DNA of 64,000 bases. It comes from Nymphaea colorata (Eukaryota; Streptophyta; Magnoliopsida; Nymphaeales; Nymphaeaceae). The translations under genes were made by a program, and so were the position numbers. Positions 1 to 64,000 of the stretch are shown here, in pieces. The first letter of the stretch is position 1. Each line of letters begins with the position of its first letter. The notes beneath the pieces are model-generated. The model saw only the letters and a list, made by a program, of their open reading frames with translations. It was not told the DNA's origin and did not search any database. The stretch is from assembly GCF_008831285.2 (NCBI RefSeq), contig NC_045144.1:23515716-23579715 (forward strand), read 5' to 3'.

Positions 1-566
1 CCACAACATAGACACATATTACTAGTGCCTCAAAGACATCTCAAAATCCATTTCACAATATTCTAGTGATCTTTACCAGGATTTGGGAGAAACCTGTTGA
101 CAACCCCAACTATATGAGCAATGCCTCATCTCATATACACCAAAGCATACATTAAACTACCCAACAGCTAAAGCATATCAAACCTTATACATGTCTTCTT
201 CCTTTTTATCTATGGAAGGGCTCTACTTCATACTCAGCTTAAACTGCGTTCTAAGTGGGGTATTCACCATTTTAGCTTTGTTCACACTGAATCTTTGAAG
301 TACTTTTTGATGTACTTCTCTTGTGATAGCCACAACTTCTTTGCTTTTCTATCATGAACAATCTTCATGCCCAAAATCTGATTTGTGGGTCTCAAACATC
401 TCATGCCAAATGCTTTGCTGAACTTTTTCTTCAAGTTAGCAATTTTTTAAGTATTCATACCAACAAGGAGCATGACATCAACATAAAGCAACAATATAAC
501 AAAGTCATCATCTGAAAATTTTTTAACATAAACACAGTGGTCTGAAGTAGTCTTCTTGTAACCATG
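1..566 (-). pseudogene. Ty1/copia pol remnant: end of reverse transcriptase and start of RNase H
   Basis: Read on the minus strand from 566 to 1, this is the second half of a copia reverse transcriptase running into the RNase H connection. Visible blocks are a GYKKT-SDHCVYVKKF stretch, then an LLLYVDV block where active elements have YVDD, then a GSLMYALVYMR block and a VKWILR block followed by GTS. These are standard Ty1/copia landmarks in the right order. Several in-frame stops interrupt the frame and the second catalytic aspartate of YVDD is Val, so it is dead. It continues the element at 4328-7320; an inserted LTR separates the two parts. The element runs off the left edge of the window, so its 3' LTR is not seen. 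Confidence 0.82.
562..566. repeat. Target-site duplication CCATG, left copy
   Basis: CCATG lies immediately before the TG start of the inserted LTR at 567. The same five bases follow the CA end at 4327 (4328-4332). A 5-bp duplication is the expected LTR-retrotransposon integration scar. Confidence 0.75.
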
Positions 567-1400
567 TGTTATCACCCCAAATTCTTCCAAAAGAGGTGTA
601 TTTCATTTCCACACAAATGAAATTTTCAGTTGTTTGGCTTTAAACATTTAGACCCTAAGGCCAATCCTAGATCCAAAACAAATTTGTCTCTAAAGCCTTG
701 TCCAAACCCAAACACAAAATTCAAATTCAAAACTCAACTTTAGAAGCGAGATTAAATTCCAAAGTCCAACTATCGGATCCGAATTAGATCCAAAAACCAA
801 GTTTAGATTGAAATCGAGAATTTCAAACTTAAAATCTAAAGCCGAGGTCAAAACGACAAAATTTGGTGCTATTGAGCACTGCATGTACATGCACAAACCT
901 TCCTTTTGTTTTATGTCTTGTCCTCGCACCAAAATTGTGTTTTTTTCAGCTTAAACCACTCAGTAGAAGGCATGGGTGACCAATTGAACCCAATCCGGAT
1001 CTCAGAGTCACTCAAAACAGAGTCACCATTTTTATGCACATTTTAAATAAAAAATGTTTTATACTTCTTATATAATCCAACCTTTGTTTGTTTATGTATT
1101 TACACATTTTATTTGATTTTATTCTGTTTTATTTTTTTTAATAATTTTTTTGCTCGCACATCGCGTGCAATGCGAAGACGTGTAGTCGTGAGAGCGATGC
1201 GCCAGGCGGTTCGGGCTCCATTTTGATGATTAAACCACCCCTTTGGGCGGTTTTGAGCTTTTTGGGTGGACATTAGCCCTGTCCACACCTAAAGAGACAT
1301 TTGCAAGGTTGATAGCCAATCCCACTTAGTCAAAAATTATTTAAAAAAAATAAAAATAATTCAAAAATATTTGAAATTTTGAGTTTTGGCTCCAAAACTC

Positions 1401-1410
1401 TCTATAAATA
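1401..1410 (+). promoter_or_regulatory. TATA box of the nested LTR
   Basis: TCTATAAATA follows the block GAGTTTTGGCTCCAAAACTC. The same block with TATAAATA occurs on the minus strand at 9490-9497 in the other LTR copy. Conservation between the copies supports a polymerase II core promoter. Confidence 0.5.
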
Positions 1411-2732
1411 CTCCCACAATCTTCTTTCTTGGGCATGGGCTAACCCTTCGAGAATTTTTAATGCTTCTTCACTTGAAAATTTAGAGTTTTCCTTAGCCCT
1501 CAATTTGCATTTTTCTATTCTTCTCCTCTTCTTCTTCCCCAACCTTGGAGCAAGCCTCTCTAAGTTCAAACTCTTTGAGGAAGTACAAGAAGATCTCTTG
1601 GAGGAATCCTTTCATCATTTTAGAGCTTCATCCAAGGTAGGTAACCTTAGGATCTTCATCTTGAAGTTTCATTCTCAATATCATCTATATTCAAGGTATG
1701 TAGTCATCATTTTCATTTTCTCATTTCCTCTTGCCACCTCCCCATAGCCATGCAAGAAAGTTCAAATGATTTCCTATCCAGAATCGAGAGCTACATCTTG
1801 AGTGCACCGAGAATATGAGCAAGGCAAACTAAATTTCATTTTTTCATTCATCTTCAAAAATATGCTTGTTATACTGTTTTACTCATCATTTATGCTTGAA
1901 ATGATGCTCATGCTTGATGTATTAATTTTCTTTAATTGATGAACACTTGTGTGGCAAGAATGAGTGTTTGGAGGTTGGGATTTCCTCATTCTTATGTTGA
2001 TTTTTGAGGTTGGGACTTGTCCAACCTGGAAAAGTCATTCACGAATTTGTATATATTAAACTGCATTCTTTATGTCATTCTCATGCTTAGTTTCTTTCTT
2101 AATCACCCGATTAGGACCCCAATGTGTGTTTTTTCTATGTGGCTCTTTGTTTCATGTATGCTTGATTTCCTTTCATACCCAATGGTGGAAGATTGATATA
2201 ATCTTGTAGCAAATAAATCTTTTATGTTTACATATAAAAATTTTTGGAATTATGTTTTTCAAAAAGATTTTCAATGCGGCCTTGGAGACATAGCCTAGGA
2301 TCTTGCATTAGCCCAAGTTCCTCTCTGACCTACCTAAAAATCAAAGTCGGATATTCTCAAATCATTTCTTGATTTTAACTCTCACGAAGACATATACGTA
2401 TGTACATATCATATACGTATACTTGTGCATGACTATCTTTTTTTGTAATTCTCTTTTTATGATTTAACACATTCTCTTACAAATTCTCATGTATGTACAT
2501 ATGAATATATATACGTGCATCTCTCTCTCTTTAGAGTCTCATTTTTTCAAAAAATCTCATTTTCTCTAAAATCTCTTTCTTTCTCTCTTTTTTTAAAATC
2601 TTCTTCCCCCTCTTCATTTGATTTGATACTTGCTTTTCATAAGTTTTCATATACATATACATATGTATATATATATACATATATATGTATATATATGTAT
2701 ACACATATATATGTGTATATATATACATCTCT

Positions 2733-2933
2733 CTCTTTTTTAAATCCCTTGTTTTTGTGATTTTCAAAACTCTTTCTCTCTCTTTTTCCCAATTACTCTC
2801 ATATTAAAGTCTTTCATCTTTTTCATTCTTTCAAATACTTTTCTCCTATGATTTAAGGTTTTACTTTCTCATTTGCTGACTTCACTAAAACCAAAACTAA
2901 GGTAATGACCCAATATTGGAATCATGCTTGATG

Positions 2934-2997
<64 letters not shown>

Positions 2998-3432
2998 TAT
3001 ATATATATATATATATACATCTCTCTCTCTTTTAAATCCCTTGTTTTTGTGATTTTCAAAAGTCTTTCATCTTTTCATTCTTTCAAATACTTTTCTCCTA
3101 TGATTTAAGGTTTTAATTTCTCATTTGCCGACTTCACTAAAACCAAAACTAAGGTAATGACCCAATATTGGAATCATGTTTGATGATGTGTATATATATA
3201 TATATATATATACACACACATCTCTCTCTCTTTTAAATCCCTTGTTTTTGTGATTTTCAAAATTCTTTCTCTCTTCTTCCCAATTACTCTCATATTAAAG
3301 TTTTTCATCTTTTTTATTCTTTCAAATACTTTTCTCCTATGATTTAAGGTTTTAATTTCTCATTTGCCGACTTCACTAAAACCAAAACTAAGATAATGAC
3401 CCAATATTAGAATCATGCTTGATGGTCTACAA
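2733..3432 (+). repeat. Tandem array of three roughly 200-bp units inside the nested LTR
   Basis: Three successive units start near 2733, 3023 and 3222. Each begins CTCTCTTTTAAATCCCTTG, carries a CTCCTATGATTTAAGG block and ends with an ACTTCACTAAAACC block and the CCAATATTRGAATCATG block. The first two end in GATGATGTG followed by a TA tract; the third continues into the next LTR sequence. Units differ by small indels. The inverted LTR at 7350-10107 has only one such unit (7388-7460), so the expansion is specific to this copy. Confidence 0.8.
2938..3020. repeat. TA microsatellite
   Basis: A nearly pure TA run at 2938-2994, one short interruption, then TA again to about 3017. A second shorter TA tract is at 3190-3211. 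They sit at the joints of the tandem units. Confidence 0.9.
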
Positions 3433-4226
3433 CCTCATTCCATTTTCAAAAACTCTTCTTTCTTCATAAAAATATTTATCACAATTGGAAAATGAAAAAC
3501 TAAGATGTATGTGGTAGTAGAAATGCTCTTAAATGAATGTCATGGTAGGAATGAATAATTTCCTTCTAATCATGTATAATCAATGCATTCATACATTTAC
3601 ACTTACTTAACACCATGAATGATCACAAGCACATCTGTAAAATAACTAAAGCAAGATGAGATAGAGCTCTAACTAGGTAGTAACTGAATTGAAGTAAAAC
3701 TTTAAACCTACTTAAAGTGTTAAGACAACACCAAAGTTATTTCCAAAAGTGATATTCAAATGTTTTCAAACAATATTTGTAAAGATTTTTCCAATTCAAA
3801 ATTTCTCAAATCAAAATATTTTACACTCTCAAGTGATCCTTCAAGAACTTTCTCAAAAGTTTGAAACATCAAATCTTCAACATTTTCTCAAACACAACAC
3901 CAGTTTTCGAATGAAAAAGATGTTTAAGTCAAAACGAAATGCATCAAGAATAAACATAGCCCTTGTATTGATTACCTCTGGTAAAGGCACTGGGAATGGT
4001 CGATCCCCATACCAACGGGTAAGCCCTTTTCTCTCTCATTTAAAATAAAACCACATTTTTCTCAAGAACTCCAAAAAATAATTATTTTTAGGGATGCGAA
4101 CACCATGCTCCCTCATAAAAAAACTCAAACTTTTTATACTACTGTCCATGAACTTGCTTTAAGGCATACAAGTTTTTTCTCAATTTACAAACATAGTCTT
4201 CTTTTCCTTTTCAAACTCTTCAAGTT

Positions 4227-4327
4227 GCATGATATATATACATACATATATATATGTATATATATATGTATGTACATATATATATACATACACATATATA
4301 TATATATATATGTATGTATATATATCA
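4227..4327. repeat. AT-rich ATATAC/ATATGT simple repeat at the LTR 3' end
   Basis: Alternating purine-pyrimidine repeat of the TACATATATATGTA type ending in the CA terminus. It produces spurious tyrosine/isoleucine ORFs on both strands. Confidence 0.8.
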
Positions 4328-4332
4328 CCATG
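4328..4332. repeat. Target-site duplication CCATG, right copy
   Basis: This matches 562-566 and marks the right border of the nested LTR. Downstream the copia reverse transcriptase frame resumes on the minus strand. Confidence 0.75.
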
Positions 4333-4803
4333 AAGAAAGGTTGTCTTCATAAAATTTGTTCTACTTTAAGATTTAAACTTGCTGCCAAACTTGATACAAT
4401 TCTAATGGAAGACATTTTAACAACAAGTGAAAATATTTTTTCAAAGTCAACACATTTTTTTTAGAAAAGCCTTTCACAACCAACCTAGCTTTATATCGTC
4501 GGTGAGAAAAGTTCTCATGACATTTTACTCTAAAAGCTCTGTGATTCTTCAAATCCCTTTTACCTTTAAGAAAGGCTGTCTTCACATTCATTTGTTCTAC
4601 TTCTAGATTTAAACTTGCTGCCAAACTTAATACAATTCTAATGGAAGACATTTTAACAACAAGCGAAAAGATTTCTTCAAAGTCAACACATTTTTTTAGC
4701 AAAACCTTTCATAACCAACCTAGCTTTATATCATGGATGAGAAAAGTTTTAATCACATTTTACTCTAAAAACTTAGTGATTCTTCAAAGCCTTTATACCT
4801 TTA
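4333..4803 (-). pseudogene. Ty1/copia reverse transcriptase, N-terminal part, tandemly duplicated
   Basis: On the minus strand two adjacent copies of about 235 bp (4333-4567 and 4568-4803) both encode the opening of copia RT. Visible are YKARLVVKGFS, a VDFEEIFS-like block, SSIRIVLSLAASLNLEVEQ and the block ending in FL(K/H)G. A functional RT has this segment once, so this is an internal tandem duplication. Joining the copia frame across the nested LTR would place FLHG directly beside GYKKT, leaving out roughly 80 residues normally found between them. Confidence 0.8.
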
Positions 4804-4872
4804 AGCACCTCCACAAGCTTCAAAGGTATGATTGTCATATAAAGTTTGCATCTCATCTTCTATTGCTTCAAT

Positions 4873-5379
4873 CTACTTCTCTTTTCCACCATCTATCAAC
4901 CAAACATACTCATGTGTAGGATACTTGATAGATGGTCTTTTTTCTCTAGTAAATCTACAAAGTGACTTTATATTTGAAGAAGAACGAACTTCAAACTGTC
5001 TACTATCATCGATGCCAAACACATCTGATTGGTCAACATTATGCTCTGAACTTTCAAAGTCTTCATGTGTGTCATCTTTAACAAATCTTAGGAATAAATA
5101 CAAAGGAACAAGAACTATATCAACTGTCATGCCTTTACACTGAGATGTTTTATCAGTTGGTTTTTCAATATCTTCAATATTTTGATTCTCAACAACAACT
5201 GCACCTCTGCTTCTAATAAATTTTTTCTTAATATGATTATACAATTTGTACCCAAACTCATCTTCATCATACTGCAAAAAAACACACTGACGTGTCTTTG
5301 CTTCTAACTTAGATCTTTTAGCTTTTAGAACATGCACAAATGCTTTGCATTCAAAAACACGTAAATGATCATATGACAC
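4873..5379 (-). pseudogene. Ty1/copia integrase C-terminal region and linker to RT
   Basis: An open minus-strand stretch of 168 codons. It begins SYDHLRVFECKAFVHV and continues RSKLEAKTRQCVFLQY, DEFGYKLY and KKFIRSR, which is the signature of the plant copia integrase C-terminal domain (normally HLRVFGC, then IFLGY, then KKxxxSRDVVF). The remainder, up to RPSIKYPTHEYV, corresponds to the variable linker before RT. It lies between the integrase core and the RT fragments in the expected order. It is the longest surviving frame of this element but cannot work alone. Confidence 0.85.
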
Positions 5380-5399
5380 TTTTTTGTTATACTAAAGTA

Positions 5400-6120
5400 T
5401 ATTTGGAACATCATCATTCAAAAAAACATGATGAGAAAAAATTAACCATATGTGCAACAGTGTATAAAACTTTGCCCTAAAAAGTAATAGGCAATTGTGC
5501 CTCAGATAACATACATCTCACTCTTTCAATAAGAGTTCTATTCATCCTCTCAGCTATACCAGTCAACTGAGAACTCATACTTTTGATGCCTTATACCACG
5601 CATTCTGCAATACTCATCAAAGGGACCCAAATGCTCACCTCCATTGTCACTATGTATGCACTTTATTCTTCTTTTAGTCTATCTCTTAACAAGAACACGA
5701 AATTGCTTGAATGTATTGGCCATTTCATCCTTCGTCTTCAAAGCATAAACCCACACCTTTCTTGAATGATCATCAATGAAAGTGACAAAGTAAAATGCAC
5801 AATCATGTATACTAACCTTCAGTGGATCACAAAAATCTAAGTAAACAAGCTCTAACAATTTTTTCTTCCTTGAAGATGGATAATTGTTAAATGAAATTCT
5901 TCTTTGCTTTCTAACCAAGCAATGAGTATATCTTTCTAATTTTTCTTTCTTCACTTCATAAAGTAGATTCATTTTAATCGAACGGTCAATAACTTTCTCA
6001 CTCATATGACCCAACTTCTTGTGCCATCACTTAGTAAATTTCTTATTCTCTATCACATGCATTACATCTTTTGTAATTGATGTCTGCATAACATATAAGT
6101 TGTTATACTTTTTGCTTTGA
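5400..6120 (-). pseudogene. Ty1/copia GAG-pre-integrase and integrase core, broken
   Basis: The minus-strand frame 6014-5679 contains MGHMSEKVIDRS and a CLVRKQRRISF block, then LLELVYLDFCDPLKVS and a YFVTFIDDHSRKVWVYALKTKDE stretch broken only by minor substitutions. These match the pre-integrase domain and the first part of the integrase core: the LxHxDxxGP motif is altered, and the FIDDHSR block holds the second Asp. Downstream frames (5650-5400) are interrupted by stops where the catalytic Glu region would be. Confidence 0.8.
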
Positions 6121-6141
6121 ACCATTGCAAGTGAGCTTCTA

Positions 6142-6480
6142 TTATACATCATTGAAGGTGATACATAAGCCATCATCATCAAGTTTTTTAATTGAAATCA
6201 AATTCAAGCATATATGTGACACATATTTGATATCATTGAGCTTTAATACAGTTCCATTGTTGGTCTGTAAATTTATACCACCAACACCAACAACTTGTGA
6301 CAAACAATCATTACCCATTCTCAATACTCCATAATCATTAGAAGTAACAAAGAATTTTTTATTTGAAGTAACATGAAGAGAAACACCACTATCAATTAAC
6401 TAATTTTATCATGACTTGTTAAGTTCACAACATCTTCATCATAAACAACAACCAAACCATTACAAATAGCCATGGTGACA
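6142..6480 (-). pseudogene. Ty1/copia aspartic protease region, broken
   Basis: On the minus strand a KLVDSGVSLHVTSNKKFF block lies at about 6400-6340. The expected protease motif is W(L/I)DSG(A/C)xxHM, so the DSG core is present. After it come RMGNDCLSQVVGVGG and NLISIKKLDDDGLCITF, the typical TNT1-type continuation. A stop upstream separates it from gag. Confidence 0.75.
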
Positions 6481-6539
6481 TGATTACCATTACCTTCGTT
6501 TTGCTTTTCATTACTTCTATTTTCTCTTTAATACTTCTT

Positions 6540-7320
6540 GATGTACCCCTTCTTTATCGTAATGATGACATTCCATATTCCTGTTCCTTGATTTCAATTT
6601 CGTTTAGCTTTTCATTACTTCTATTTTCTCTTTAATACTTCTTGATGTGCCCCTTCTTATCATAATGATGACATTCCATATTCTTGTTCCTTGATTTCGA
6701 TTTGCTTCGGGTTTTGTCTCTACCTTTCTCACCTTTAAATTTATTTCTCCCTTTGTTTTCAATAACAAGCACCTCTGACTGTGGAGAACGACCTTCAAAC
6801 TTTCTTCTCATTTCTTCGTTTAAAATTGACTTTGATATGCTCTATAGGAAGAACATCATTTGGAGTAGAGTTGGGGAGTGAGACTCTAAATCCTCCCATG
6901 CATCCGGTAGAGTGGCAAGGGTCCATTGCCCTACAATTTCATCCTGAAAATTAATACTCATGCTAGACACTTGATTAATAAGTCCTTGAAACTCATTTAA
7001 ATGATTGGCTACAATCATTTAAACTCATTTCTTTCTGTAGACTTAAGTTGCATCATCTGTTTAAGCAAGTATATTTTTTGTTGCAGATCTTTGAGAAATA
7101 CAAGTTTTCAAGCTTGGACCACATTGCCTTTGCGAGAGTCTTATTTTGAATATGATTATAGACATTTTCATCAAAAAATTGTCGAATGAAACCACACACT
7201 TGTTCATACTCAAATTCCAATTCTTCATCACTCTTAGATACGGCCTTGAGTAGCAAACACTAGAAGATGCATAGCCTCTACAAACATGAGGTCTTTCATT
7301 TTGTTCTCTCATATACATCT
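6540..7320 (-). pseudogene. Ty1/copia gag (UBN2-type), broken
   Basis: On the minus strand, ELEFEYEQVCGFIRQFFDEN and AMWSKLENLYFSKI (7256-7053) match the first part of the plant copia gag domain. FRVSLPNSTPNDV and a KRRNEKK stretch (about 6880-6790) match its later part. The zinc-knuckle region near 6600-6540 survives only as a degenerate CHY-like trace. Two adjacent near-identical blocks at 6505-6590 and 6605-6690 show a small internal duplication around the knuckle. Stops and frameshifts occur throughout. Confidence 0.75.
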
Positions 7321-7875
7321 AAGATTTTTGTTTTCATAATCATCATATATAAGAATGAAAATTTTTTGAAAATGAATTGGGGTTGTAGACCATCAAGCAT
7401 AAATCCAATATTTGGTCATTACTTGAGTTTTGGTTTTGGTGAAGTCAGTAAGTGAAAATGATCTTGGAAGAAAAATATGTTGAAAAAAATGGAAAAGATA
7501 AAGACTTAATCACAAGAGAAATATGGAGAATGAGAAAAAGAAAGAAAATTTGAAGATTACTAAATGAGAGATTTTAAAAAAAGAAAGAGATACATATCTT
7601 TGTATTTATTTTATATGTATATTGTATATGTACATACATACATGTATATATGAATATGTGTGCATATGTGTACACATATGTATGTGAAAACTTTGAAAAA
7701 TGAAACATTAACTTAAATAAAGAGGAGAGAGAAGTTCCTAAAAAAGAGAGATAGAGAGAGATGCACATATAAGTGTATATATTATCGTACATGCATGTAT
7801 ATGAAAGTTTATAAAAAGAGAGTATTGATTGGAAGAGAGAGAGAAACTTTAGAGGAAAAGAAATAAAGGAATACA

Positions 7876-7920
7876 CACACACACACACACACAGATATAT
7901 ATATATATATATATATATCT
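7876..7920. repeat. CA then TA compound microsatellite
   Basis: About ten CA units followed by AGATATATAT and TA units, inside the 5' LTR. Confidence 0.9.
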
Positions 7921-8616
7921 AGAACACATGTATACATGTATACATGCATTCATGTATATGTGAAAGACATTTAACTTGAAGAGAAGAAATAAAATATTCT
8001 AAAGAAAAAAAAATAGAACACATGTATACATGCATTCATGTATATGTGAAGATTTGTAAAATAGAATATGGAAACATAGAGAGAAAAAATGAAGGAAATC
8101 CTCGTGTGCACATATATGTGTTTTCATGAGATCAAAAGTAACTTAAAACATCTGACTTCAAGTTTGATGTAGGCTGGAGGGGAGCTTGGACAAGAGCCTA
8201 AGCTAAGTCTCCAAAGTCACATTAGAAAGGGTTCTTTCAAAAATATTTTGGAAAGCTTGATTTCAAATATTTTTATATATGAACATAAAACATAGTTATT
8301 TTATTTGTTACAAGAGAATATGTTTCTTCCACTGTTGGGTATGGAAGAAAATCAAACCACATGATAAAGCACCCATTAGGTTTCATAATTGAAAGATTAG
8401 AAGGAAATTAACGCAAAATGACATGAAAATGCAAATTAAAATATACATATTCGTGAGGGTTTTCCCCGGGTTAGACAAGCCCCAACCTCAAAAATTAATA
8501 TAAGCAGAAAGAGTCCCAATCCACACTCTAATTCTCACCGGCATTCACATATATGAATAGAAAAATTAAGCAACTATGCATGAACAATATTTCTAAAATA
8601 AAGCAATATTCAAGTA

Positions 8617-9165
8617 ATAGAGAGAACTTGTTCAATCATAGAATGCAATATCATCTCATCTTCTCATGCTCCTGGTACACTCGAACATAACTTCTTGACT
8701 CTAAAATAGAGATTTGAAAGCTAACTCATATGGCCATAGGGAGATGAAGATGAGAGAAACTAAGAGAACCAAAACAAGACTATGCTCAAGAAAAAATAGA
8801 ACATAATGCAATCATAAAAAAAAATATCATATCATCTTCTCATGTTTCCGGTGCACTGAAGAATAGCTTCTTGACTCCAAAAGAAATTTTAGAGCTATCT
8901 TATATGACCATAAGGAGATGAAGAAAAGAGAAAACAAAAGAACCACAACAAGACTATATTCAAGAAAAGATAGAGCAAGAGAACTTGTTCAATTATAAAA
9001 TGAAATATCATCTCATATTCTCATACTCCTCGTGCACTCAAGAATAGCTTTTTGAGTCTAAAATAGAGATTTGAGAGCTATCTTACATGGCTATAAGGAA
9101 ATGAAGAAGAGGGGAAACAAGGGAACCAAAACAATGTTACATTCAAGAAAAGAAAGAAAACAACG
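8617..9165 (-). repeat. Tandem array of three roughly 180-bp units inside the 5' LTR
   Basis: Units start near 8617, 8800 and 8973. Each carries an ATATCATCTCATcTTCTCAT-like block, then CCxGTGCACT, AGCTTCTTGACTC, AGAGCTATCTTA, AGGAGATGAAGA and a TTCAAGAAAAGAxAG block. The inverted LTR has only one equivalent (about 1730-1830), so this array arose after the two copies separated. Confidence 0.8.
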
Positions 9166-9489
9166 AAAGGAATGAAATGGGATGTTGATTACATACCTCT
9201 AATGAAAATGATTTTAGAAAAAAATGAAGAACCTTGGTTGGAATGGTCCTAAATCCCCGTGAGTATAATAACAAGAAGATGAAGAGGATGCCTCCAAGAG
9301 ATCTCTTTGTTCTCCCTTGAAGAGTTGTAGCTTGATGAAGCTTGCTTCCAAAGTTGAAGAAGAATAAGAATAATAAAAAAGAAAGAGGGAGAGGGAAATA
9401 GAGGAAGAGAACTAATGAAAAAACTCTAAGTCTTCAAGTGAGAATGCACTAAAGTTTCTTTGAGGGCTAGCTTGGGAAGAATGTAGGGG

Positions 9490-9497
9490 TATTTATA
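9490..9497 (-). promoter_or_regulatory. TATA box of the copia 5' LTR
   Basis: TATAAATA on the minus strand, preceded by GCTCCAAAACTCAC. It corresponds to the conserved box at 1401-1410 in the nested LTR. Confidence 0.5.
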
Positions 9498-10107
9498 GTG
9501 AGTTTTGGAGCCAAAACTTAAAATTTGATTTTTTTTTTAATTTCACAACATTTTCTTGTGAATTTCAAATAATTTTGAATTATTTTCATTTTTTTTCCTA
9601 AAAAATAGGTTTTGACCAAGTGTGCTTGGCCCTTAGCCCTGCAAATACCCCTTTGGGGTGTGGGCAGGGCTAATGCGCACCCAAAAATTTCAAACACCGC
9701 CCCAAGGGTTGCTTTTGCCAGAAAAAGGGGGCTGCATAAAACCGTTTTATGCATAAAAGTCCATTTTTTTGTTTAATTTATTTAAAAGGTGTATAAAACT
9801 GTTTTTTTTTGTTACAAAAAGTCGGATGGCTTCAGTTTAAGCTTCAAAAACATGTTTTCTTGCGAGGACGAGGCGTAAAACCAGGGAAAGGTCAGTGCAT
9901 GCGCGCGCGATGCTTATAGCACCAGACTTTTTTTGTTTTGAACTCGATTTTGGATTTTGAGTTTCAAATGCTCGATTCGAATCTAAACTTGGATATTGGA
10001 TCTAATTTGGATCTGGAGTTGGATTTTGGATTTGAATCTTGGGTCTAAATTTGGGTTTTCTGCTTGAGTAAAATAACAGTCTTTTGAAAAAATTTGTGGT
10101 GATTACA

Positions 10108-12149
10108 ATGGCGAGCGAGGGGTTTCATTATTGTTAGGTAGCTAACAAGGTGGTGATCCTTCCATATAGACTTATATGGCAGTTGGAAGTGCCTTCTGGC
10201 CTATCCAACTGAAAATTTCATATTTAGTCCTTTGCCACACATATATCAGTATGAATTGCATCTCCCCCACTCGATGTAACTTCTTTCTTCTTCGACTGAA
10301 TGGACGTATTCATGTCTCCAGACCTGTCAGATTCAAAAGCAAAATCATCTCGCAAGAGTGTGTTTTCCAGATGCTAATGCATCTAGAAAAAGCTGAGTTG
10401 CTGACAACCAGTTCCCAAGGCTTGGAAGTTCAGGAGGTTGCAAATTGCCTTTATTGAACCACCACAAACACCAACATTACTGCCGCCAAATGCAGTAGAA
10501 GCAGCTGCAGCAGTAAGGCTTCAGTTGCATTTGTTAATTATTGTCAGTAAGGCTTCTGTTGCCTGTGTAACTTAGTAGTAGTCTGAAAGCCTATTTTCAG
10601 TGTTATATAATTTCCTTTTTGTTATGTCCAGTGCCTATCATTACTCTCACTCTATTTCTTGGTTGGTAAAGTGGATGGTAATTAGTTTCTTATCATTTCT
10701 GTGTGGGGTAGTGGAGATTATTTTTCTTGTCGATAACTTTATGGTGATTATTTAATATGGCCAGTTTGTTTAGGACTGTCATAGCAGTTTAATATGAACC
10801 TTCCATAATCACGTAGGTTATTTTAATTGAACTATTACATTAGTATGTAACTATGTGCAAAGTAATGTTTTTTTATATCTTTAGCTTTACTTTTATTAAT
10901 ATACAAGAGATTCAAAAAATCCACATGCCTGATGATGGGGGAGCCTTTGAGTCTTCAGGTTCGTCCGCCCCAGTGAATCTGCAATTCTTCCCCAAGATGG
11001 TATGTCAACTTTTTTACTTGAATCAGACAAAATGCATGCACAATTGATCATACTCTTCCTTTTAATTTTTTTTATTTTCTATTTTATAGTTTATTTCTTC
11101 TTAAACTAAATTTCTATGTCGAATGTTCTATGATCCGAAGATGATGATATATATATATATATATACCAAATTATTTGACAGACTAATTTATTGCATTAAA
11201 AGACAGTCGACCAATAAGCTCGAAGGTCAAATCACTTTGGATACAACAAGGACCTCGGAAATAAGAACCAATTCATAAAGCTAAAGTCCCTCCAACCAAA
11301 ACATTGGTAACAAAATGGCAGCCCCCCTTGCATAAATTTCTGGCTCCTCCCCTAGTAAAATCTACGTGTGATTTCTTTAATTTTTTCCATTCTTCTCTTT
11401 TTCATGTACATAATTTCCTTAATTTTTTCCCATTCTTATCTATTTCCAATGAATTTCGTTCAACCCATTCCTACATGGTTCAATATATAAATGATTGTAT
11501 AGTGCATTTCAATCTTTTGTGTTGCAGGCTGTTGCCATAGTTGGGTTTTCGTGTGCTTCAGCAAACATCGCTTGAGAACTCTGGTACTCGCATGGAAATG
11601 GATGAAGCAGAACATGGCTGCAGTTCTCTTGGATGCAATCATAGGGGAACTCTATCCAGCTGTTGGTCATAGCCTAAGTCCATGCATTGCACCTGCTGAT
11701 GAATTGATGAAAACTCCCAAAAGTCGCTTGGAAGGGGAAGCTGATCATCATCGTCTTGTACAAGAAACTTAGCCTAGGTGCATGACAAGCATCATCCAAT
11801 TGAGGAACATGGGACTGTATTAGGCGAGCTGAAGTTGAATCCATAGCATTGCAGCAGCTAGTAGGTATATCATTAGTAGTGGTCTGGGCGGAACCGCATT
11901 CCGGTGCTTCATGTGCAAAGTGTTTCATTGCTTGCAGCTGATGAACGTCCCATGTATACTGGTCAGGATTCAGGAAGTTGGATCTTCCTAGTGACCTTTG
12001 ATAGCTGTGGGTTGATTGCAGGCCTGCTGCCATGAAAAGACATCCAAGGCCTTGTTTGATAGGGTAAGTTGTTGCCACGTTATTCTTTGAAAGGTTGTGG
12101 GTGCATGGTGATGAAGTATTGTATAATGTAATTTTTTAAATACGGAGTT

Positions 12150-12245
<96 letters not shown>

Positions 12246-12457
12246 GTGTGCTGCTAACACTGAAACAGGGAGGCAATTTTATATTATTCGTGTGTGGACC
12301 GGGGGGTTGCAAAATCCGATACTGGCCGGAATTTGATAAGAGTCGGCGTTCCCGACCCTTGGCAAGGGCCGGGGGAGAGCGGTCGTCTTTCCATCCACAA
12401 TGCGGAGATTGTAATATGAAAACTTTTGGTGGCTCATTTGTTGCCCCACTAAATGTG
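10108..12457. other. Intergenic stretch without a recognisable gene
   Basis: Short ORFs here (10176-10457, 10853-11047, 11304-11540, 11551-11772 on plus) show no family motif I recognise. A coding-like patch around 10470-10510 (proline and alanine codons) and another at 10925-11000 could be worn exons of an old gene, but reading frame and splice sites do not connect. TA tracts lie at 11148-11165 and 12154-12243. A short GC-rich patch lies at 12295-12390. Confidence 0.5.
12154..12243. repeat. TA microsatellite (about 45 units)
   Basis: An uninterrupted TA run of about 90 bp. It is the source of the long Tyr-Ile ORFs on the minus strand, which are not genes. Confidence 0.95.
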
Positions 12458-13019
12458 ATTCTGAAATTTAAAGAAATAGAGTACACGGGAAGTCATGAGT
12501 TTTGCTCATCCTGCAAGCAACACATATTTGTTTCTTTTCTAAATAGAGAAAGGCCGGCGACCAATGCCAACATTAATTACCCTCGTTCTCCTTCTGATCA
12601 GCACATGCAATTTTGAAAATTAATTGAATATAATTAATCCATTTTGTCCATGCAATATTAACCCATTTAGAGAAATATTCAACAAACGATACTGCGAAAG
12701 GATGAAATTTGATTATCACTTCGTTATCTTTTGCATGTAAATCCTTCTACAGAAAACAGACGTCTAATCATGACACCGTGCAAGAAAGACTTCATCAAAT
12801 TTAAATTCGAAAGAACTTTTACTCGAAGGAGGTGCTGCAAGGGTAGATTAGTTTTAGAGTTTGACCATTACACACTCCCACATCTTCGTTCGTACAGTAT
12901 TTACTTTGGATATTTGGAGAGTTTATTGTTCTACTTCCCCAATTTTTGCAACAAATTTAAAGTATTCCATGAATATGCCTTAATTTTTTGGGTAGATAGA
13001 ATACATGAAACAGTAATAT

Positions 13020-13650
13020 ACTGTTATTGTTGGCAAACATCCGTGTAACGTTTGGCAACAGGACACATTTTGAATATTCCATAAATCTGCCTACATTTGT
13101 CCTATATGAATTTAACCAAAAAATTCAACACTTAACCCTTAGCACATTAAAACTTGGAAGCAATGTGATCAGAAGCCCAAAGACAAGATGCCCATTCCCA
13201 CTACCAGTTTTCATTACATGATTACAGTCAAGGACTCTGTAGATTAACAGGAAGTTTTTTGTAGTTGCCTTCTCCTAAGCAATCTATACATTCAACAAAG
13301 TAGCCTTGTTGGTCACGTAACTGGAAATTGTTAATTTTATTTCTTCCATGTTAACTATTTGCTCGATTAAATAAAATCGATTCGAACGTCTTCGTTGGCC
13401 TACTTCTATCCGCCATGGTGTGACTGGAATAATTTTTTTGATGCGACGACTCCTTCTTCGCTACTATAGTTATTCATTAAAAACAAATAATAATCGTCCC
13501 CCTGCAAGTCTGCCTTCTAGAAATTCTCCATATAGTCAACCAACTATGCTTCATGACGCAGCAAGGGATCACGATCATGATGCGCTTCAACAATGAAAGT
13601 CAGATTCGTTCGAATGGAAATCAATGTCTTAAATGCCAAATATTTTGTTA
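13020..13650 (-). pseudogene. Possible cytochrome P450 relic, copy A
   Basis: The minus-strand translation at 13650-13420 gives LISIRTNLTFIVEAHHDR then, after a stop, LVDYMENF and KADLQGD. The copy B equivalent reads more openly. This resembles the P450 segment ahead of the I helix, but no heme-binding motif survives here. Stops and frameshifts are frequent. It is shared with 55333-55994, so it predates the duplication. The family assignment is tentative; an unrelated dead gene is possible. Confidence 0.25.
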
Positions 13651-13719
13651 GCTGGCGTCCTGGCTACTCTGTGTAGACTCACACCAACTAAACTCATGGG
13701 CCCTGCCATCTTAAACAAT

Positions 13720-15180
13720 TACCGAGAGATGTTATTAATTTCATCATATGCATATATTCTACAATTTAACTGCACAATCATTTTCCTAGAACATGGTGCA
13801 TAAGAGTTATTGAAAGCATTTCAGACTTCAAAGGAAGTTCTTTTACGCCTATAACGTTTAATTTCTAGAATAGATCCAGCGAGGCAAGGCCGCAAGAGAT
13901 TCCAGCGCTTAACAATTACAGGTTTCTTTTTGTGTTCCAACTAACATGGTTTCGATTAACAAATGCTAGTGCTTTGTTGAAAAGCACAAGTACATGGTGT
14001 TAAAAAGATTAATTTTTAATTGGGTTTGGATTTGATATATATCCAAAATCCATGTCCAAAGATAAAAGGACAAGTAAACGAAAAGGTGCTTTAAAGACAC
14101 CTTATTTGGTGTAGAGTTTTAATTCTATGTCTCTTCGGAATTTACCAAGAGATTTCCACGTTCTTTCGTACAAAGTTGTACCATTCGTTTTAGGGCTCTA
14201 TATAAAACTTTCTCTTTCTGCAAAATGTATGCCTATTGCTTCTCTTATTAAAATAATATCCTTGAGTGCACTTGACCAACAATGAGAAGGAATTTTTTAT
14301 ATCTCTTTCCTCTCAATCTTATTTCTATGGCTATTTACATTTTTTTTGCCACATAAGTAAGATACTCAAAAATTTCAAGAAGTGGCAGTATCAGACCTAA
14401 GGTTGAAAACCTCATCAAGGTTGAAATTAAGGTGGTGAATTTGAATAATTCGATTGCTAATCTTTCTCAACATTACATATCATGATCTTTAGGGTGAAGA
14501 ACATGATTTTTTGAGTCAAAATGAAGACTCCATTTACCTCGCAAGGGATTTAGGAGATTGTTCAAGCGGTTGCGAAGAAATGATAGATGATGTGATTTTT
14601 ACATCATGGACATATGCAAAACAAAAAAGAAATTGAAGCATAAGAAAAGCAAAGACACAAGGACATTTCTATGCATCCAGGTAGGGGTAAGTGATATGAT
14701 CTTACCCCATATCACGAGTGCAACTTCATCCAAAGAAGCTTGAAATATCTTAAAAAATGAATTTCAGGTCTCCAAAAAAATCATCAACGATTATGGAGAG
14801 ATTTTGATACATTATTTAAGGAGAACAATAAATCTACACAAAAGTGCTTTTTTCGAATTATTGAAATTAAAAACAAACAGGAAATTATGGCGCTAAATTT
14901 GAAGAAAGAAAAATGTTTGAAAAAAATTTAAGAAGTTCACAACAGAAGTACAATTATGTCACATTCCCCATAAAAACAGCAAAAAAATATCAACTTAGTA
15001 GTGATTACAGGAGTTAATGGGATCTCTTAAGGCACATGAGATAGGCAAATTGCGAAGATTGAGCCTCAAAATACGGAGCCTGCCTTCCAAGCAAGACTCA
15101 ATACTGATGAAGAAAAAGATATTTCCAATAACGAATATGAATTTCCAAATGGAAGACGATTTGATTGTTCGGCATTGCTG
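13720..15180. other. Intergenic stretch, nothing recognised
   Basis: AT-rich sequence without transposon motifs or convincing ORFs. It has no counterpart in copy B, where 56035 is followed after about 500 bp by the block matching 15185. Confidence 0.4.
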
Positions 15181-16246
15181 CTGCAGGTTTCTAGAGTTAC
15201 GCGTTCTACTTAGCAGAAAAATGGAATTTAGTAAGTCGATCTTCTCGGATGGGTGATAAAGAAAATATATCATGTACTGTTTCTTGAATGTGAATGCGAC
15301 ACCTAGACGATCGAGTATTGCCACAGGGACTATTTCCAACATATATATTAACAATTAGCCAAACTTGTAGAGATTTCCAACAACTTGTAGAGCTGGCGGC
15401 TTTCTCTGATCCTGATGGGTTTCTTAGCCAACATATATACTAACAAGAGTTGTGTGGAGACAGAGTTGACATACTACCAACCATTGGCAGTGAAACCACA
15501 AAACCACCAATGAGCTCAAAAGCTACAGACAACTTGGGTGAGAAGATGCTTGTGGCAATCCAGGAGTTGAATTCAAAACAACAGGCCATGATGATAAACC
15601 ACATGGTTTTGTTAGGTCGATGGTCCATTAGTAATGTCAAATAACGACGGATTCATGAATCACGTAGGCTTTTTAATTACTTTTGGTTACTTGTCTCGCC
15701 TGCAACTGACCACCGATCTCCAGGTGCAACTTGAATGACTTCTGATTCGCTTTAATTTGCGTGTGGCCAGATATAGAGTACCAAGTTGGCAATAATTAAT
15801 CTTTTCCTAATTGACTCACGTTAACAAGGTGGAAACTAAAATATTCTCATATTTAATTTGTTGTTGTTAGAGCCGGTAGGAGGTCCCAACCCTGATTTAA
15901 TTTGGTACGCCTAGAAATTGGTAAACCGCCAAACATGTATATTTTGACAATGACGTAAGTTGAATATGTCAGAGATTAAATTATATACATCATTCATACT
16001 TCTCATATACCGCTACCTCTAATGTTGGCGCAAGTTTAGCCCCGAAACTTCTGGTCATATGGTCTGTTGTCCACCAATTTTAAACCATACAGGCTTGGCA
16101 TGATATTACTTCATGCACTAATTCCCAACTGATGACATAATTAAATTCTTCTCTTTCCTTTCTGCTTCATCAATAAGAAATACTCAACAAGCAGTTAATT
16201 GGAAATAAAGTAATTTAGTAGTTAAAAAAAAAAAAGTTCTTTAGAG

Positions 16247-16254
16247 ATCCAAAC
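16247..16254. repeat. 8-bp target-site duplication ATCCAAAC, left copy
   Basis: It is identical to 17230-17237 and directly abuts the element start TAGGGCTCGG. Eight base pairs is the hAT superfamily target length. Confidence 0.9.
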
Positions 16255-16399
16255 TAGGGCTCGGCGTCAAACTAGGACTAGGCGTCAGGTTGGGCCAGGG
16301 AAAACATGGCCCTGGCCAGGCCCGGGCCCGTTAGGCCGGCCCGGCAGCGGTCCCGGGCCGGATAGTCCGGCCCGGCGGCGGCCCGGCCGGCCCGACTCC

Positions 16400-16795
16400 C
16401 GGGCTCCCGCCTCCCCCTCCCGCAGTCCCGCTCCCCCTCCTCCTGTCCTCCCTCTCCCTCTCCCCCTCCTCCTGTCCTCCCTCTCCCTCCTCCTCCCTCT
16501 CGGCTCCCCCTCTCCCTTCCCGTCTCCCTCTCCGCTCTCCCTCCTCCTCTCCCCCTCCTTCCTTTCCCTCCCTCTCTGGTCCCCCTTTCCCTACCGCTCC
16601 CCCTCTCCCTCTTTCTCCTCCTCTTACCCTACCGCTCCCCCTCTCCCTCTTTCTCCTCCTCTTTCCCTACCGCTCCCCCTCTTTCTCCTCCTCTCTGTTC
16701 CCCCTTTCCCTACCGCTCCCCCTTTCCCTCTTTCCCTACCGCTCCCCCTCTCCCTCTTTCTCCTCATCCCCGCTCCCCCTTTCCCTACGATTTTC
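16400..16795. repeat. CTCCCCCTCTCCCTC minisatellite (pyrimidine tract)
   Basis: About 400 bp almost entirely of C and T on the plus strand, built from variants of CCGCTCCCCCTCTCCCTC and TTTCTCCTC. The longer subrepeat CCCTACCGCTCCCC recurs at least five times between 16590 and 16750. It is a candidate for triplex formation. Confidence 0.85.
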
Positions 16796-16799
16796 CGTT

Positions 16800-17060
16800 T
16801 CATCTTGCTCATCGTCGTCAATGAGCCGCCATGAAAACCGGCATATCTTTTGAGAGATCTCTGGACTTGTTCAGCGGGGCGGCGAAGCCGCATGGAGAAG
16901 TCGCCGTAGGCGTAGTCGGCTTCCTAACTCGCCTCAGCGCGTTCCATCCTCTCACCCACCACTCGCCGCGGATGCACGACGACCTCCGCGTGGACCGGTC
17001 GGACGGGAAGCGGAGAGGGGAGGGGGAGCCGGCCGTCGGGCGTCTGTGTTGCACGCCAAA
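16800..17060. other. Unique GC-rich insert inside the hAT element, possible captured gene fragment
   Basis: Sequence between the pyrimidine tract and the right GGCCCGG-rich end. It is open on plus (from ATG at 16831) and also on minus (17054-16818). The plus frame begins MKTGISFERSLDLFSG and runs into the repeat; the minus frame ends MAAH. I do not recognise either as a known protein. Non-autonomous DNA transposons often carry pieces of host genes, so a captured exon is possible, but the origin is unproven. Confidence 0.3.
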
Positions 17061-17229
17061 AGGGCCGGGCTGGGCCTCAGTTTGGGTGGACCGGCCCGGT
17101 ACCCGGCCCGGCCCGGTACCCGGCCCGGCCCGGCAATTTTACGGGCCCGGGCCCGGGCTTCAGGCCCAATGGGCCGACCCGGGCCGGGGAAAACCTGGCC
17201 GGGCCGGCCCGGCCCGATACCCACCTCTA

Positions 17230-17237
17230 ATCCAAAC
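17230..17237. repeat. 8-bp target-site duplication ATCCAAAC, right copy
   Basis: Identical to 16247-16254, immediately after the element end CCACCTCTA. Confidence 0.9.
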
Positions 17238-18533
17238 AGTGAGCAAAAAATTGAGAATGAGAATAACAACTTTCACGGACATTAATTTCATGTAAATAGG
17301 TTGCCCTTGGATCTCCCACCCAAGCATTACTTTTTATTATAACTAAAAGATTATTAAAAGCGGATGCAATTATAAGAAGGATAACGAAAGAATAAAAAAT
17401 TATCGTAATATTTATCATTTTTCTTTTGCCAGAGTAAATATAAGAATTATGTAAACAGATTATAAGTTTTTCTTTATTATTAAGATGAATTGCCCGAGAG
17501 TTCCTAACGTGCCACTTGTAGCATATATTTAAAATTTTTCTACGGTTTTCCAAAAAAAAAAGACCTTCCACCTTTGAAAGTATAAATTTTTAAGTAAATA
17601 ATCAATGCAATGCACTAAGTAATCCTTTTTCACTTAATGCTAACGCATGCAAGACAAATAGGTCATATGGGACGTTCGGGCAGTGCCATATGCATGGAAC
17701 TATTAGCCCAGTCAGTGTACAAGTAATTGATTAATCAAATTATATATTCTTGAGTCATCTGTCCTTTATATTGCTCAAGAAGAGTGCAGAAGCCCACACT
17801 CCACCCCTTGTCCCTCTATTCATAACCAATAACACACAATTAATCTTCATATTTATTCAGTAATATATTTTATTATTTCAATAAACAAATATAAGAAAGC
17901 ACAACAACATATTAAAAGAGTGCAAAGAGTAGGAGGTAAATCCAACCTGCAATTCAAATTAATTTCACAAAAAATTAAAACGCTACGTACAAGAGGCTCA
18001 GAAGTACTCAGCAAGGGAAGCATGCATGAAGTTTAATTCATGGTCCAGGTGCGGGCAACTCCAATCAGACTGTGGCAACTGCACTGCCCTTCCGCGAAGC
18101 GGCGAGCGAGAGTCCCCAATCCCTTTCCAAGAGAAAGTTAGATAGCAGAAATATTGAAGCACATGACTGCATGCGGCCTGTATTTAAAGCTTCGGCCATT
18201 TGTACGAGCGTCAGTACAAGGAGATTGATGGCGGTAGTACTGAGTGCGAAGGACAATTGGAGTATCCATAGAAAGGAAAATGCAACGGCAAATTAAATTA
18301 TTAAAGGCTGAACCCACGGTACAATCACAATTTTACAAGTGGGGAAAGGTGAAAGCATTTGATTGTGCACAAAAGTTCAAGAAAGGAAATAGATAATCAA
18401 TTGGAGTAATCCGATAATTTGAGCAAAATCGTAACTCCAAGCCTAACCTCTGGTTTTTGAAGACTAAAACTTTCATACATCACGTATAATGAAAGTATCA
18501 CGTCTAATGAAAGTAAAGTTGGCAATCGGGGGT

Positions 18534-18534
<1 letters not shown>

Positions 18535-18571
<37 letters not shown>

Positions 18572-18590
18572 CATATATATACACGGGTGA
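18535..18590. repeat. TA/TATG microsatellite
   Basis: TA repeat with a few G and C interruptions, responsible for a spurious Tyr-Ile ORF on minus. Confidence 0.9.
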
Positions 18591-20254
18591 TTGGTAGGTA
18601 CCAGTCCACTTGGGTAAGAATAAAAACCAGACCTCTTAAATTCATGTTAAAAAATGCTTTAAGCAAAACATGGACCCTCTAATGTTTGTTTAACAGCAAA
18701 TTTAATATAAATCATGCTTTAGTTGAAGTCCTTTTTGTTAAACTGATCTTTATATTACCAAAATTGTGATGTTATAAGAGCCATTCATTATTTCACTTAA
18801 AAAAGCATTATTTAAGTGAGAAAACAACTAACTTAATGTATGATTCTCACCAAATCACTCTTCATATCATATTTTAAAGGCTACAATTCACAAAAATTAT
18901 TTTAATAATTAATTTCAATAGGTCAGGTTTTTTCTCTTACTCAACTCGTCTGATTTTTGCCAATTTTCTTATATAAATATATATATATAGTTTAGCGGTA
19001 TGACTCTATTAAATTTGCTTTGTATTATCTTACACGTTTCATCTGGGCTGGGGTAGCATAGAAGCTTTTTCGATCCTGTTAGAAAATGGACAGTGCTTGT
19101 CCTGCCGCTCACAAATAGGTAGTTTTTTTTTTCTTTTACAAATTTATGTACTTTCTGCTTGGGCATTAAGAGTATGAATATAATTATTAAAATATTTATA
19201 TAATTTAATTCCATTCACAGACTTAATTTTTACATATTGCTAATGTTTATGTCAACAATATGTATAGTTTAATTGTCTGGTACATATATGTCTTCTCGCA
19301 TAAATTTACGGCTCTGTCAATGACTTAATTTGACAATCTTGTTTTAGGTCCCAATCAACTGGCGTATAATACTGCAGGCGTTAGCCTCCGGCCTGTTATT
19401 CCAAAACCAAATGAAATTGCATGGAAAGTGGCTCGAATTAGTAATATTATCGATTAGAGGTCAAAGGCTCGATTGAGTTACAGAACTAATATTAATGCAC
19501 TAAAATTAACTTTCTTAATCCAAACAAAGGCGGCACGACGTCAGGCTTCTTGATGACACTTTCTTAAATTCCATTACCACAAGCAGCTTGGCTATAATTA
19601 ATTACACGTACACTTTGACAATTAATTTAATGTGTAGGAAGACAAATAATTTGGGAGGGAGAGGATCTCTGGCACGACTATCCGCTCAAGATCTTTGAAC
19701 ACGTCCACATCACATTCCTTGAATCTGATAATCCTGAGAGATTGCATGGCAGCAGCATTAGATAAACTACCCTATCATTAGTCTTTGTGATAGAATAGGC
19801 CCCATCTTCAGGCAGAAATTTTTTGTTGCAAAGGTTGAATTATAGTTTCAAAATTTTAAAGAGACCAAAATATATTTTTTTCAACTTTTTCTTTAAATCT
19901 GAACAGGGGGAGAGGTGGTGTGAAGGAACCGAATGAATAGCAAAGAGCCAGCAATTTGGAGAAGTGTTGCAATGGAAATCTCTCCTTGAAAGCTTGCCAA
20001 TTCTTTCTTAATTCAATGGGCAGACCAAACTTCTCCTAATCCATATAATATCACTTTTTCTTTTGCGGAATATCATGATGCTCTATAGTACTTTTTGGGG
20101 CCCTACAATCGTTGATTATGTTTAAATCGTACCATATGTTTTTCTTCTCAGTGTTCTAATGCCTTTTTTCTTAAATGATTAGATAAAATATTCGTCTTGC
20201 CGTCCCAACCTCTTGCTTAAGCACCTCCCAATTAACAATCACATATATATATAT

Positions 20255-20400
20255 ATATAGTCATTGGATTCCTCCAGCCATCCCTTAAATCCGGTTCACC
20301 TACACACACATATATGTGTGTGTGTGCTGTCATTGGATTCTTCCAGCCATCCACAAAGTCCGGATCTCTCACACAGAGACCATGACAGATGGGTTGCATG
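20255..20400. repeat. Short tandem duplication
   Basis: The block GTCATTGGATTCYTCCAGCC followed by ATCC and a TCCGG motif occurs at 20260 and again at 20330. A palindromic ACACACATATATGTGTGTG tract lies between the copies. Confidence 0.7.
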
Positions 20401-20475
20401 AACGGAGAATTTCAGCTTATATATATATATATATATATATGTATTCATTAGTATATCCAAGACAACTTAGGTCCA

Positions 20476-21180
20476 AGACACAAAAATCAGACCGCCAAGT
20501 TCTTGTAACAAAATGATCATAAACAACATATGAACATTCCAGTATGTCCATATAGATACTAATTCAACATAAAACATATATTATCAATGTTGTTTCGAAA
20601 AGAAGATACTTTGTTTTTTTCATGCAGTTCTTCTACCAGCCCCATTTTCTAATAGTTGGAATAGATTCTTTTTCTTTCTCTCTATTTCTCCCTGCCCTGG
20701 TCTTAATCCGTCCTTCCTCACACGGGTTTCAGGAGAAGGTGGGAGGAGTAGGGGAGGTAAGAGGAGTGGAAGAGATGCAAGGAAGAAAAGGGAGAGGAGT
20801 CAATGTCAAATAAATCTTTTAAAATTTGGTTCAACACGGTTTAACAAAGATGTAGGCAAGAAATATTAGGGTTGTTAGAGTTCTAAAAATCAATAGCAAC
20901 AACTTTTACTATTCTTTCGTACCGATCTTTCATACTTTTCAAACAAAGGAGCAAAAACTTTTTTTTTCTTTTTGCTCTATGCATCTCAGTCAGTACTATG
21001 AAGACATTCAAAAGGTGTGATCTCGTTGGCTGGTAAGAATATAGGCGTAGCTTGAATTGTAAGAAAGCTGCATCAGGTAGGGGTGGAAATTTTTGAAGCG
21101 TTCTTTTATGTCTGTGGCCAACGTTATGAGTCCCATGTTCAAGTAAACAAATTATGGTAAGGACAGCCACTTTTTATGCC
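20476..21180. other. Non-coding block shared with copy B (56790-57690)
   Basis: It matches copy B through the CATTTTCTAATAGTTGGAAT block (20643-20662) and the GGGTTGTTAGAGTTCT and GTGATCTCGTTGGCTGGTAA blocks. It carries no recognisable gene in either copy. Copy B has an added CT microsatellite. Confidence 0.6.
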
Positions 21181-22272
21181 ATAGTGCTTCCAGATAGGAA
21201 TAATAACATATATATGTATATAACCTCAAGTAAATTTCTAAGACGTCATCTATCTGATCTGATGCCTTGCCTGAAACCAAATTTTGGACCATTGGGTTCA
21301 TAGAAAACCCGATCCAAAAGCTATAGCTAATTAAATTTAAACTATGTGAATTAGGATGGAATGTTGAATTTCTTTTTTGATTTACGTCCAAATTAAATCC
21401 ATTTTAGAGAAAATTTTTCTTGGGAAGGGGAGGACACGCCTGGTCCGGAAGTGGCAGCAACAAAACCTCCCGTCTATCTCCGGTTCTGCGGCCGTCTGAA
21501 TATAAATTTTAGTGCACTCTCCAGGAGCAGGGGGCACGATCTGTTCCCAATTGATTAGGGACCTAAGCATTCTTCTAAATGATCGGCCCCGAGCATTCCC
21601 TGGATTGTAGCATAATGGCAATGAATAATTATTAATTCATGAAAGCGGTGGTTGCACAGCAAACGTCGTTGGCTTGCTAACCACCGCAACATGTTTAGGT
21701 AAAAATGCATGCTTAGGGAAAAAAAATATTGACAGGAACAATGGTTAGGCAAAAAAAAATGTTAATCCATCGATGCTTTTTATCAATGTGGTTGAAAGAG
21801 TTACGCGATTTAGCTTTCCAGGTCACGGGAAGCCCCGCATCCTCCAAATTAAGCCATTAAGTTCAAGCCTTCTAGTTCCTCTTTTATTTTTATAAATTGT
21901 TCGGTAATAAAAGGATTACAAACTGTCAAGCGACCAACTTTCAAAGGGCTAAAATTCTTAGAATTTGAACTTTTAAAAATCGGCGTATTGACCATGACCA
22001 CTGCCAGCCCCTGGCGCCACCCCGTGCCATGATGAGTTCAAATCCCAATTGTGCAATGTGCATACAGATGGCCTATTTTGATTTAATAAATTGAAAATCA
22101 AAATTTAATATGTTAAGTTCCAGTTACCCTCCTATGCGGCTTAATCTGGATGTAAATTGAAAGGACTGATCATAACTATGGGCCGAATGTACTTTTATAA
22201 TTATATTTCATATAGTATCTAAATAAAAGAAGCTTCATTTGGTTTTTCCGGAAGTAAAAAACAACAACCATT

Positions 22273-22443
22273 ATGGGTTGTTTGGTAATTAAAACACTTT
22301 GTGAGTGTTTTCCGAATCCACACGGAAGATTGAGATAGTTTTATGGATCACTAGAACTAAGTACTCATGAATCTGCCACAATCTTTAGGGCTGGGCATGT
22401 CCATGGAACGCTCACAAAGTGTTCTATTTACCAACCGACTCAT
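22273..22443. mobile_element. MITE-like element with roughly 31-bp terminal inverted repeats
   Basis: The left end GGGTTGTTTGGTAATTAAAA followed by CACTTTGTGAG mirrors the right end CTCACAAAGTG followed by TTCTATTTACCAACCGAC. Total length is about 170 bp with no coding capacity. No unambiguous target duplication was found, so the superfamily stays open (hAT or Harbinger-like). It lies about 1.9 kb upstream of the LPR start codon. Confidence 0.65.
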
Positions 22444-22445
22444 TG

Positions 22446-22920
22446 GGGGCATTTGGATGACTCTCTCAAAAACACAATTTTGTGAAAATTTGGTTTATAA
22501 GAATGAAATAGGCATTTGGATGACATTGTTCAAAACAGATAACATGTTTTAAGCCCAATTTTTCAAATATTGGTTTGTTTGATAGGAGAAAACACTTGAT
22601 TAATTGGAGGGTAAAAATCAGCTTTGCCTTTAATGAAAAAAGGGGTTTTGTCAAAACAAAGTTAATTTTGACAAGACTCAGTTTTGATATTTTCTAAATG
22701 CTCCTGAAATGGTGTTTGGGAGACAATACTATATAAATGCCTATAAGTTTTTAATCTTGAGTTTTAAAAAATATATTTTGTTTTTTGTGAAAGCGTCATA
22801 ACAGAAGTAGGGCGAGGTTATTACTCCCCTAGGTTCCATGGAAACTGGTTTCAGCTTATAAACCCAGTTTTATGTCGATCCACTCTAAACCTGGTTTTAG
22901 ATTGTCATCCAAAAGTCCTT
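22446..22920. mobile_element. Second MITE-like element abutting the first
   Basis: The left end GGGGGCATTTGGATGAC and, in reverse complement, the right end AAGGACTTTTGGATGAC agree at 13 of 17 positions. Flanks GACTCATT and TACTAATT agree at 6 of 8, compatible with a worn 8-bp duplication. A second internal GGCATTTGGATGAC at about 22511 suggests a nested or duplicated end. No ORF of note. Confidence 0.5.
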
Positions 22921-23130
22921 TTACTAATTATACATTCTAAAAAAAGTTTCCGCAGAAAATGACTTGCCCTCCAAGTGGTAATAAACTTGAAAAAAGCAAC
23001 AGTTGCAAATGCATGGAAATTGCGTTGGTACATGATAATCTTGGGGGTTAAGACATAATGGAGGTTGTTGACATGTCACAAGTGGGGATCAATTAAGACA
23101 TAATCAAGATTTCCTCTTATGCATTACTGC

Positions 23131-23600
23131 ACGTGAATATTTTATAATGCAAATATGATGGATTCCACTCGCATGCATGGCCCCAGCCTTCTCACCTCTC
23201 CATTGACAATACCCACGCTCCATACCTAACGTCGTCGTCCAACTCATTCGAACAGCGCTCCTTAACCTTGTTCATATTCAAATAGCCCCACGATCAGAAG
23301 CTCACCTCCATCGAAGCGTTAGCAGGCCACACGTCAAAGCTTTGGCCTTCAAGCTTGCAGGACATTTTGAAGACGTGAGCGGTTTCCCGCCGACGAATTC
23401 CTGTACATGAATATTTTATAATGCAATATCGCATGGATGGCCCCAGCCTTCTCACCCCCCTCATTGACAACATCCCACTCTCCATACCTAACGCCGACGT
23501 CCTAGTCGTCCTCGTTCATCTACAAATAGCCACGATCAGATGCTCACATCCATCCAAGCGTTAGCAGGACACACACCCGTTGGCCTTCATTTTCTCAGGT
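23131..23600. repeat. Tandem duplication of about 230 bp upstream of LPR
   Basis: Copy 1 begins ACGTGAATATTTTATAATGC at 23131; copy 2 begins ACATGAATATTTTATAATGC at 23405. Both continue through CATGGCCCCAGCCTTCTCACC-like, CTCCATACCTAACG, CACGATCAGA and AAGCGTTAGCAGG blocks. Substitutions and small indels separate them. Both lie 0.7-1.2 kb ahead of the LPR start codon and may belong to its promoter. Confidence 0.75.
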
Positions 23601-23642
23601 CGCTTGCCTTTCTCGCTACCACACAAGCAAGCCTTGTCTAGT

Positions 23643-23646
<4 letters not shown>

Positions 23647-23685
<39 letters not shown>

Positions 23686-23748
23686 GTTTGGTTGTATTTG
23701 GCATCTAATCCTCTTTGATGTGGCTCCTTTTTAACCAAGTTCTTTTCA

Positions 23749-23789
<41 letters not shown>

Positions 23790-23790
23790 C
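23647..23790. repeat. CT and CT-TA microsatellites in the LPR upstream region
   Basis: A pure CT run at about 23647-23683, then CT at 23751-23768 continuing directly into TA to 23790. CT tracts are common near plant transcription starts, but position alone does not prove a promoter role. Confidence 0.85.
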
Positions 23791-24335
23791 TTGTGTGATA
23801 GTGTAGTACTGCATGTGACAATATGTGAAAAGCCATATGTAACAACCTAAGCCATGTTATCCTTGGCGAGAATGACATGATATCTCTCATCTCTTCATGT
23901 GTCTCAGGTTCCACTAGTTTCATCTAATTAACCCATTGTTGCTTTTATATCCCAGTCCGCCATTAGTTTGGACGTAAAGAGACCCCAAATCATGCCTTAT
24001 GAAGCTTAACCCATGGATTATATGATTCAAAATTCAAAATTAACCCATGGGTGTCCATCTGACATGGACAGCCGCCAGAATTTCAAGCTGGAAAACATCG
24101 ACCGGCGTGGGCTGTCCATTGTCTATTTTGGAAGCGGACTGTGTATAGGCGATCGAAATGGGCCACGTATCAATGGAAACTATGAACCAATACCGAACAC
24201 ATTCTGCATGCAACAGCGATTTTATAGTGTTTTTTTTTTTTTCATGCCACAACCTGTGATTTTCTTTTTATACCAGTCGTCATTTTTCTCCGTTTTCTGG
24301 TGTCTACAGGCTGGTTAAATTAAGGTGAACCAAGA

Positions 24336-27300
24336 ATGGGGAAGTCAATATTAATGGTCGGCCTTTTATTTCTCTTGAGCTTCCTAAATGGCCTTAAAGT
24401 TTCCGGTCAGGCGGCATCATCACCACCCACGGCTGCTGATCTGCTTCAGGTGGCTGCTTCTCTCCAAATGTACGTTGACGAGTTGCCTGACATGCCCAAG
24501 ATCAATGGCTACTCTTCCCACAATGGGCGACCTGGGCCAGCCAATCTCACCATAGGGATGTTTGAAAAGAAATGGGTATGAATCTCTTCCGTGCCTGCTC
24601 GAATGCCAGAGAACTGTCAGTGCTTTCATGATCTATAACAGATAGCTTATTAGCTTGAAATGCTGAACTTAAATGGATCACGTAAATGTGATTAGGAATA
24701 TCAAACAAATTAGGGAAGGTTTAACCTACCTCAAATTCCAAGAGATCTCCCAAGATTTCAAAAAATCAGATGGCGTATAAATAAATAAATATATATATAT
24801 ATATATATATATATTAGACAAATTCCACCCTTTTTCTGCATGCATGCATGTTTGTATACCGTCTAATTTTCTCATATATCTCTCTGTTTTATTCCTTGCC
24901 TGCAGTTTAAGAGAAAAATAACAATTTCCTCTATTGGGGAATGAGTACTAGTCTAGCCCGCCTTAAACTAATGGGAATCCGGGTCTAGCGCATCATGGGC
25001 AGACCCAGAACATGATATCCATTATCCAAAAAGATGTAAGGGTACCATGCATGGCGTACATTTTACATAAGTCTGCAAGGAAAATGTTCTTTAAAACAAA
25101 ATTAGGCAACTTTAAAATGTTCCTTACGAGTAAAACTTAACACTTAACAGGGTGCCTAAAGTCATTGGTTTTTGGAGATCAAATGCATGAGTTGAATTAA
25201 AATCACGGACAAGTATGGAACCAAATTAATTTGGAAATACCAAGACCGATAAATTAAGTAAAGTAGTTTCTAAAACATGCTACTTTACTGATGTGTTATC
25301 TCCTGCGAGAATATATCTTGCTTCTGAATTGGATGGTAACCTCCCATGTCAAATGAAGAGAACATACGCCTAATGTTAAAATGCTCCAAAAGTATTGAAC
25401 CTAATTACGAGGGATGTTCTAAAACCACATGGAACCGCCTTTTCAAAAAAAGTTGCCTTGAAGCGACTGCCCTTATAAACGGTATCCCTTGGTATCTCAA
25501 TTACGCAAATGCTAGAAGGCTATGAACACTCATTTTAAACCCCCATTTTTTCCGCAACATTTGGGAGATGGAGAACTTGGGCACAGCACTCTATCAGATC
25601 ATATATGCTAAAAGATTTACATAAGGAAATTGGAATGTTGCCTGTTGGTCTTTGTTGCCGTTCATGTTAAAAGCTCCAGCCGTTGAAGTGTTCGGCTCGC
25701 TTGATTTCCAGCCAAATTTTGGCTCCAGCTTAACCAAGTTGAGTTCGAGCTTCTTAAGCTAGAGCCAAACCGAACTCAAGCTAGTCAAAGCGAGATCGAT
25801 TTAGGCTAGAATTATGGCTTAAGCAGCTCCAACAGAATTCAAGCTGGCCTAGGTTGGCTGGTGAACAGCCCCAACTGTTGGCCTTCTTCAATAGCAAGGT
25901 CTTGTGTCCCATACATACTTAACAAGCCACTTTCTTTCTGAGTCTATAATTTGCCTTTCACCTCACACCACTTTTTGAATTCCAGCCACTGTTTTAGTTA
26001 TGTAATATTTTTTAACTTAAGGCATTTGATTCCTCACTTCCACTGTAGTTTCGTCTATGACTTTTGTACTAAGTTGATAGAGCACCAGCTCTTTTTTGGT
26101 GTGCACAATGGATGAGAGGATCAATAATAAAAATAAAAATACTCCTCTTCATCGATCCTTCTAACTTTTATAAATTCTTGTGCAGAAATTCCATAGAGAT
26201 CTACCAGCCACCACCGTGTTCGCATTTGGAATGTCATCAACCGCAGCAACAGTTCCCGGTCCGACAATATTGACCCTTCAAAATGTGCCAACCTACATCA
26301 CATGGGAAAATCACCTACCATCCACCCATATACTCCCTTGGGATCCAACGATCCTCAATGCAATACCAAAGAGCGGAGGTGTGGCAACAGTTGTCCATCT
26401 TCATGGTGGCATTGATGAACCACAAAGTGATGGCGGCCCATTCGCTTGGTTCACTTCAGACTTTAATCAAACCGGACCAGCTTGGACCACACCAACATAC
26501 ACTTATCTAAATGACCTCCAGCCCCCAGGCAACATTTTCTACCATGACCATGCACTTGGCATAACCAGGGTGAATCTCATAGCTGGTCTCTTTGGGGGGT
26601 ACCTCATCACCGACCAAGCGACGGAGAGCCGCCTAAATCTTCCCTCCGGCTCATTTGATCGTCTGATCATGATCTTCGACCGTAGCTTCAACAAAGACGG
26701 TTCTCTGTACTTGAACTATACCGGTGTGAACCCGCCCGTCCACCCTCAATGGCAGCCAGAGTACTTCGGCGATGCCATCATAGTTAATGGCAAGGCTTGG
26801 CCCTTCATGAACGTCCAGCCGAGAAAGTACCGTTTCCGAATCGCCAGTGTCGCCAATGCTCGGTACTTTCGTCTTTCATTAAGCAATGGCCTCAATTTCA
26901 CTCAAATAGCCTCTGATTACTCCTACCTTCCCCATCCAGTTGTTGTTAGTTCCATACTCCTGTCCCCTGCAGAAGGCGCTGATGTGATTATCGACTTCTC
27001 GAAGTCCTCCGGTGAGGTCCTCCTACAAAACGATGCTCCATATCCTTACCCTTCTGGTAATGCAGTGGATTCTCTCAATAGTAAGGTCATGAAGTTTGTG
27101 ATTCAGTCTCAAAATGCATCAGTTGTTGACCGTTCCGTAGTCCCCAAAAGCCTCGTTCAATATCCGAACCCTGTCACCACTGGCATAACACAAACGCGTT
27201 ACCTTGGCTTATATGAGTATAGTACCAATGGTCTGGTTACACATTTATATATTAATGGCAAACGGCTTACAGATCCAGCAACAGAAACACCAGTCCCTGG

Positions 27301-28204
27301 TAGCACAGAGGTTTGGAAGATTATAAACTTGACACAAGATGATCACCCTCTGCATCTTCACTTAGCAATGTTTCAGGCCATAGAACAGAGAGGACTAGTG
27401 AATGTAGACCAATTCACAGCGTGCATGAATACTACATACGATGCCATCAAATGCAACATCAGTACCTATGCTCAGGGGCCGTTGTTTCCTATACCACCAA
27501 CTGAGATGACATGGAAGAATATAGTTAAGATGGCCCCAGGAAACATGACGACTGTGGTGGTAAAGTTTGGTTATGTCCACAAGGATGCTTCATATCCATT
27601 TGATTCGACTGCAGAGCCTGGTTACGTATACCACTGCCACGTAAGTATCTACAATTGCGTAATTTAAATGCTTTCTTAATTTTTCATTTACAGAACCAAG
27701 CATAGGTTGGGAAATTTCTATCTAATTCCACTAGAGTTCTTTCACCATTCAGCAATGAAGAACTTAGAATGCCTATATGTTCCCTAAGAACTTACTAGCA
27801 TTTCAATTTAAAGAGTTCAACAGATCATCTATAGGTACATGCATGGATTTACCACAAATTGTTATTTGGCAAAGGGGCACAAGTGCCAGGGCTGTAGTGT
27901 CCATTTGTCACAAGCCACATGTCAACTAATGTTCCACATTTTGCATGCCTTGGTCAATTCAATTCAACCTAGTCTTGTCATTTGGTTTATAATATAGAAT
28001 GAACAATTGAAACTCGAATGCAAAATATTTTCTGAGTTTCCATTTTTTCAAAATTAACCTGATTGTTTCTGACTTTTTTGAGTTAAGCTAATTAAATGCG
28101 AGGTTAAGTTATATGGATTCTTTGATTAATGTTTTAGTTATCTGATGCAGATATTGGATCATGAGGACAATGAGATGATGAGGCCTTTGAAGCTGGTTCG
28201 GTAG
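24336..28204 (+). CDS. LPR1: LPR1/LPR2-type multicopper oxidase (ferroxidase), three exons
   Basis: Exons 24336-24575, 26186-27640 and 28151-28204 join in phase 0 at GT-AG borders (TGG|GTATG...GCAG|AAATTC and CAC|GTAAGT...GCAG|ATATTG) to 582 codons, close to the Arabidopsis LPR length. Residues 1-26 form a signal peptide (MGKSILMVGLLFLLSFLNGL start). Copper motifs are complete: HLHG at 151-154, YHDH at 199-202, HPLHLHL at 467-473 and HCHILDHEDNEMM from 563, giving type-1 ligands His467, Cys564, His569 and axial Met574. Several NxT/S glycosylation sites fit secretion. In Arabidopsis, LPR1 and LPR2 oxidise Fe(II) in the root cell wall during phosphate starvation and act with PDR2. Spore-coat CotA and bilirubin oxidases are distant kin. 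The sequence cannot decide between LPR1 and LPR2 orthology. AATAAA at 28344-28349 may be the poly(A) signal. Confidence 0.93.
24576..26185 (+). other. LPR intron 1 (1.6 kb) with repeats
   Basis: It runs from the donor GTATGAATC to the acceptor TTGTGCAG. It contains a TA microsatellite (24790-24823) and a roughly 180-bp repeat-like block at 25690-25880. Most of it is conserved in copy B from 57730 onward, although copy B has lost the first 200 bp together with exon 1. Confidence 0.85.
25690..25880. mobile_element. hAT-type MITE candidate in LPR intron 1
   Basis: The block is full of AGCTCGAGC-like words in both orientations (CGAGCTTCTTAAGCTAGAGCC, AACTCAAGCTAG, TTCAAGCTGGCC). It ends, in reverse complement, GGGGCTGTTCACCAGCC. 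The left end near GAAGTGTTCGGCTCG is a poor mirror. The flanking words CCGTTG and CTGTTG could be remains of a target duplication. The same block sits in copy B at about 58570-58795, so it predates the duplication. Confidence 0.45.
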
Positions 28205-28384
28205 AAAAAAGATTAGTCACACCGAAAAAAATGCAAAAAAAATTGTGGCCTATGGTGTCATATGTATGGATTAGCAATGAACAAAGATACGGTACTAGTA
28301 TACGTACCGGTATTGAAAAATTCACTCATATGAGATGATTGAAAAATAAAAAGTTCTTGTTGATTGTTCAATTATGTTGTTGAT

Positions 28385-28705
28385 TGCTTAAATGACTTCT
28401 GGTGGGGGGGGGGGGGAAAGTGAAACAAACAGGATCATATGTTTCAGTCTTGTATAACCTACATCCATGATAAAAATTATTCTCGCTTTCATTCTGCTAG
28501 TCTTTCCGTTTCACAATTACATAATATATTGTGTTGGCCCCCAAGAACCGTTTGAACAGTTATGTATTCTATTTCGCCAAGTACATCTTTCCTTAATTAA
28601 GATAATTCATTGCTTTTCTTCTTTCTTGAGGCTAAGTTTTCTTGAAGTGTCTTTCCAATATGGCCATTGGCGCAATTTCCTTTATTGGCTTAATATTCCC
28701 CATCA
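28385..28705 (-). repeat. 3' LTR of copia element 2, copy A
   Basis: It matches 32001-32378 in direct orientation. Shared blocks include TGCTTAAAT/TGCTAATTAG at the boundary, AAAGTGA, CAGGAT, ACATCCATGA, ATTATTCTC and CCAATGGCCATWTTGG (near 28660 and 32290). It contains a run of 13 G at 28404-28416 that the other LTR lacks. The LTR pair brackets gag and pol fragments in coherent minus-strand order. Confidence 0.7.
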
Positions 28706-28719
28706 AGTTCATATCTAGG

Positions 28720-29300
28720 GAGGTGAACTTGATTAAGTTAAAACTAGGAACAATGGAACCATTTGATTATCCTACCTAGGGCTTACTACAAATTTTTTCG
28801 AGTTGAACTTGAGTAAAAAGTATCAAATCATCATTTCACCCCCAGCAAGTTCCTCTATAACAAGTGCACGTCAATTCAACGGACTTGCTTATATTGTGAT
28901 AGACCGAATGTGGTGCAAGGTAGGCAGCTCCGGCATTATCACACCTGAGGACTGGTTTGCTTGCACTAACAACTTTGAGCTCTTTAAATAGATGTTGGAT
29001 CTACATAATTTTTGTTATAATGTTTGCACTGAAGATTTGTATTCTACTTCACTATTGGATCATGAAAAAAAATTTATGCTTCTTGACATTCCAAGATACT
29101 GAAACCTATCTAGTAAAGACTCCTAGATCTTCAGCCATCTATGCAGACAACCTAGTCTACATCATTTTAAGAAGTAATGTCCATATTTGTTGATGCCTAA
29201 ACAGAAATACTGTAGTCAAAATTATGCTTTTAAGTACCTAACTATACATTTTACAACAGCTGAATGAAAATCCATGGAGAGTGCTTCAATTGGCAAATTT
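28720..29300 (-). pseudogene. Ty1/copia RNase H region of element 2, copy A
   Basis: On the minus strand a YSISV-then-S/T-rich block and a WVVCIDG-RSRS-like block (about 29150) correspond to the copia 'DADWAGCxDDRRST' region. CDNAGAAYLAPHSVYHN (28955-28905) corresponds to 'CDNxxAxYLxxNPVFHxRTKHIE'. The tail near 28800-28730 resembles the 'FTKAL...LNxVxxP' end of pol. Stops in nearly every block show it is dead. The same remains occur in copy B at 60000-60560. Confidence 0.75.
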
Positions 29301-30200
29301 TGTTTACTGCAAAGGCAATGCCAGGAAAGCTGTTCTTCTATCTAAAATTGGATGGTTAGATTTTGTTCCAAAAATAGCCATTAAAGTCAGGCTTGAAGCC
29401 ATAGGAGCTGAAATAGGTTTAGTACCAATTGTGTTTGTTGACTTTATTAGAACCACAATATGCTTTGCTTTGAGAGAAACAATCTTTGATAGAGGTTTTT
29501 GGCTGGATTTTCGAAAAAAATACTCCAAATCACCAACATTTTTTACAGCAAAATTTAGATACATAGGAGCTAACGACTAGTGAGTCTTTAAGGGACTTAT
29601 CTATGACAACAATATCTGCACAAAATATATGCATTAGCATTTTCTATCTTGAAAATAGAAAGAGATGTCATAGTGCAAGCATCTTTGAATCCTAATTCAT
29701 GGAGAAGAAACTTAATCTAGTAAACCAAGCTCTTGGATCCTATCTTAAGCATATAATGTTTTATGTAATTTGTACACATTATTATAAATTTTAGAATTTT
29801 CATAACTAGGCAGTTAGTTTCACATAAATTTATTTAACATGGTTCCCAAGGAGAAAAACACTTATGCATCTAACTTTCTTTCACAAATGTTTTTGAAAGA
29901 AATTAATAGAACTGTTCTAGTTATTGTAGATTTGACAAATGGGGGTGAAGGTTAATCTACATATTTTTTCACTATATCTTTTGTCCTCTTCATTTTGAAC
30001 ACTTATTACATCATATTATATGCTTGGCAACTTATGAAAAAAGAAGGCTTCTGATTTCGTCATAAAGAACTGAGTGGTATCTAGCTTCTATTGACTCCTT
30101 CCATTTCTCATATGGAAGAGCTTGACTGTGGCTAGTTTAGTGTCTCGGGTTAAAATAGATGTTAAGGCTAAATGATATTTGGCAACAAATGAATATAGTT
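29300..30200 (-). pseudogene. Ty1/copia reverse transcriptase of element 2, copy A, broken
   Basis: The minus frame 29564-29304 carries LNFAVKNVGDLEYFF, the copia 'F.IKDLG.L.YFLG' block, and then TKPISAPMASSLTLMA, the 'C.P..TPMA....L' block. Around 30170-30060 the worn start of the RT domain is visible (an EPKTL-type word and a KWKE..EA..HS-type word, clearer in copy B). Catalytic YVDD was not found. Internal deletions are likely because the distance is shorter than in intact elements. Confidence 0.65.
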
Positions 30201-30294
30201 GAAAACTTAAGAATTTTGAGTCCGATTTTCACTATTTTTAACTGAGACCAGGGCACCGCTTCCTATATTCTAAGAGATGTAGATTCTAGTTGCC

Positions 30295-30528
30295 TTACAT
30301 CATTACAAAGATTCGCTGTAGAGGGGTGACTGGCTTATCTTGTATTATTTGCCCAATCTTGGTTGCATCAATCAATTGATGAGATGAGCTAATCTTGTCA
30401 TTGGATGCAGTAGGACTCTTATGTACATCATTTTGATCGTTGGGACTGCTGAGCTCAACTTGGCTTACAATAGATTGAAGTGCTAAGTCTACAAGTTGAT
30501 TTAGCTTCAAGTTTGGAAGAGAAAGCAA
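30295..30528 (-). pseudogene. Integrase-RT linker of copia element 2, copy A
   Basis: An open minus-strand frame of 77 codons rich in Ser, Asn and Gln, containing SSPNDQNDVHKSPTASND. It has the composition typical of the low-complexity linker between copia integrase and RT and lies in that position. The copy B equivalent at 61447-61641 keeps the same frame. Confidence 0.45.
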
Positions 30529-30689
30529 GAAAACTTGGTTTACAAGTTTTTAGGCATACCCTCTTCTGTACTAGTTTCTTCCTTATTAGTTTCTTCTTTC
30601 AATAGTAATGTTCATGCATAAAAAAATGAGATGATAACTTACTACATTCTTTTTATTCTTTTTATTCATATTACAATAATAGTACCTTT

Positions 30690-30910
30690 TTTTTTGAGCA
30701 GCATATTTGAGAGAAAAATCTATAATGAAATTTTAGTTTGGTGTATGCTTGAGAATAAGGGTCACATTCGTAGTCATAAATTTTTTAAAAATTGTAATTA
30801 TGAGTTCTTTAAAAAGGCTTTGAAAAGGAGACACTTTTGGTTTGCGTATGATTTATATGACAGACTGGGCATGAAAAATGATACAACCAAAGATATTTTC
30901 GAATATTAAG
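30690..30910 (-). pseudogene. Probable integrase relic of copia element 2, copy A
   Basis: The minus translation shows a KPKVSPFQSLFKELI..IFKKF stretch compatible with the copia integrase 'KSEVFxxFxxFxxxVENxFxxKI' segment. It lies between gag and linker as expected. Plus strand also has a 92-codon frame here (30631-30909) with no family match. The assignment rests mainly on position. Confidence 0.35.
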
Positions 30911-31099
30911 TTTTCCCACAAGAATATACAAACTGTATTCTAAAATTTTCACCTTGATATTGAACAAGGTATGTAGATGTCATTCGTAGTATGATGAATT
31001 ATGTCTAAGTCTAGCCACTAGATCTCATCTCCCACTCGTTGGTTGGAAGATGTTTTGATAATGACATAATAGGATGGGGTATTTGTTCATAAAGCATTG

Positions 31100-31900
31100 T
31101 CTTTTTTCTTGAGAAAACTTGAGTAAAATAACCATTCTTAGCAACAAGTCCAATTTTGTCACAATTTATACAAACCAGCCAAATTTTCCCTTGAAATGTT
31201 TGGTCTTTTATTTTGATAGTTACTTCTTCCTCACCCTCTATACTTTTGCTGTCAATAATAATTGGCTATTGTAGTTACATTTGCTGCAGGAACAAGTGAC
31301 TCTACCAACTCCTCGTGGTCTTTTTGGGTTGCTTCTTGCATTGGGAGAAGCCCATCTAACTCGATTAATGAAATTGGCTTCTTTCTATTCTCCACACTAG
31401 TACAAAAATCATATATTTTGAATGTAAACTTTTTAAATTAAGAAGGATCAGATCATCTTCATCAAGTAGTATGGATGTTATAGCTAATTGATATGCTATA
31501 GCCTTAGTCTTACGAATATATATAAATACATGTTCAAGGATCCCATTTGAGAATATTGCAGCTGAGATATGAGGTGCAATTTCTTGATCTATTGTAAGCA
31601 GTGTCTAGCAACTTGTGATTTTTCCACACAACAACAAAGATGATCTAATGTAGCTTAACAATAGCTAGTATTGCATAAACAATTGAATATATTATTGACT
31701 GATGTCATTTATCCTAAAATCAAACTTAGTAGGCATTTTTCTAGTGTGGTCAATGAATTTCATGACATCACATGAAATAAATATTGGAATGAAACTGAGA
31801 TTCTAATTTCAAATAATCTTCAACGTTGAGCTCTATGCTGATAAAATAGTGTGAAATATTGGATATTTTGTGAAATATTGGATATTTTGTAAAACTCATC
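31100..31900 (-). pseudogene. Ty1/copia gag of element 2, copy A
   Basis: Minus-strand fragments match plant copia gag in order: KAIAYQLAI and LDEDDLILL (about 31520-31450), KPISLIELDGLLPMQEATQ (about 31380-31320), then a TFQGKIWLVCINCDKIG zinc-knuckle-like block near 31200. Copy B preserves the upstream part better. Stops and frameshifts are present throughout. Confidence 0.75.
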
Positions 31901-31987
31901 TAAGGACTTGTGTTGTTTGAAGAGTCTGAGTTCTCTATAGATAATGAGGATGCCAGTGAAAGTGTTCATATGATCAAATGCTAGATT

Positions 31988-31997
31988 TCTGATACCA
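31988..31997 (-). other. Primer-binding site of copia element 2
   Basis: TCTGATACCA on plus, i.e. TGGTATCAGA on minus. This is the initiator-tRNA-Met primer site of plant copia elements, three bases from the inner LTR edge at 32001. In copy B the site is mutated (about 63135). Confidence 0.8.
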
Positions 31998-32000
31998 TAA

Positions 32001-32378
32001 TGCTAATTAGTTAGAAAGAGAGAAAAGTGAGAGACACAGGATTATGTAATTTAGTCTTTGTATGACATACATCCATGACATTGATTATTCTCTTGCTTGC
32101 TTTCAGCATTTTTAGTGCATTGTTACATTTGGTTTTATTTTAATCTTCATGTACCCCTTATGAATAGTTTTTCTTTTTTTTTCATGCTTATCAAGTCCAT
32201 GTTTTCTTATTGTAAAATTTTGTTAGCCTTGATTACCTTTTTCCTTTAGCATAACCTTATTTCTATTCCTTACACATGTCTCACCAAAATGGCCATTGGT
32301 GAAGTTTCCATTTTATAGACTCTTCATTAATAATCACTTGGTCAATAGAAGCTGAAAGAAAAATTACATTATTATCCA
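32001..32378 (-). repeat. 5' LTR of copia element 2, copy A
   Basis: The inner edge TG...(CA in the element's sense) adjoins the primer site. A TCTATAAAATGG word on minus at about 32311-32322 may be its TATA box. The outer edge at about 32378 is set by the terminal TGG in the element's orientation. The adjacent ATTGA compares with GTTGA left of 28385 as a possible 5-bp target duplication with one mismatch. The body matches 28385-28705. Confidence 0.6.
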
Positions 32379-33402
32379 ATTGATTAACATTGAAAAGTTC
32401 AAAATAAGATTCAACAGAGTGCACAATAGACTGATGTGTCTCACATGAAAGGACTGAATGCAAAGCGTCTCACATGAAAATTATGACTGAACACAAGAAA
32501 AAGGCAACTTGTAATCCCTATGGGTTTCAACTAACTACAAATAGGAAAAGCTCAATCCATATCAATGATAATGAGTTAATCTATGCATAGATTTTGCATT
32601 TCATTTGAAGATTGTTGACAAAATATGTTTATTTTGTATGATATTGTTTGCTATTATGCAATCATGGCCTCTAGCACTATAGGTTGGTTTGCATTTAGCA
32701 TCATCCACAATCTAATTTACTACATTACCTTCTCTATTAACACACTAAATTTTCCACCATACCTATAGCCACGTCCGAATTATTTGTTATCATAATCTAA
32801 AGTCCTATCAACTGGCTTTCAAACTATTTTAGAACTATTTTTGTATAGTTTTCCAATTTTTTTTTTGTATATTTTCAACTGAAATTAGGCTCATTTGCCT
32901 AAAAATAGTGTCAACCGGTGTAGTCTAAACCTACAGACATTTAGTATCTAGTGGGACACCAATTCTCTAAGATTACCTTTTACCATTACATCCACGTTGC
33001 CTAGTGAAACCTTAGTCAAGTTTGGAAACTAATTAAACTCAACTTCACTTCAACGAGGCACCTTCTAGGTAAAATCTATCTGCTAGCAGCAAAAGTCACA
33101 ATTTACTGATATTTAGTTCAGCTCAATTGACGTAGAATAGCATTTTTCTACACTACAAGAATTATACCACACAGTCATGCAACAAAACATACAAGTTAGG
33201 GTTAGTCTAGGCCTCCCAAATACATTTAATTGTGCATTATAATTTGTAGCTCCATCAATGCCATTTTGCCTTTATTATGGAATGCCATAGGAGGCCTCCT
33301 TTCCCTAATGCAAGAGGTGACTTGAGTTACTGCATCATCACTTTCCTTAATGCAGGTAGAAGGATGTGTTGGGGAAGGTAGCCCCATTTTCTAACAGATT
33401 GT

Positions 33403-33439
<37 letters not shown>

Positions 33440-36400
33440 AGTCATCAATTATTTATCATTAGAAAAGTACAATTAAAGTTGAAAAACTATGAGGCAAGAT
33501 GTGTCTCCCATCAACAAGGTTGATCTTTTCGTAATTCCGTTGTTTATATGGACAAATTTGATTTTCTTACTTCATGTAAATTATAGATATCATAATGGTT
33601 AGACAGCTGTTAAAAATGAATTAAGTCTCAATTCCATAAAGATGGTTTAAGATGCAAAACTTTTCTCTATAAAATGGTATGACTTCATAAGGGTTCTCTA
33701 TATTAATCCTTTGTTTGAAACCAGTTGCAAGTTGAGCTTCTCGCCGGTGCATGTTTTATGTGCAAATGATGGAGACGCCTTGTATTCCAAGTTAGATGAA
33801 TGTCATTTTCTGTTTCAAGATGTGCATTTGTGGTTTAGGTGTAATAATTAATTTTTATGGATTTAATGTCAGCTATGGTTCATACCTTTAAAAGGGAAGC
33901 ATTGCCATGAGATGGCTCGAGGAGTCCATCTCACCTATAATGAGGTAGGCACACATTTTCAGTTGATATTCTATGGATCGTCCTTGTTTACTCCAAAATT
34001 TTGTTAAGTTGTAGGATAATAGTCATTTTTAAGACTGTTATAAATTTAGTCTCTATATAAAAACTCTTTAAATATTCATATTCTAATATGCCCAACTTTT
34101 ACATGATAGTTCCTTCCAATTTACTGAAGCATGCAGGTCTGCAAGGAGCAAGGTGTGTGGATGACTCACATCTTCCTATAAATGTCATTCTTTTTTCATT
34201 ATTCTTTGATTGTGTCTACTTCTCAATGTATTTTACTTGTTGAACAAAGCAATTTCTAGTGGGTAGTCATTGCTCTGCTGGACCTAATTCAGGTTGTTGT
34301 GGCAACCTGCCTTGTGGCAGAAAATGGATATTTCATATTGCATTGTGAAAGGCAAAGGATGTATTCAAGTGGTATCCACAAATGCTAATCTTCAAGTTTC
34401 ATATTATATATATCTCACTTTTCTACTTCATTTTGCAGTGTTTAATAATTCTGGTTCATCTAGTAGTTCTATGTGTGACCCTTTAGATTGTCCACTGAAA
34501 CCAATATGGCTCTCTGTCTCACTCTGTCAATAACCAAGACAAACTAGACATTGTTGTTGATATGTTGAATGGTTGGCTTCTAGAAAAGACTAAAAATGGC
34601 TTTTCTTTGACATAGATTGGGTTCAATTGTGGCTTGGGTCCTTAAACATTAAATTTATGCATTTGAGTTATTGGTTCTTGAATTTTGTGAATTTTAGCCG
34701 TTTGTTAATTAATCAACATACCATTAATATTTTGGTTCAAATTTCTTGAACTTAGCTATATTCATTTTGATTTTTTATATGTTTTTAATCTTATATGTTC
34801 TATTTATGGACATGCATGTATTGAAACATGGAAGGATGCTTTCTTACTGCAACATGCTTATAGGTAATTTTAGGTTTCACTTTCCTTGCTTTTAATATGT
34901 TGAAAGATGGGAAGCAAGGATATGTTTTAATATGTATATTGTTTTTCTAACAAGGGGAGCACGAGAGCTAGCAAAGTCAAGGCAATGGAGAAAGAGAAAC
35001 ATCTATGCAAAGGAGCTTTTAAGCCGTGTCAATAAAGAGCTAAATTATTTGAAAACATTGAAAATAAAGATTGTGAAGCCACGTCAATAAAGAGATAAAT
35101 TATATGAAAACTTTGAAAATAAAGACTGTAGAACTCTGCCATTTAACATTTCAGTTTCAATTTAAATTTATAGCTGTGTCAGTCTAATTGTGATGTTGAT
35201 ATTGGAGTGTGAAGTATGATGCCATTTTAATTGGCTTCCCATGTTTTATGGGGAAATATGTGAGTTAGGAGTGTTATTATTTTTTTTTTTTCATTTTGGA
35301 CTATTCACCCTATTATGAAACGGTACTCAGTGCGGCCATGGATGTAAGAAAACCATTGCTTTTCTGAACCATGCCAATCGTTGCCTTCTTAGGTACTTAC
35401 TTCTTTTCTTGTTTTTGCTGTCAAGAGTGAGGAGAGGGGACATTTTGAACAACCTAGCAACTTGACCGCTACCCTAGTGACTAATTTTAATGAATGAGAC
35501 AACTGATCTGCACAAGGTTTGATTGCTTGGGTTATTCCATGAAGATGAATTTTTTTTCAGGAAAAAGTCATCACTTATGAGTATGATGAACGAATATGAA
35601 TAAATATATGTTTCAATATTTTTGGCACTATGTGCTCCATATTGTGAGATAAAATTTGTCATGGTCGATATGTTGACAGTGCGTTAATTTGCTATAAGTG
35701 TGTGAACATGCAATCTAGTATTGCCAAATTCAAAGTCATTTGATCCAATGGCTTACTTGTAGTATCTGGCATGATCAAGACCCTAAAATTTTACTATCTG
35801 TTTGTATTTTCTCAGCAAAGAAACATAGGTTTACTTGAAACCGAAAATTTTGGGGCATTTTTATGGCTTTTGATTTGTGTCATTCGCTTCAAGACCGTTT
35901 TAGAAACTTTAAAGGAGAAGGAAAGAAGGAAGAAAAATCTACAAAAAAAAAAAATTACAGACGTAATTGAACTTCGAATTTGCAAAAACTAACTTACATA
36001 GAGTAACAATATCCTCAATAGGTGCATCTTAAAGGCAATGGTATCGTCCTTTGAAGCTGATTTTTTTAGGAACTTCTATGTGCAGGAAAGGGTAGATGAT
36101 ATTGGGAAAAACAGTAACACTGAGGTTATATTTGACAGTCTTCATCTACTTGATTGTGGCCTTGCCTACTGTAGATTACTATATTTTTACACATAGCTTT
36201 ATATATACGTATGTATATATATTAACATATAAATTACTTATAATCATCTTATTGTTATGTTCTCCACCCATATTTTCAGCTGGGAACAGTGGTTCAAAGC
36301 ACACAACAGCGTAAATGTAGCATGCTGGGTACCTAAATTTTCTCATTACAGTTTTGCAATTGATTTTATTAAGTACAGTTTGATAGTTTGGAATAGTGGA

Positions 36401-39029
36401 ACTAGAATCTTATTTCCAGAAATTTATTTGTAGGAACCATGGAATGAAATCGTGTTTCCCATTCCAATTTTCCATCATGTGTGTGATGGAGTGAAATATT
36501 CATTCCAGGTTAAAAATCTGTAGTTTGGTGGAATGGAATTGGCAACTGTTTTATGATAGTTCTTTTTAATCTTGTTTTGTTTCTTCTTAATTATGTTATA
36601 GGCCTCTAGCTAAATACTCTCAACACCCTCCAAGTCCTGGAGGTCCCTGAAAAACAAACCAAGTACAGTGGTCACTAATTAATCTTGCCATTACCAGAGG
36701 TATCTCCAAAATGTTCAAAAATGCAACCTGAGAAGAGACCCAAAGTCTCCTGTCTTATAGAACTCAAACCTTTACCTGATTGGCGCATGAATGGAATCAT
36801 GGAACATGAACAGCGAATTCATGAAGTCCTCCAGTACTCCACCAATGTCACAAATATGTGTCATATGTGTACAGCAAAAGATTTGTCTTTGCCCATACAA
36901 ATTTAATTTTTAAAATGCATCTTTACAATTATGATAGGAACATAGTCAATAATGTACATATGTATAATCCACAAACTGCCTCTCTCTAATTGCAAAGGAA
37001 AATATGCATATATACAACACATAGAATATAAAATATATGCAGATTGTGACACCAATATAAGGTTGGACAACCACATAAACAGACACTATGAGATTTGAGA
37101 AGTCATTATTGGGAAAACCGTGATGAAGCACTAATGCAACTTTTGGCCCTTTTCAAATGCCAGGCAAAGTTTCTCCCTACTCCCCCCATGTATATGTATA
37201 ATATGTACCTGTTGCATGATATATATATAAAACATCAATTGAAGAGAAAAGTTCTTTAAAATTGCAATTTCATTATTAATTAAACAAATGAATTACAATG
37301 AAAAATTAATGGCACTAAAGACGAATTTATATAATGCTATCACGGGTAGATCCATATCTTTACTTCTTTTCTACTTCTTGCTTTATTTTCTATAGAATCC
37401 ATCAAACAGAATCACAAATTGTGACAAATTATAGAATCTATGGAGCCACAGATTGCCTTTGTCAGATACTTGCAAGCTGTAGAAGCCACTGTCAGTTATT
37501 ACAGATCTATAGTGCTCAAGGGTCTTCATATCAATATTGTCATTACGATTATGCAATGTTGGAGATGTAGGTTGCCTTGCCGTATCACCACTTTACAAAG
37601 TCACTGTTTCCCATGCGAGTGGTGTGGAACTCATCAATCTTTTGGTCTGTGATATTCCCACCATACTGAACAGAGCTAGCCCACTTTCTCAAGCTGATGA
37701 AAAGAGAGATAGGCCAATATTCAACGTCTTTTCCTTGGAAGCAAAATCACCAATCTTGTGTTTGTATCCTGTTCATAATCATACTTTCAGAACCATGTTG
37801 ATATTGTTTGTGATAATGATAGATAAACTAAGGAAGACACAGTTACATGAAATATTGCATGCCAATTATATGTTAACGCATACCTGCATAAGCTTGAAGG
37901 CTTCAGCCATTACTGCCACAGCTGCTAACTGCGTACTTTTTTTTTTTGGACTTTATTCAGTTCTTGCTTCCAAAGTCAGCTTGGGCATTGATATGGAAAA
38001 GATTCCTTACCATTCCCAAGCAAAGTCAACGGCTTGGATGTTGTGATCTCAAGAGGAAATGGGATCGCATCTACCATGACCATCTCTGTTCCCCCTGTAT
38101 GAGAAAAAAGAAAAGGAAAATAAAAAGAACATCCCTACATTTCTATTTCATGCCAATATATGTTCAACAACAAAACATCACGATATTCCAAATTCAGTAC
38201 AATGCCAGAAAATGGAAAAAATTTTAGATATATCCTACTTCCAAGATATCATAGTTTTCTCTTTAAACAACATCAAATGAAGAATCTCCAACAATATAAG
38301 AACCACTTCTAGTTACAAGTATCACATATATGCAAATTTGTTTTTTTCAAAGGACCAAAAGGACCCTCCTTTGTTTGGGCATTTCGAAGAACAAGCTTTG
38401 CTGGCATTGCTATCCAACAAGAGGGTTGGATCTAAAACTTTCGGAGTGGAAGAATCTCCATCATTCAGTTCAATATATAGTAAAGTATGCTTTACTCAGA
38501 GAGGGCCTGCTTAGTGCAAGCTACCAACAACATGAAAAACTATCAGTCGAATCGATTGAGCAAGCAAAGTTCTCTTTTCCTCTTTCTCCATAGTGACAGC
38601 CATTAAACCGATCATGCATAGACAAACCATAGACATGCCAAAAACCAGTATGACTTTTAAAAAGTAAATCGTGGAAGACATCATGCTTTCAATTAATGGA
38701 CAGATTGTGTTGCCCTTTCCGTTTGAGTTGCCATATGTTGATAAAGCTTAAAAAGAAAAGGATGAGGAGTATAGAGAAGGTAGATCAGTTCAAAACAGTA
38801 TCCTCATTGGACATTCTTTCTTAGCAAGTGCAAGAAGAAGCACGATGTGGTGGTCTTATTTTCTCTGATTTTCCAATGGGTGATCGAGGTCCAATAAAAG
38901 TGTGAGTTCACAGCTTCTCCCCGATTGTCAATGGGGAACCTTTTCTATGCTTTTTCTAGATCGGTCGCAACATCAAATCCAGATCCAAGAACCAATGTGA
39001 GCATAATGCATATTACATTCATATGGTAC
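32379..39029. other. Intergenic DNA, no gene recognised
   Basis: AT-rich sequence with many short ORFs. A TA microsatellite lies at 33404-33437. A CACTACAAGA word at 33151-33160 could be a lone CACTA terminus. Overlapping plus ORFs at 37334-38227 (up to 169 codons) show no family motif I recognise, and the minus strand there is also partly open, so I do not call a gene. A block at 36370-36540 rich in TGGAATGGAATT words may be an old MITE. Confidence 0.4.
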
Positions 39030-40247
39030 ATCTTCAATTTCACTCTATGCATAATATCAATTCGTGTGAGAGGGCACCAATCGTGAAATTCTTTGGTGAG
39101 CAAGTCAGTGTAGATGGAATCTGAATTAGTATCTATATGTGGTCGGAATGAATATTTTTCTCTCACATCTATTTTCATATAAAATGTGTGTTTTCTCCTC
39201 TTTTTGTTCATGCACCATTTGTTCTCCATGCTTAATGTCAATCCAAATTCTTTATCGTCAATCCATCAGCAGTCCTCTATGCACTTATTGCTGTTCGCAG
39301 AATCAAATTTTGATTAAAATTGAGAACATAGTGAACTTAAATCGTTTGAAAACAATTATAATACATAGTTTTGTGTTTTTTATTAGGGAAGCATGATTAA
39401 AAGTTTAGTCATGTAACCGCACTCCCCCAATACTGCACTATAAAAGCGGTGCTTACCACCCACTCTCTCCACAAAAATCGAGCTACACAGAATCCCATAA
39501 AATTTGGAAAAATTCTAAATAGATGCTCAAAAACGCTTGGCTCAATCTTTTTAAATTTCCATAGAGGTTCGGTCTAAGACTTGAATTCGAGCTGCTGTAG
39601 CACTCAACCAAGACCTGACCAAGCTCAATGTACAGGTCATGAGAGCAGGCTGTATTAGGTCACCAGGCTCAAGTATTTTCCTTCATCTTTCTTTTTTTAA
39701 TTTGTAATTTAGTGTTTTCATTTCTTAGTTTTTCTTTTTTGCACGTCCTTAGTTTAGTTTATTTGTTGCTTAGCTCGTTGGTTTTCTTTATTTGCTTTGG
39801 TCATGCAATAGTTTAGTTTATTTGCTTTCTTAAGCTAGAACGAAATTAATGTCTCAGGGTAGACGCATGGGTCAGGTATGCCCATCTCTTCTCTCTCTTC
39901 TTCATTAATTTTATACTTTCTATTCAATTAGATCTTCCACTGAATCATTCATATATTTTACATGTTTTATTCTCCTATTAAGCGTGCATTGCACAATGAT
40001 TTCAACGCACACCTTAGCCATCCCTCACTCACGTGTGTCCCTGTTTGAACTAGTTTTAGTCCAGTCACCATACAGGACCACTTTCCAAAACATAGATTTT
40101 CAACAATTGATTTTTTAAAAAAAAAAAACTTTTTCAAATGGATATTAAAAAACCTAGGTCATGTACACGTTGAGTCTTAACCCTAGATCTATCTTCAAAG
40201 ACATCAATAATACCCGTTTTAGAGCCCACTACTTAAAACACTAAGAT
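39030..40247 (+). repeat. Direct repeat of about 1.2 kb, left copy (LTR candidate)
   Basis: It matches 41005-42320 throughout. Shared blocks include GTCGGAATGAAYATTTTTC, TTGTTCTSYATGCTTRRTGTCAATCCAAA, AAAATTGAGAACATA, GGCTCAATC, TTTATTTGCTTTGGT and ACCCTAGAYCTATC. CACTATAAAAGCGG at 39436-39449 looks like a TATA box. The arrangement suggests LTRs of a small element lacking coding sequence. I could not fix TG/CA ends or a target duplication. Confidence 0.6.
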
Positions 40248-41004
40248 CGGAGTGATGCACCCTCACCAGCTTTAGTAGGTTCAAGCTAAAATCATTTTAA
40301 TTCAAAAAATGTTAGCACACACCAAGCTAGGATCATATTCTTCAGCGTCTTACCTGAGCATTTTAGATTTTGATTTCAATATAAATCCATATTTGAGCTC
40401 AATTTCCATTTTAGAGATTTACTAAGTGTTGTCCAGTTCCAAATATCTAGTTTCAGTGTAACTTAATTTTCTGAACGATCAATTCCTCAAGTTTTTTACA
40501 TGGTTGTAATCAGCAACTCCTTGGCACAGTATTTCCAGCTGCAGATCAGATGGACATGGCATAGATTAAAAGTTTCCATTTTACCCTTGCCTAGTGTTGA
40601 GAAAAGGTTCATATTACTACCTGTAAAAATTTCAGTTTTGGAAGGGCAAACAAGGTCATCTTTCAACCAAATTTCACAAGACTTTTTTTTACCCTACACA
40701 CCTCTCAGTATGGTCAGCCAACCCACTGAACTTGTTTTTCATATCAGGGGTATTTTAGTCTTTTTATCACATGTGCATAATTAAAAAAAAAAACTAACAT
40801 ATGAGCCACAGGAACCTAAGTTACAAGTTCATATAAACCCAGTAGGCTAAAGCCAAGGCTGAATCTACTTCAAATTTGAATAAGTTAGATTTCCACAAAT
40901 AGCACTTAGACAGCCCAATAAACTGTGCAGCCAGTCTAGGACTCTGATTTGGACCTTCTTTTTAGAACCTTCTTATGATTTGGACCCAGAATTATATCAA
41001 TTTA
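40248..41004. other. Spacer between the 1.2-kb direct repeats
   Basis: About 760 bp without retrotransposon protein motifs. A 94-codon plus ORF (40500-40784) has no recognisable domain. I find no convincing primer-binding site or polypurine tract, which leaves an LTR interpretation open. Confidence 0.4.
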
Positions 41005-42320
41005 TGTCTTTGTACTTAATCTCAGTTCGTATGAATGGACTTGAATCATGCGTGATACTTTGCTGAGCAAGCAGATGCAGGCAAAATCTGAGTCGGAATG
41101 AACATTTTTCCATTACATATTTTAATATATGGTTTAAATGTGTGTTTTTCTCAAGTCCATGTTCATACATCGTTTGTTCTGTATGCTTGGTGTCAATCCA
41201 AATAATTTATCATGAGTTGAGAAGCAATTCTCCATACACGCATTGCATTTCGCAAAATAAAATTCAAATTAAAATTGAGAACATACCGAACATTTTTCAT
41301 TTGAAAACACTATTATACATAGTTTGGTTTTTTTAAGTGGGAGTGTGGGTTTACAAGTTTTCTCGGTTTTGATCTCCCCTTAGGGAGACGGCACACCCCC
41401 GCCCCCCACCCCAAAAAAGAAACAAAATAAAAAATCATCCATCAAAGAGATGTTCACACCCCTTTTTTCCATGGAAATTGAGCTGCCTAGAATACCACAA
41501 AATTTCGAAAATTTCCTAACAAAAAGTCTTGGCTCAATCAATTTAAATTTTTATAGAGTTTTGGTCTAAGTCTTGAGTTCAAGGTAAAGTAGCAGTCAAC
41601 CAAGACCGAAGCAGGCTTACTTCAGGGGTCGTGGGAGCGGCCTTGGTTAGGTCTCCCGGCCTAGGTAAATTCTTTTCTATTTTTTTCTTATTTACGATTT
41701 AATGATTTTCTTTCTTTTTTTTCATGCTTAGTTTAGTTTAATTTTTGCTTAGCTCCTAGCTTTTCTTTATTTGCTTTGGTAATCCAATAGTTTGGTCTAT
41801 TTGCTTTCCTAGGATATATTTAAATTAATGAACTTAGGCTAGATGCAAGGGTCCAGTATGCCTCTTTCGTTCCTCTCATGTTCCTTAATTTTATTATTTG
41901 TTTAACTAGTTCTTCTTTTAAATGTTGCATATAGGTTATTTCTTTTATTCTGTTCCTCTCATGTTCTTTAATTTTATTATCTGTTTAACCAGTTCTTCTT
42001 TTAAATGTTGCACATAGGTTATTTCTTTTATTCTCCAATCGAGAATGCATTGCACAATGTCACCTCTTACCGACGTGTGCTCTTGTTTGAAACTAGATTG
42101 ACCAGCCTAGTGGCATGCCTTTCAGTCCAGTCCTCAGATAGGTCCGTTTTCGAACATAGTCTTTCTTCAAATGATTTCACTTCAAATGATTTCAAATAAA
42201 CATTTTCAAAAGGAATTCAATAACCCTAGGTCATGTTGACTTGTTGTCTAACCCTAGACCTATCCTCTAAGACCTCACCTAGAGTGGTCGTAGAGCCCAC
42301 TACTCAAAACCCTGAAACCT
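41005..42320 (+). repeat. Direct repeat of about 1.2 kb, right copy
   Basis: Partner of 39030-40247 in the same orientation, with indels. It contains an extra 82-bp tandem duplication at 41873-42036. Confidence 0.6.
41873..42036. repeat. 82-bp tandem duplication
   Basis: Two adjacent copies beginning CCTCTCATGTTCYTTAATTT and running through CAGGTTATTTC-like sequence to ATTCT. They differ at only a few positions, so the duplication is recent compared with the 1.2-kb repeats. Confidence 0.85.
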
Positions 42321-44395
42321 TGACCTCTACAAGACCTATTTCTATAAGATCTCAAAATGAATTCAACATGTAATCCAAGTAATAAACTGTATAGTCACGC
42401 CATACCAAGTTGGCGTCGTCCTAAAACTGGACCCACTTTAGTTAGATTTGAACCCTTAAGTGTAGTCTCCTTGGTCATCCTAACCCATAGCCAGTTTAGA
42501 TCTCAGATCTCAGTTCAAGAGCACTGGATCCTAATTGCAAACCTTAAATTGATCTAAACAAGATACTAAATCCAAGTCAAGCATATTTTGATTTCGATCT
42601 CAAGAATCATAATTAGTTGGATCTCAGATCTAACATTTTGGATCATAGATTTGGTTCTTATATCTTGAACTTTAGATTTTGACCATTGAGTATTGGATCG
42701 TAAACCCTAGGCTATTTCCATAGAATTGGATTCAAATCTCATATTTTAAAGCTCATTAATTATCAAATTTGGATCTATCCTGCCTAATTTGAATTAAACC
42801 ATTGATACAAGATCTAGCTTATTGGATTGAAATTCTGAGAGCTTTGTTCATAAATCACGGATATCAATATCATGTTATGAAATTTAGGATCTCTATAACA
42901 ACCCCCATTACAAATTTAGAACTAAAATTTCAAGAAAATATGAAGAATTAAATTAGAATCTTTTGGATCATTATTACAAGCATCTGGATTTGGATTCAAT
43001 TTCCCCTGAAAATGGTCAATATCTTTCACCTAAGTCCCAATAGTGCCCAGGTTCTAAGTCTGCATGATCTAGTTTGCGGGCATCATTTTATATTTAATAT
43101 ATCATTTTGCATGGATCTATGATTATCCAGACTTGAACATATATCATCTTCATTGTCTGTTTTTCTCATGAATCATATTTTGAGATCCACTTAGACTTCT
43201 ATATCATTTCAAAATTAGAGAATGTTTGCTTACAAATTAGAGTTGTCTTGATTCTCTTTGTTCACAACATTGGAGCTTATAATTTAATATTTTATTCTAA
43301 TCATTGGTTTGATTACCCTTACTAAAGGTGCCAAGCATGGTTAGACCTCATACCGAGAGGTTAGGTCCCATTTCTTAGATTCCTACATTTGGAATTGGAG
43401 GCAAGTACAAGAATAACAAGTTCTGTTTGTACGGTCTGAATGAAAGATGAAAATTTTACATGTAAACAACACAAAGCTAAAATTAGCAAAGATAGAATAT
43501 CCTGTGTGGAAACACACTTAAAATTAGCAAAGATAGAATATCCTGTGTGGAAACACACTTCCGATTATCAATAGATTGGTTCTTTGTCTCCATGTCAATC
43601 TTCCAATGTGTATTTGAATCTTCAAGTGTGCTAGCACAATTGTGATAGTAAAACATTTCATTGTTTTTCTTCACGTGGGTGTTCAGATGTGTCTCTGCTT
43701 CCTTGAGTGTGTAGAATGACCAACATATTTCCATGGATATTGATACATGTGCAGTTGGCATTATTCTCAATTAGTAAATATGCCTCATCAGTGGCCTTCA
43801 AACACAACATATTACTTCAGTTGGAGCTTCATTTTTTATTTCCTACGAAGACAAACAATATATCAACACCATAGTCTACCATTTATAGAAAGACCATTTG
43901 TTATGTCAACAATTTATCGCATATAAATAGCAAAAGGAAGAATGTGATGTCAAGAAAATAATGTATGTTCACTTCTCACATAATTACTATTTTAAAACTT
44001 CATGAAAATCCTAGCTGTCATGAATGTGCACAGATCATTATTGGATCCTCATTTAGTAGTTTTCCTTGCAGCTTCCTGGTACTACCAAAGCTGACCTCGC
44101 TAGGATTATGTTCTAAAATGAAATCATGTAAAACATAAATAGTTAACATTTGCTTTATTTTATCAAAACACCCTTTTAATAATCCAAATAATAGTTCAAC
44201 TGTTGATCATAATAATGAATATTGATAATTAAACAATTCGTATTGAGTTGTAATATGTCATGACTTGGAGTTGTTAAATTGAGAAAGATGGCAACGAAGA
44301 CCTCGTTATATAGTTAGCAAGCCAAAAATATTTGGTTATCGTCGATCGGCAAAATAATATTTTTCCACACAATATACTCATTTTACTATCAATCA
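42321..44395. other. Intergenic DNA with 'gatctcagatc'-type words
   Basis: 42480-42700 is enriched in GGATC, GATCTCAGATC and TTGGATC words similar in style to the LTR starts at 660-960 and 9950-10060, but without clear alignment. No gene recognised apart from the short tandem duplication at 43479-43560. Confidence 0.35.
43479..43560. repeat. Perfect 41-bp tandem duplication
   Basis: The 41-bp unit AAAATTAGCAAAGATAGAAT plus ATCCTGTGTGG AAACACACTT occurs twice in immediate succession and looks identical. This indicates a very recent slippage or repair event. Confidence 0.85.
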
Positions 44396-44710
44396 ACTAA
44401 CACATTTTGAACACTCTATTAGACGTACATGAAAGATTAAATATTGTGTTCACTTGGTGGAACAACGAAATAGTCATTTTTATTTTCAAGTGCACTATGT
44501 AGTACTTTGAGTCAATTGCACTTCCTTCCCTCCATGCCATGTGGAATCGTATGTCGAATCCTACTACTACCATCACATTTTGTAAATAATATCCTTTCCA
44601 ATTATGATACATTGATTGAGTTGCCACAAGTACCCATGCAGGTATGTGAGTGCCATCTATTGCCCGTAATCAATCCTGTGTATGTTGGAAAAAAGTTAGA
44701 TGCATTTCAC
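44395..44710 (-). pseudogene. PIF/Harbinger transposase relic (DDE nuclease)
   Basis: The minus translation gives LRAIDGTHIPAWV (about 44675) with the first catalytic Asp in the GAIDGTH motif. It continues QNVMVVVGFDIRFHMAWREG, then SAIDS, matching the 'QNVMAxxDFDxxFxxxxxGWEGSAxDS' block. The region after it is frameshifted and the VDAGY and ERxFG blocks were not found. It is a different family from the element at 50470-54225 (the IDGTH context differs). No TIRs located. Confidence 0.7.
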
Positions 44711-47700
44711 ATTCACAAGCATAAGAAGAACACATAAATATGCTTACCTTAAAGTATGGATAGAGCTGTTGATTGAATTATACTTTTTTAAAGAATGTTG
44801 TTGTATGGCCATCACATGTTTTTTTTTTCCTAGTTGACGTAATATATGAAAGACATGAGTGACATACTTATTAACTATTTGACATGAATGTTAAATGTAT
44901 TTGGCACGCATGGTTGTGAATCATTATGACCAACAGCTAACAAAGACATAGTGACTTCTTCTACATAAGGTTTTCAAGCATATTCTAATAATTTTTTATC
45001 TTTCAAAATATTACATCCTGTAGTATATGTGCTGCAAACCAAGCGTAGTAAGTCAAAGCAGATGGCCATTAATGATGTTATCGATAAATTGATTACCAAC
45101 ATCTCTACAAGGATGAACTAATTGTCTACATCATTAAAAATGTCTAAAAAAGATGATCATGATGAGATTCTAAAAAAACTTTCTCTAGCCGTTTAAAAAT
45201 ATATAAGAATTTATAAGTTCATACTATTGTAAGCTTAGCTGCTTGTGCAAATGTGGACACATTTATTTCAGGTCTAAATCCAAGATTCATCATGCATTTT
45301 ATTTTTGTCTACCCAACTTTATTCTAAACTGGATTTTGTGTTCATATTTTAGTTTATGTAATCTTGTGTTTATTCAAGTATCCTCAGCAATTCTGGAAAC
45401 CAGTAAATTGGGATAGACAAGTGACAACTTAGTGAAATGATGTCCATTTATCTTTGCATCTGATTATGATTATGTTCTAGTTTGTAGTTCTTTTGGATGC
45501 TGAAATGAAGAAGCCATGGGATGGATAGAATTTGCCAATAAGGTGACTTGTCTTTATCCTGGATTAGATCATTATAATGTAACAAATGAACAAAAAAACC
45601 ATATATTGAGGCTAATGTAGTAAGCAAAACAAATCCAAGCAGCATGCCTAGTTCATTAATCAACCTTAATATTGTGCATACATAATTTCTTGTTGAGAGA
45701 CCGTCAAGAATGTGAGCAAAATAGCCTATGTAAATTGAAAGAAGAATTTAAAGGTAGGCCATTTGTAGAGGCTAAATGGTTATAAGACATAACAAAAATG
45801 AAATGGAAATTGTCCAAAATTGAAAAAAGTGGTGGACAGCATATAAGACATCAGTCTTAGTGATACTCCAGGTGGCATAATACCTATAAGACAGTATAGG
45901 ATTGTGCAGGTGGTGGTGCCCATAGGATATGGGCTTAGGGTTCTTTTGCAACATCCAAAACTCATGCACCCCCTTGGGGCCTAACCGGAAGAGGTCAAGC
46001 TGAAGCCACTCTACCATCTCCGTAATCTAAACTTTAAAGTGCTTGGCAGGTTTAATCCAAAGATGCAAATTAAACTAAAGGGATTGGACTTATTGACATC
46101 AAGTACAACCAATTACCATGGCATCTATGAACTGTAAGTTTCCCTTCAAAGAGACCAGAACACAAAATTCCACATAAAAAGAAGTCCCTTGAAAAACTCA
46201 GACCATAAAATTATAAAAAATATAGATGTTGAAAAGAGATTCAGAAAATTGAAGTTTTCTTACTACTTGTACTCACAAATTGGAAAGTAGATGAAAGTAA
46301 AAGCAAATAAGCCAATGGGGGATTCATTCAATCCAATCTCCCCAAGTCCATAACAACACCACATGACAATCAGATCAAAATTAACTATGGACAGCATCTG
46401 AAAAGGAGATAGAGAGAGAGGGAGACTGAGGGAGTGATTTTTTGGGTTTCATCATACCCATTATTGAGGAGCCTCTGATCGATGAAGAAGAACATGCCGA
46501 TTGTTTGACCATGGTAGAGAAAGAATGACGATGCAACCACATTGAGAGAAATAGAGGACCAAAGAAAAAGAGAAAAGGAGATACAGAGAGAAGGTAGGGG
46601 AATGAGAGAGTGAGTTAGGATTTTATGAAGCAACATCTTCTAGGTCAATAGGAGCACACTGCTTGGTTGAGACAGGCAGAGAAAGAATGAAATTGTGAGA
46701 CAGTGGAATGAGAGATGTAGAGGGTTATAGACAACGAGAAAGAAAGAAGGAGAAAGGTATAAAAACATAGTAAGAGAGAGTAAGTGAGCAAGAGAGAGAG
46801 AGAGAGAGACGTACAGGCTTTTGCCTCTTGTTGATGCAGAGAATCACTGTGACAAACGTAAAACATCCTCATATGCAACTTTCTCACATGTAGCATCCTC
46901 ACATGCTGCTTTGTCATGCATTGCTATGGATCTGTGGCTTTTGTTGGAGCCATTGATGCCCTAAAAGGTAGTTTTTCTGTTGTTGGGATTTTGTCCCACC
47001 CATCAAGGTGGGGTGAAAATTCTAGACAAGTGTTTATGAAACATTTGCCAACAGCTATAAAATCCATCCCATGTTTGATTGACCTGGAACGACATTTAAT
47101 ATTTGAATTTGGATTCCCTACCTACAGTCTGTTGGGCTAGAAAATGTGCCTTTAGTTACTATAGATCCTTCTTGGCTATTTGAAGCTATTACGTGCATGT
47201 TTGTTTTGATTAATTATTGCTTAAGAAGGCAATATTCTTTTTTGTTAATTCTAAAGGCAGCGTAAGAGGACGTCTTGCTCCACCCATTGTAAGATCAACG
47301 AATCAATGTGTACTAGACATAGCCTAGGTACATGCAAGAGCTAGCAATACTCCTTAATATTCAATGCATCACATTTACAAGTATCATCCAAGTATACAAG
47401 ACCAGGAATCTAAAGGAATGGTGCATGAAACATAGCATCACATTCACAGCCATCAAGCCAGGCCAAACTGCCAAGAAAGAGGACATTCGAATTCAAACTT
47501 CCAAGTAAATATCATTGCTTGCAATTATGAGATTTGTTTGATATCATTATTGAGTAGGCCATTATTCCTCTACACTTAAAAGGAATTTGGAATCTTACTT
47601 AGTGAAAATGTTTTATATATTCTAGTATGGTAGTGCCATCTTGATCATGATCCTATCTTAGTGACCCTAGGGTGTGAGAAGACCCAAGTGGCTCTCATTG

Positions 47701-49625
47701 TTTGCAAAAGAAATAGTTCTCTTCCCATGTTATTTTCCACTTTTTTTACCAGAAAGTTGACAAAATGTTACTGTATAAAGCAGTGGGCTGCATTTGCTTC
47801 GATTCTCTTATTCCCTCATCTTTTACAAGATTTGATCAAACCATACTAACGTAGTCTTTTGCTCATATTCTTTTTAATATTTTTTCTTCTCCAATTAGTT
47901 TTACTGCCTAGTATATCTAAAACCCAATGTGCCAAAAAACAAAAGTGCAAGCCCAAAAACTATAGAGCCTCAAATGCTTAATTCATAGCCCATCCAACTT
48001 GTTGAATTTTATTTAAGCTCAAGATCGAGTAAATCTAATTCCATATTCAACTCCTCCAAAAATATTTTACGGAAATAGTGTTTGAAATGTTACTAGTCCC
48101 ATAAATCAATTTCAGATTGTTGGATGACCAATACCTATTTTTGATGTTTTTTTAGAACCCGCAACAAGATTGTTAGATTTTATTGAAATGAGAACAGTGG
48201 GTGTTGCGAGCATATTTCAAGCTCTATGGTCTTAGGCTCTAGCTTGACAATCAAAAGCTTTTCTGCAAACCTTCTTGGTTGTACTTTAACCTTTGTTAAT
48301 GGGTAGAAAAGGGGACATTCTATAAAACCTTGGAAATGTGTGTGTGTGAGAGAGATAGACGGGAGCATTTTCTTTTGCAGAGTGCAGCTGGAAAGGGGAA
48401 AAAGGTAGGCTTTCCTTTTTTGCATGCTAGTTTGAGAATTACATTGCATTTCAGTATCAGGTAATGCTTTAACAAGTGACAATTAACTTCATCACTATGA
48501 AGGTCATAAAACGTGTGTTGTTGGCAAGTTTTACTGAAAAAACTGAAACTGCTTAACTAGCATAATATTGACAAGCTCATTAGTACCAATTGTAGATGTT
48601 TCAATGAAAAAACCAAAAATGCTTCACTTGAGAGCAGTTCCAATTGGAAAGGCATATCAGTGAAGCGTTTTAAGGGTTCCTCCTAATGTTGGCCTTACAT
48701 AGTCATTCTTTGTTCAAGTCGTGATATTGTTTTTATGTTGATAACATTGATCATGATCGATACTGATAGTGAAAGGTGCGAAACCTAGAAGAATTTAGGA
48801 ATATGGTTGGCCAATTACAAGACATGTTCCAGGCATCATGGGAGGTCGGTGCATAAAACTTTGGCCAGCAAGCCTGTGCTCCTATATTTGAACAACGATT
48901 TTTTTTTTCCATGATAATCATCGATGAACACAACAAAAGGAAGCATGGCTTTTCTTTCCTTTTGCTAACTTTTAATTAGCTTTTTATTTTAGTCTGCAAT
49001 AAGGATGAATACGAAGTCCGTCTTCATTGACTTGTTGATAGCAACTATTGTTTTGTCACTGCATGTTACAGATTCATAAAGAGAAAATCACACTTTTGGA
49101 AACAAGCTTATTATATCCAGGAAGAAGTTTGTTGTCCAAGAAGAACGTAGCACTGTGAATGAATGGCCGAAGCAGAGTCTTGGCAAGGAGAACACCAATG
49201 GAGCAGGCATGGAAGGAGAAGCCATCAAGGAAGCTCTATTGCCAACCATCACCGCATACCAAGCGGTGTTATCCTATATCGAACTCTAATCGTAGTCTGC
49301 AATGTTCAAATGGTGGTGGACTAAACTCATGAACAATCGCAACTAGGTCTCAGTTTCCTAAATAAGTCAAGCAAAAGTTCTTGAAATTAGTTAATAAGTG
49401 TCTCATAGAGGTTACATACATCTTAGAGTTTCCACATATCAAAGGATGGGACACAAAGAGGTCTACCTGTATGTTATATCTCGCTAAGGGATATATATTG
49501 TATATATGAAAAGGGAAAATAGTAAAGGACTCGTGCAGAAAATGGATTCCAGTTTTTTATTATTGTGAACGACTTATTTTCTATAAATAGCAAGTGTGGA
49601 TCCCATTTATTTCATTGCAACCGTT
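44711..49625. other. Intergenic DNA, no gene recognised
   Basis: Scattered short ORFs without domain signatures. 46385-46917 is rich in GAGAGA words with a GA run at 46791-46809, producing Ser/Leu-rich minus ORFs that are compositional artefacts. Around 49000-49290 plus-strand codons give a short hydrophobic leader-like stretch followed by basic sequence, but stops intervene. It stays unassigned. Confidence 0.4.
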
Positions 49626-49907
49626 CACTACAAAAAAGTGAAACCTTACTAGTGGGTAAAACCCGTCAGTATTGGGTAACAAGTTGTAGAATAAGTATTA
49701 CTGACAGATGCCGCGATCCATCATACTAGATTTTGTAAATGAAGCTTTTACTGATGACAAAATTGAGGGTTAGTATAACTTAACTACAACGACAAAACGA
49801 TCCCTTCTATAAATATGTGATACTTATTGACAATGAACTCATATTGTCAGTGAATGCAAGACATCTAACGACGAATAGCACATGTCACAATTAATTTCAT
49901 TATTAAC

Positions 49908-50264
49908 CTAGTCTATCAGTAAACCTTGCAATTTTACTGACGGCACAATCAGTAATGGACTTTCTGCGCATTTCTCATCAAGCACAATTAGTTTTTCTTG
50001 TAAAGTACTAACTTGTTCTTTTAATGCTGCATTTCTTGCTCCAAGTGTGCATTCCATTTGATTCATTGTAAACTTTTTGAAAAAAAAAGGAAGACTTACA
50101 GTTAGTGCTACAAGTTTTGTACCAATGATGAACAAGACAATCAATGGTGCAAATTTTTCGTCACAATTGGCTAAAGTTGATTTGTCCTCTGTTTCTACTT
50201 CAGTGACACAAAGTGTAAACTTTGGTAATGAAATGGTCGCACATGTGTTTAGTAGTGCAAGCAT
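49908..50264 (-). pseudogene. CACTA (En/Spm, Ptta-type) transposase C-terminal fragment
   Basis: An open minus frame of 118 codons. It contains a heptad-like MECTLGARNAALKEQVSTLQ stretch followed by EKLIVLDEK, typical of the coiled-coil tail of plant En/Spm transposases (Ptta family). It sits inside CACTA-like termini, which supports the assignment. The catalytic domain is absent. Confidence 0.45.
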
Positions 50265-50429
50265 TTGTGCTATAGGAAACTATGAGTGGTGAAAGCTGTT
50301 GTCGCAAATTAGTTATCAATGATGCACAATAATTTTGCCAAATTTTCTGTTAGTGGCACATGTGTTTTGTCCTTGAAGATCTTTAGTGGCTCATATTTTG
50401 AGCCATTAAATGTCATGTCTTTTGTAGTG

Positions 50430-50466
50430 TGGTTTTGTTAATGCATATGAGTTATCCGACCAACCC
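50430..50466. other. Short spacer between a CACTA-like end and the Harbinger element
   Basis: About 37 bp left of the TTA duplication. Its continuation right of the Harbinger element starts at 54229. Confidence 0.5.
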
Positions 50467-50469
50467 TTA
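50467..50469. repeat. TTA target duplication, left
   Basis: TTA immediately before the element start CGGCCTCTTTGG; matches 54226-54228. PIF/Harbinger elements duplicate the trinucleotide TWA. Confidence 0.85.
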
Positions 50470-50600
50470 CGGCCTCTTTGGTTGGAGGGAAAGGGAGGGA
50501 AAGGGAGAAAGTGTGTTTGGCTGCGATTGGAGGGAAAGGAAAGGAAGGGAAAGGAAAGGATAGAGTAGTGTAAATCCAATCCCTCCAAAATTGGAGGGAC
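50470..50600. repeat. Left TIR and subterminal GGGAAAGG repeats
   Basis: The terminal 35 bp mirror the right TIR with about two mismatches. Purine-rich GGAAAGGAAAGG repeats continue inward and resume near 50600-50640. Confidence 0.85.
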
Positions 50601-51599
50601 TTTGAAGGAAAGGAAGAGGAGGAGTTATAGCCACGTCATGTTGAAGAAGAAACAGAAGAAGAAGGCCCCACGTGAAGAAGAAATGGAAGAAGAAGGCAAG
50701 CAAGGAACAGGGCGGAAGAGCGAAGGAGAAAAAAAAAACAAAGAAGAAGAAGAAGAAACAAAAGAAGAAGGCCTCAAGCAAGGAAGGCCTCACATCCTGC
50801 TGCAAGGAAGGTACATTTTTCTTCCATCACCCGCTGCGTCTCTCTCTCTCTCTTCTTCCTCTTCTTCCATTTTCTCTTCTTCTTCTTCTTTGTTTGTTCT
50901 TGTTTTTTTTTGTTATACGCTTGTAACATCTGAATAACTTTCATTGACCAGGTTCTGAATATTGGTATAAAGGTAGAGTGGGTAGTTTATGATCAACTGA
51001 ATCAAGTACAGTTGCAATACTGTTGCCTCCTTCCTCTCCAAGAGAAAGAGGGCACACTGCTGCGATATCCTGTTCCAACACCACTGCGACACCCTATTCC
51101 AACGTCCGTCTGAAACAAGGTGAGTTTTTTGCTGCCTTTTTCTGTTTTCGGTGGTTGTGGTTTTTCTGATTTTGGTTGCTGCGTTTTTTTTATTTTTGTT
51201 GCTGCCCACTTTGTCGCATGATCCACCTTTTTCAGTTTTACTATTGAAAGATGTAAATTCAACTTGCAAAAGACAAACTACATAATGATTCTGTCGATTT
51301 TCAGTTTTCTGTAACTTTCTCAATTCAAATTCACGTGGTTCATACCATAAACAAGGAAAAAAATTAATTAAAAGCAAGTCTGTACTCACCATATTGAAGA
51401 CAACTGGTCCATCTATAAAAATGGGCCTGTAACATCACAAATTTGAGATAGACAATTACAACTGTCTGGAACAGCAATAATGCTTCTAAACAATGGCTGG
51501 ATCATAGCATTTCTCATTTTTTTGGTTGTAATAGGCAATAAATTTAGTTTTTATGCTTCATAATATGTCAATATTGCATTAACACTGAATCGTATTCCA

Positions 51600-52370
51600 T
51601 AATTGTGTTGGTGCAATTGATGGAACACATGTTCGTGTTAAAGTATCTTTAGAGGATGCATCGAGATACCGTGGTAGAAAAAACTGGCCAACTCAAAATA
51701 TGTTGGCTGCTTGTTCTTTTGATATGAAATTTACATATTTATTAGCAGGTTAGGAAGGAACTACTTCTGATTTGAGAATCATAAAAAATGCATTAACGAG
51801 AAAAAACAAACTAAAAATTCATGAAGGTAATTGTAATTAAAAGCATGTATAATTTAATAATTTTTTGAAATATGAACTTAACATGTGATTGTGTTTATTT
51901 TTTAGGTAAATATTATCTTGTCGATGCTGGTTTTCCATTAAAGGGTGCACTTATCACACCCTTTAGGGGTGTGATATATCACTTGAAAGAATACTCCAAG
52001 CGATGCCTGCAGAATGAAAAAGAGTTGTTTAATCTTCGGCATGCTTCTCTGTGAAATGTCATTGAAAGATCATTTGGTGTCTTGAAAAAAAGATTCCCAA
52101 TTATCGCTAGTTTGACAGAACCAGACTATTTGTGCAATACACAATTGGAAATCATTTTAGTATGATGTATATTGCACAACTTTCTCATGGGTGTCGATCC
52201 AGATGGTAGCATTATTGGAGATGTTGATGCAGAACTTATGAATCAACCTAGTGAAAATTATTCGGTTCAAGTTGAAGTAGATGAAGAGTATAAGGTTGGA
52301 GAATTCACACGAAAAAACATTTCTTCGACTATGTGGCAAAACTATCAACTTCAAACTTCAATAAATTGAA
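51600..52370 (+). pseudogene. PIF/Harbinger DDE transposase, broken
   Basis: Plus-strand blocks are NCVGAIDGTHVRVKV (first Asp), YRGRKNWPTQNMLAACSFDM, EGTTSDLRI, then after an intron (about 51825-51905) KYYLVDAGFPLKGALITPFR (second Asp in VDAGF), NLRHASL, NVIERSFGVLKKRFPI (catalytic Glu) and CILHNFLMG. Order and spacing match HARBI1-like nucleases. Three in-frame stops break it: TAG at 51751 where Trp of 'GWEG' is expected, TGA at 52052 (Arg expected) and TGA at 52163. The two TGAs fit CGA-to-TGA change and the TAG a TGG-to-TAG change, as expected from cytosine methylation decay. The N-terminal part (before 51600) was not found. The tail 52172-52369 is open. Confidence 0.88.
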
Positions 52371-52536
52371 TAATAGTGTATATGAGACATGTTGACTTTT
52401 TTTTCATATGTTATTTGTCATTGTAGACGTTCATTGAATTTAATTACTTGATCTTTTATTATTACACGTGATTTTTTCTTTTCATTATGAATGTTGTTCC
52501 TAAATTTGTTTTATTGATGTATTTAGCTAATAACAA

Positions 52537-53554
52537 TGAAGAAGAATCAAATATATACACACGAAGGAGAGGCTGATAAGATACAATGGAGCCAATCTAT
52601 GGATGATGTGTTTATTGATGCATTACTGCTTCAACAAATAATATGTAATCGAGTGAATGACACTTTTACTACAACTGCATATGTAACATTGTGACGGAAA
52701 TGAATGATAAGTTGGGTAAAATGCTCACCAAGGATCACATAAAAAATCGAATGAAAACGTTCAAGTTTAATTTCAATAGTTGTTATGACATCTTTAAAAG
52801 TAATTTGAGTGGATTTAGCATTGATTCAAGGACAAATATGTGGACTGTTGAACCCGAAGTATGGAAGCCACTAATAGAGGTACCTAAATTTCTTTTTAGC
52901 AATTTAATATTATTTTTTTATAATTTACTTTTAATGTTAAATATGAGTTTCTTTGACGTTGTTATCCTTTTTTTTGTGTTTTTTACAGCAAATCCAATGG
53001 CAAAAAAGTGGATGACGGCACCTGTTCCAAACTATGAGAAGCTAGTAAATTTATTTGGTAATGATTAAGCAACAAGGGAAGGATCGACGACAGCAAATGA
53101 AAAGCGCAACTGAATGACTTTAGCGTGTGAGAGTGCTGGCGAGACAATCCAGCTTATTGATGAAATGGTTTCTTAGAATCAGGTAGTATTAGAACCATTT
53201 ATCAACCTACGAGACGAGTGTGAAGTACAAGTTGAGCCCAACACAGGTTCATCATTAAAGCGTAAAAGGAGAAGAAGTGCGAATGAAGATCACTTAAAAG
53301 AAATTGAAATAATGAAAGATGCCTTTGAGAAAGTTGCTAATGAAATTGAAAAAAAGTGATGTCGTACCAGAGCCGAGACAGTCAAATAAATATTATAAAG
53401 AAGACATATTTCCTGCATTTGAAGTTATTGGTCTTAAAGAAGAGTTACAAAGCAATGCATATCTTTATCTTACTGATGATAAAGATAGGATGGAAACATT
53501 TTTTGTTTGTCCTTTTTCTAAGCGAAAGAATGTTTTATCTAGGATGCTAAGCTG
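52537..53554 (+). pseudogene. Harbinger second ORF: Myb/SANT-like DNA-binding protein, broken
   Basis: It starts MKKNQIYTHEGEADKIQWSQ and continues with the SANT-like block (MDDVFIDALLLQQ, NRVNDTFTTTAYV). A frameshift at about 52685 moves it to the frame giving VTEMNDKLGKMLTKDHIKNR and MKTFKFNF, then MWTVEPEVWKPLIE. An intron follows (GT at 52880, AG at 52987-52988), then PMAKKWMTAPVPNYEKLVNL. A stop follows LFGND. The C-terminal part is in another frame (53319-53554): IFPAFEVIGLKEELQ and ETFFVCPFSKRKNVL, matching the Myb/SANT-like partner that helps Harbinger transposase bind DNA. Spliced as drawn, the intron also costs the frame. Confidence 0.82.
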
Positions 53555-53765
53555 AGCTGGAATTATTGAATGTTATTTTTTATTTTGCTATGTGATTTTT
53601 TTATCTTTAGACAACTATTTTGTTTACCAACATTTTGTTTGATTGATCTAAAGTTATTACTTAAGAGAATATTTCCCTGTTGTTCTGATGTTTTCACTCT
53701 CTTTTTATGTAAGTTTTTTATGGCTATTGGTGACTATCTCACGTTAAAACCTCTCTCTCACGAAT

Positions 53766-53827
<62 letters not shown>

Positions 53828-53860
53828 TCCAAAGACCTCTCTCTCTCTCTCTATACCTGG
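53766..53860. repeat. CA-TA-GA-CT compound microsatellite
   Basis: Consecutive runs of CA, TA and GA (53766-53826), then CT at 53837-53851. Located downstream of ORF1 within the Harbinger element. Confidence 0.9.
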
Positions 53861-54059
53861 GCTTTCATTTTGGGACAATAGAGTATCCAAGCGTCATTGG
53901 GGTGGGAAACACACGAGCAAGGTGTGGTGGGCATTTTTGTTTTGCTTTTTTCAATCGTGTCTTTTCTGAAACTTCTCATTTTTTTAAACGTTGTTACTGT
54001 TAGGGGTATTATTCTAAAGTATTATGAATTCTATCCTTTTTTTCCTTTAAGTAGTCCAA

Positions 54060-54225
54060 ACAAACATGATTTTAGTCTCATTTCCTTTCCTTTCTATCCA
54101 AACAAGGTTTTTAATCACCTCTTTCTTTTCATTTCCATTCCATTCCTTTACCTTCCCTTTCTCTTCCCTTCCCTTTCCTTTCCCTCCCTTCCTTTCCCTC
54201 CCTTTCCCTCCAACCAAACAGGGCG
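54060..54225. repeat. Right TIR and subterminal CCTTTCCC repeats
   Basis: Pyrimidine-rich TTCCCTTTCC repeats followed by the TIR ending CCAACCAAACAGGGCG. Mirror of 50470-50600. Confidence 0.85.
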
Positions 54226-54228
54226 TTA
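54226..54228. repeat. TTA target duplication, right
   Basis: Matches 50467-50469 and marks the Harbinger right border. Confidence 0.85.
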
Positions 54229-55077
54229 GGAGGGCAACAATTTTGGATGAGGTAGTTTGGAGAGATGCCAATTGAGAATTTTTACTTCTACTGCTGCATC
54301 ACCTCAATGATAATTAAGTCCGTACTTCAAATATAATTTAGAGATGATTATTTCTCTTTTGTTTTCAACACGAGAAAACTGCACTTAAGGTGCGAGACTT
54401 AGTCACACCCTAAATAGGGAAAACCCTCTCACTAATACTTGAAGGAGGTGCTACTATTTAATTGTTTTAATTTTGCATGATGATACTGCCTCGATGACCC
54501 ATTTCTATCTTCTTTTTATTATAATCTGGATCTCAATTTCGGTTCTACAACATAAACTAGGGCAAAGTGGTATATTTTTTTATAACTTGGATCCAGTCCA
54601 TGGTTTCTTTCCGGATACAATAGTATATATTGAAGATAATTTGGGTCCATGATAAAAGTGTAATACTATTGATGGATTTTAACATAAATATGGTAGTAAG
54701 AGCGATATGATAAGAAAAACTTTGCTTTAAGTTGATCATTTTTTTTAGTTTTAAATATGTTACTTTAATTTTTCATTTATTTAACTTCCTTATTACATGA
54801 AAATTTTAAGCCTTCATTATTATGTATTTCACCTTTTTTCATGTATTTTTGTAAATGTTATTTGTTATTAAAATTACATACAATGCAAGTCTTTTTTTTT
54901 TTCAATGTACAGCGAACATGTGAAAGTTTTGGACAATCGGCAAGCAAATATGTGTGTCAATGATAAACACGACAATCAGTGACGAATGGTTTTGTCATTG
55001 ATAGCCAGGTGTTGACGTTAGTAACAGCTTTTAGTTTCTCATTTGTTGTGCTCCTAACTGTTATTTCTCTTGTAGTG
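54229..55077. other. CACTA-like right portion, non-coding
   Basis: AT-rich sequence without ORFs of note. The last 150 bp hold CACTA subterminal-style words and end in CTTGTAGTG at 55077, exactly where similarity to copy A resumes. Confidence 0.45.
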
Positions 55078-55332
55078 AGTTCTGAAATTTAATAAAATAG
55101 GACACAGGGAAAGTCATGAGCTTTGCTAATCAAGCAAGCAGCACATATTGATTTCTTCTCTAATGGAGAAAGGTGGGGAAATGCTTGTTAAAAGATACTG
55201 GTGACCAATGGTAGCAATATATAGTATTTTCTCTAGTAAGTAGAGATAAGAGTCACGAATATTACTTGCCCTCTTTCTCCTCCAGATCACCACATGCAAC
55301 CCTGACAATTAACGGAAAATTAAACTGTACCA

Positions 55333-55994
55333 TTAATATACCTTATTTTTGGGTGGATACATAAAACAATAACATACTTTAACTATTGCCAAATGTCCTT
55401 GGATCATTTGGTAGCATGATATTTTGTAAGCGTTCCACAAATCTGCCTCTGTTTGTGCTCTGGAAAACACTTGACTACCTATGACTAATCGTCGGAACAA
55501 CATGATGACAAGGCCAAAGTCGAGATGTCCATTCTCACTATCAGTCTTCATTAGATAATTACGGTCAAGGATACTATAGATTAACAGGAAGTTTTTTGTA
55601 GTTGACTTGTCATCAGCAACCTATCCATTCAACAAAGTGGCCGTGTTCGTTAAGTAACTAGCAAATGTTAATTTTATTCCTCCCATCTTAACTATTGCGT
55701 GAAGACCTCCTCTACTAAATAAACTCAATTCAAATTTCTTCATTTATCTATTCCTACCTACCATGGTATGACTGGAATAATTTTATTGAAGATACGATCT
55801 GCATCTTTGCTCCTGTAGTTATTATTTATAAAAAACAATACAATCACTGCACCTTCATGCAAGTCTGACTTGTAGAAGATCTCCATATAGTCAACTAACT
55901 CTTCTTCATGAGCAAGCGAGAGATGACGATCATAAAGTTCTTCAACAATTAAAATCAGTTTCGCTCTAATGGAAATCAATGTCCAAAAGGCCAA
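55333..55994 (-). pseudogene. Possible cytochrome P450 relic, copy B
   Basis: The minus frame 55994-55758 reads LISIRAKLILIVEELYDRHL then a HEEELVDYMEIFYKSDL block, similar to the P450 region before the I helix. The frame 55551-55333 reads SENGHLDFGLVIMLFRR then G and FSRAQ, which can be laid over the P450 'F.L.PFGSGRR.CPG..FA.Q' heme region, but the ligand Cys and the FGSG core are missing. A TNTATLLNG word between them resembles 'IPANTxLLVN'. Each similarity is weak; together and in order they make a dead P450 plausible. Confidence 0.3.
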
Positions 55995-56039
55995 ATATTT
56001 TGGTAGCTGGCAGGCATCCAGGCTGTACAGTCAACCCAC

Positions 56040-56530
56040 TGCACTAATGTGCCATCACGAGTTATGCATGCCGTGCACCCTTTTGTATAGTCTGTGGTGA
56101 GCGCAGAAATTTTGGGCTAAGGGGCGCCACTAAATATAAAAGCTTCACATCTTAAAGGGTAGTGCTATATATATAAATGAGCATATTTTTTTAAATATCA
56201 ATATGAAAATAAAGTGATTTTGTGAAGAAACGATGAAGGGAAATGAGAAATCACAGACAAAAACCAAAACAGAGAGATAGAATAAAAGAAGGTCAAGCTA
56301 GTGTTCGAAACAAGCAACAACATGCGGCAAATATATTTACAAAACCAAATAATCTTTTAAATAAATTATCTGACTGGCTCCACACCAAATTTAGAGCCCG
56401 CTGTCCACCTTTACTTATAAGAGCAGGTTTGACACCTTGATTTCCTACAATATCATACAAAGTTATCACTATATACAGTTAGAATTGGTAATGTATAGAT
56501 GACATGTTCCTTTGACTTGCTTGTTTTGCT
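56040..56530. other. Copy-B stretch without counterpart in A
   Basis: It includes a GGGGCGCCACTAAATATAAA word near 56120 and a 65-codon plus ORF (56243-56440) with no recognised domain. Probably a small unrelated insertion. No TSD found. Confidence 0.35.
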
Positions 56531-56961
56531 TTACTGCTGCAGTTTTCTAGAATTGCGCATTCTACTTTAGCAGCAGTATGGAATTCAGTAAGTCGTTCTT
56601 CTCGACCGGATGATTAAAAAAATCTACCATTATCAATACTCTTTCCTAAATTTGAATGCGACACCTAGACGATGGACTATGGCTCCAGGGATTAGTTGGA
56701 GGCCGATAATCGGAGAACAAGCAATTTGCCAAACTTGTAGAGATTTCCAACAAGAGGAGAAGAGCTGGCGACTTTCACAGAGACAAAAATCAGACCATTT
56801 AAGTTCTTGCAAAAATGGTTTTAAAAATGATGTGAATATTCTACAATGTTTGTAGATACCAATTCAACATAAAACATATATTTATTCAAGTTGTTTAAAA
56901 AGAACACTTGTTTTTTCATGGATTTTTTCTACCAGTCTCATTTTCTAATAGTTGGAATAGA

Positions 56962-57007
56962 GTCTCTCTCTCTCTCTCTCATACTCTCTCTCTCTCTCTC
57001 TCTCTCT
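56962..57007. repeat. CT microsatellite
   Basis: CT run with one CATA interruption; expanded compared with the copy A equivalent near 20665. Confidence 0.9.
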
Positions 57008-57742
57008 ATCACCCCTGCCATGCTGATCCTACCTTCCTCCTTATCTGTAGAAATCGTGGTGTATCAGTTCAAGGAATGCATGGCATCCTCCATTTTATAT
57101 GATGTATGCTTGATTTTTAGTAACATATGGGGGAATGGTAACCTATTAAAAGAGTTAAGAGTATGATTTGCAGATGCAATCGCTCTTCCAGGTTCAACGC
57201 TTTGTTGGACTTGTGTTAATATTATTTTCCTTTATCTCTCCTTCGAATGGTTTCAGAAGAGGGGGTCGGGAGCGGGGGAGGTAATGAAGAGGAATCAAAG
57301 AGGTACGAGGGAGAAAGGTGAGAGGACTCAATGACAACGTAATCTTTTAAAAATTAATTCTACATTCAACAAAGATGTAGGCAAGAAACATTAGGGTTGT
57401 TGGAGTTCTGAAAATCAATGGCATTAACTTTTACTATTCTTTCGTACGACCGATTTTCCATACTTTTCAAACCAAAGAGAAAAAAACCTGTTTTTTGCTC
57501 CATGCATCTCATTCAGTACTATAAGAACATCCAAAAGTGTGATCTCGTTGGCTGGTAAGAATATTGTAGCTTGAATTGCAAGAAAGCTGCATCAGGTAAG
57601 GGAGGAAATTATTGAAGTGTTCTTTTATATCTGCGGCCAACGTTATGAGTCCTGTGTTGAAATAAACAACTTAAGATGAGGACAGCCACTGTTAAATCTA
57701 TGTTAGTTAAACAGGTAAAGAATAAGGAGGCAAGATTAATAC

Positions 57743-57743
<1 letters not shown>

Positions 57744-57795
<52 letters not shown>
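57744..57795. repeat. TA microsatellite at the copy B deletion joint
   Basis: TA run corresponding to 24790-24823 of LPR intron 1 in copy A. The roughly 3.6-kb loss of promoter and exon 1 ends just upstream of it. Confidence 0.85.
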
Positions 57796-57798
<3 letters not shown>

Positions 57799-58965
57799 AG
57801 ACAAAATCCACCCACTTTCTGAATGCATGGATGTTTGTATACCGTGCAAAGTACATTTTACGTGTATTATCAAAGAAAATGTTTTTAAAAAACAAAAATT
57901 ATACAACTTCTGGTTAAAATTTCATATATAATACTCATGTCATTTTTCATGAAACTAGTCTTGAAAATAAATGTCTACTAAATCCTGCTTATAGACCGAA
58001 CATCTAAAAAAATTTCAAATATAATCCCCAGTCTGGTTGCTTACGAGTAGAACTTGACAGGTGCCTAAAGCTGTTGCTTTTGTGGAGATCAAGTGCATGA
58101 GTTTAATTAAAATCACGAACAAGTATGGAACGAAAAATAATTTGGAAATCTCAACACCACAAATTAAGTAAAATAGTTTTTAAAATGTCCTACTTTAGTG
58201 ATGTGATCAGCTCCTGATGGAGTATATTTTGCTCATGAATTGCATGGTAAAACTCTCATGTCAAAGCCTTCTTCTTTTCCCCATTGAAGAAATGGAGAAC
58301 GTATGGCTAAAGTTAAAATACCCCAAAAATATTGAACCTAATTAGGAGCAATCCTTTTTCATAAAAAGTTGTCCTCAAGCTACTGCCCTTATTATAATGT
58401 TGTCTCTTAGTATCTTAAACGCTAGATGGTTATGAACATTCATTTTCAATTCCCCATTTTTCCCCAGTATTGGAAAGATGGAGTATTTTGGCACGGCACT
58501 CTATAAGATCATATATACTAAGAGATTTACATAAGTAAATTGGAATGTTTTCGGTTGGTCTTAGTTGTCATTCATATTAAAAGCTCCAGCCATTCAAGTG
58601 TCGGTTCGTCTAATTGTGCTCCAGCCAAATTTTGGCTTGAGCTTAACCAAGTTGAGTTCGAGCTTCTTAAGCTGGAGCTAAACCAAACTCAAACCAGTCA
58701 ATGCAAGATCGACTTAGGCTCGAGTTGTGGCTTAAGGAGCTCCAGCAGAATTCAAGCTGGCCTACCTTGGCTGGTGAACAGCCCCCAACGGTTGGCCATC
58801 TTCAATATCAAGGTCTTGTGTCCCAAACATACCACAACGGTTGGTCCTGAGTGGATAGAGCCCCAGCTCTTTTTTGCTGTGCACAATGCACGATAATGGT
58901 TCAATAATAAAAATAAAAATACTCCTCTCCATTGATCCTTCTAACTTTTATAAATTCTTGAGCAG

Positions 58966-59849
58966 ATATTCCATAGAGATCTACTAGACACCACCATGTT
59001 TGCATTGGAATGTCATAAACCGCAGCAACAGCTCCTGATCCGACAATATTGACCCTTCAAGATGTGCCAACCTACATCACATGGGAAAATCACCAACCAT
59101 CCACCCATATACTCCCTTGGGATCCAACGATCCTCAATGCAATACCAAAGAGCGGAGGTGTGGCCACAGTCGTCCATCTTCATGGTGGCATTGATGAACC
59201 ACAAAGTGATGGCAGCCCATTCGCTTGGTTCACTGCAGACTTTAATCAAACCGGACCAGCTTGGACCACACCAACCTACACTTATCTAAATGACCTCCAG
59301 CCGCCAGGCATCATCTTCTACCATGACCATGCACTTGGCAAAACCAGGGTGAATCTCATAGCTGGTCTTTTTTGGGGGTACCTCATCACTGATCCAGCGA
59401 CGGAGAGCCGCCTAAATCTTCTCTCCGGCTCATTTGATTGCCTGGTCATGATCTTCGACCATAGCTTCAATGAAGACGCTTCTGTATACCTGAACTATAC
59501 TGGTGTGAACCCTCAATGGCAGCCAAAGTACTTCGGCAATGCCATCATAGTTCATGGCAAGGTTTGGCCCTTCATGAACGTCCAGCCGAGAAAGTACCGT
59601 TTCCGAATCGCTAGTGTCGCTAATGCTCGGTATTTTCATCTTCCATTGAGCAATGGCCTCAATTTCACTCAAATAGCTTAAGATTACTCCTACCCTGCCT
59701 AGCCAATTGTTGTTAGTTCCATATTGCTCTCCCCTGCAGAAGGCACTGATGTGATTATCAACTTCTCGAAGTCCTCCGGTGAGGTCTTCCTACAAATCGA
59801 TGCTCCAAATCCTTACCCTTCTGGTAATGCAGTGGATTCCCTTAATTAC
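58966..59849 (+). pseudogene. LPR1: LPR-type multicopper oxidase pseudogene, copy B
   Basis: Homologue of LPR exon 2 codons 1-298. Exon 1 with the signal peptide is absent upstream. A 1-bp deletion in the word equivalent to GCATTTGGAATG (about 59006) shifts the frame. The original frame is open again from 59049 and keeps HLHGG and YHDHALG. A 12-bp in-frame deletion removes PPVH-equivalent residues near 59508. TAA at 59679-59681 and a further TAG shortly after (59699-59701) terminate it. Similarity stops at 59849, and the sequence continues with what is 28605 in copy A, so the type-1 copper site (HPLHLHL, HCH...H...M) is gone. It cannot make an active oxidase. A transcript could still share sequence with the live copy. 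Confidence 0.92.
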
Positions 59850-59865
59850 GATAATAATACGTTTT

Positions 59866-60000
59866 CATTGCTTTCTTTTTTTCTTGAGGCTAACTTTGTC
59901 TCCATTCCTTTAAGTGTCTTTCCAATATAGCCATTGGTGCAATTGCCTTTATTTGATAATAACGTTATGGACCATTACTTAATATTCCCCATCAAGTTCA
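59866..60000 (-). repeat. Truncated 3' LTR of copia element 2, copy B
   Basis: Remaining part of the LTR corresponding to 28605-28705 of copy A (GTGTCTTTCCAATATRGCCATTGG block). The deletion that removed the LPR 3' end also took the outer half of this LTR. It retains a 25-bp segment, GATAATAACGTTATGGACCATT plus flanks, that copy A has lost. Confidence 0.65.
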
Positions 60001-60560
60001 CCATATCCAGAGAGGTAAACTTGATTAAGTTAAAACTAGGAACAATGGAACCATTTGAGTATCATATCAAGTGCTTGATTCAAATTTTTGCGAGTTGATC
60101 TTGAGTAAAAAATATCAAATCGTCATTTCACCCCCAGCAAGTTCCTTTATGACAAGTGCATGTGAATTTCAATATACTTGCAAAATAGTGATAGACTGAA
60201 TGTGGTGCAAGGTAGGCAGCTCCAACATTATCACGCCTGTGGACAGGTTTGCTTGCACTAACTACTTTGAGCTCTTTAAATAGATGTTGGATCTACATAA
60301 TTTTTGCTACAATGTTTGCACTGAAGATTTGTATTCTACTTCAATGTTGGATCATGAAACCACATTTTGTTTCTTGGCATTCCATGATACTAAAACCTAT
60401 CTAGTGAAGACAAAGTATCTTCCATGCCTAGATCTTCAGCCATCTGTGCACATAACCTAGCCTACATCATTTTAAGAAGTAATGTCCATATTTGTTGATG
60501 TCCGAAGAAGAATACTATAGTCAAACCTATGCTTTAAGCACCTAACAATACATTTTACAA
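60000..60560 (-). pseudogene. Ty1/copia RNase H region of element 2, copy B
   Basis: Equivalent of 28720-29300, with the same decayed blocks plus further substitutions and indels. Confidence 0.65.
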
Positions 60561-61280
60561 CAGCTGAATGAAAATCCATGGACTGCGCTTAAATCAGCAA
60601 TTTTTGTTTACTGCAGAGGCAATGCCAGGTATAGTCATTGTGGCATATTGAAGTGCAGCTATTCTTCTATATAAAATTGGATGGTTATATTTTGTCCCAA
60701 AGAAATCCATTCAAGTCAAGCTTGAAGCCATAGGAGCTGAAATAGGTTTAGCGCCAATTATGTTTGTCAACTTTATTAGAACCACGATATACTTTCCTTT
60801 GAAAGAACCAATCTTTGATGGAGATTTCTGGCCTGATTTTCAAAACAATACTACAAATCACCTACATTTTTTACAGCAAATTTGGAGACATAGGAGGTAA
60901 TGACTAGCGAATCTTTAAGTGACTTGTCTATGACAACAATATCTACATAGAAACTTAACCAAGTAAACCAAGCTGTTGGATCCTATCTTAAGCATATAAT
61001 GTTTTATGTAATTTGCAAACATCATTATCAATTTTGGAATTTTCTTTGACAAATGGGGGTGAAGGTTAATCTACATATTTTTTACTATATCTTTGGTCCT
61101 CTTTATTCTGAACACTTATTTACAACATATTATATGCTTGGCAACTTATGAGGAAAGAAGGCTTCTGATTTCGTTATAAAGAACTGAATGGTATCTAGCT
61201 TCCAATAACTCCTTCCATTTCTATATGGAAGAGCTTCACTGTGGCTAGTTTAGTGTCTTGGGTTCAAATAGATGTTAAGG
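60560..61280 (-). pseudogene. Ty1/copia reverse transcriptase of element 2, copy B
   Basis: The minus strand near 61250-61190 shows EPKTL and KWKELLEARYHSVLYN, the conserved entry of copia RT ('EP.t...A...W..AM..E...L..N'). Downstream blocks correspond to 29300-29564 of copy A but are more damaged. Confidence 0.65.
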
Positions 61281-61446
61281 CTAAATGGATATTTGGCAAC
61301 AAATGAATATAGTTGAAAACTTAAGAATTTTGAGTGTGATTTTCTGAATTTTTAACTGAGACTAGGGCACCATTTCTTGTATTCTAAAAGATGTAGATTC
61401 TATTTGCCTTGCATAATTACAAGGATTGGTTGTAGTGCGTGACTGG

Positions 61447-61641
61447 CTAACCTTGTATTATTTGCCCAATGTTGGTTGCATCAATCAATTGATGAAATGA
61501 TCTAATCTTGTCATTAGATACAGTAGGACTCTTATGTGCAGCATTTTGATCATTGGGACTACTGATCTCAACTTGGCTTGTCATAGATTGAAGTGCTAAG
61601 TCCACAAATTGATTTAACCTCAAGTTTGGAAGAGAAAGCAA
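61447..61641 (-). pseudogene. Integrase-RT linker of copia element 2, copy B
   Basis: A 64-codon open frame with the same Ser/Asn-rich sequence as 30295-30528. Confidence 0.45.
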
Positions 61642-62199
61642 TAGAACTTGGTTTACTAGTTTGCAGGCATACCCTCTTCCTTACTAGTGTCCTCTGAATA
61701 TGAATGTTGATGCATAAAAAAAATTAGATGATAACTTACTACAGTATTTTTATTATTTTAATTCATATTACAAGAATAATACCTTTATTTTTTGAGGAGC
61801 ATATTTGAGAAAAGCACTATTTTCAAATCTAGAATGAAATTTTAATTCGGTGTCTGCTCTAGGATAAGGGTGACATTCTTAGACAAAAATCCTTTAAAAA
61901 TTGTAATTAGGAGTTCTTTTAAAAAGGTTTTGAGGAGGTGACACTTTTGGTTTGCGTATGATTTATATGATAGACTGGACGTAAAAAATGATACAACCAA
62001 AGATATTCTTGAATATTAACTTTTCCCATAAGAATACACAAACTGTTTTATTCTAAAATTTTCACCTTGATATTCAACATGGCTTGTGATGTCATTGGTA
62101 GTATGATGAGTTATGTCTAAATCCAACTACTTGATCTCATCTCCACTTGCTCGTTGGAAAATGTTTTGGTAGTGACATAATAGGCTGGGGGATTTGTTC

Positions 62200-63020
62200 A
62201 CAAAGGCAGTTGTTTTTTTTCTCGAGAAAATTTGTGTAAAATAACCATTCTTTGCAAGAAGTCTAATTTTGTCACAATTTATATAAACCAGTCAATTTTT
62301 CCCTTGAAATGTTTGGTCTTTTATTTTGATAGTTACTTCTTCCTTAACCTCTATAATTTTGTTGTCAATTATAATTGGCCATTGTAGTTACATTTGCTGC
62401 ACGAATAAGTGAATCTACCAATTCCTTGTGGTCTTTTTATTTTCTCCTTGCATTAGGACCAGCCCATGTAACACATTTAGTGAATTTGGCTCATTTCTAT
62501 TCTCCATAATAGTACAAAAACCACAAATTTTGAATGTAGACATTTTAAAATAAGAATGATTAGATCATCTTCATCAACTAGTTTGGATATTATAGCTAAT
62601 TGATATGCTATAGCCTTCGTCTTACAAATATATAAATATATGCTCGAGGATCCCATTTTAGGATCTTGTAGCCGAGATATGAGGTGCAATTTCTTCATGT
62701 AGAGTAAGCAGTGTATAGCTACTTGAGATGTCTCCAGACAACAACAAAGAAATTCATCCCTAGAATTTGTAGTGTGGACATTTTTAGAGAAAGATGAAGT
62801 AATCTAGCTTAACAATAGCTAGTCTTGCATAAACAATTGAATATATTCTTGATTGATATCATTTATCTCAAAATCAAACTTAGTAGGCATTTTTCTAGTG
62901 TGATCAATGAATCCCATGACATCGCATGAAATGATGATTGGAATGAAACTAAGATTCTAGTCTCAAACAATTTTCACACTGAGCTCTATGCTGAAAAAGT
63001 AGTGTGAAATATTGGATATT
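62200..63020 (-). pseudogene. Ty1/copia gag of element 2, copy B
   Basis: The best-preserved gag of this element. Minus-strand blocks are ISCDVMGFIDHTRKMPTKF, EYIQLFMQDQLLLS and ITSSFSKNVH (about 62960-62800), then KAIAYQLAI and LVDEDDLIILIL (62698-62477). These match plant copia gag in order ('GxxLxGFVDGTxxxPxKF', 'WxxQDQLLLSWIxSSLSEEV', 'KxxADQLAxxGxPVxDDDLIxxIL'). Stops and a frameshift remain. Confidence 0.8.
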
Positions 63021-63149
63021 TTGTGACGGCAAATGTAAAACTCATCTAAGGACTTGTGTTGTTTGAACAGTTCGAGTTCTCTATAGATGATGAGGATGCC
63101 AGTGAAAGTGTTCGAATGATCAAATGCTTGATCTTTGATACTATAATGC

Positions 63150-63520
63150 TAATCAGTTAGAAAGAGGGAAAAGTGAGAGACACAAGATTATATGATTGTC
63201 CTGTATGACATACATCCAAGGTTATTCACTTGCTTGCCTTCAACATTTTTAGTGCATTGTTACATTTGGTTTCATTTTAATCTCCTTGTACCCACTATGA
63301 ATAGTTTTTTTTTTCACACTCATCAAGTCCATTTTTCCTTATTGTAAGATTAAGTTAGCCCGGATTACCTTTTTGCTTTAGCCTAACCTTATTTTTATTT
63401 ATTGCACATGTCTCACTAAAATGGCCCTTGGTGAAGTTTCCATTTTATGGACCCATCGGTAATAATCACTTGGTCAAATAGACTCTAAAAGGAAATGTAC
63501 ATTATTATCCAATCGATTAA
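63150..63520 (-). repeat. 5' LTR of copia element 2, copy B
   Basis: Equivalent of 32001-32378. The adjacent primer-binding site is mutated (TTTGATACTA at about 63135-63144 against TCTGATACCA in copy A). Confidence 0.6.
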
Positions 63521-64000
63521 CATTGAAAGGTTCAAAATAAGATTCAACATAGTGCACAGTAGACTGATGTGCCTCACATGAAAGGACTGAATGCAAAGTG
63601 TCCCACATGACATGATTGAACACAAAAAAACAACTTGTAATCCCTAGGGGTTTCAACTAACTACAAATAGAAAAAACTCAATCCTTATCTTATCAATGAT
63701 AATTAGTTCATCTATGCAATAGATTTTTCATTTCTTTTGCAAGATTGTTGAGGAAACATTATTATGTTTATTTTGTATGATATTGTTTGCTCTTATGCAA
63801 TCATGGCCTCTAGCACTATAGGTTGGTTTACATTTAGCATCATCCGTAATCTAATTTACTACTTTGTCTTCTCTAATAACACACTAAATTTTCCACTATA
63901 CCCATAGCCAGGTCCGAACTATTTGTTATCACAATCTAGCTCTCAAACTTTTTTGAACTATTTTGGCACAGTTTTCCAAAATTTTCTAGATATTTTAAAC
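63521..64000. other. Right flank of copia element 2, copy B, shared with copy A
   Basis: Matches about 32379-32880. No gene recognised. A minus-strand frame (63656-63474) is shared with 32463-32281 but has no domain signature. Confidence 0.5.

Follow-up and report, generated by a model that had tools for sequence, protein, structure and literature searches.

The closest described systems are the LPR ferroxidases of Arabidopsis and rice and, in bacteria, the CotA laccase of Bacillus. In the available part of its description, Arabidopsis LPR1 is a ferroxidase for which CotA has served as the modelling template; its acidic triad is formed by E269, D370, and D462, and H464, C563, and H568 are its type-1 copper-site residues (PMC9168544). 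For rice, the text available lists five LPR genes, OsLPR1-5, within 65 kb of chromosome 1, and clustered LPR duplicates are thus already known; the last exon measures 54 bp in the Arabidopsis and rice LPRs, with the exception of OsLPR4 (PMC5048653). Raised copy numbers of LPR1/LPR2 have been described for aquatic or wetland plants, Acorus and Cryptocoryne among them, and in the accessible portions of these reports the increase is read as an adaptation (PMC9300462, PMC10873505). The word “pseudogene” is absent from the main text of PMC5048653, in the form in which it was available, and a literature search by title found no paper on LPR pseudogenes among the titles listed. The locus considered here lies in a window of 64,000 nucleotides (the whole stretch of DNA that was analyzed) and holds a complete gene that is by sequence of the LPR type, the enzymes of which oxidize iron and sense phosphate, in a segment referred to as copy A, and the remnant of a second, in copy B.

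A self-BLAST of the window returned 11 main blocks, collinear and on the same strand, in which sequence of copy A (12455-32879, plus strand) recurs in copy B (55075-64000, plus strand), with bit scores of 93-3325. Such a chain of blocks in one order and one orientation is the mark by which a tandem segmental duplication was to be recognized, and the self-comparison that the sequence-only reading had proposed as a check on collinearity therefore supports its claim that the blocks recur in the same order and orientation. Its left borders (12458 and 55078) are correct to within 3 bases, whereas the right border of copy A as seen here falls at 32879 and not at 33000. A search at higher sensitivity added two short blocks within the chain and, outside it, two short same-strand matches (28413-28467 with 63166-63218, and 32229-32312 with 59868-59950); the other matches between the copies were microsatellites, those on the opposite strand being (AT)n only and those on the same strand (AT)n and (TC)n. 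In a base-by-base alignment, the blocks differ at 1027 of 7556 columns (about 15 bases of B being counted twice where neighboring blocks overlap), and the identity of the individual blocks after alignment is 76-92%.

The two segments are of unequal length, 20.4 kb for copy A against 8.9 kb for copy B, and the gap is due to insertions or deletions. Among these is an A-specific stretch of 5.07 kb (15405-20475, plus strand), the flanking blocks of which lie only 2 bases apart in B; it represents either an insertion in A or a deletion in B, and no target-site duplication was recognized there by eye. The longest flank shared by the copies occupies 61045-64000 (plus strand) in copy B and is homologous to A 29931-32879; a weak copia gag remnant lies inside it on the minus strand (62480-62803). 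Transposon pieces are present in the window, where no structured RNA matched Rfam above the gathering score. For genes other than the LPR copies, the window was sampled: 20 of its 139 six-frame pieces of at least 70 codons were submitted to Pfam. The left border of the duplication is near 12455; since similarity between the copies persists to base 64000, where copy B meets the end of the window, the right end lies outside the view. If both units abut at 55075, the unit would measure about 42.6 kb, inclusive of the spacer at 33-55 kb.

Copy A carries, as had been claimed for it, a complete LPR gene of three exons, in which GT-AG introns in phase 0 join the coding sequence into a single open frame, 582 codons long before the stop (582 amino acids). 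In the spliced model, exon 1 (24336-24575) contributes 80 codons, exon 2 (26186-27640; 1455 bp, with acceptor CAG and donor GTAAGT) contributes 485 codons, and exon 3 (28151-28204) is 54 bp long including the stop codon (ILDHEDNEMMRPLKLVR), all on the plus strand. Exons 1 and 3 are supported by the PDB match to CotA (1gsk), the score of which rises from 319.8 bits with exon 2 alone to 346 bits when the two are joined to it; the spliced product aligns to this Bacillus laccase over residues 73-580 (E 3.7e-102). Two Cu-oxidase families were recognized by Pfam in the exon-2 frame. H151, H153, H200, H202, H467, H470, H472, H563, C564, and H565 are present in copy A, as they are in 79-80 of 80 bacterial relatives, and H569 is likewise present in copy A; these residues we take to be the multicopper oxidase copper ligands. 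E272 and D465 are 193 residues apart and E272 and H467 are 195 apart, while D375 is, from its position in the linker, likely to be the equivalent of D370 of Arabidopsis LPR1. The E-D-D combination occurs at the acidic-triad columns in 32 of the 80 bacterial loci. With the copper ligands, the acidic triad (D375 being its probable third member), and a 54-bp last exon all found in copy A, its product is, by sequence, an LPR1-type ferroxidase. From the gene one would expect a multicopper oxidase that is secreted and oxidizes Fe2+, both activity and secretion being predictions; the hydrophobic N terminus encoded by exon 1 looks, by eye, like a signal peptide.

What copy B retains of the gene is a remnant of about 0.88 kb of exon 2 (58966-59846, plus strand) next to intron-1 sequence (58036-58832, plus strand) that is homologous to A 25119-25918. 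In the frame of A, this remnant is interrupted by stops at codons 18, 243, and 250 of exon 2; it has lost 1 bp at codon 14, which shifts the frame, and 12 bp in frame at codons 182-186, and K replaces E272. Missing are the homologs of A 21175-24775, comprising the upstream region and exon 1, and of A 27080-28587, comprising the last part of exon 2 together with intron 2 and exon 3. The first loss has its junction at 57694-57758 (plus strand), with a (TA)n tract at its end as in intron 1 of A, and the second at 59837-59860 (plus strand), where the joint shows by eye an imperfect similarity of about 6 bases (CTCAAT/CTTAAT). The earlier description of copy B, as a gene without exon 1 and its 3′ part that bears stops and a frameshift, is thereby upheld. 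No third LPR copy was found in the window by tblastn, the two extra hits having E values of 1.6 and 8.8, and Pfam reported no domain at E 0.001 in two pieces of copy B, although both plainly match A. Because intron-1 sequence has been kept, copy B is an unprocessed pseudogene, and the features looked for in that class, namely lesions of the frame, a retained intron with flanks, and relaxed constraint, are all present.

The relaxation of constraint is apparent in the comparison of the exon-2 remnant with copy A, which gave dN 0.056 and dS 0.128 (NG86), a ratio of about 0.44 (0.28-0.74 over 200 bootstrap replicates); 289 of 298 codons were used, the three stop codons of B and a further six that were irregular being excluded. 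We read this ratio as higher than two constrained copies would give, and it would also fit a copy B that was active during part of its existence. Outgroup sequences were obtained by a scan of contigs with a two-row alignment, which yielded 477 relatives in 527 stretches, the best 80 of which were kept; in a contig scan with exon 2 alone, 18 stretches fitted a pattern and none was confirmed as a relative. When the 35 amino-acid differences between the copies were set against all 80 bacterial loci, 16 changes were assigned to B, two to A, and 17 were left unpolarized. Restriction to the 39 loci with the HLHG motif in frame gave 20 on B, one on A, and 14 unpolarized, the 80-locus count being the weaker and the one to trust. 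These tallies count relatives, mostly Bacillus-type Firmicutes with at least two genomes entered twice, and not independent lineages. At 116 sites near-invariant in the 80 loci, the common residue was kept in both copies at 77 and in neither at 29; it was broken in B alone at 10 and in A alone at none. That polarized changes and broken near-invariant sites fall mostly on B indicates that selection has maintained copy A but not copy B. Taken together, the several independent lesions and the excess of amino-acid changes suggest that for much of its existence copy B has been a dead gene. A copy so long dead should add no active dose of the gene, and, to judge from its lesions and relaxed frame, copy B is unlikely to do so. 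The further suggestions of the sequence-only reading, that dosage may differ between accessions and that copy B could be intact in relatives, are guesses to which the present results lend no support.

The divergence of the two copies bears on both the age of the duplication and the correctness of the assembly. K2P values are 0.08-0.29 per block and 0.09-0.29 in non-coding sequence; in the 3′ flank (three blocks) they are 0.09-0.13, and the exon-2 dS is near this level. Left of about A 20800 the divergence amounts to 0.18-0.33 per 200 columns, and to the right of it to 0.03-0.16, with 25341-25567, at 0.27, as the one exception among the windows. Such unevenness is not what one duplication and subsequent even drift would lead one to expect, and it counts against the explanation preferred below; the right-hand parts of the copies may have undergone an older, partial exchange, or the left-hand parts may have drifted faster. 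Decay of methylated cytosines was considered as the source of the higher left-hand divergence and was rejected, as transitions relative to transversions do not rise on the left (183/152 over five blocks at 12455-21174, and 370/298 over five blocks at 25119-32879). The same unevenness lends something to the suspicion of an assembly artefact, which the sequence-only reading had voiced; in such a case the second copy would be the other haplotype or a misjoined homeolog placed in tandem, and a misjoin is compatible with the window taken alone. Two alleles are normally far less diverged, however, than the non-coding parts of these copies, and the kilobase-scale indels are likewise too large for them; moreover, 22 kb without a significant LPR match separates the last shared block of A from the start of B. 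An assembly artefact is very improbable, and at this level of divergence an allelic origin of the second copy is unlikely. The non-coding K2P values, together with an exon dS of 0.13, show that the duplication is old, unlike two alleles assembled twice. At substitution rates of 6.5e-9 to 1.5e-8 per site and year, the dS of 0.128 corresponds to roughly 4-10 million years, a figure that gives the scale only.

Other explanations accept the second copy as real and differ over what it is. It might keep a function other than that of an enzyme and supply, for instance, small RNAs matching A or the donor sequence in gene conversion; a 210-codon open frame is still left in it, and exon 2 contains a 69-base run of identity between the copies and one 200-column window of 97% identity. 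A second run of 69 bases lies in the 3′ flank, however, and when the right part was shuffled 2000 times, 373 of the shuffles contained a run of this length or more, so that no conversion tract is demonstrated; gene conversion in exon 2 was rejected on this account, the longest run not being unusual, although the 97% window exists. Nor does copy B offer a hairpin source of small RNAs, since the window contains no inverted exon copy (for matches of at least 80 bases, and for A versus B at higher sensitivity). The relaxed coding frame also speaks against retention, and a non-enzyme function of this kind is highly improbable. Much the same low credence attaches to a more specific proposal, that the exon-2 remnant is transcribed and gives rise to small RNAs or a decoy that would tune the live LPR in trans, its presence or absence shifting phosphate/iron sensing between individuals. 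Capture by a transposon, or retroposition of a gene piece, in place of the duplication of a segment, would account for only part of the gene being found in B, and transposon pieces do occur in the window; this origin is nonetheless almost certainly wrong, as intron 1 and both flanks are shared with A, in the same order, over several kilobases, which excludes both a processed copy and a captured exon.

It is very probable, then, that the locus reflects an old tandem-type duplication of an LPR segment, after which copy A remained constrained and copy B decayed through deletions and drift. Under this preferred history, an old direct duplication would have copied a segment holding an LPR1-type ferroxidase gene, and copy A would then have stayed under purifying selection. 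Through deletions, copy B would have lost its 5′ part (the upstream region and exon 1) and its 3′ part (the last portion of exon 2 together with intron 2 and exon 3), and its exon-2 remnant would have drifted after or together with these deletions, the order of the lesions being conjectural. Copy B would accordingly lack function, as we infer from its state. That one member of a tandem pair decays is well known and is the ordinary fate of duplicated genes, and the pair of live and dead LPR copies is real but ordinary. Its significance is modest: it provides a worked case of a live and a dead copy in a family whose copy number has been used, in the parts of the reports available, to argue for low-phosphate adaptation in aquatic plants (PMC9300462, PMC10873505). 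With copy B dead, LPR counts that include such fragments would overstate the number of active copies. The A/B pair, at a dS of about 0.13, is also usable for comparing decay with constraint.

Set against the known systems, copy A resembles Arabidopsis LPR1 in being a CotA-like multicopper oxidase, and, by the residue numbers in the available part of PMC9168544, the spacing from E269 through D462 to H464 is identical in it. The likeness appears imperfect at two points, the third triad residue and the spacing of the type-1 cysteine: D375 follows the first glutamate at an offset of 103 and D370 of Arabidopsis at 101, and C564 follows E272 at a distance of 292, against 294 in Arabidopsis, so that C564 and H569 lie 2 residues closer in copy A. 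Bacillus CotA (PDB 1gsk and others) belongs to the same sequence family, with the same copper ligands and 42% identity to exon 2, and carries A and G where copy A carries E272 and D465. In gene structure, as far as the text of PMC5048653 available extends, copy A has three exons like OsLPR1/2/5 and unlike Arabidopsis LPR1/2, which have four; it shares the 54-bp last exon with the Arabidopsis and rice LPRs other than OsLPR4, and its longest exon, at 1455 bp, compares with 1446-1551 bp in rice. As in Acorus and Cryptocoryne, on the portions of those reports available, the duplication is specific to its lineage, but the extra copy here is dead. Clustering of duplicates is likewise shared with rice; in the available text of PMC5048653, however, all five members of the rice cluster are listed as genes, whereas one of the two copies described here is a pseudogene.

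Divergence between the two units of the direct segmental duplication, copy A (12455-32879, holding the intact LPR gene) and copy B (55075-64000, holding the LPR pseudogene), is uneven along their length: the left part of the duplication (12455-20800) shows almost double the divergence of the right part. A weak remnant of a copia gag domain was detected in copy B at 62480-62803 (PF14223, E 2.4e-4, under the curated cut-off), and its counterpart in copy A (31368-31604) gave no domain match. Because this remnant is located in a block shared by the two copies, it probably predates the duplication.

Other segments of copy A lack a counterpart in copy B. The 5-kb stretch at 15405-20475 is missing from copy B, where only 2 bases separate the flanking blocks, and within it falls a GC-rich island with CT-rich tandem arrays (16226-17295); GC content reaches 58% at 16001-17000 vs 35.5% for the window. 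Approximately 129 bases at 29802-29930 are likewise present in copy A and missing from copy B, and their inverted ends, identified by eye (ATAACTAG ... CTAGTTAT), suggest that this segment is possibly a small MITE.

Outside the duplicated units, self-BLAST revealed an imperfect long inverted repeat at 729-10059, with fragmented arms that are 67-77% alike (ungapped arm matches include 776-861 vs 9928-10013, at 84%). Its loop encloses minus-strand copia pol pieces (4376-6399; SH3_retrovirus, gag_pre-integrs, Pol_BBD, and RVT_2). The arms were ruled out as the LTRs of this copia element, since they are inverted and LTRs would be direct. The spacer between copies A and B (33-55 kb) carries a direct repeat of about 1.1 kb (39142-40242 and 41092-42313, 68-71% alike) and, at 52661-53065, a Pfam match to the Myb/SANT-like DNA-binding domain (PF12776, E 1.4e-7). 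On the minus strand of the spacer, the piece at 44400-44669 yielded no match in Pfam but bears what we take to be a resemblance to a PIF/Harbinger transposase.
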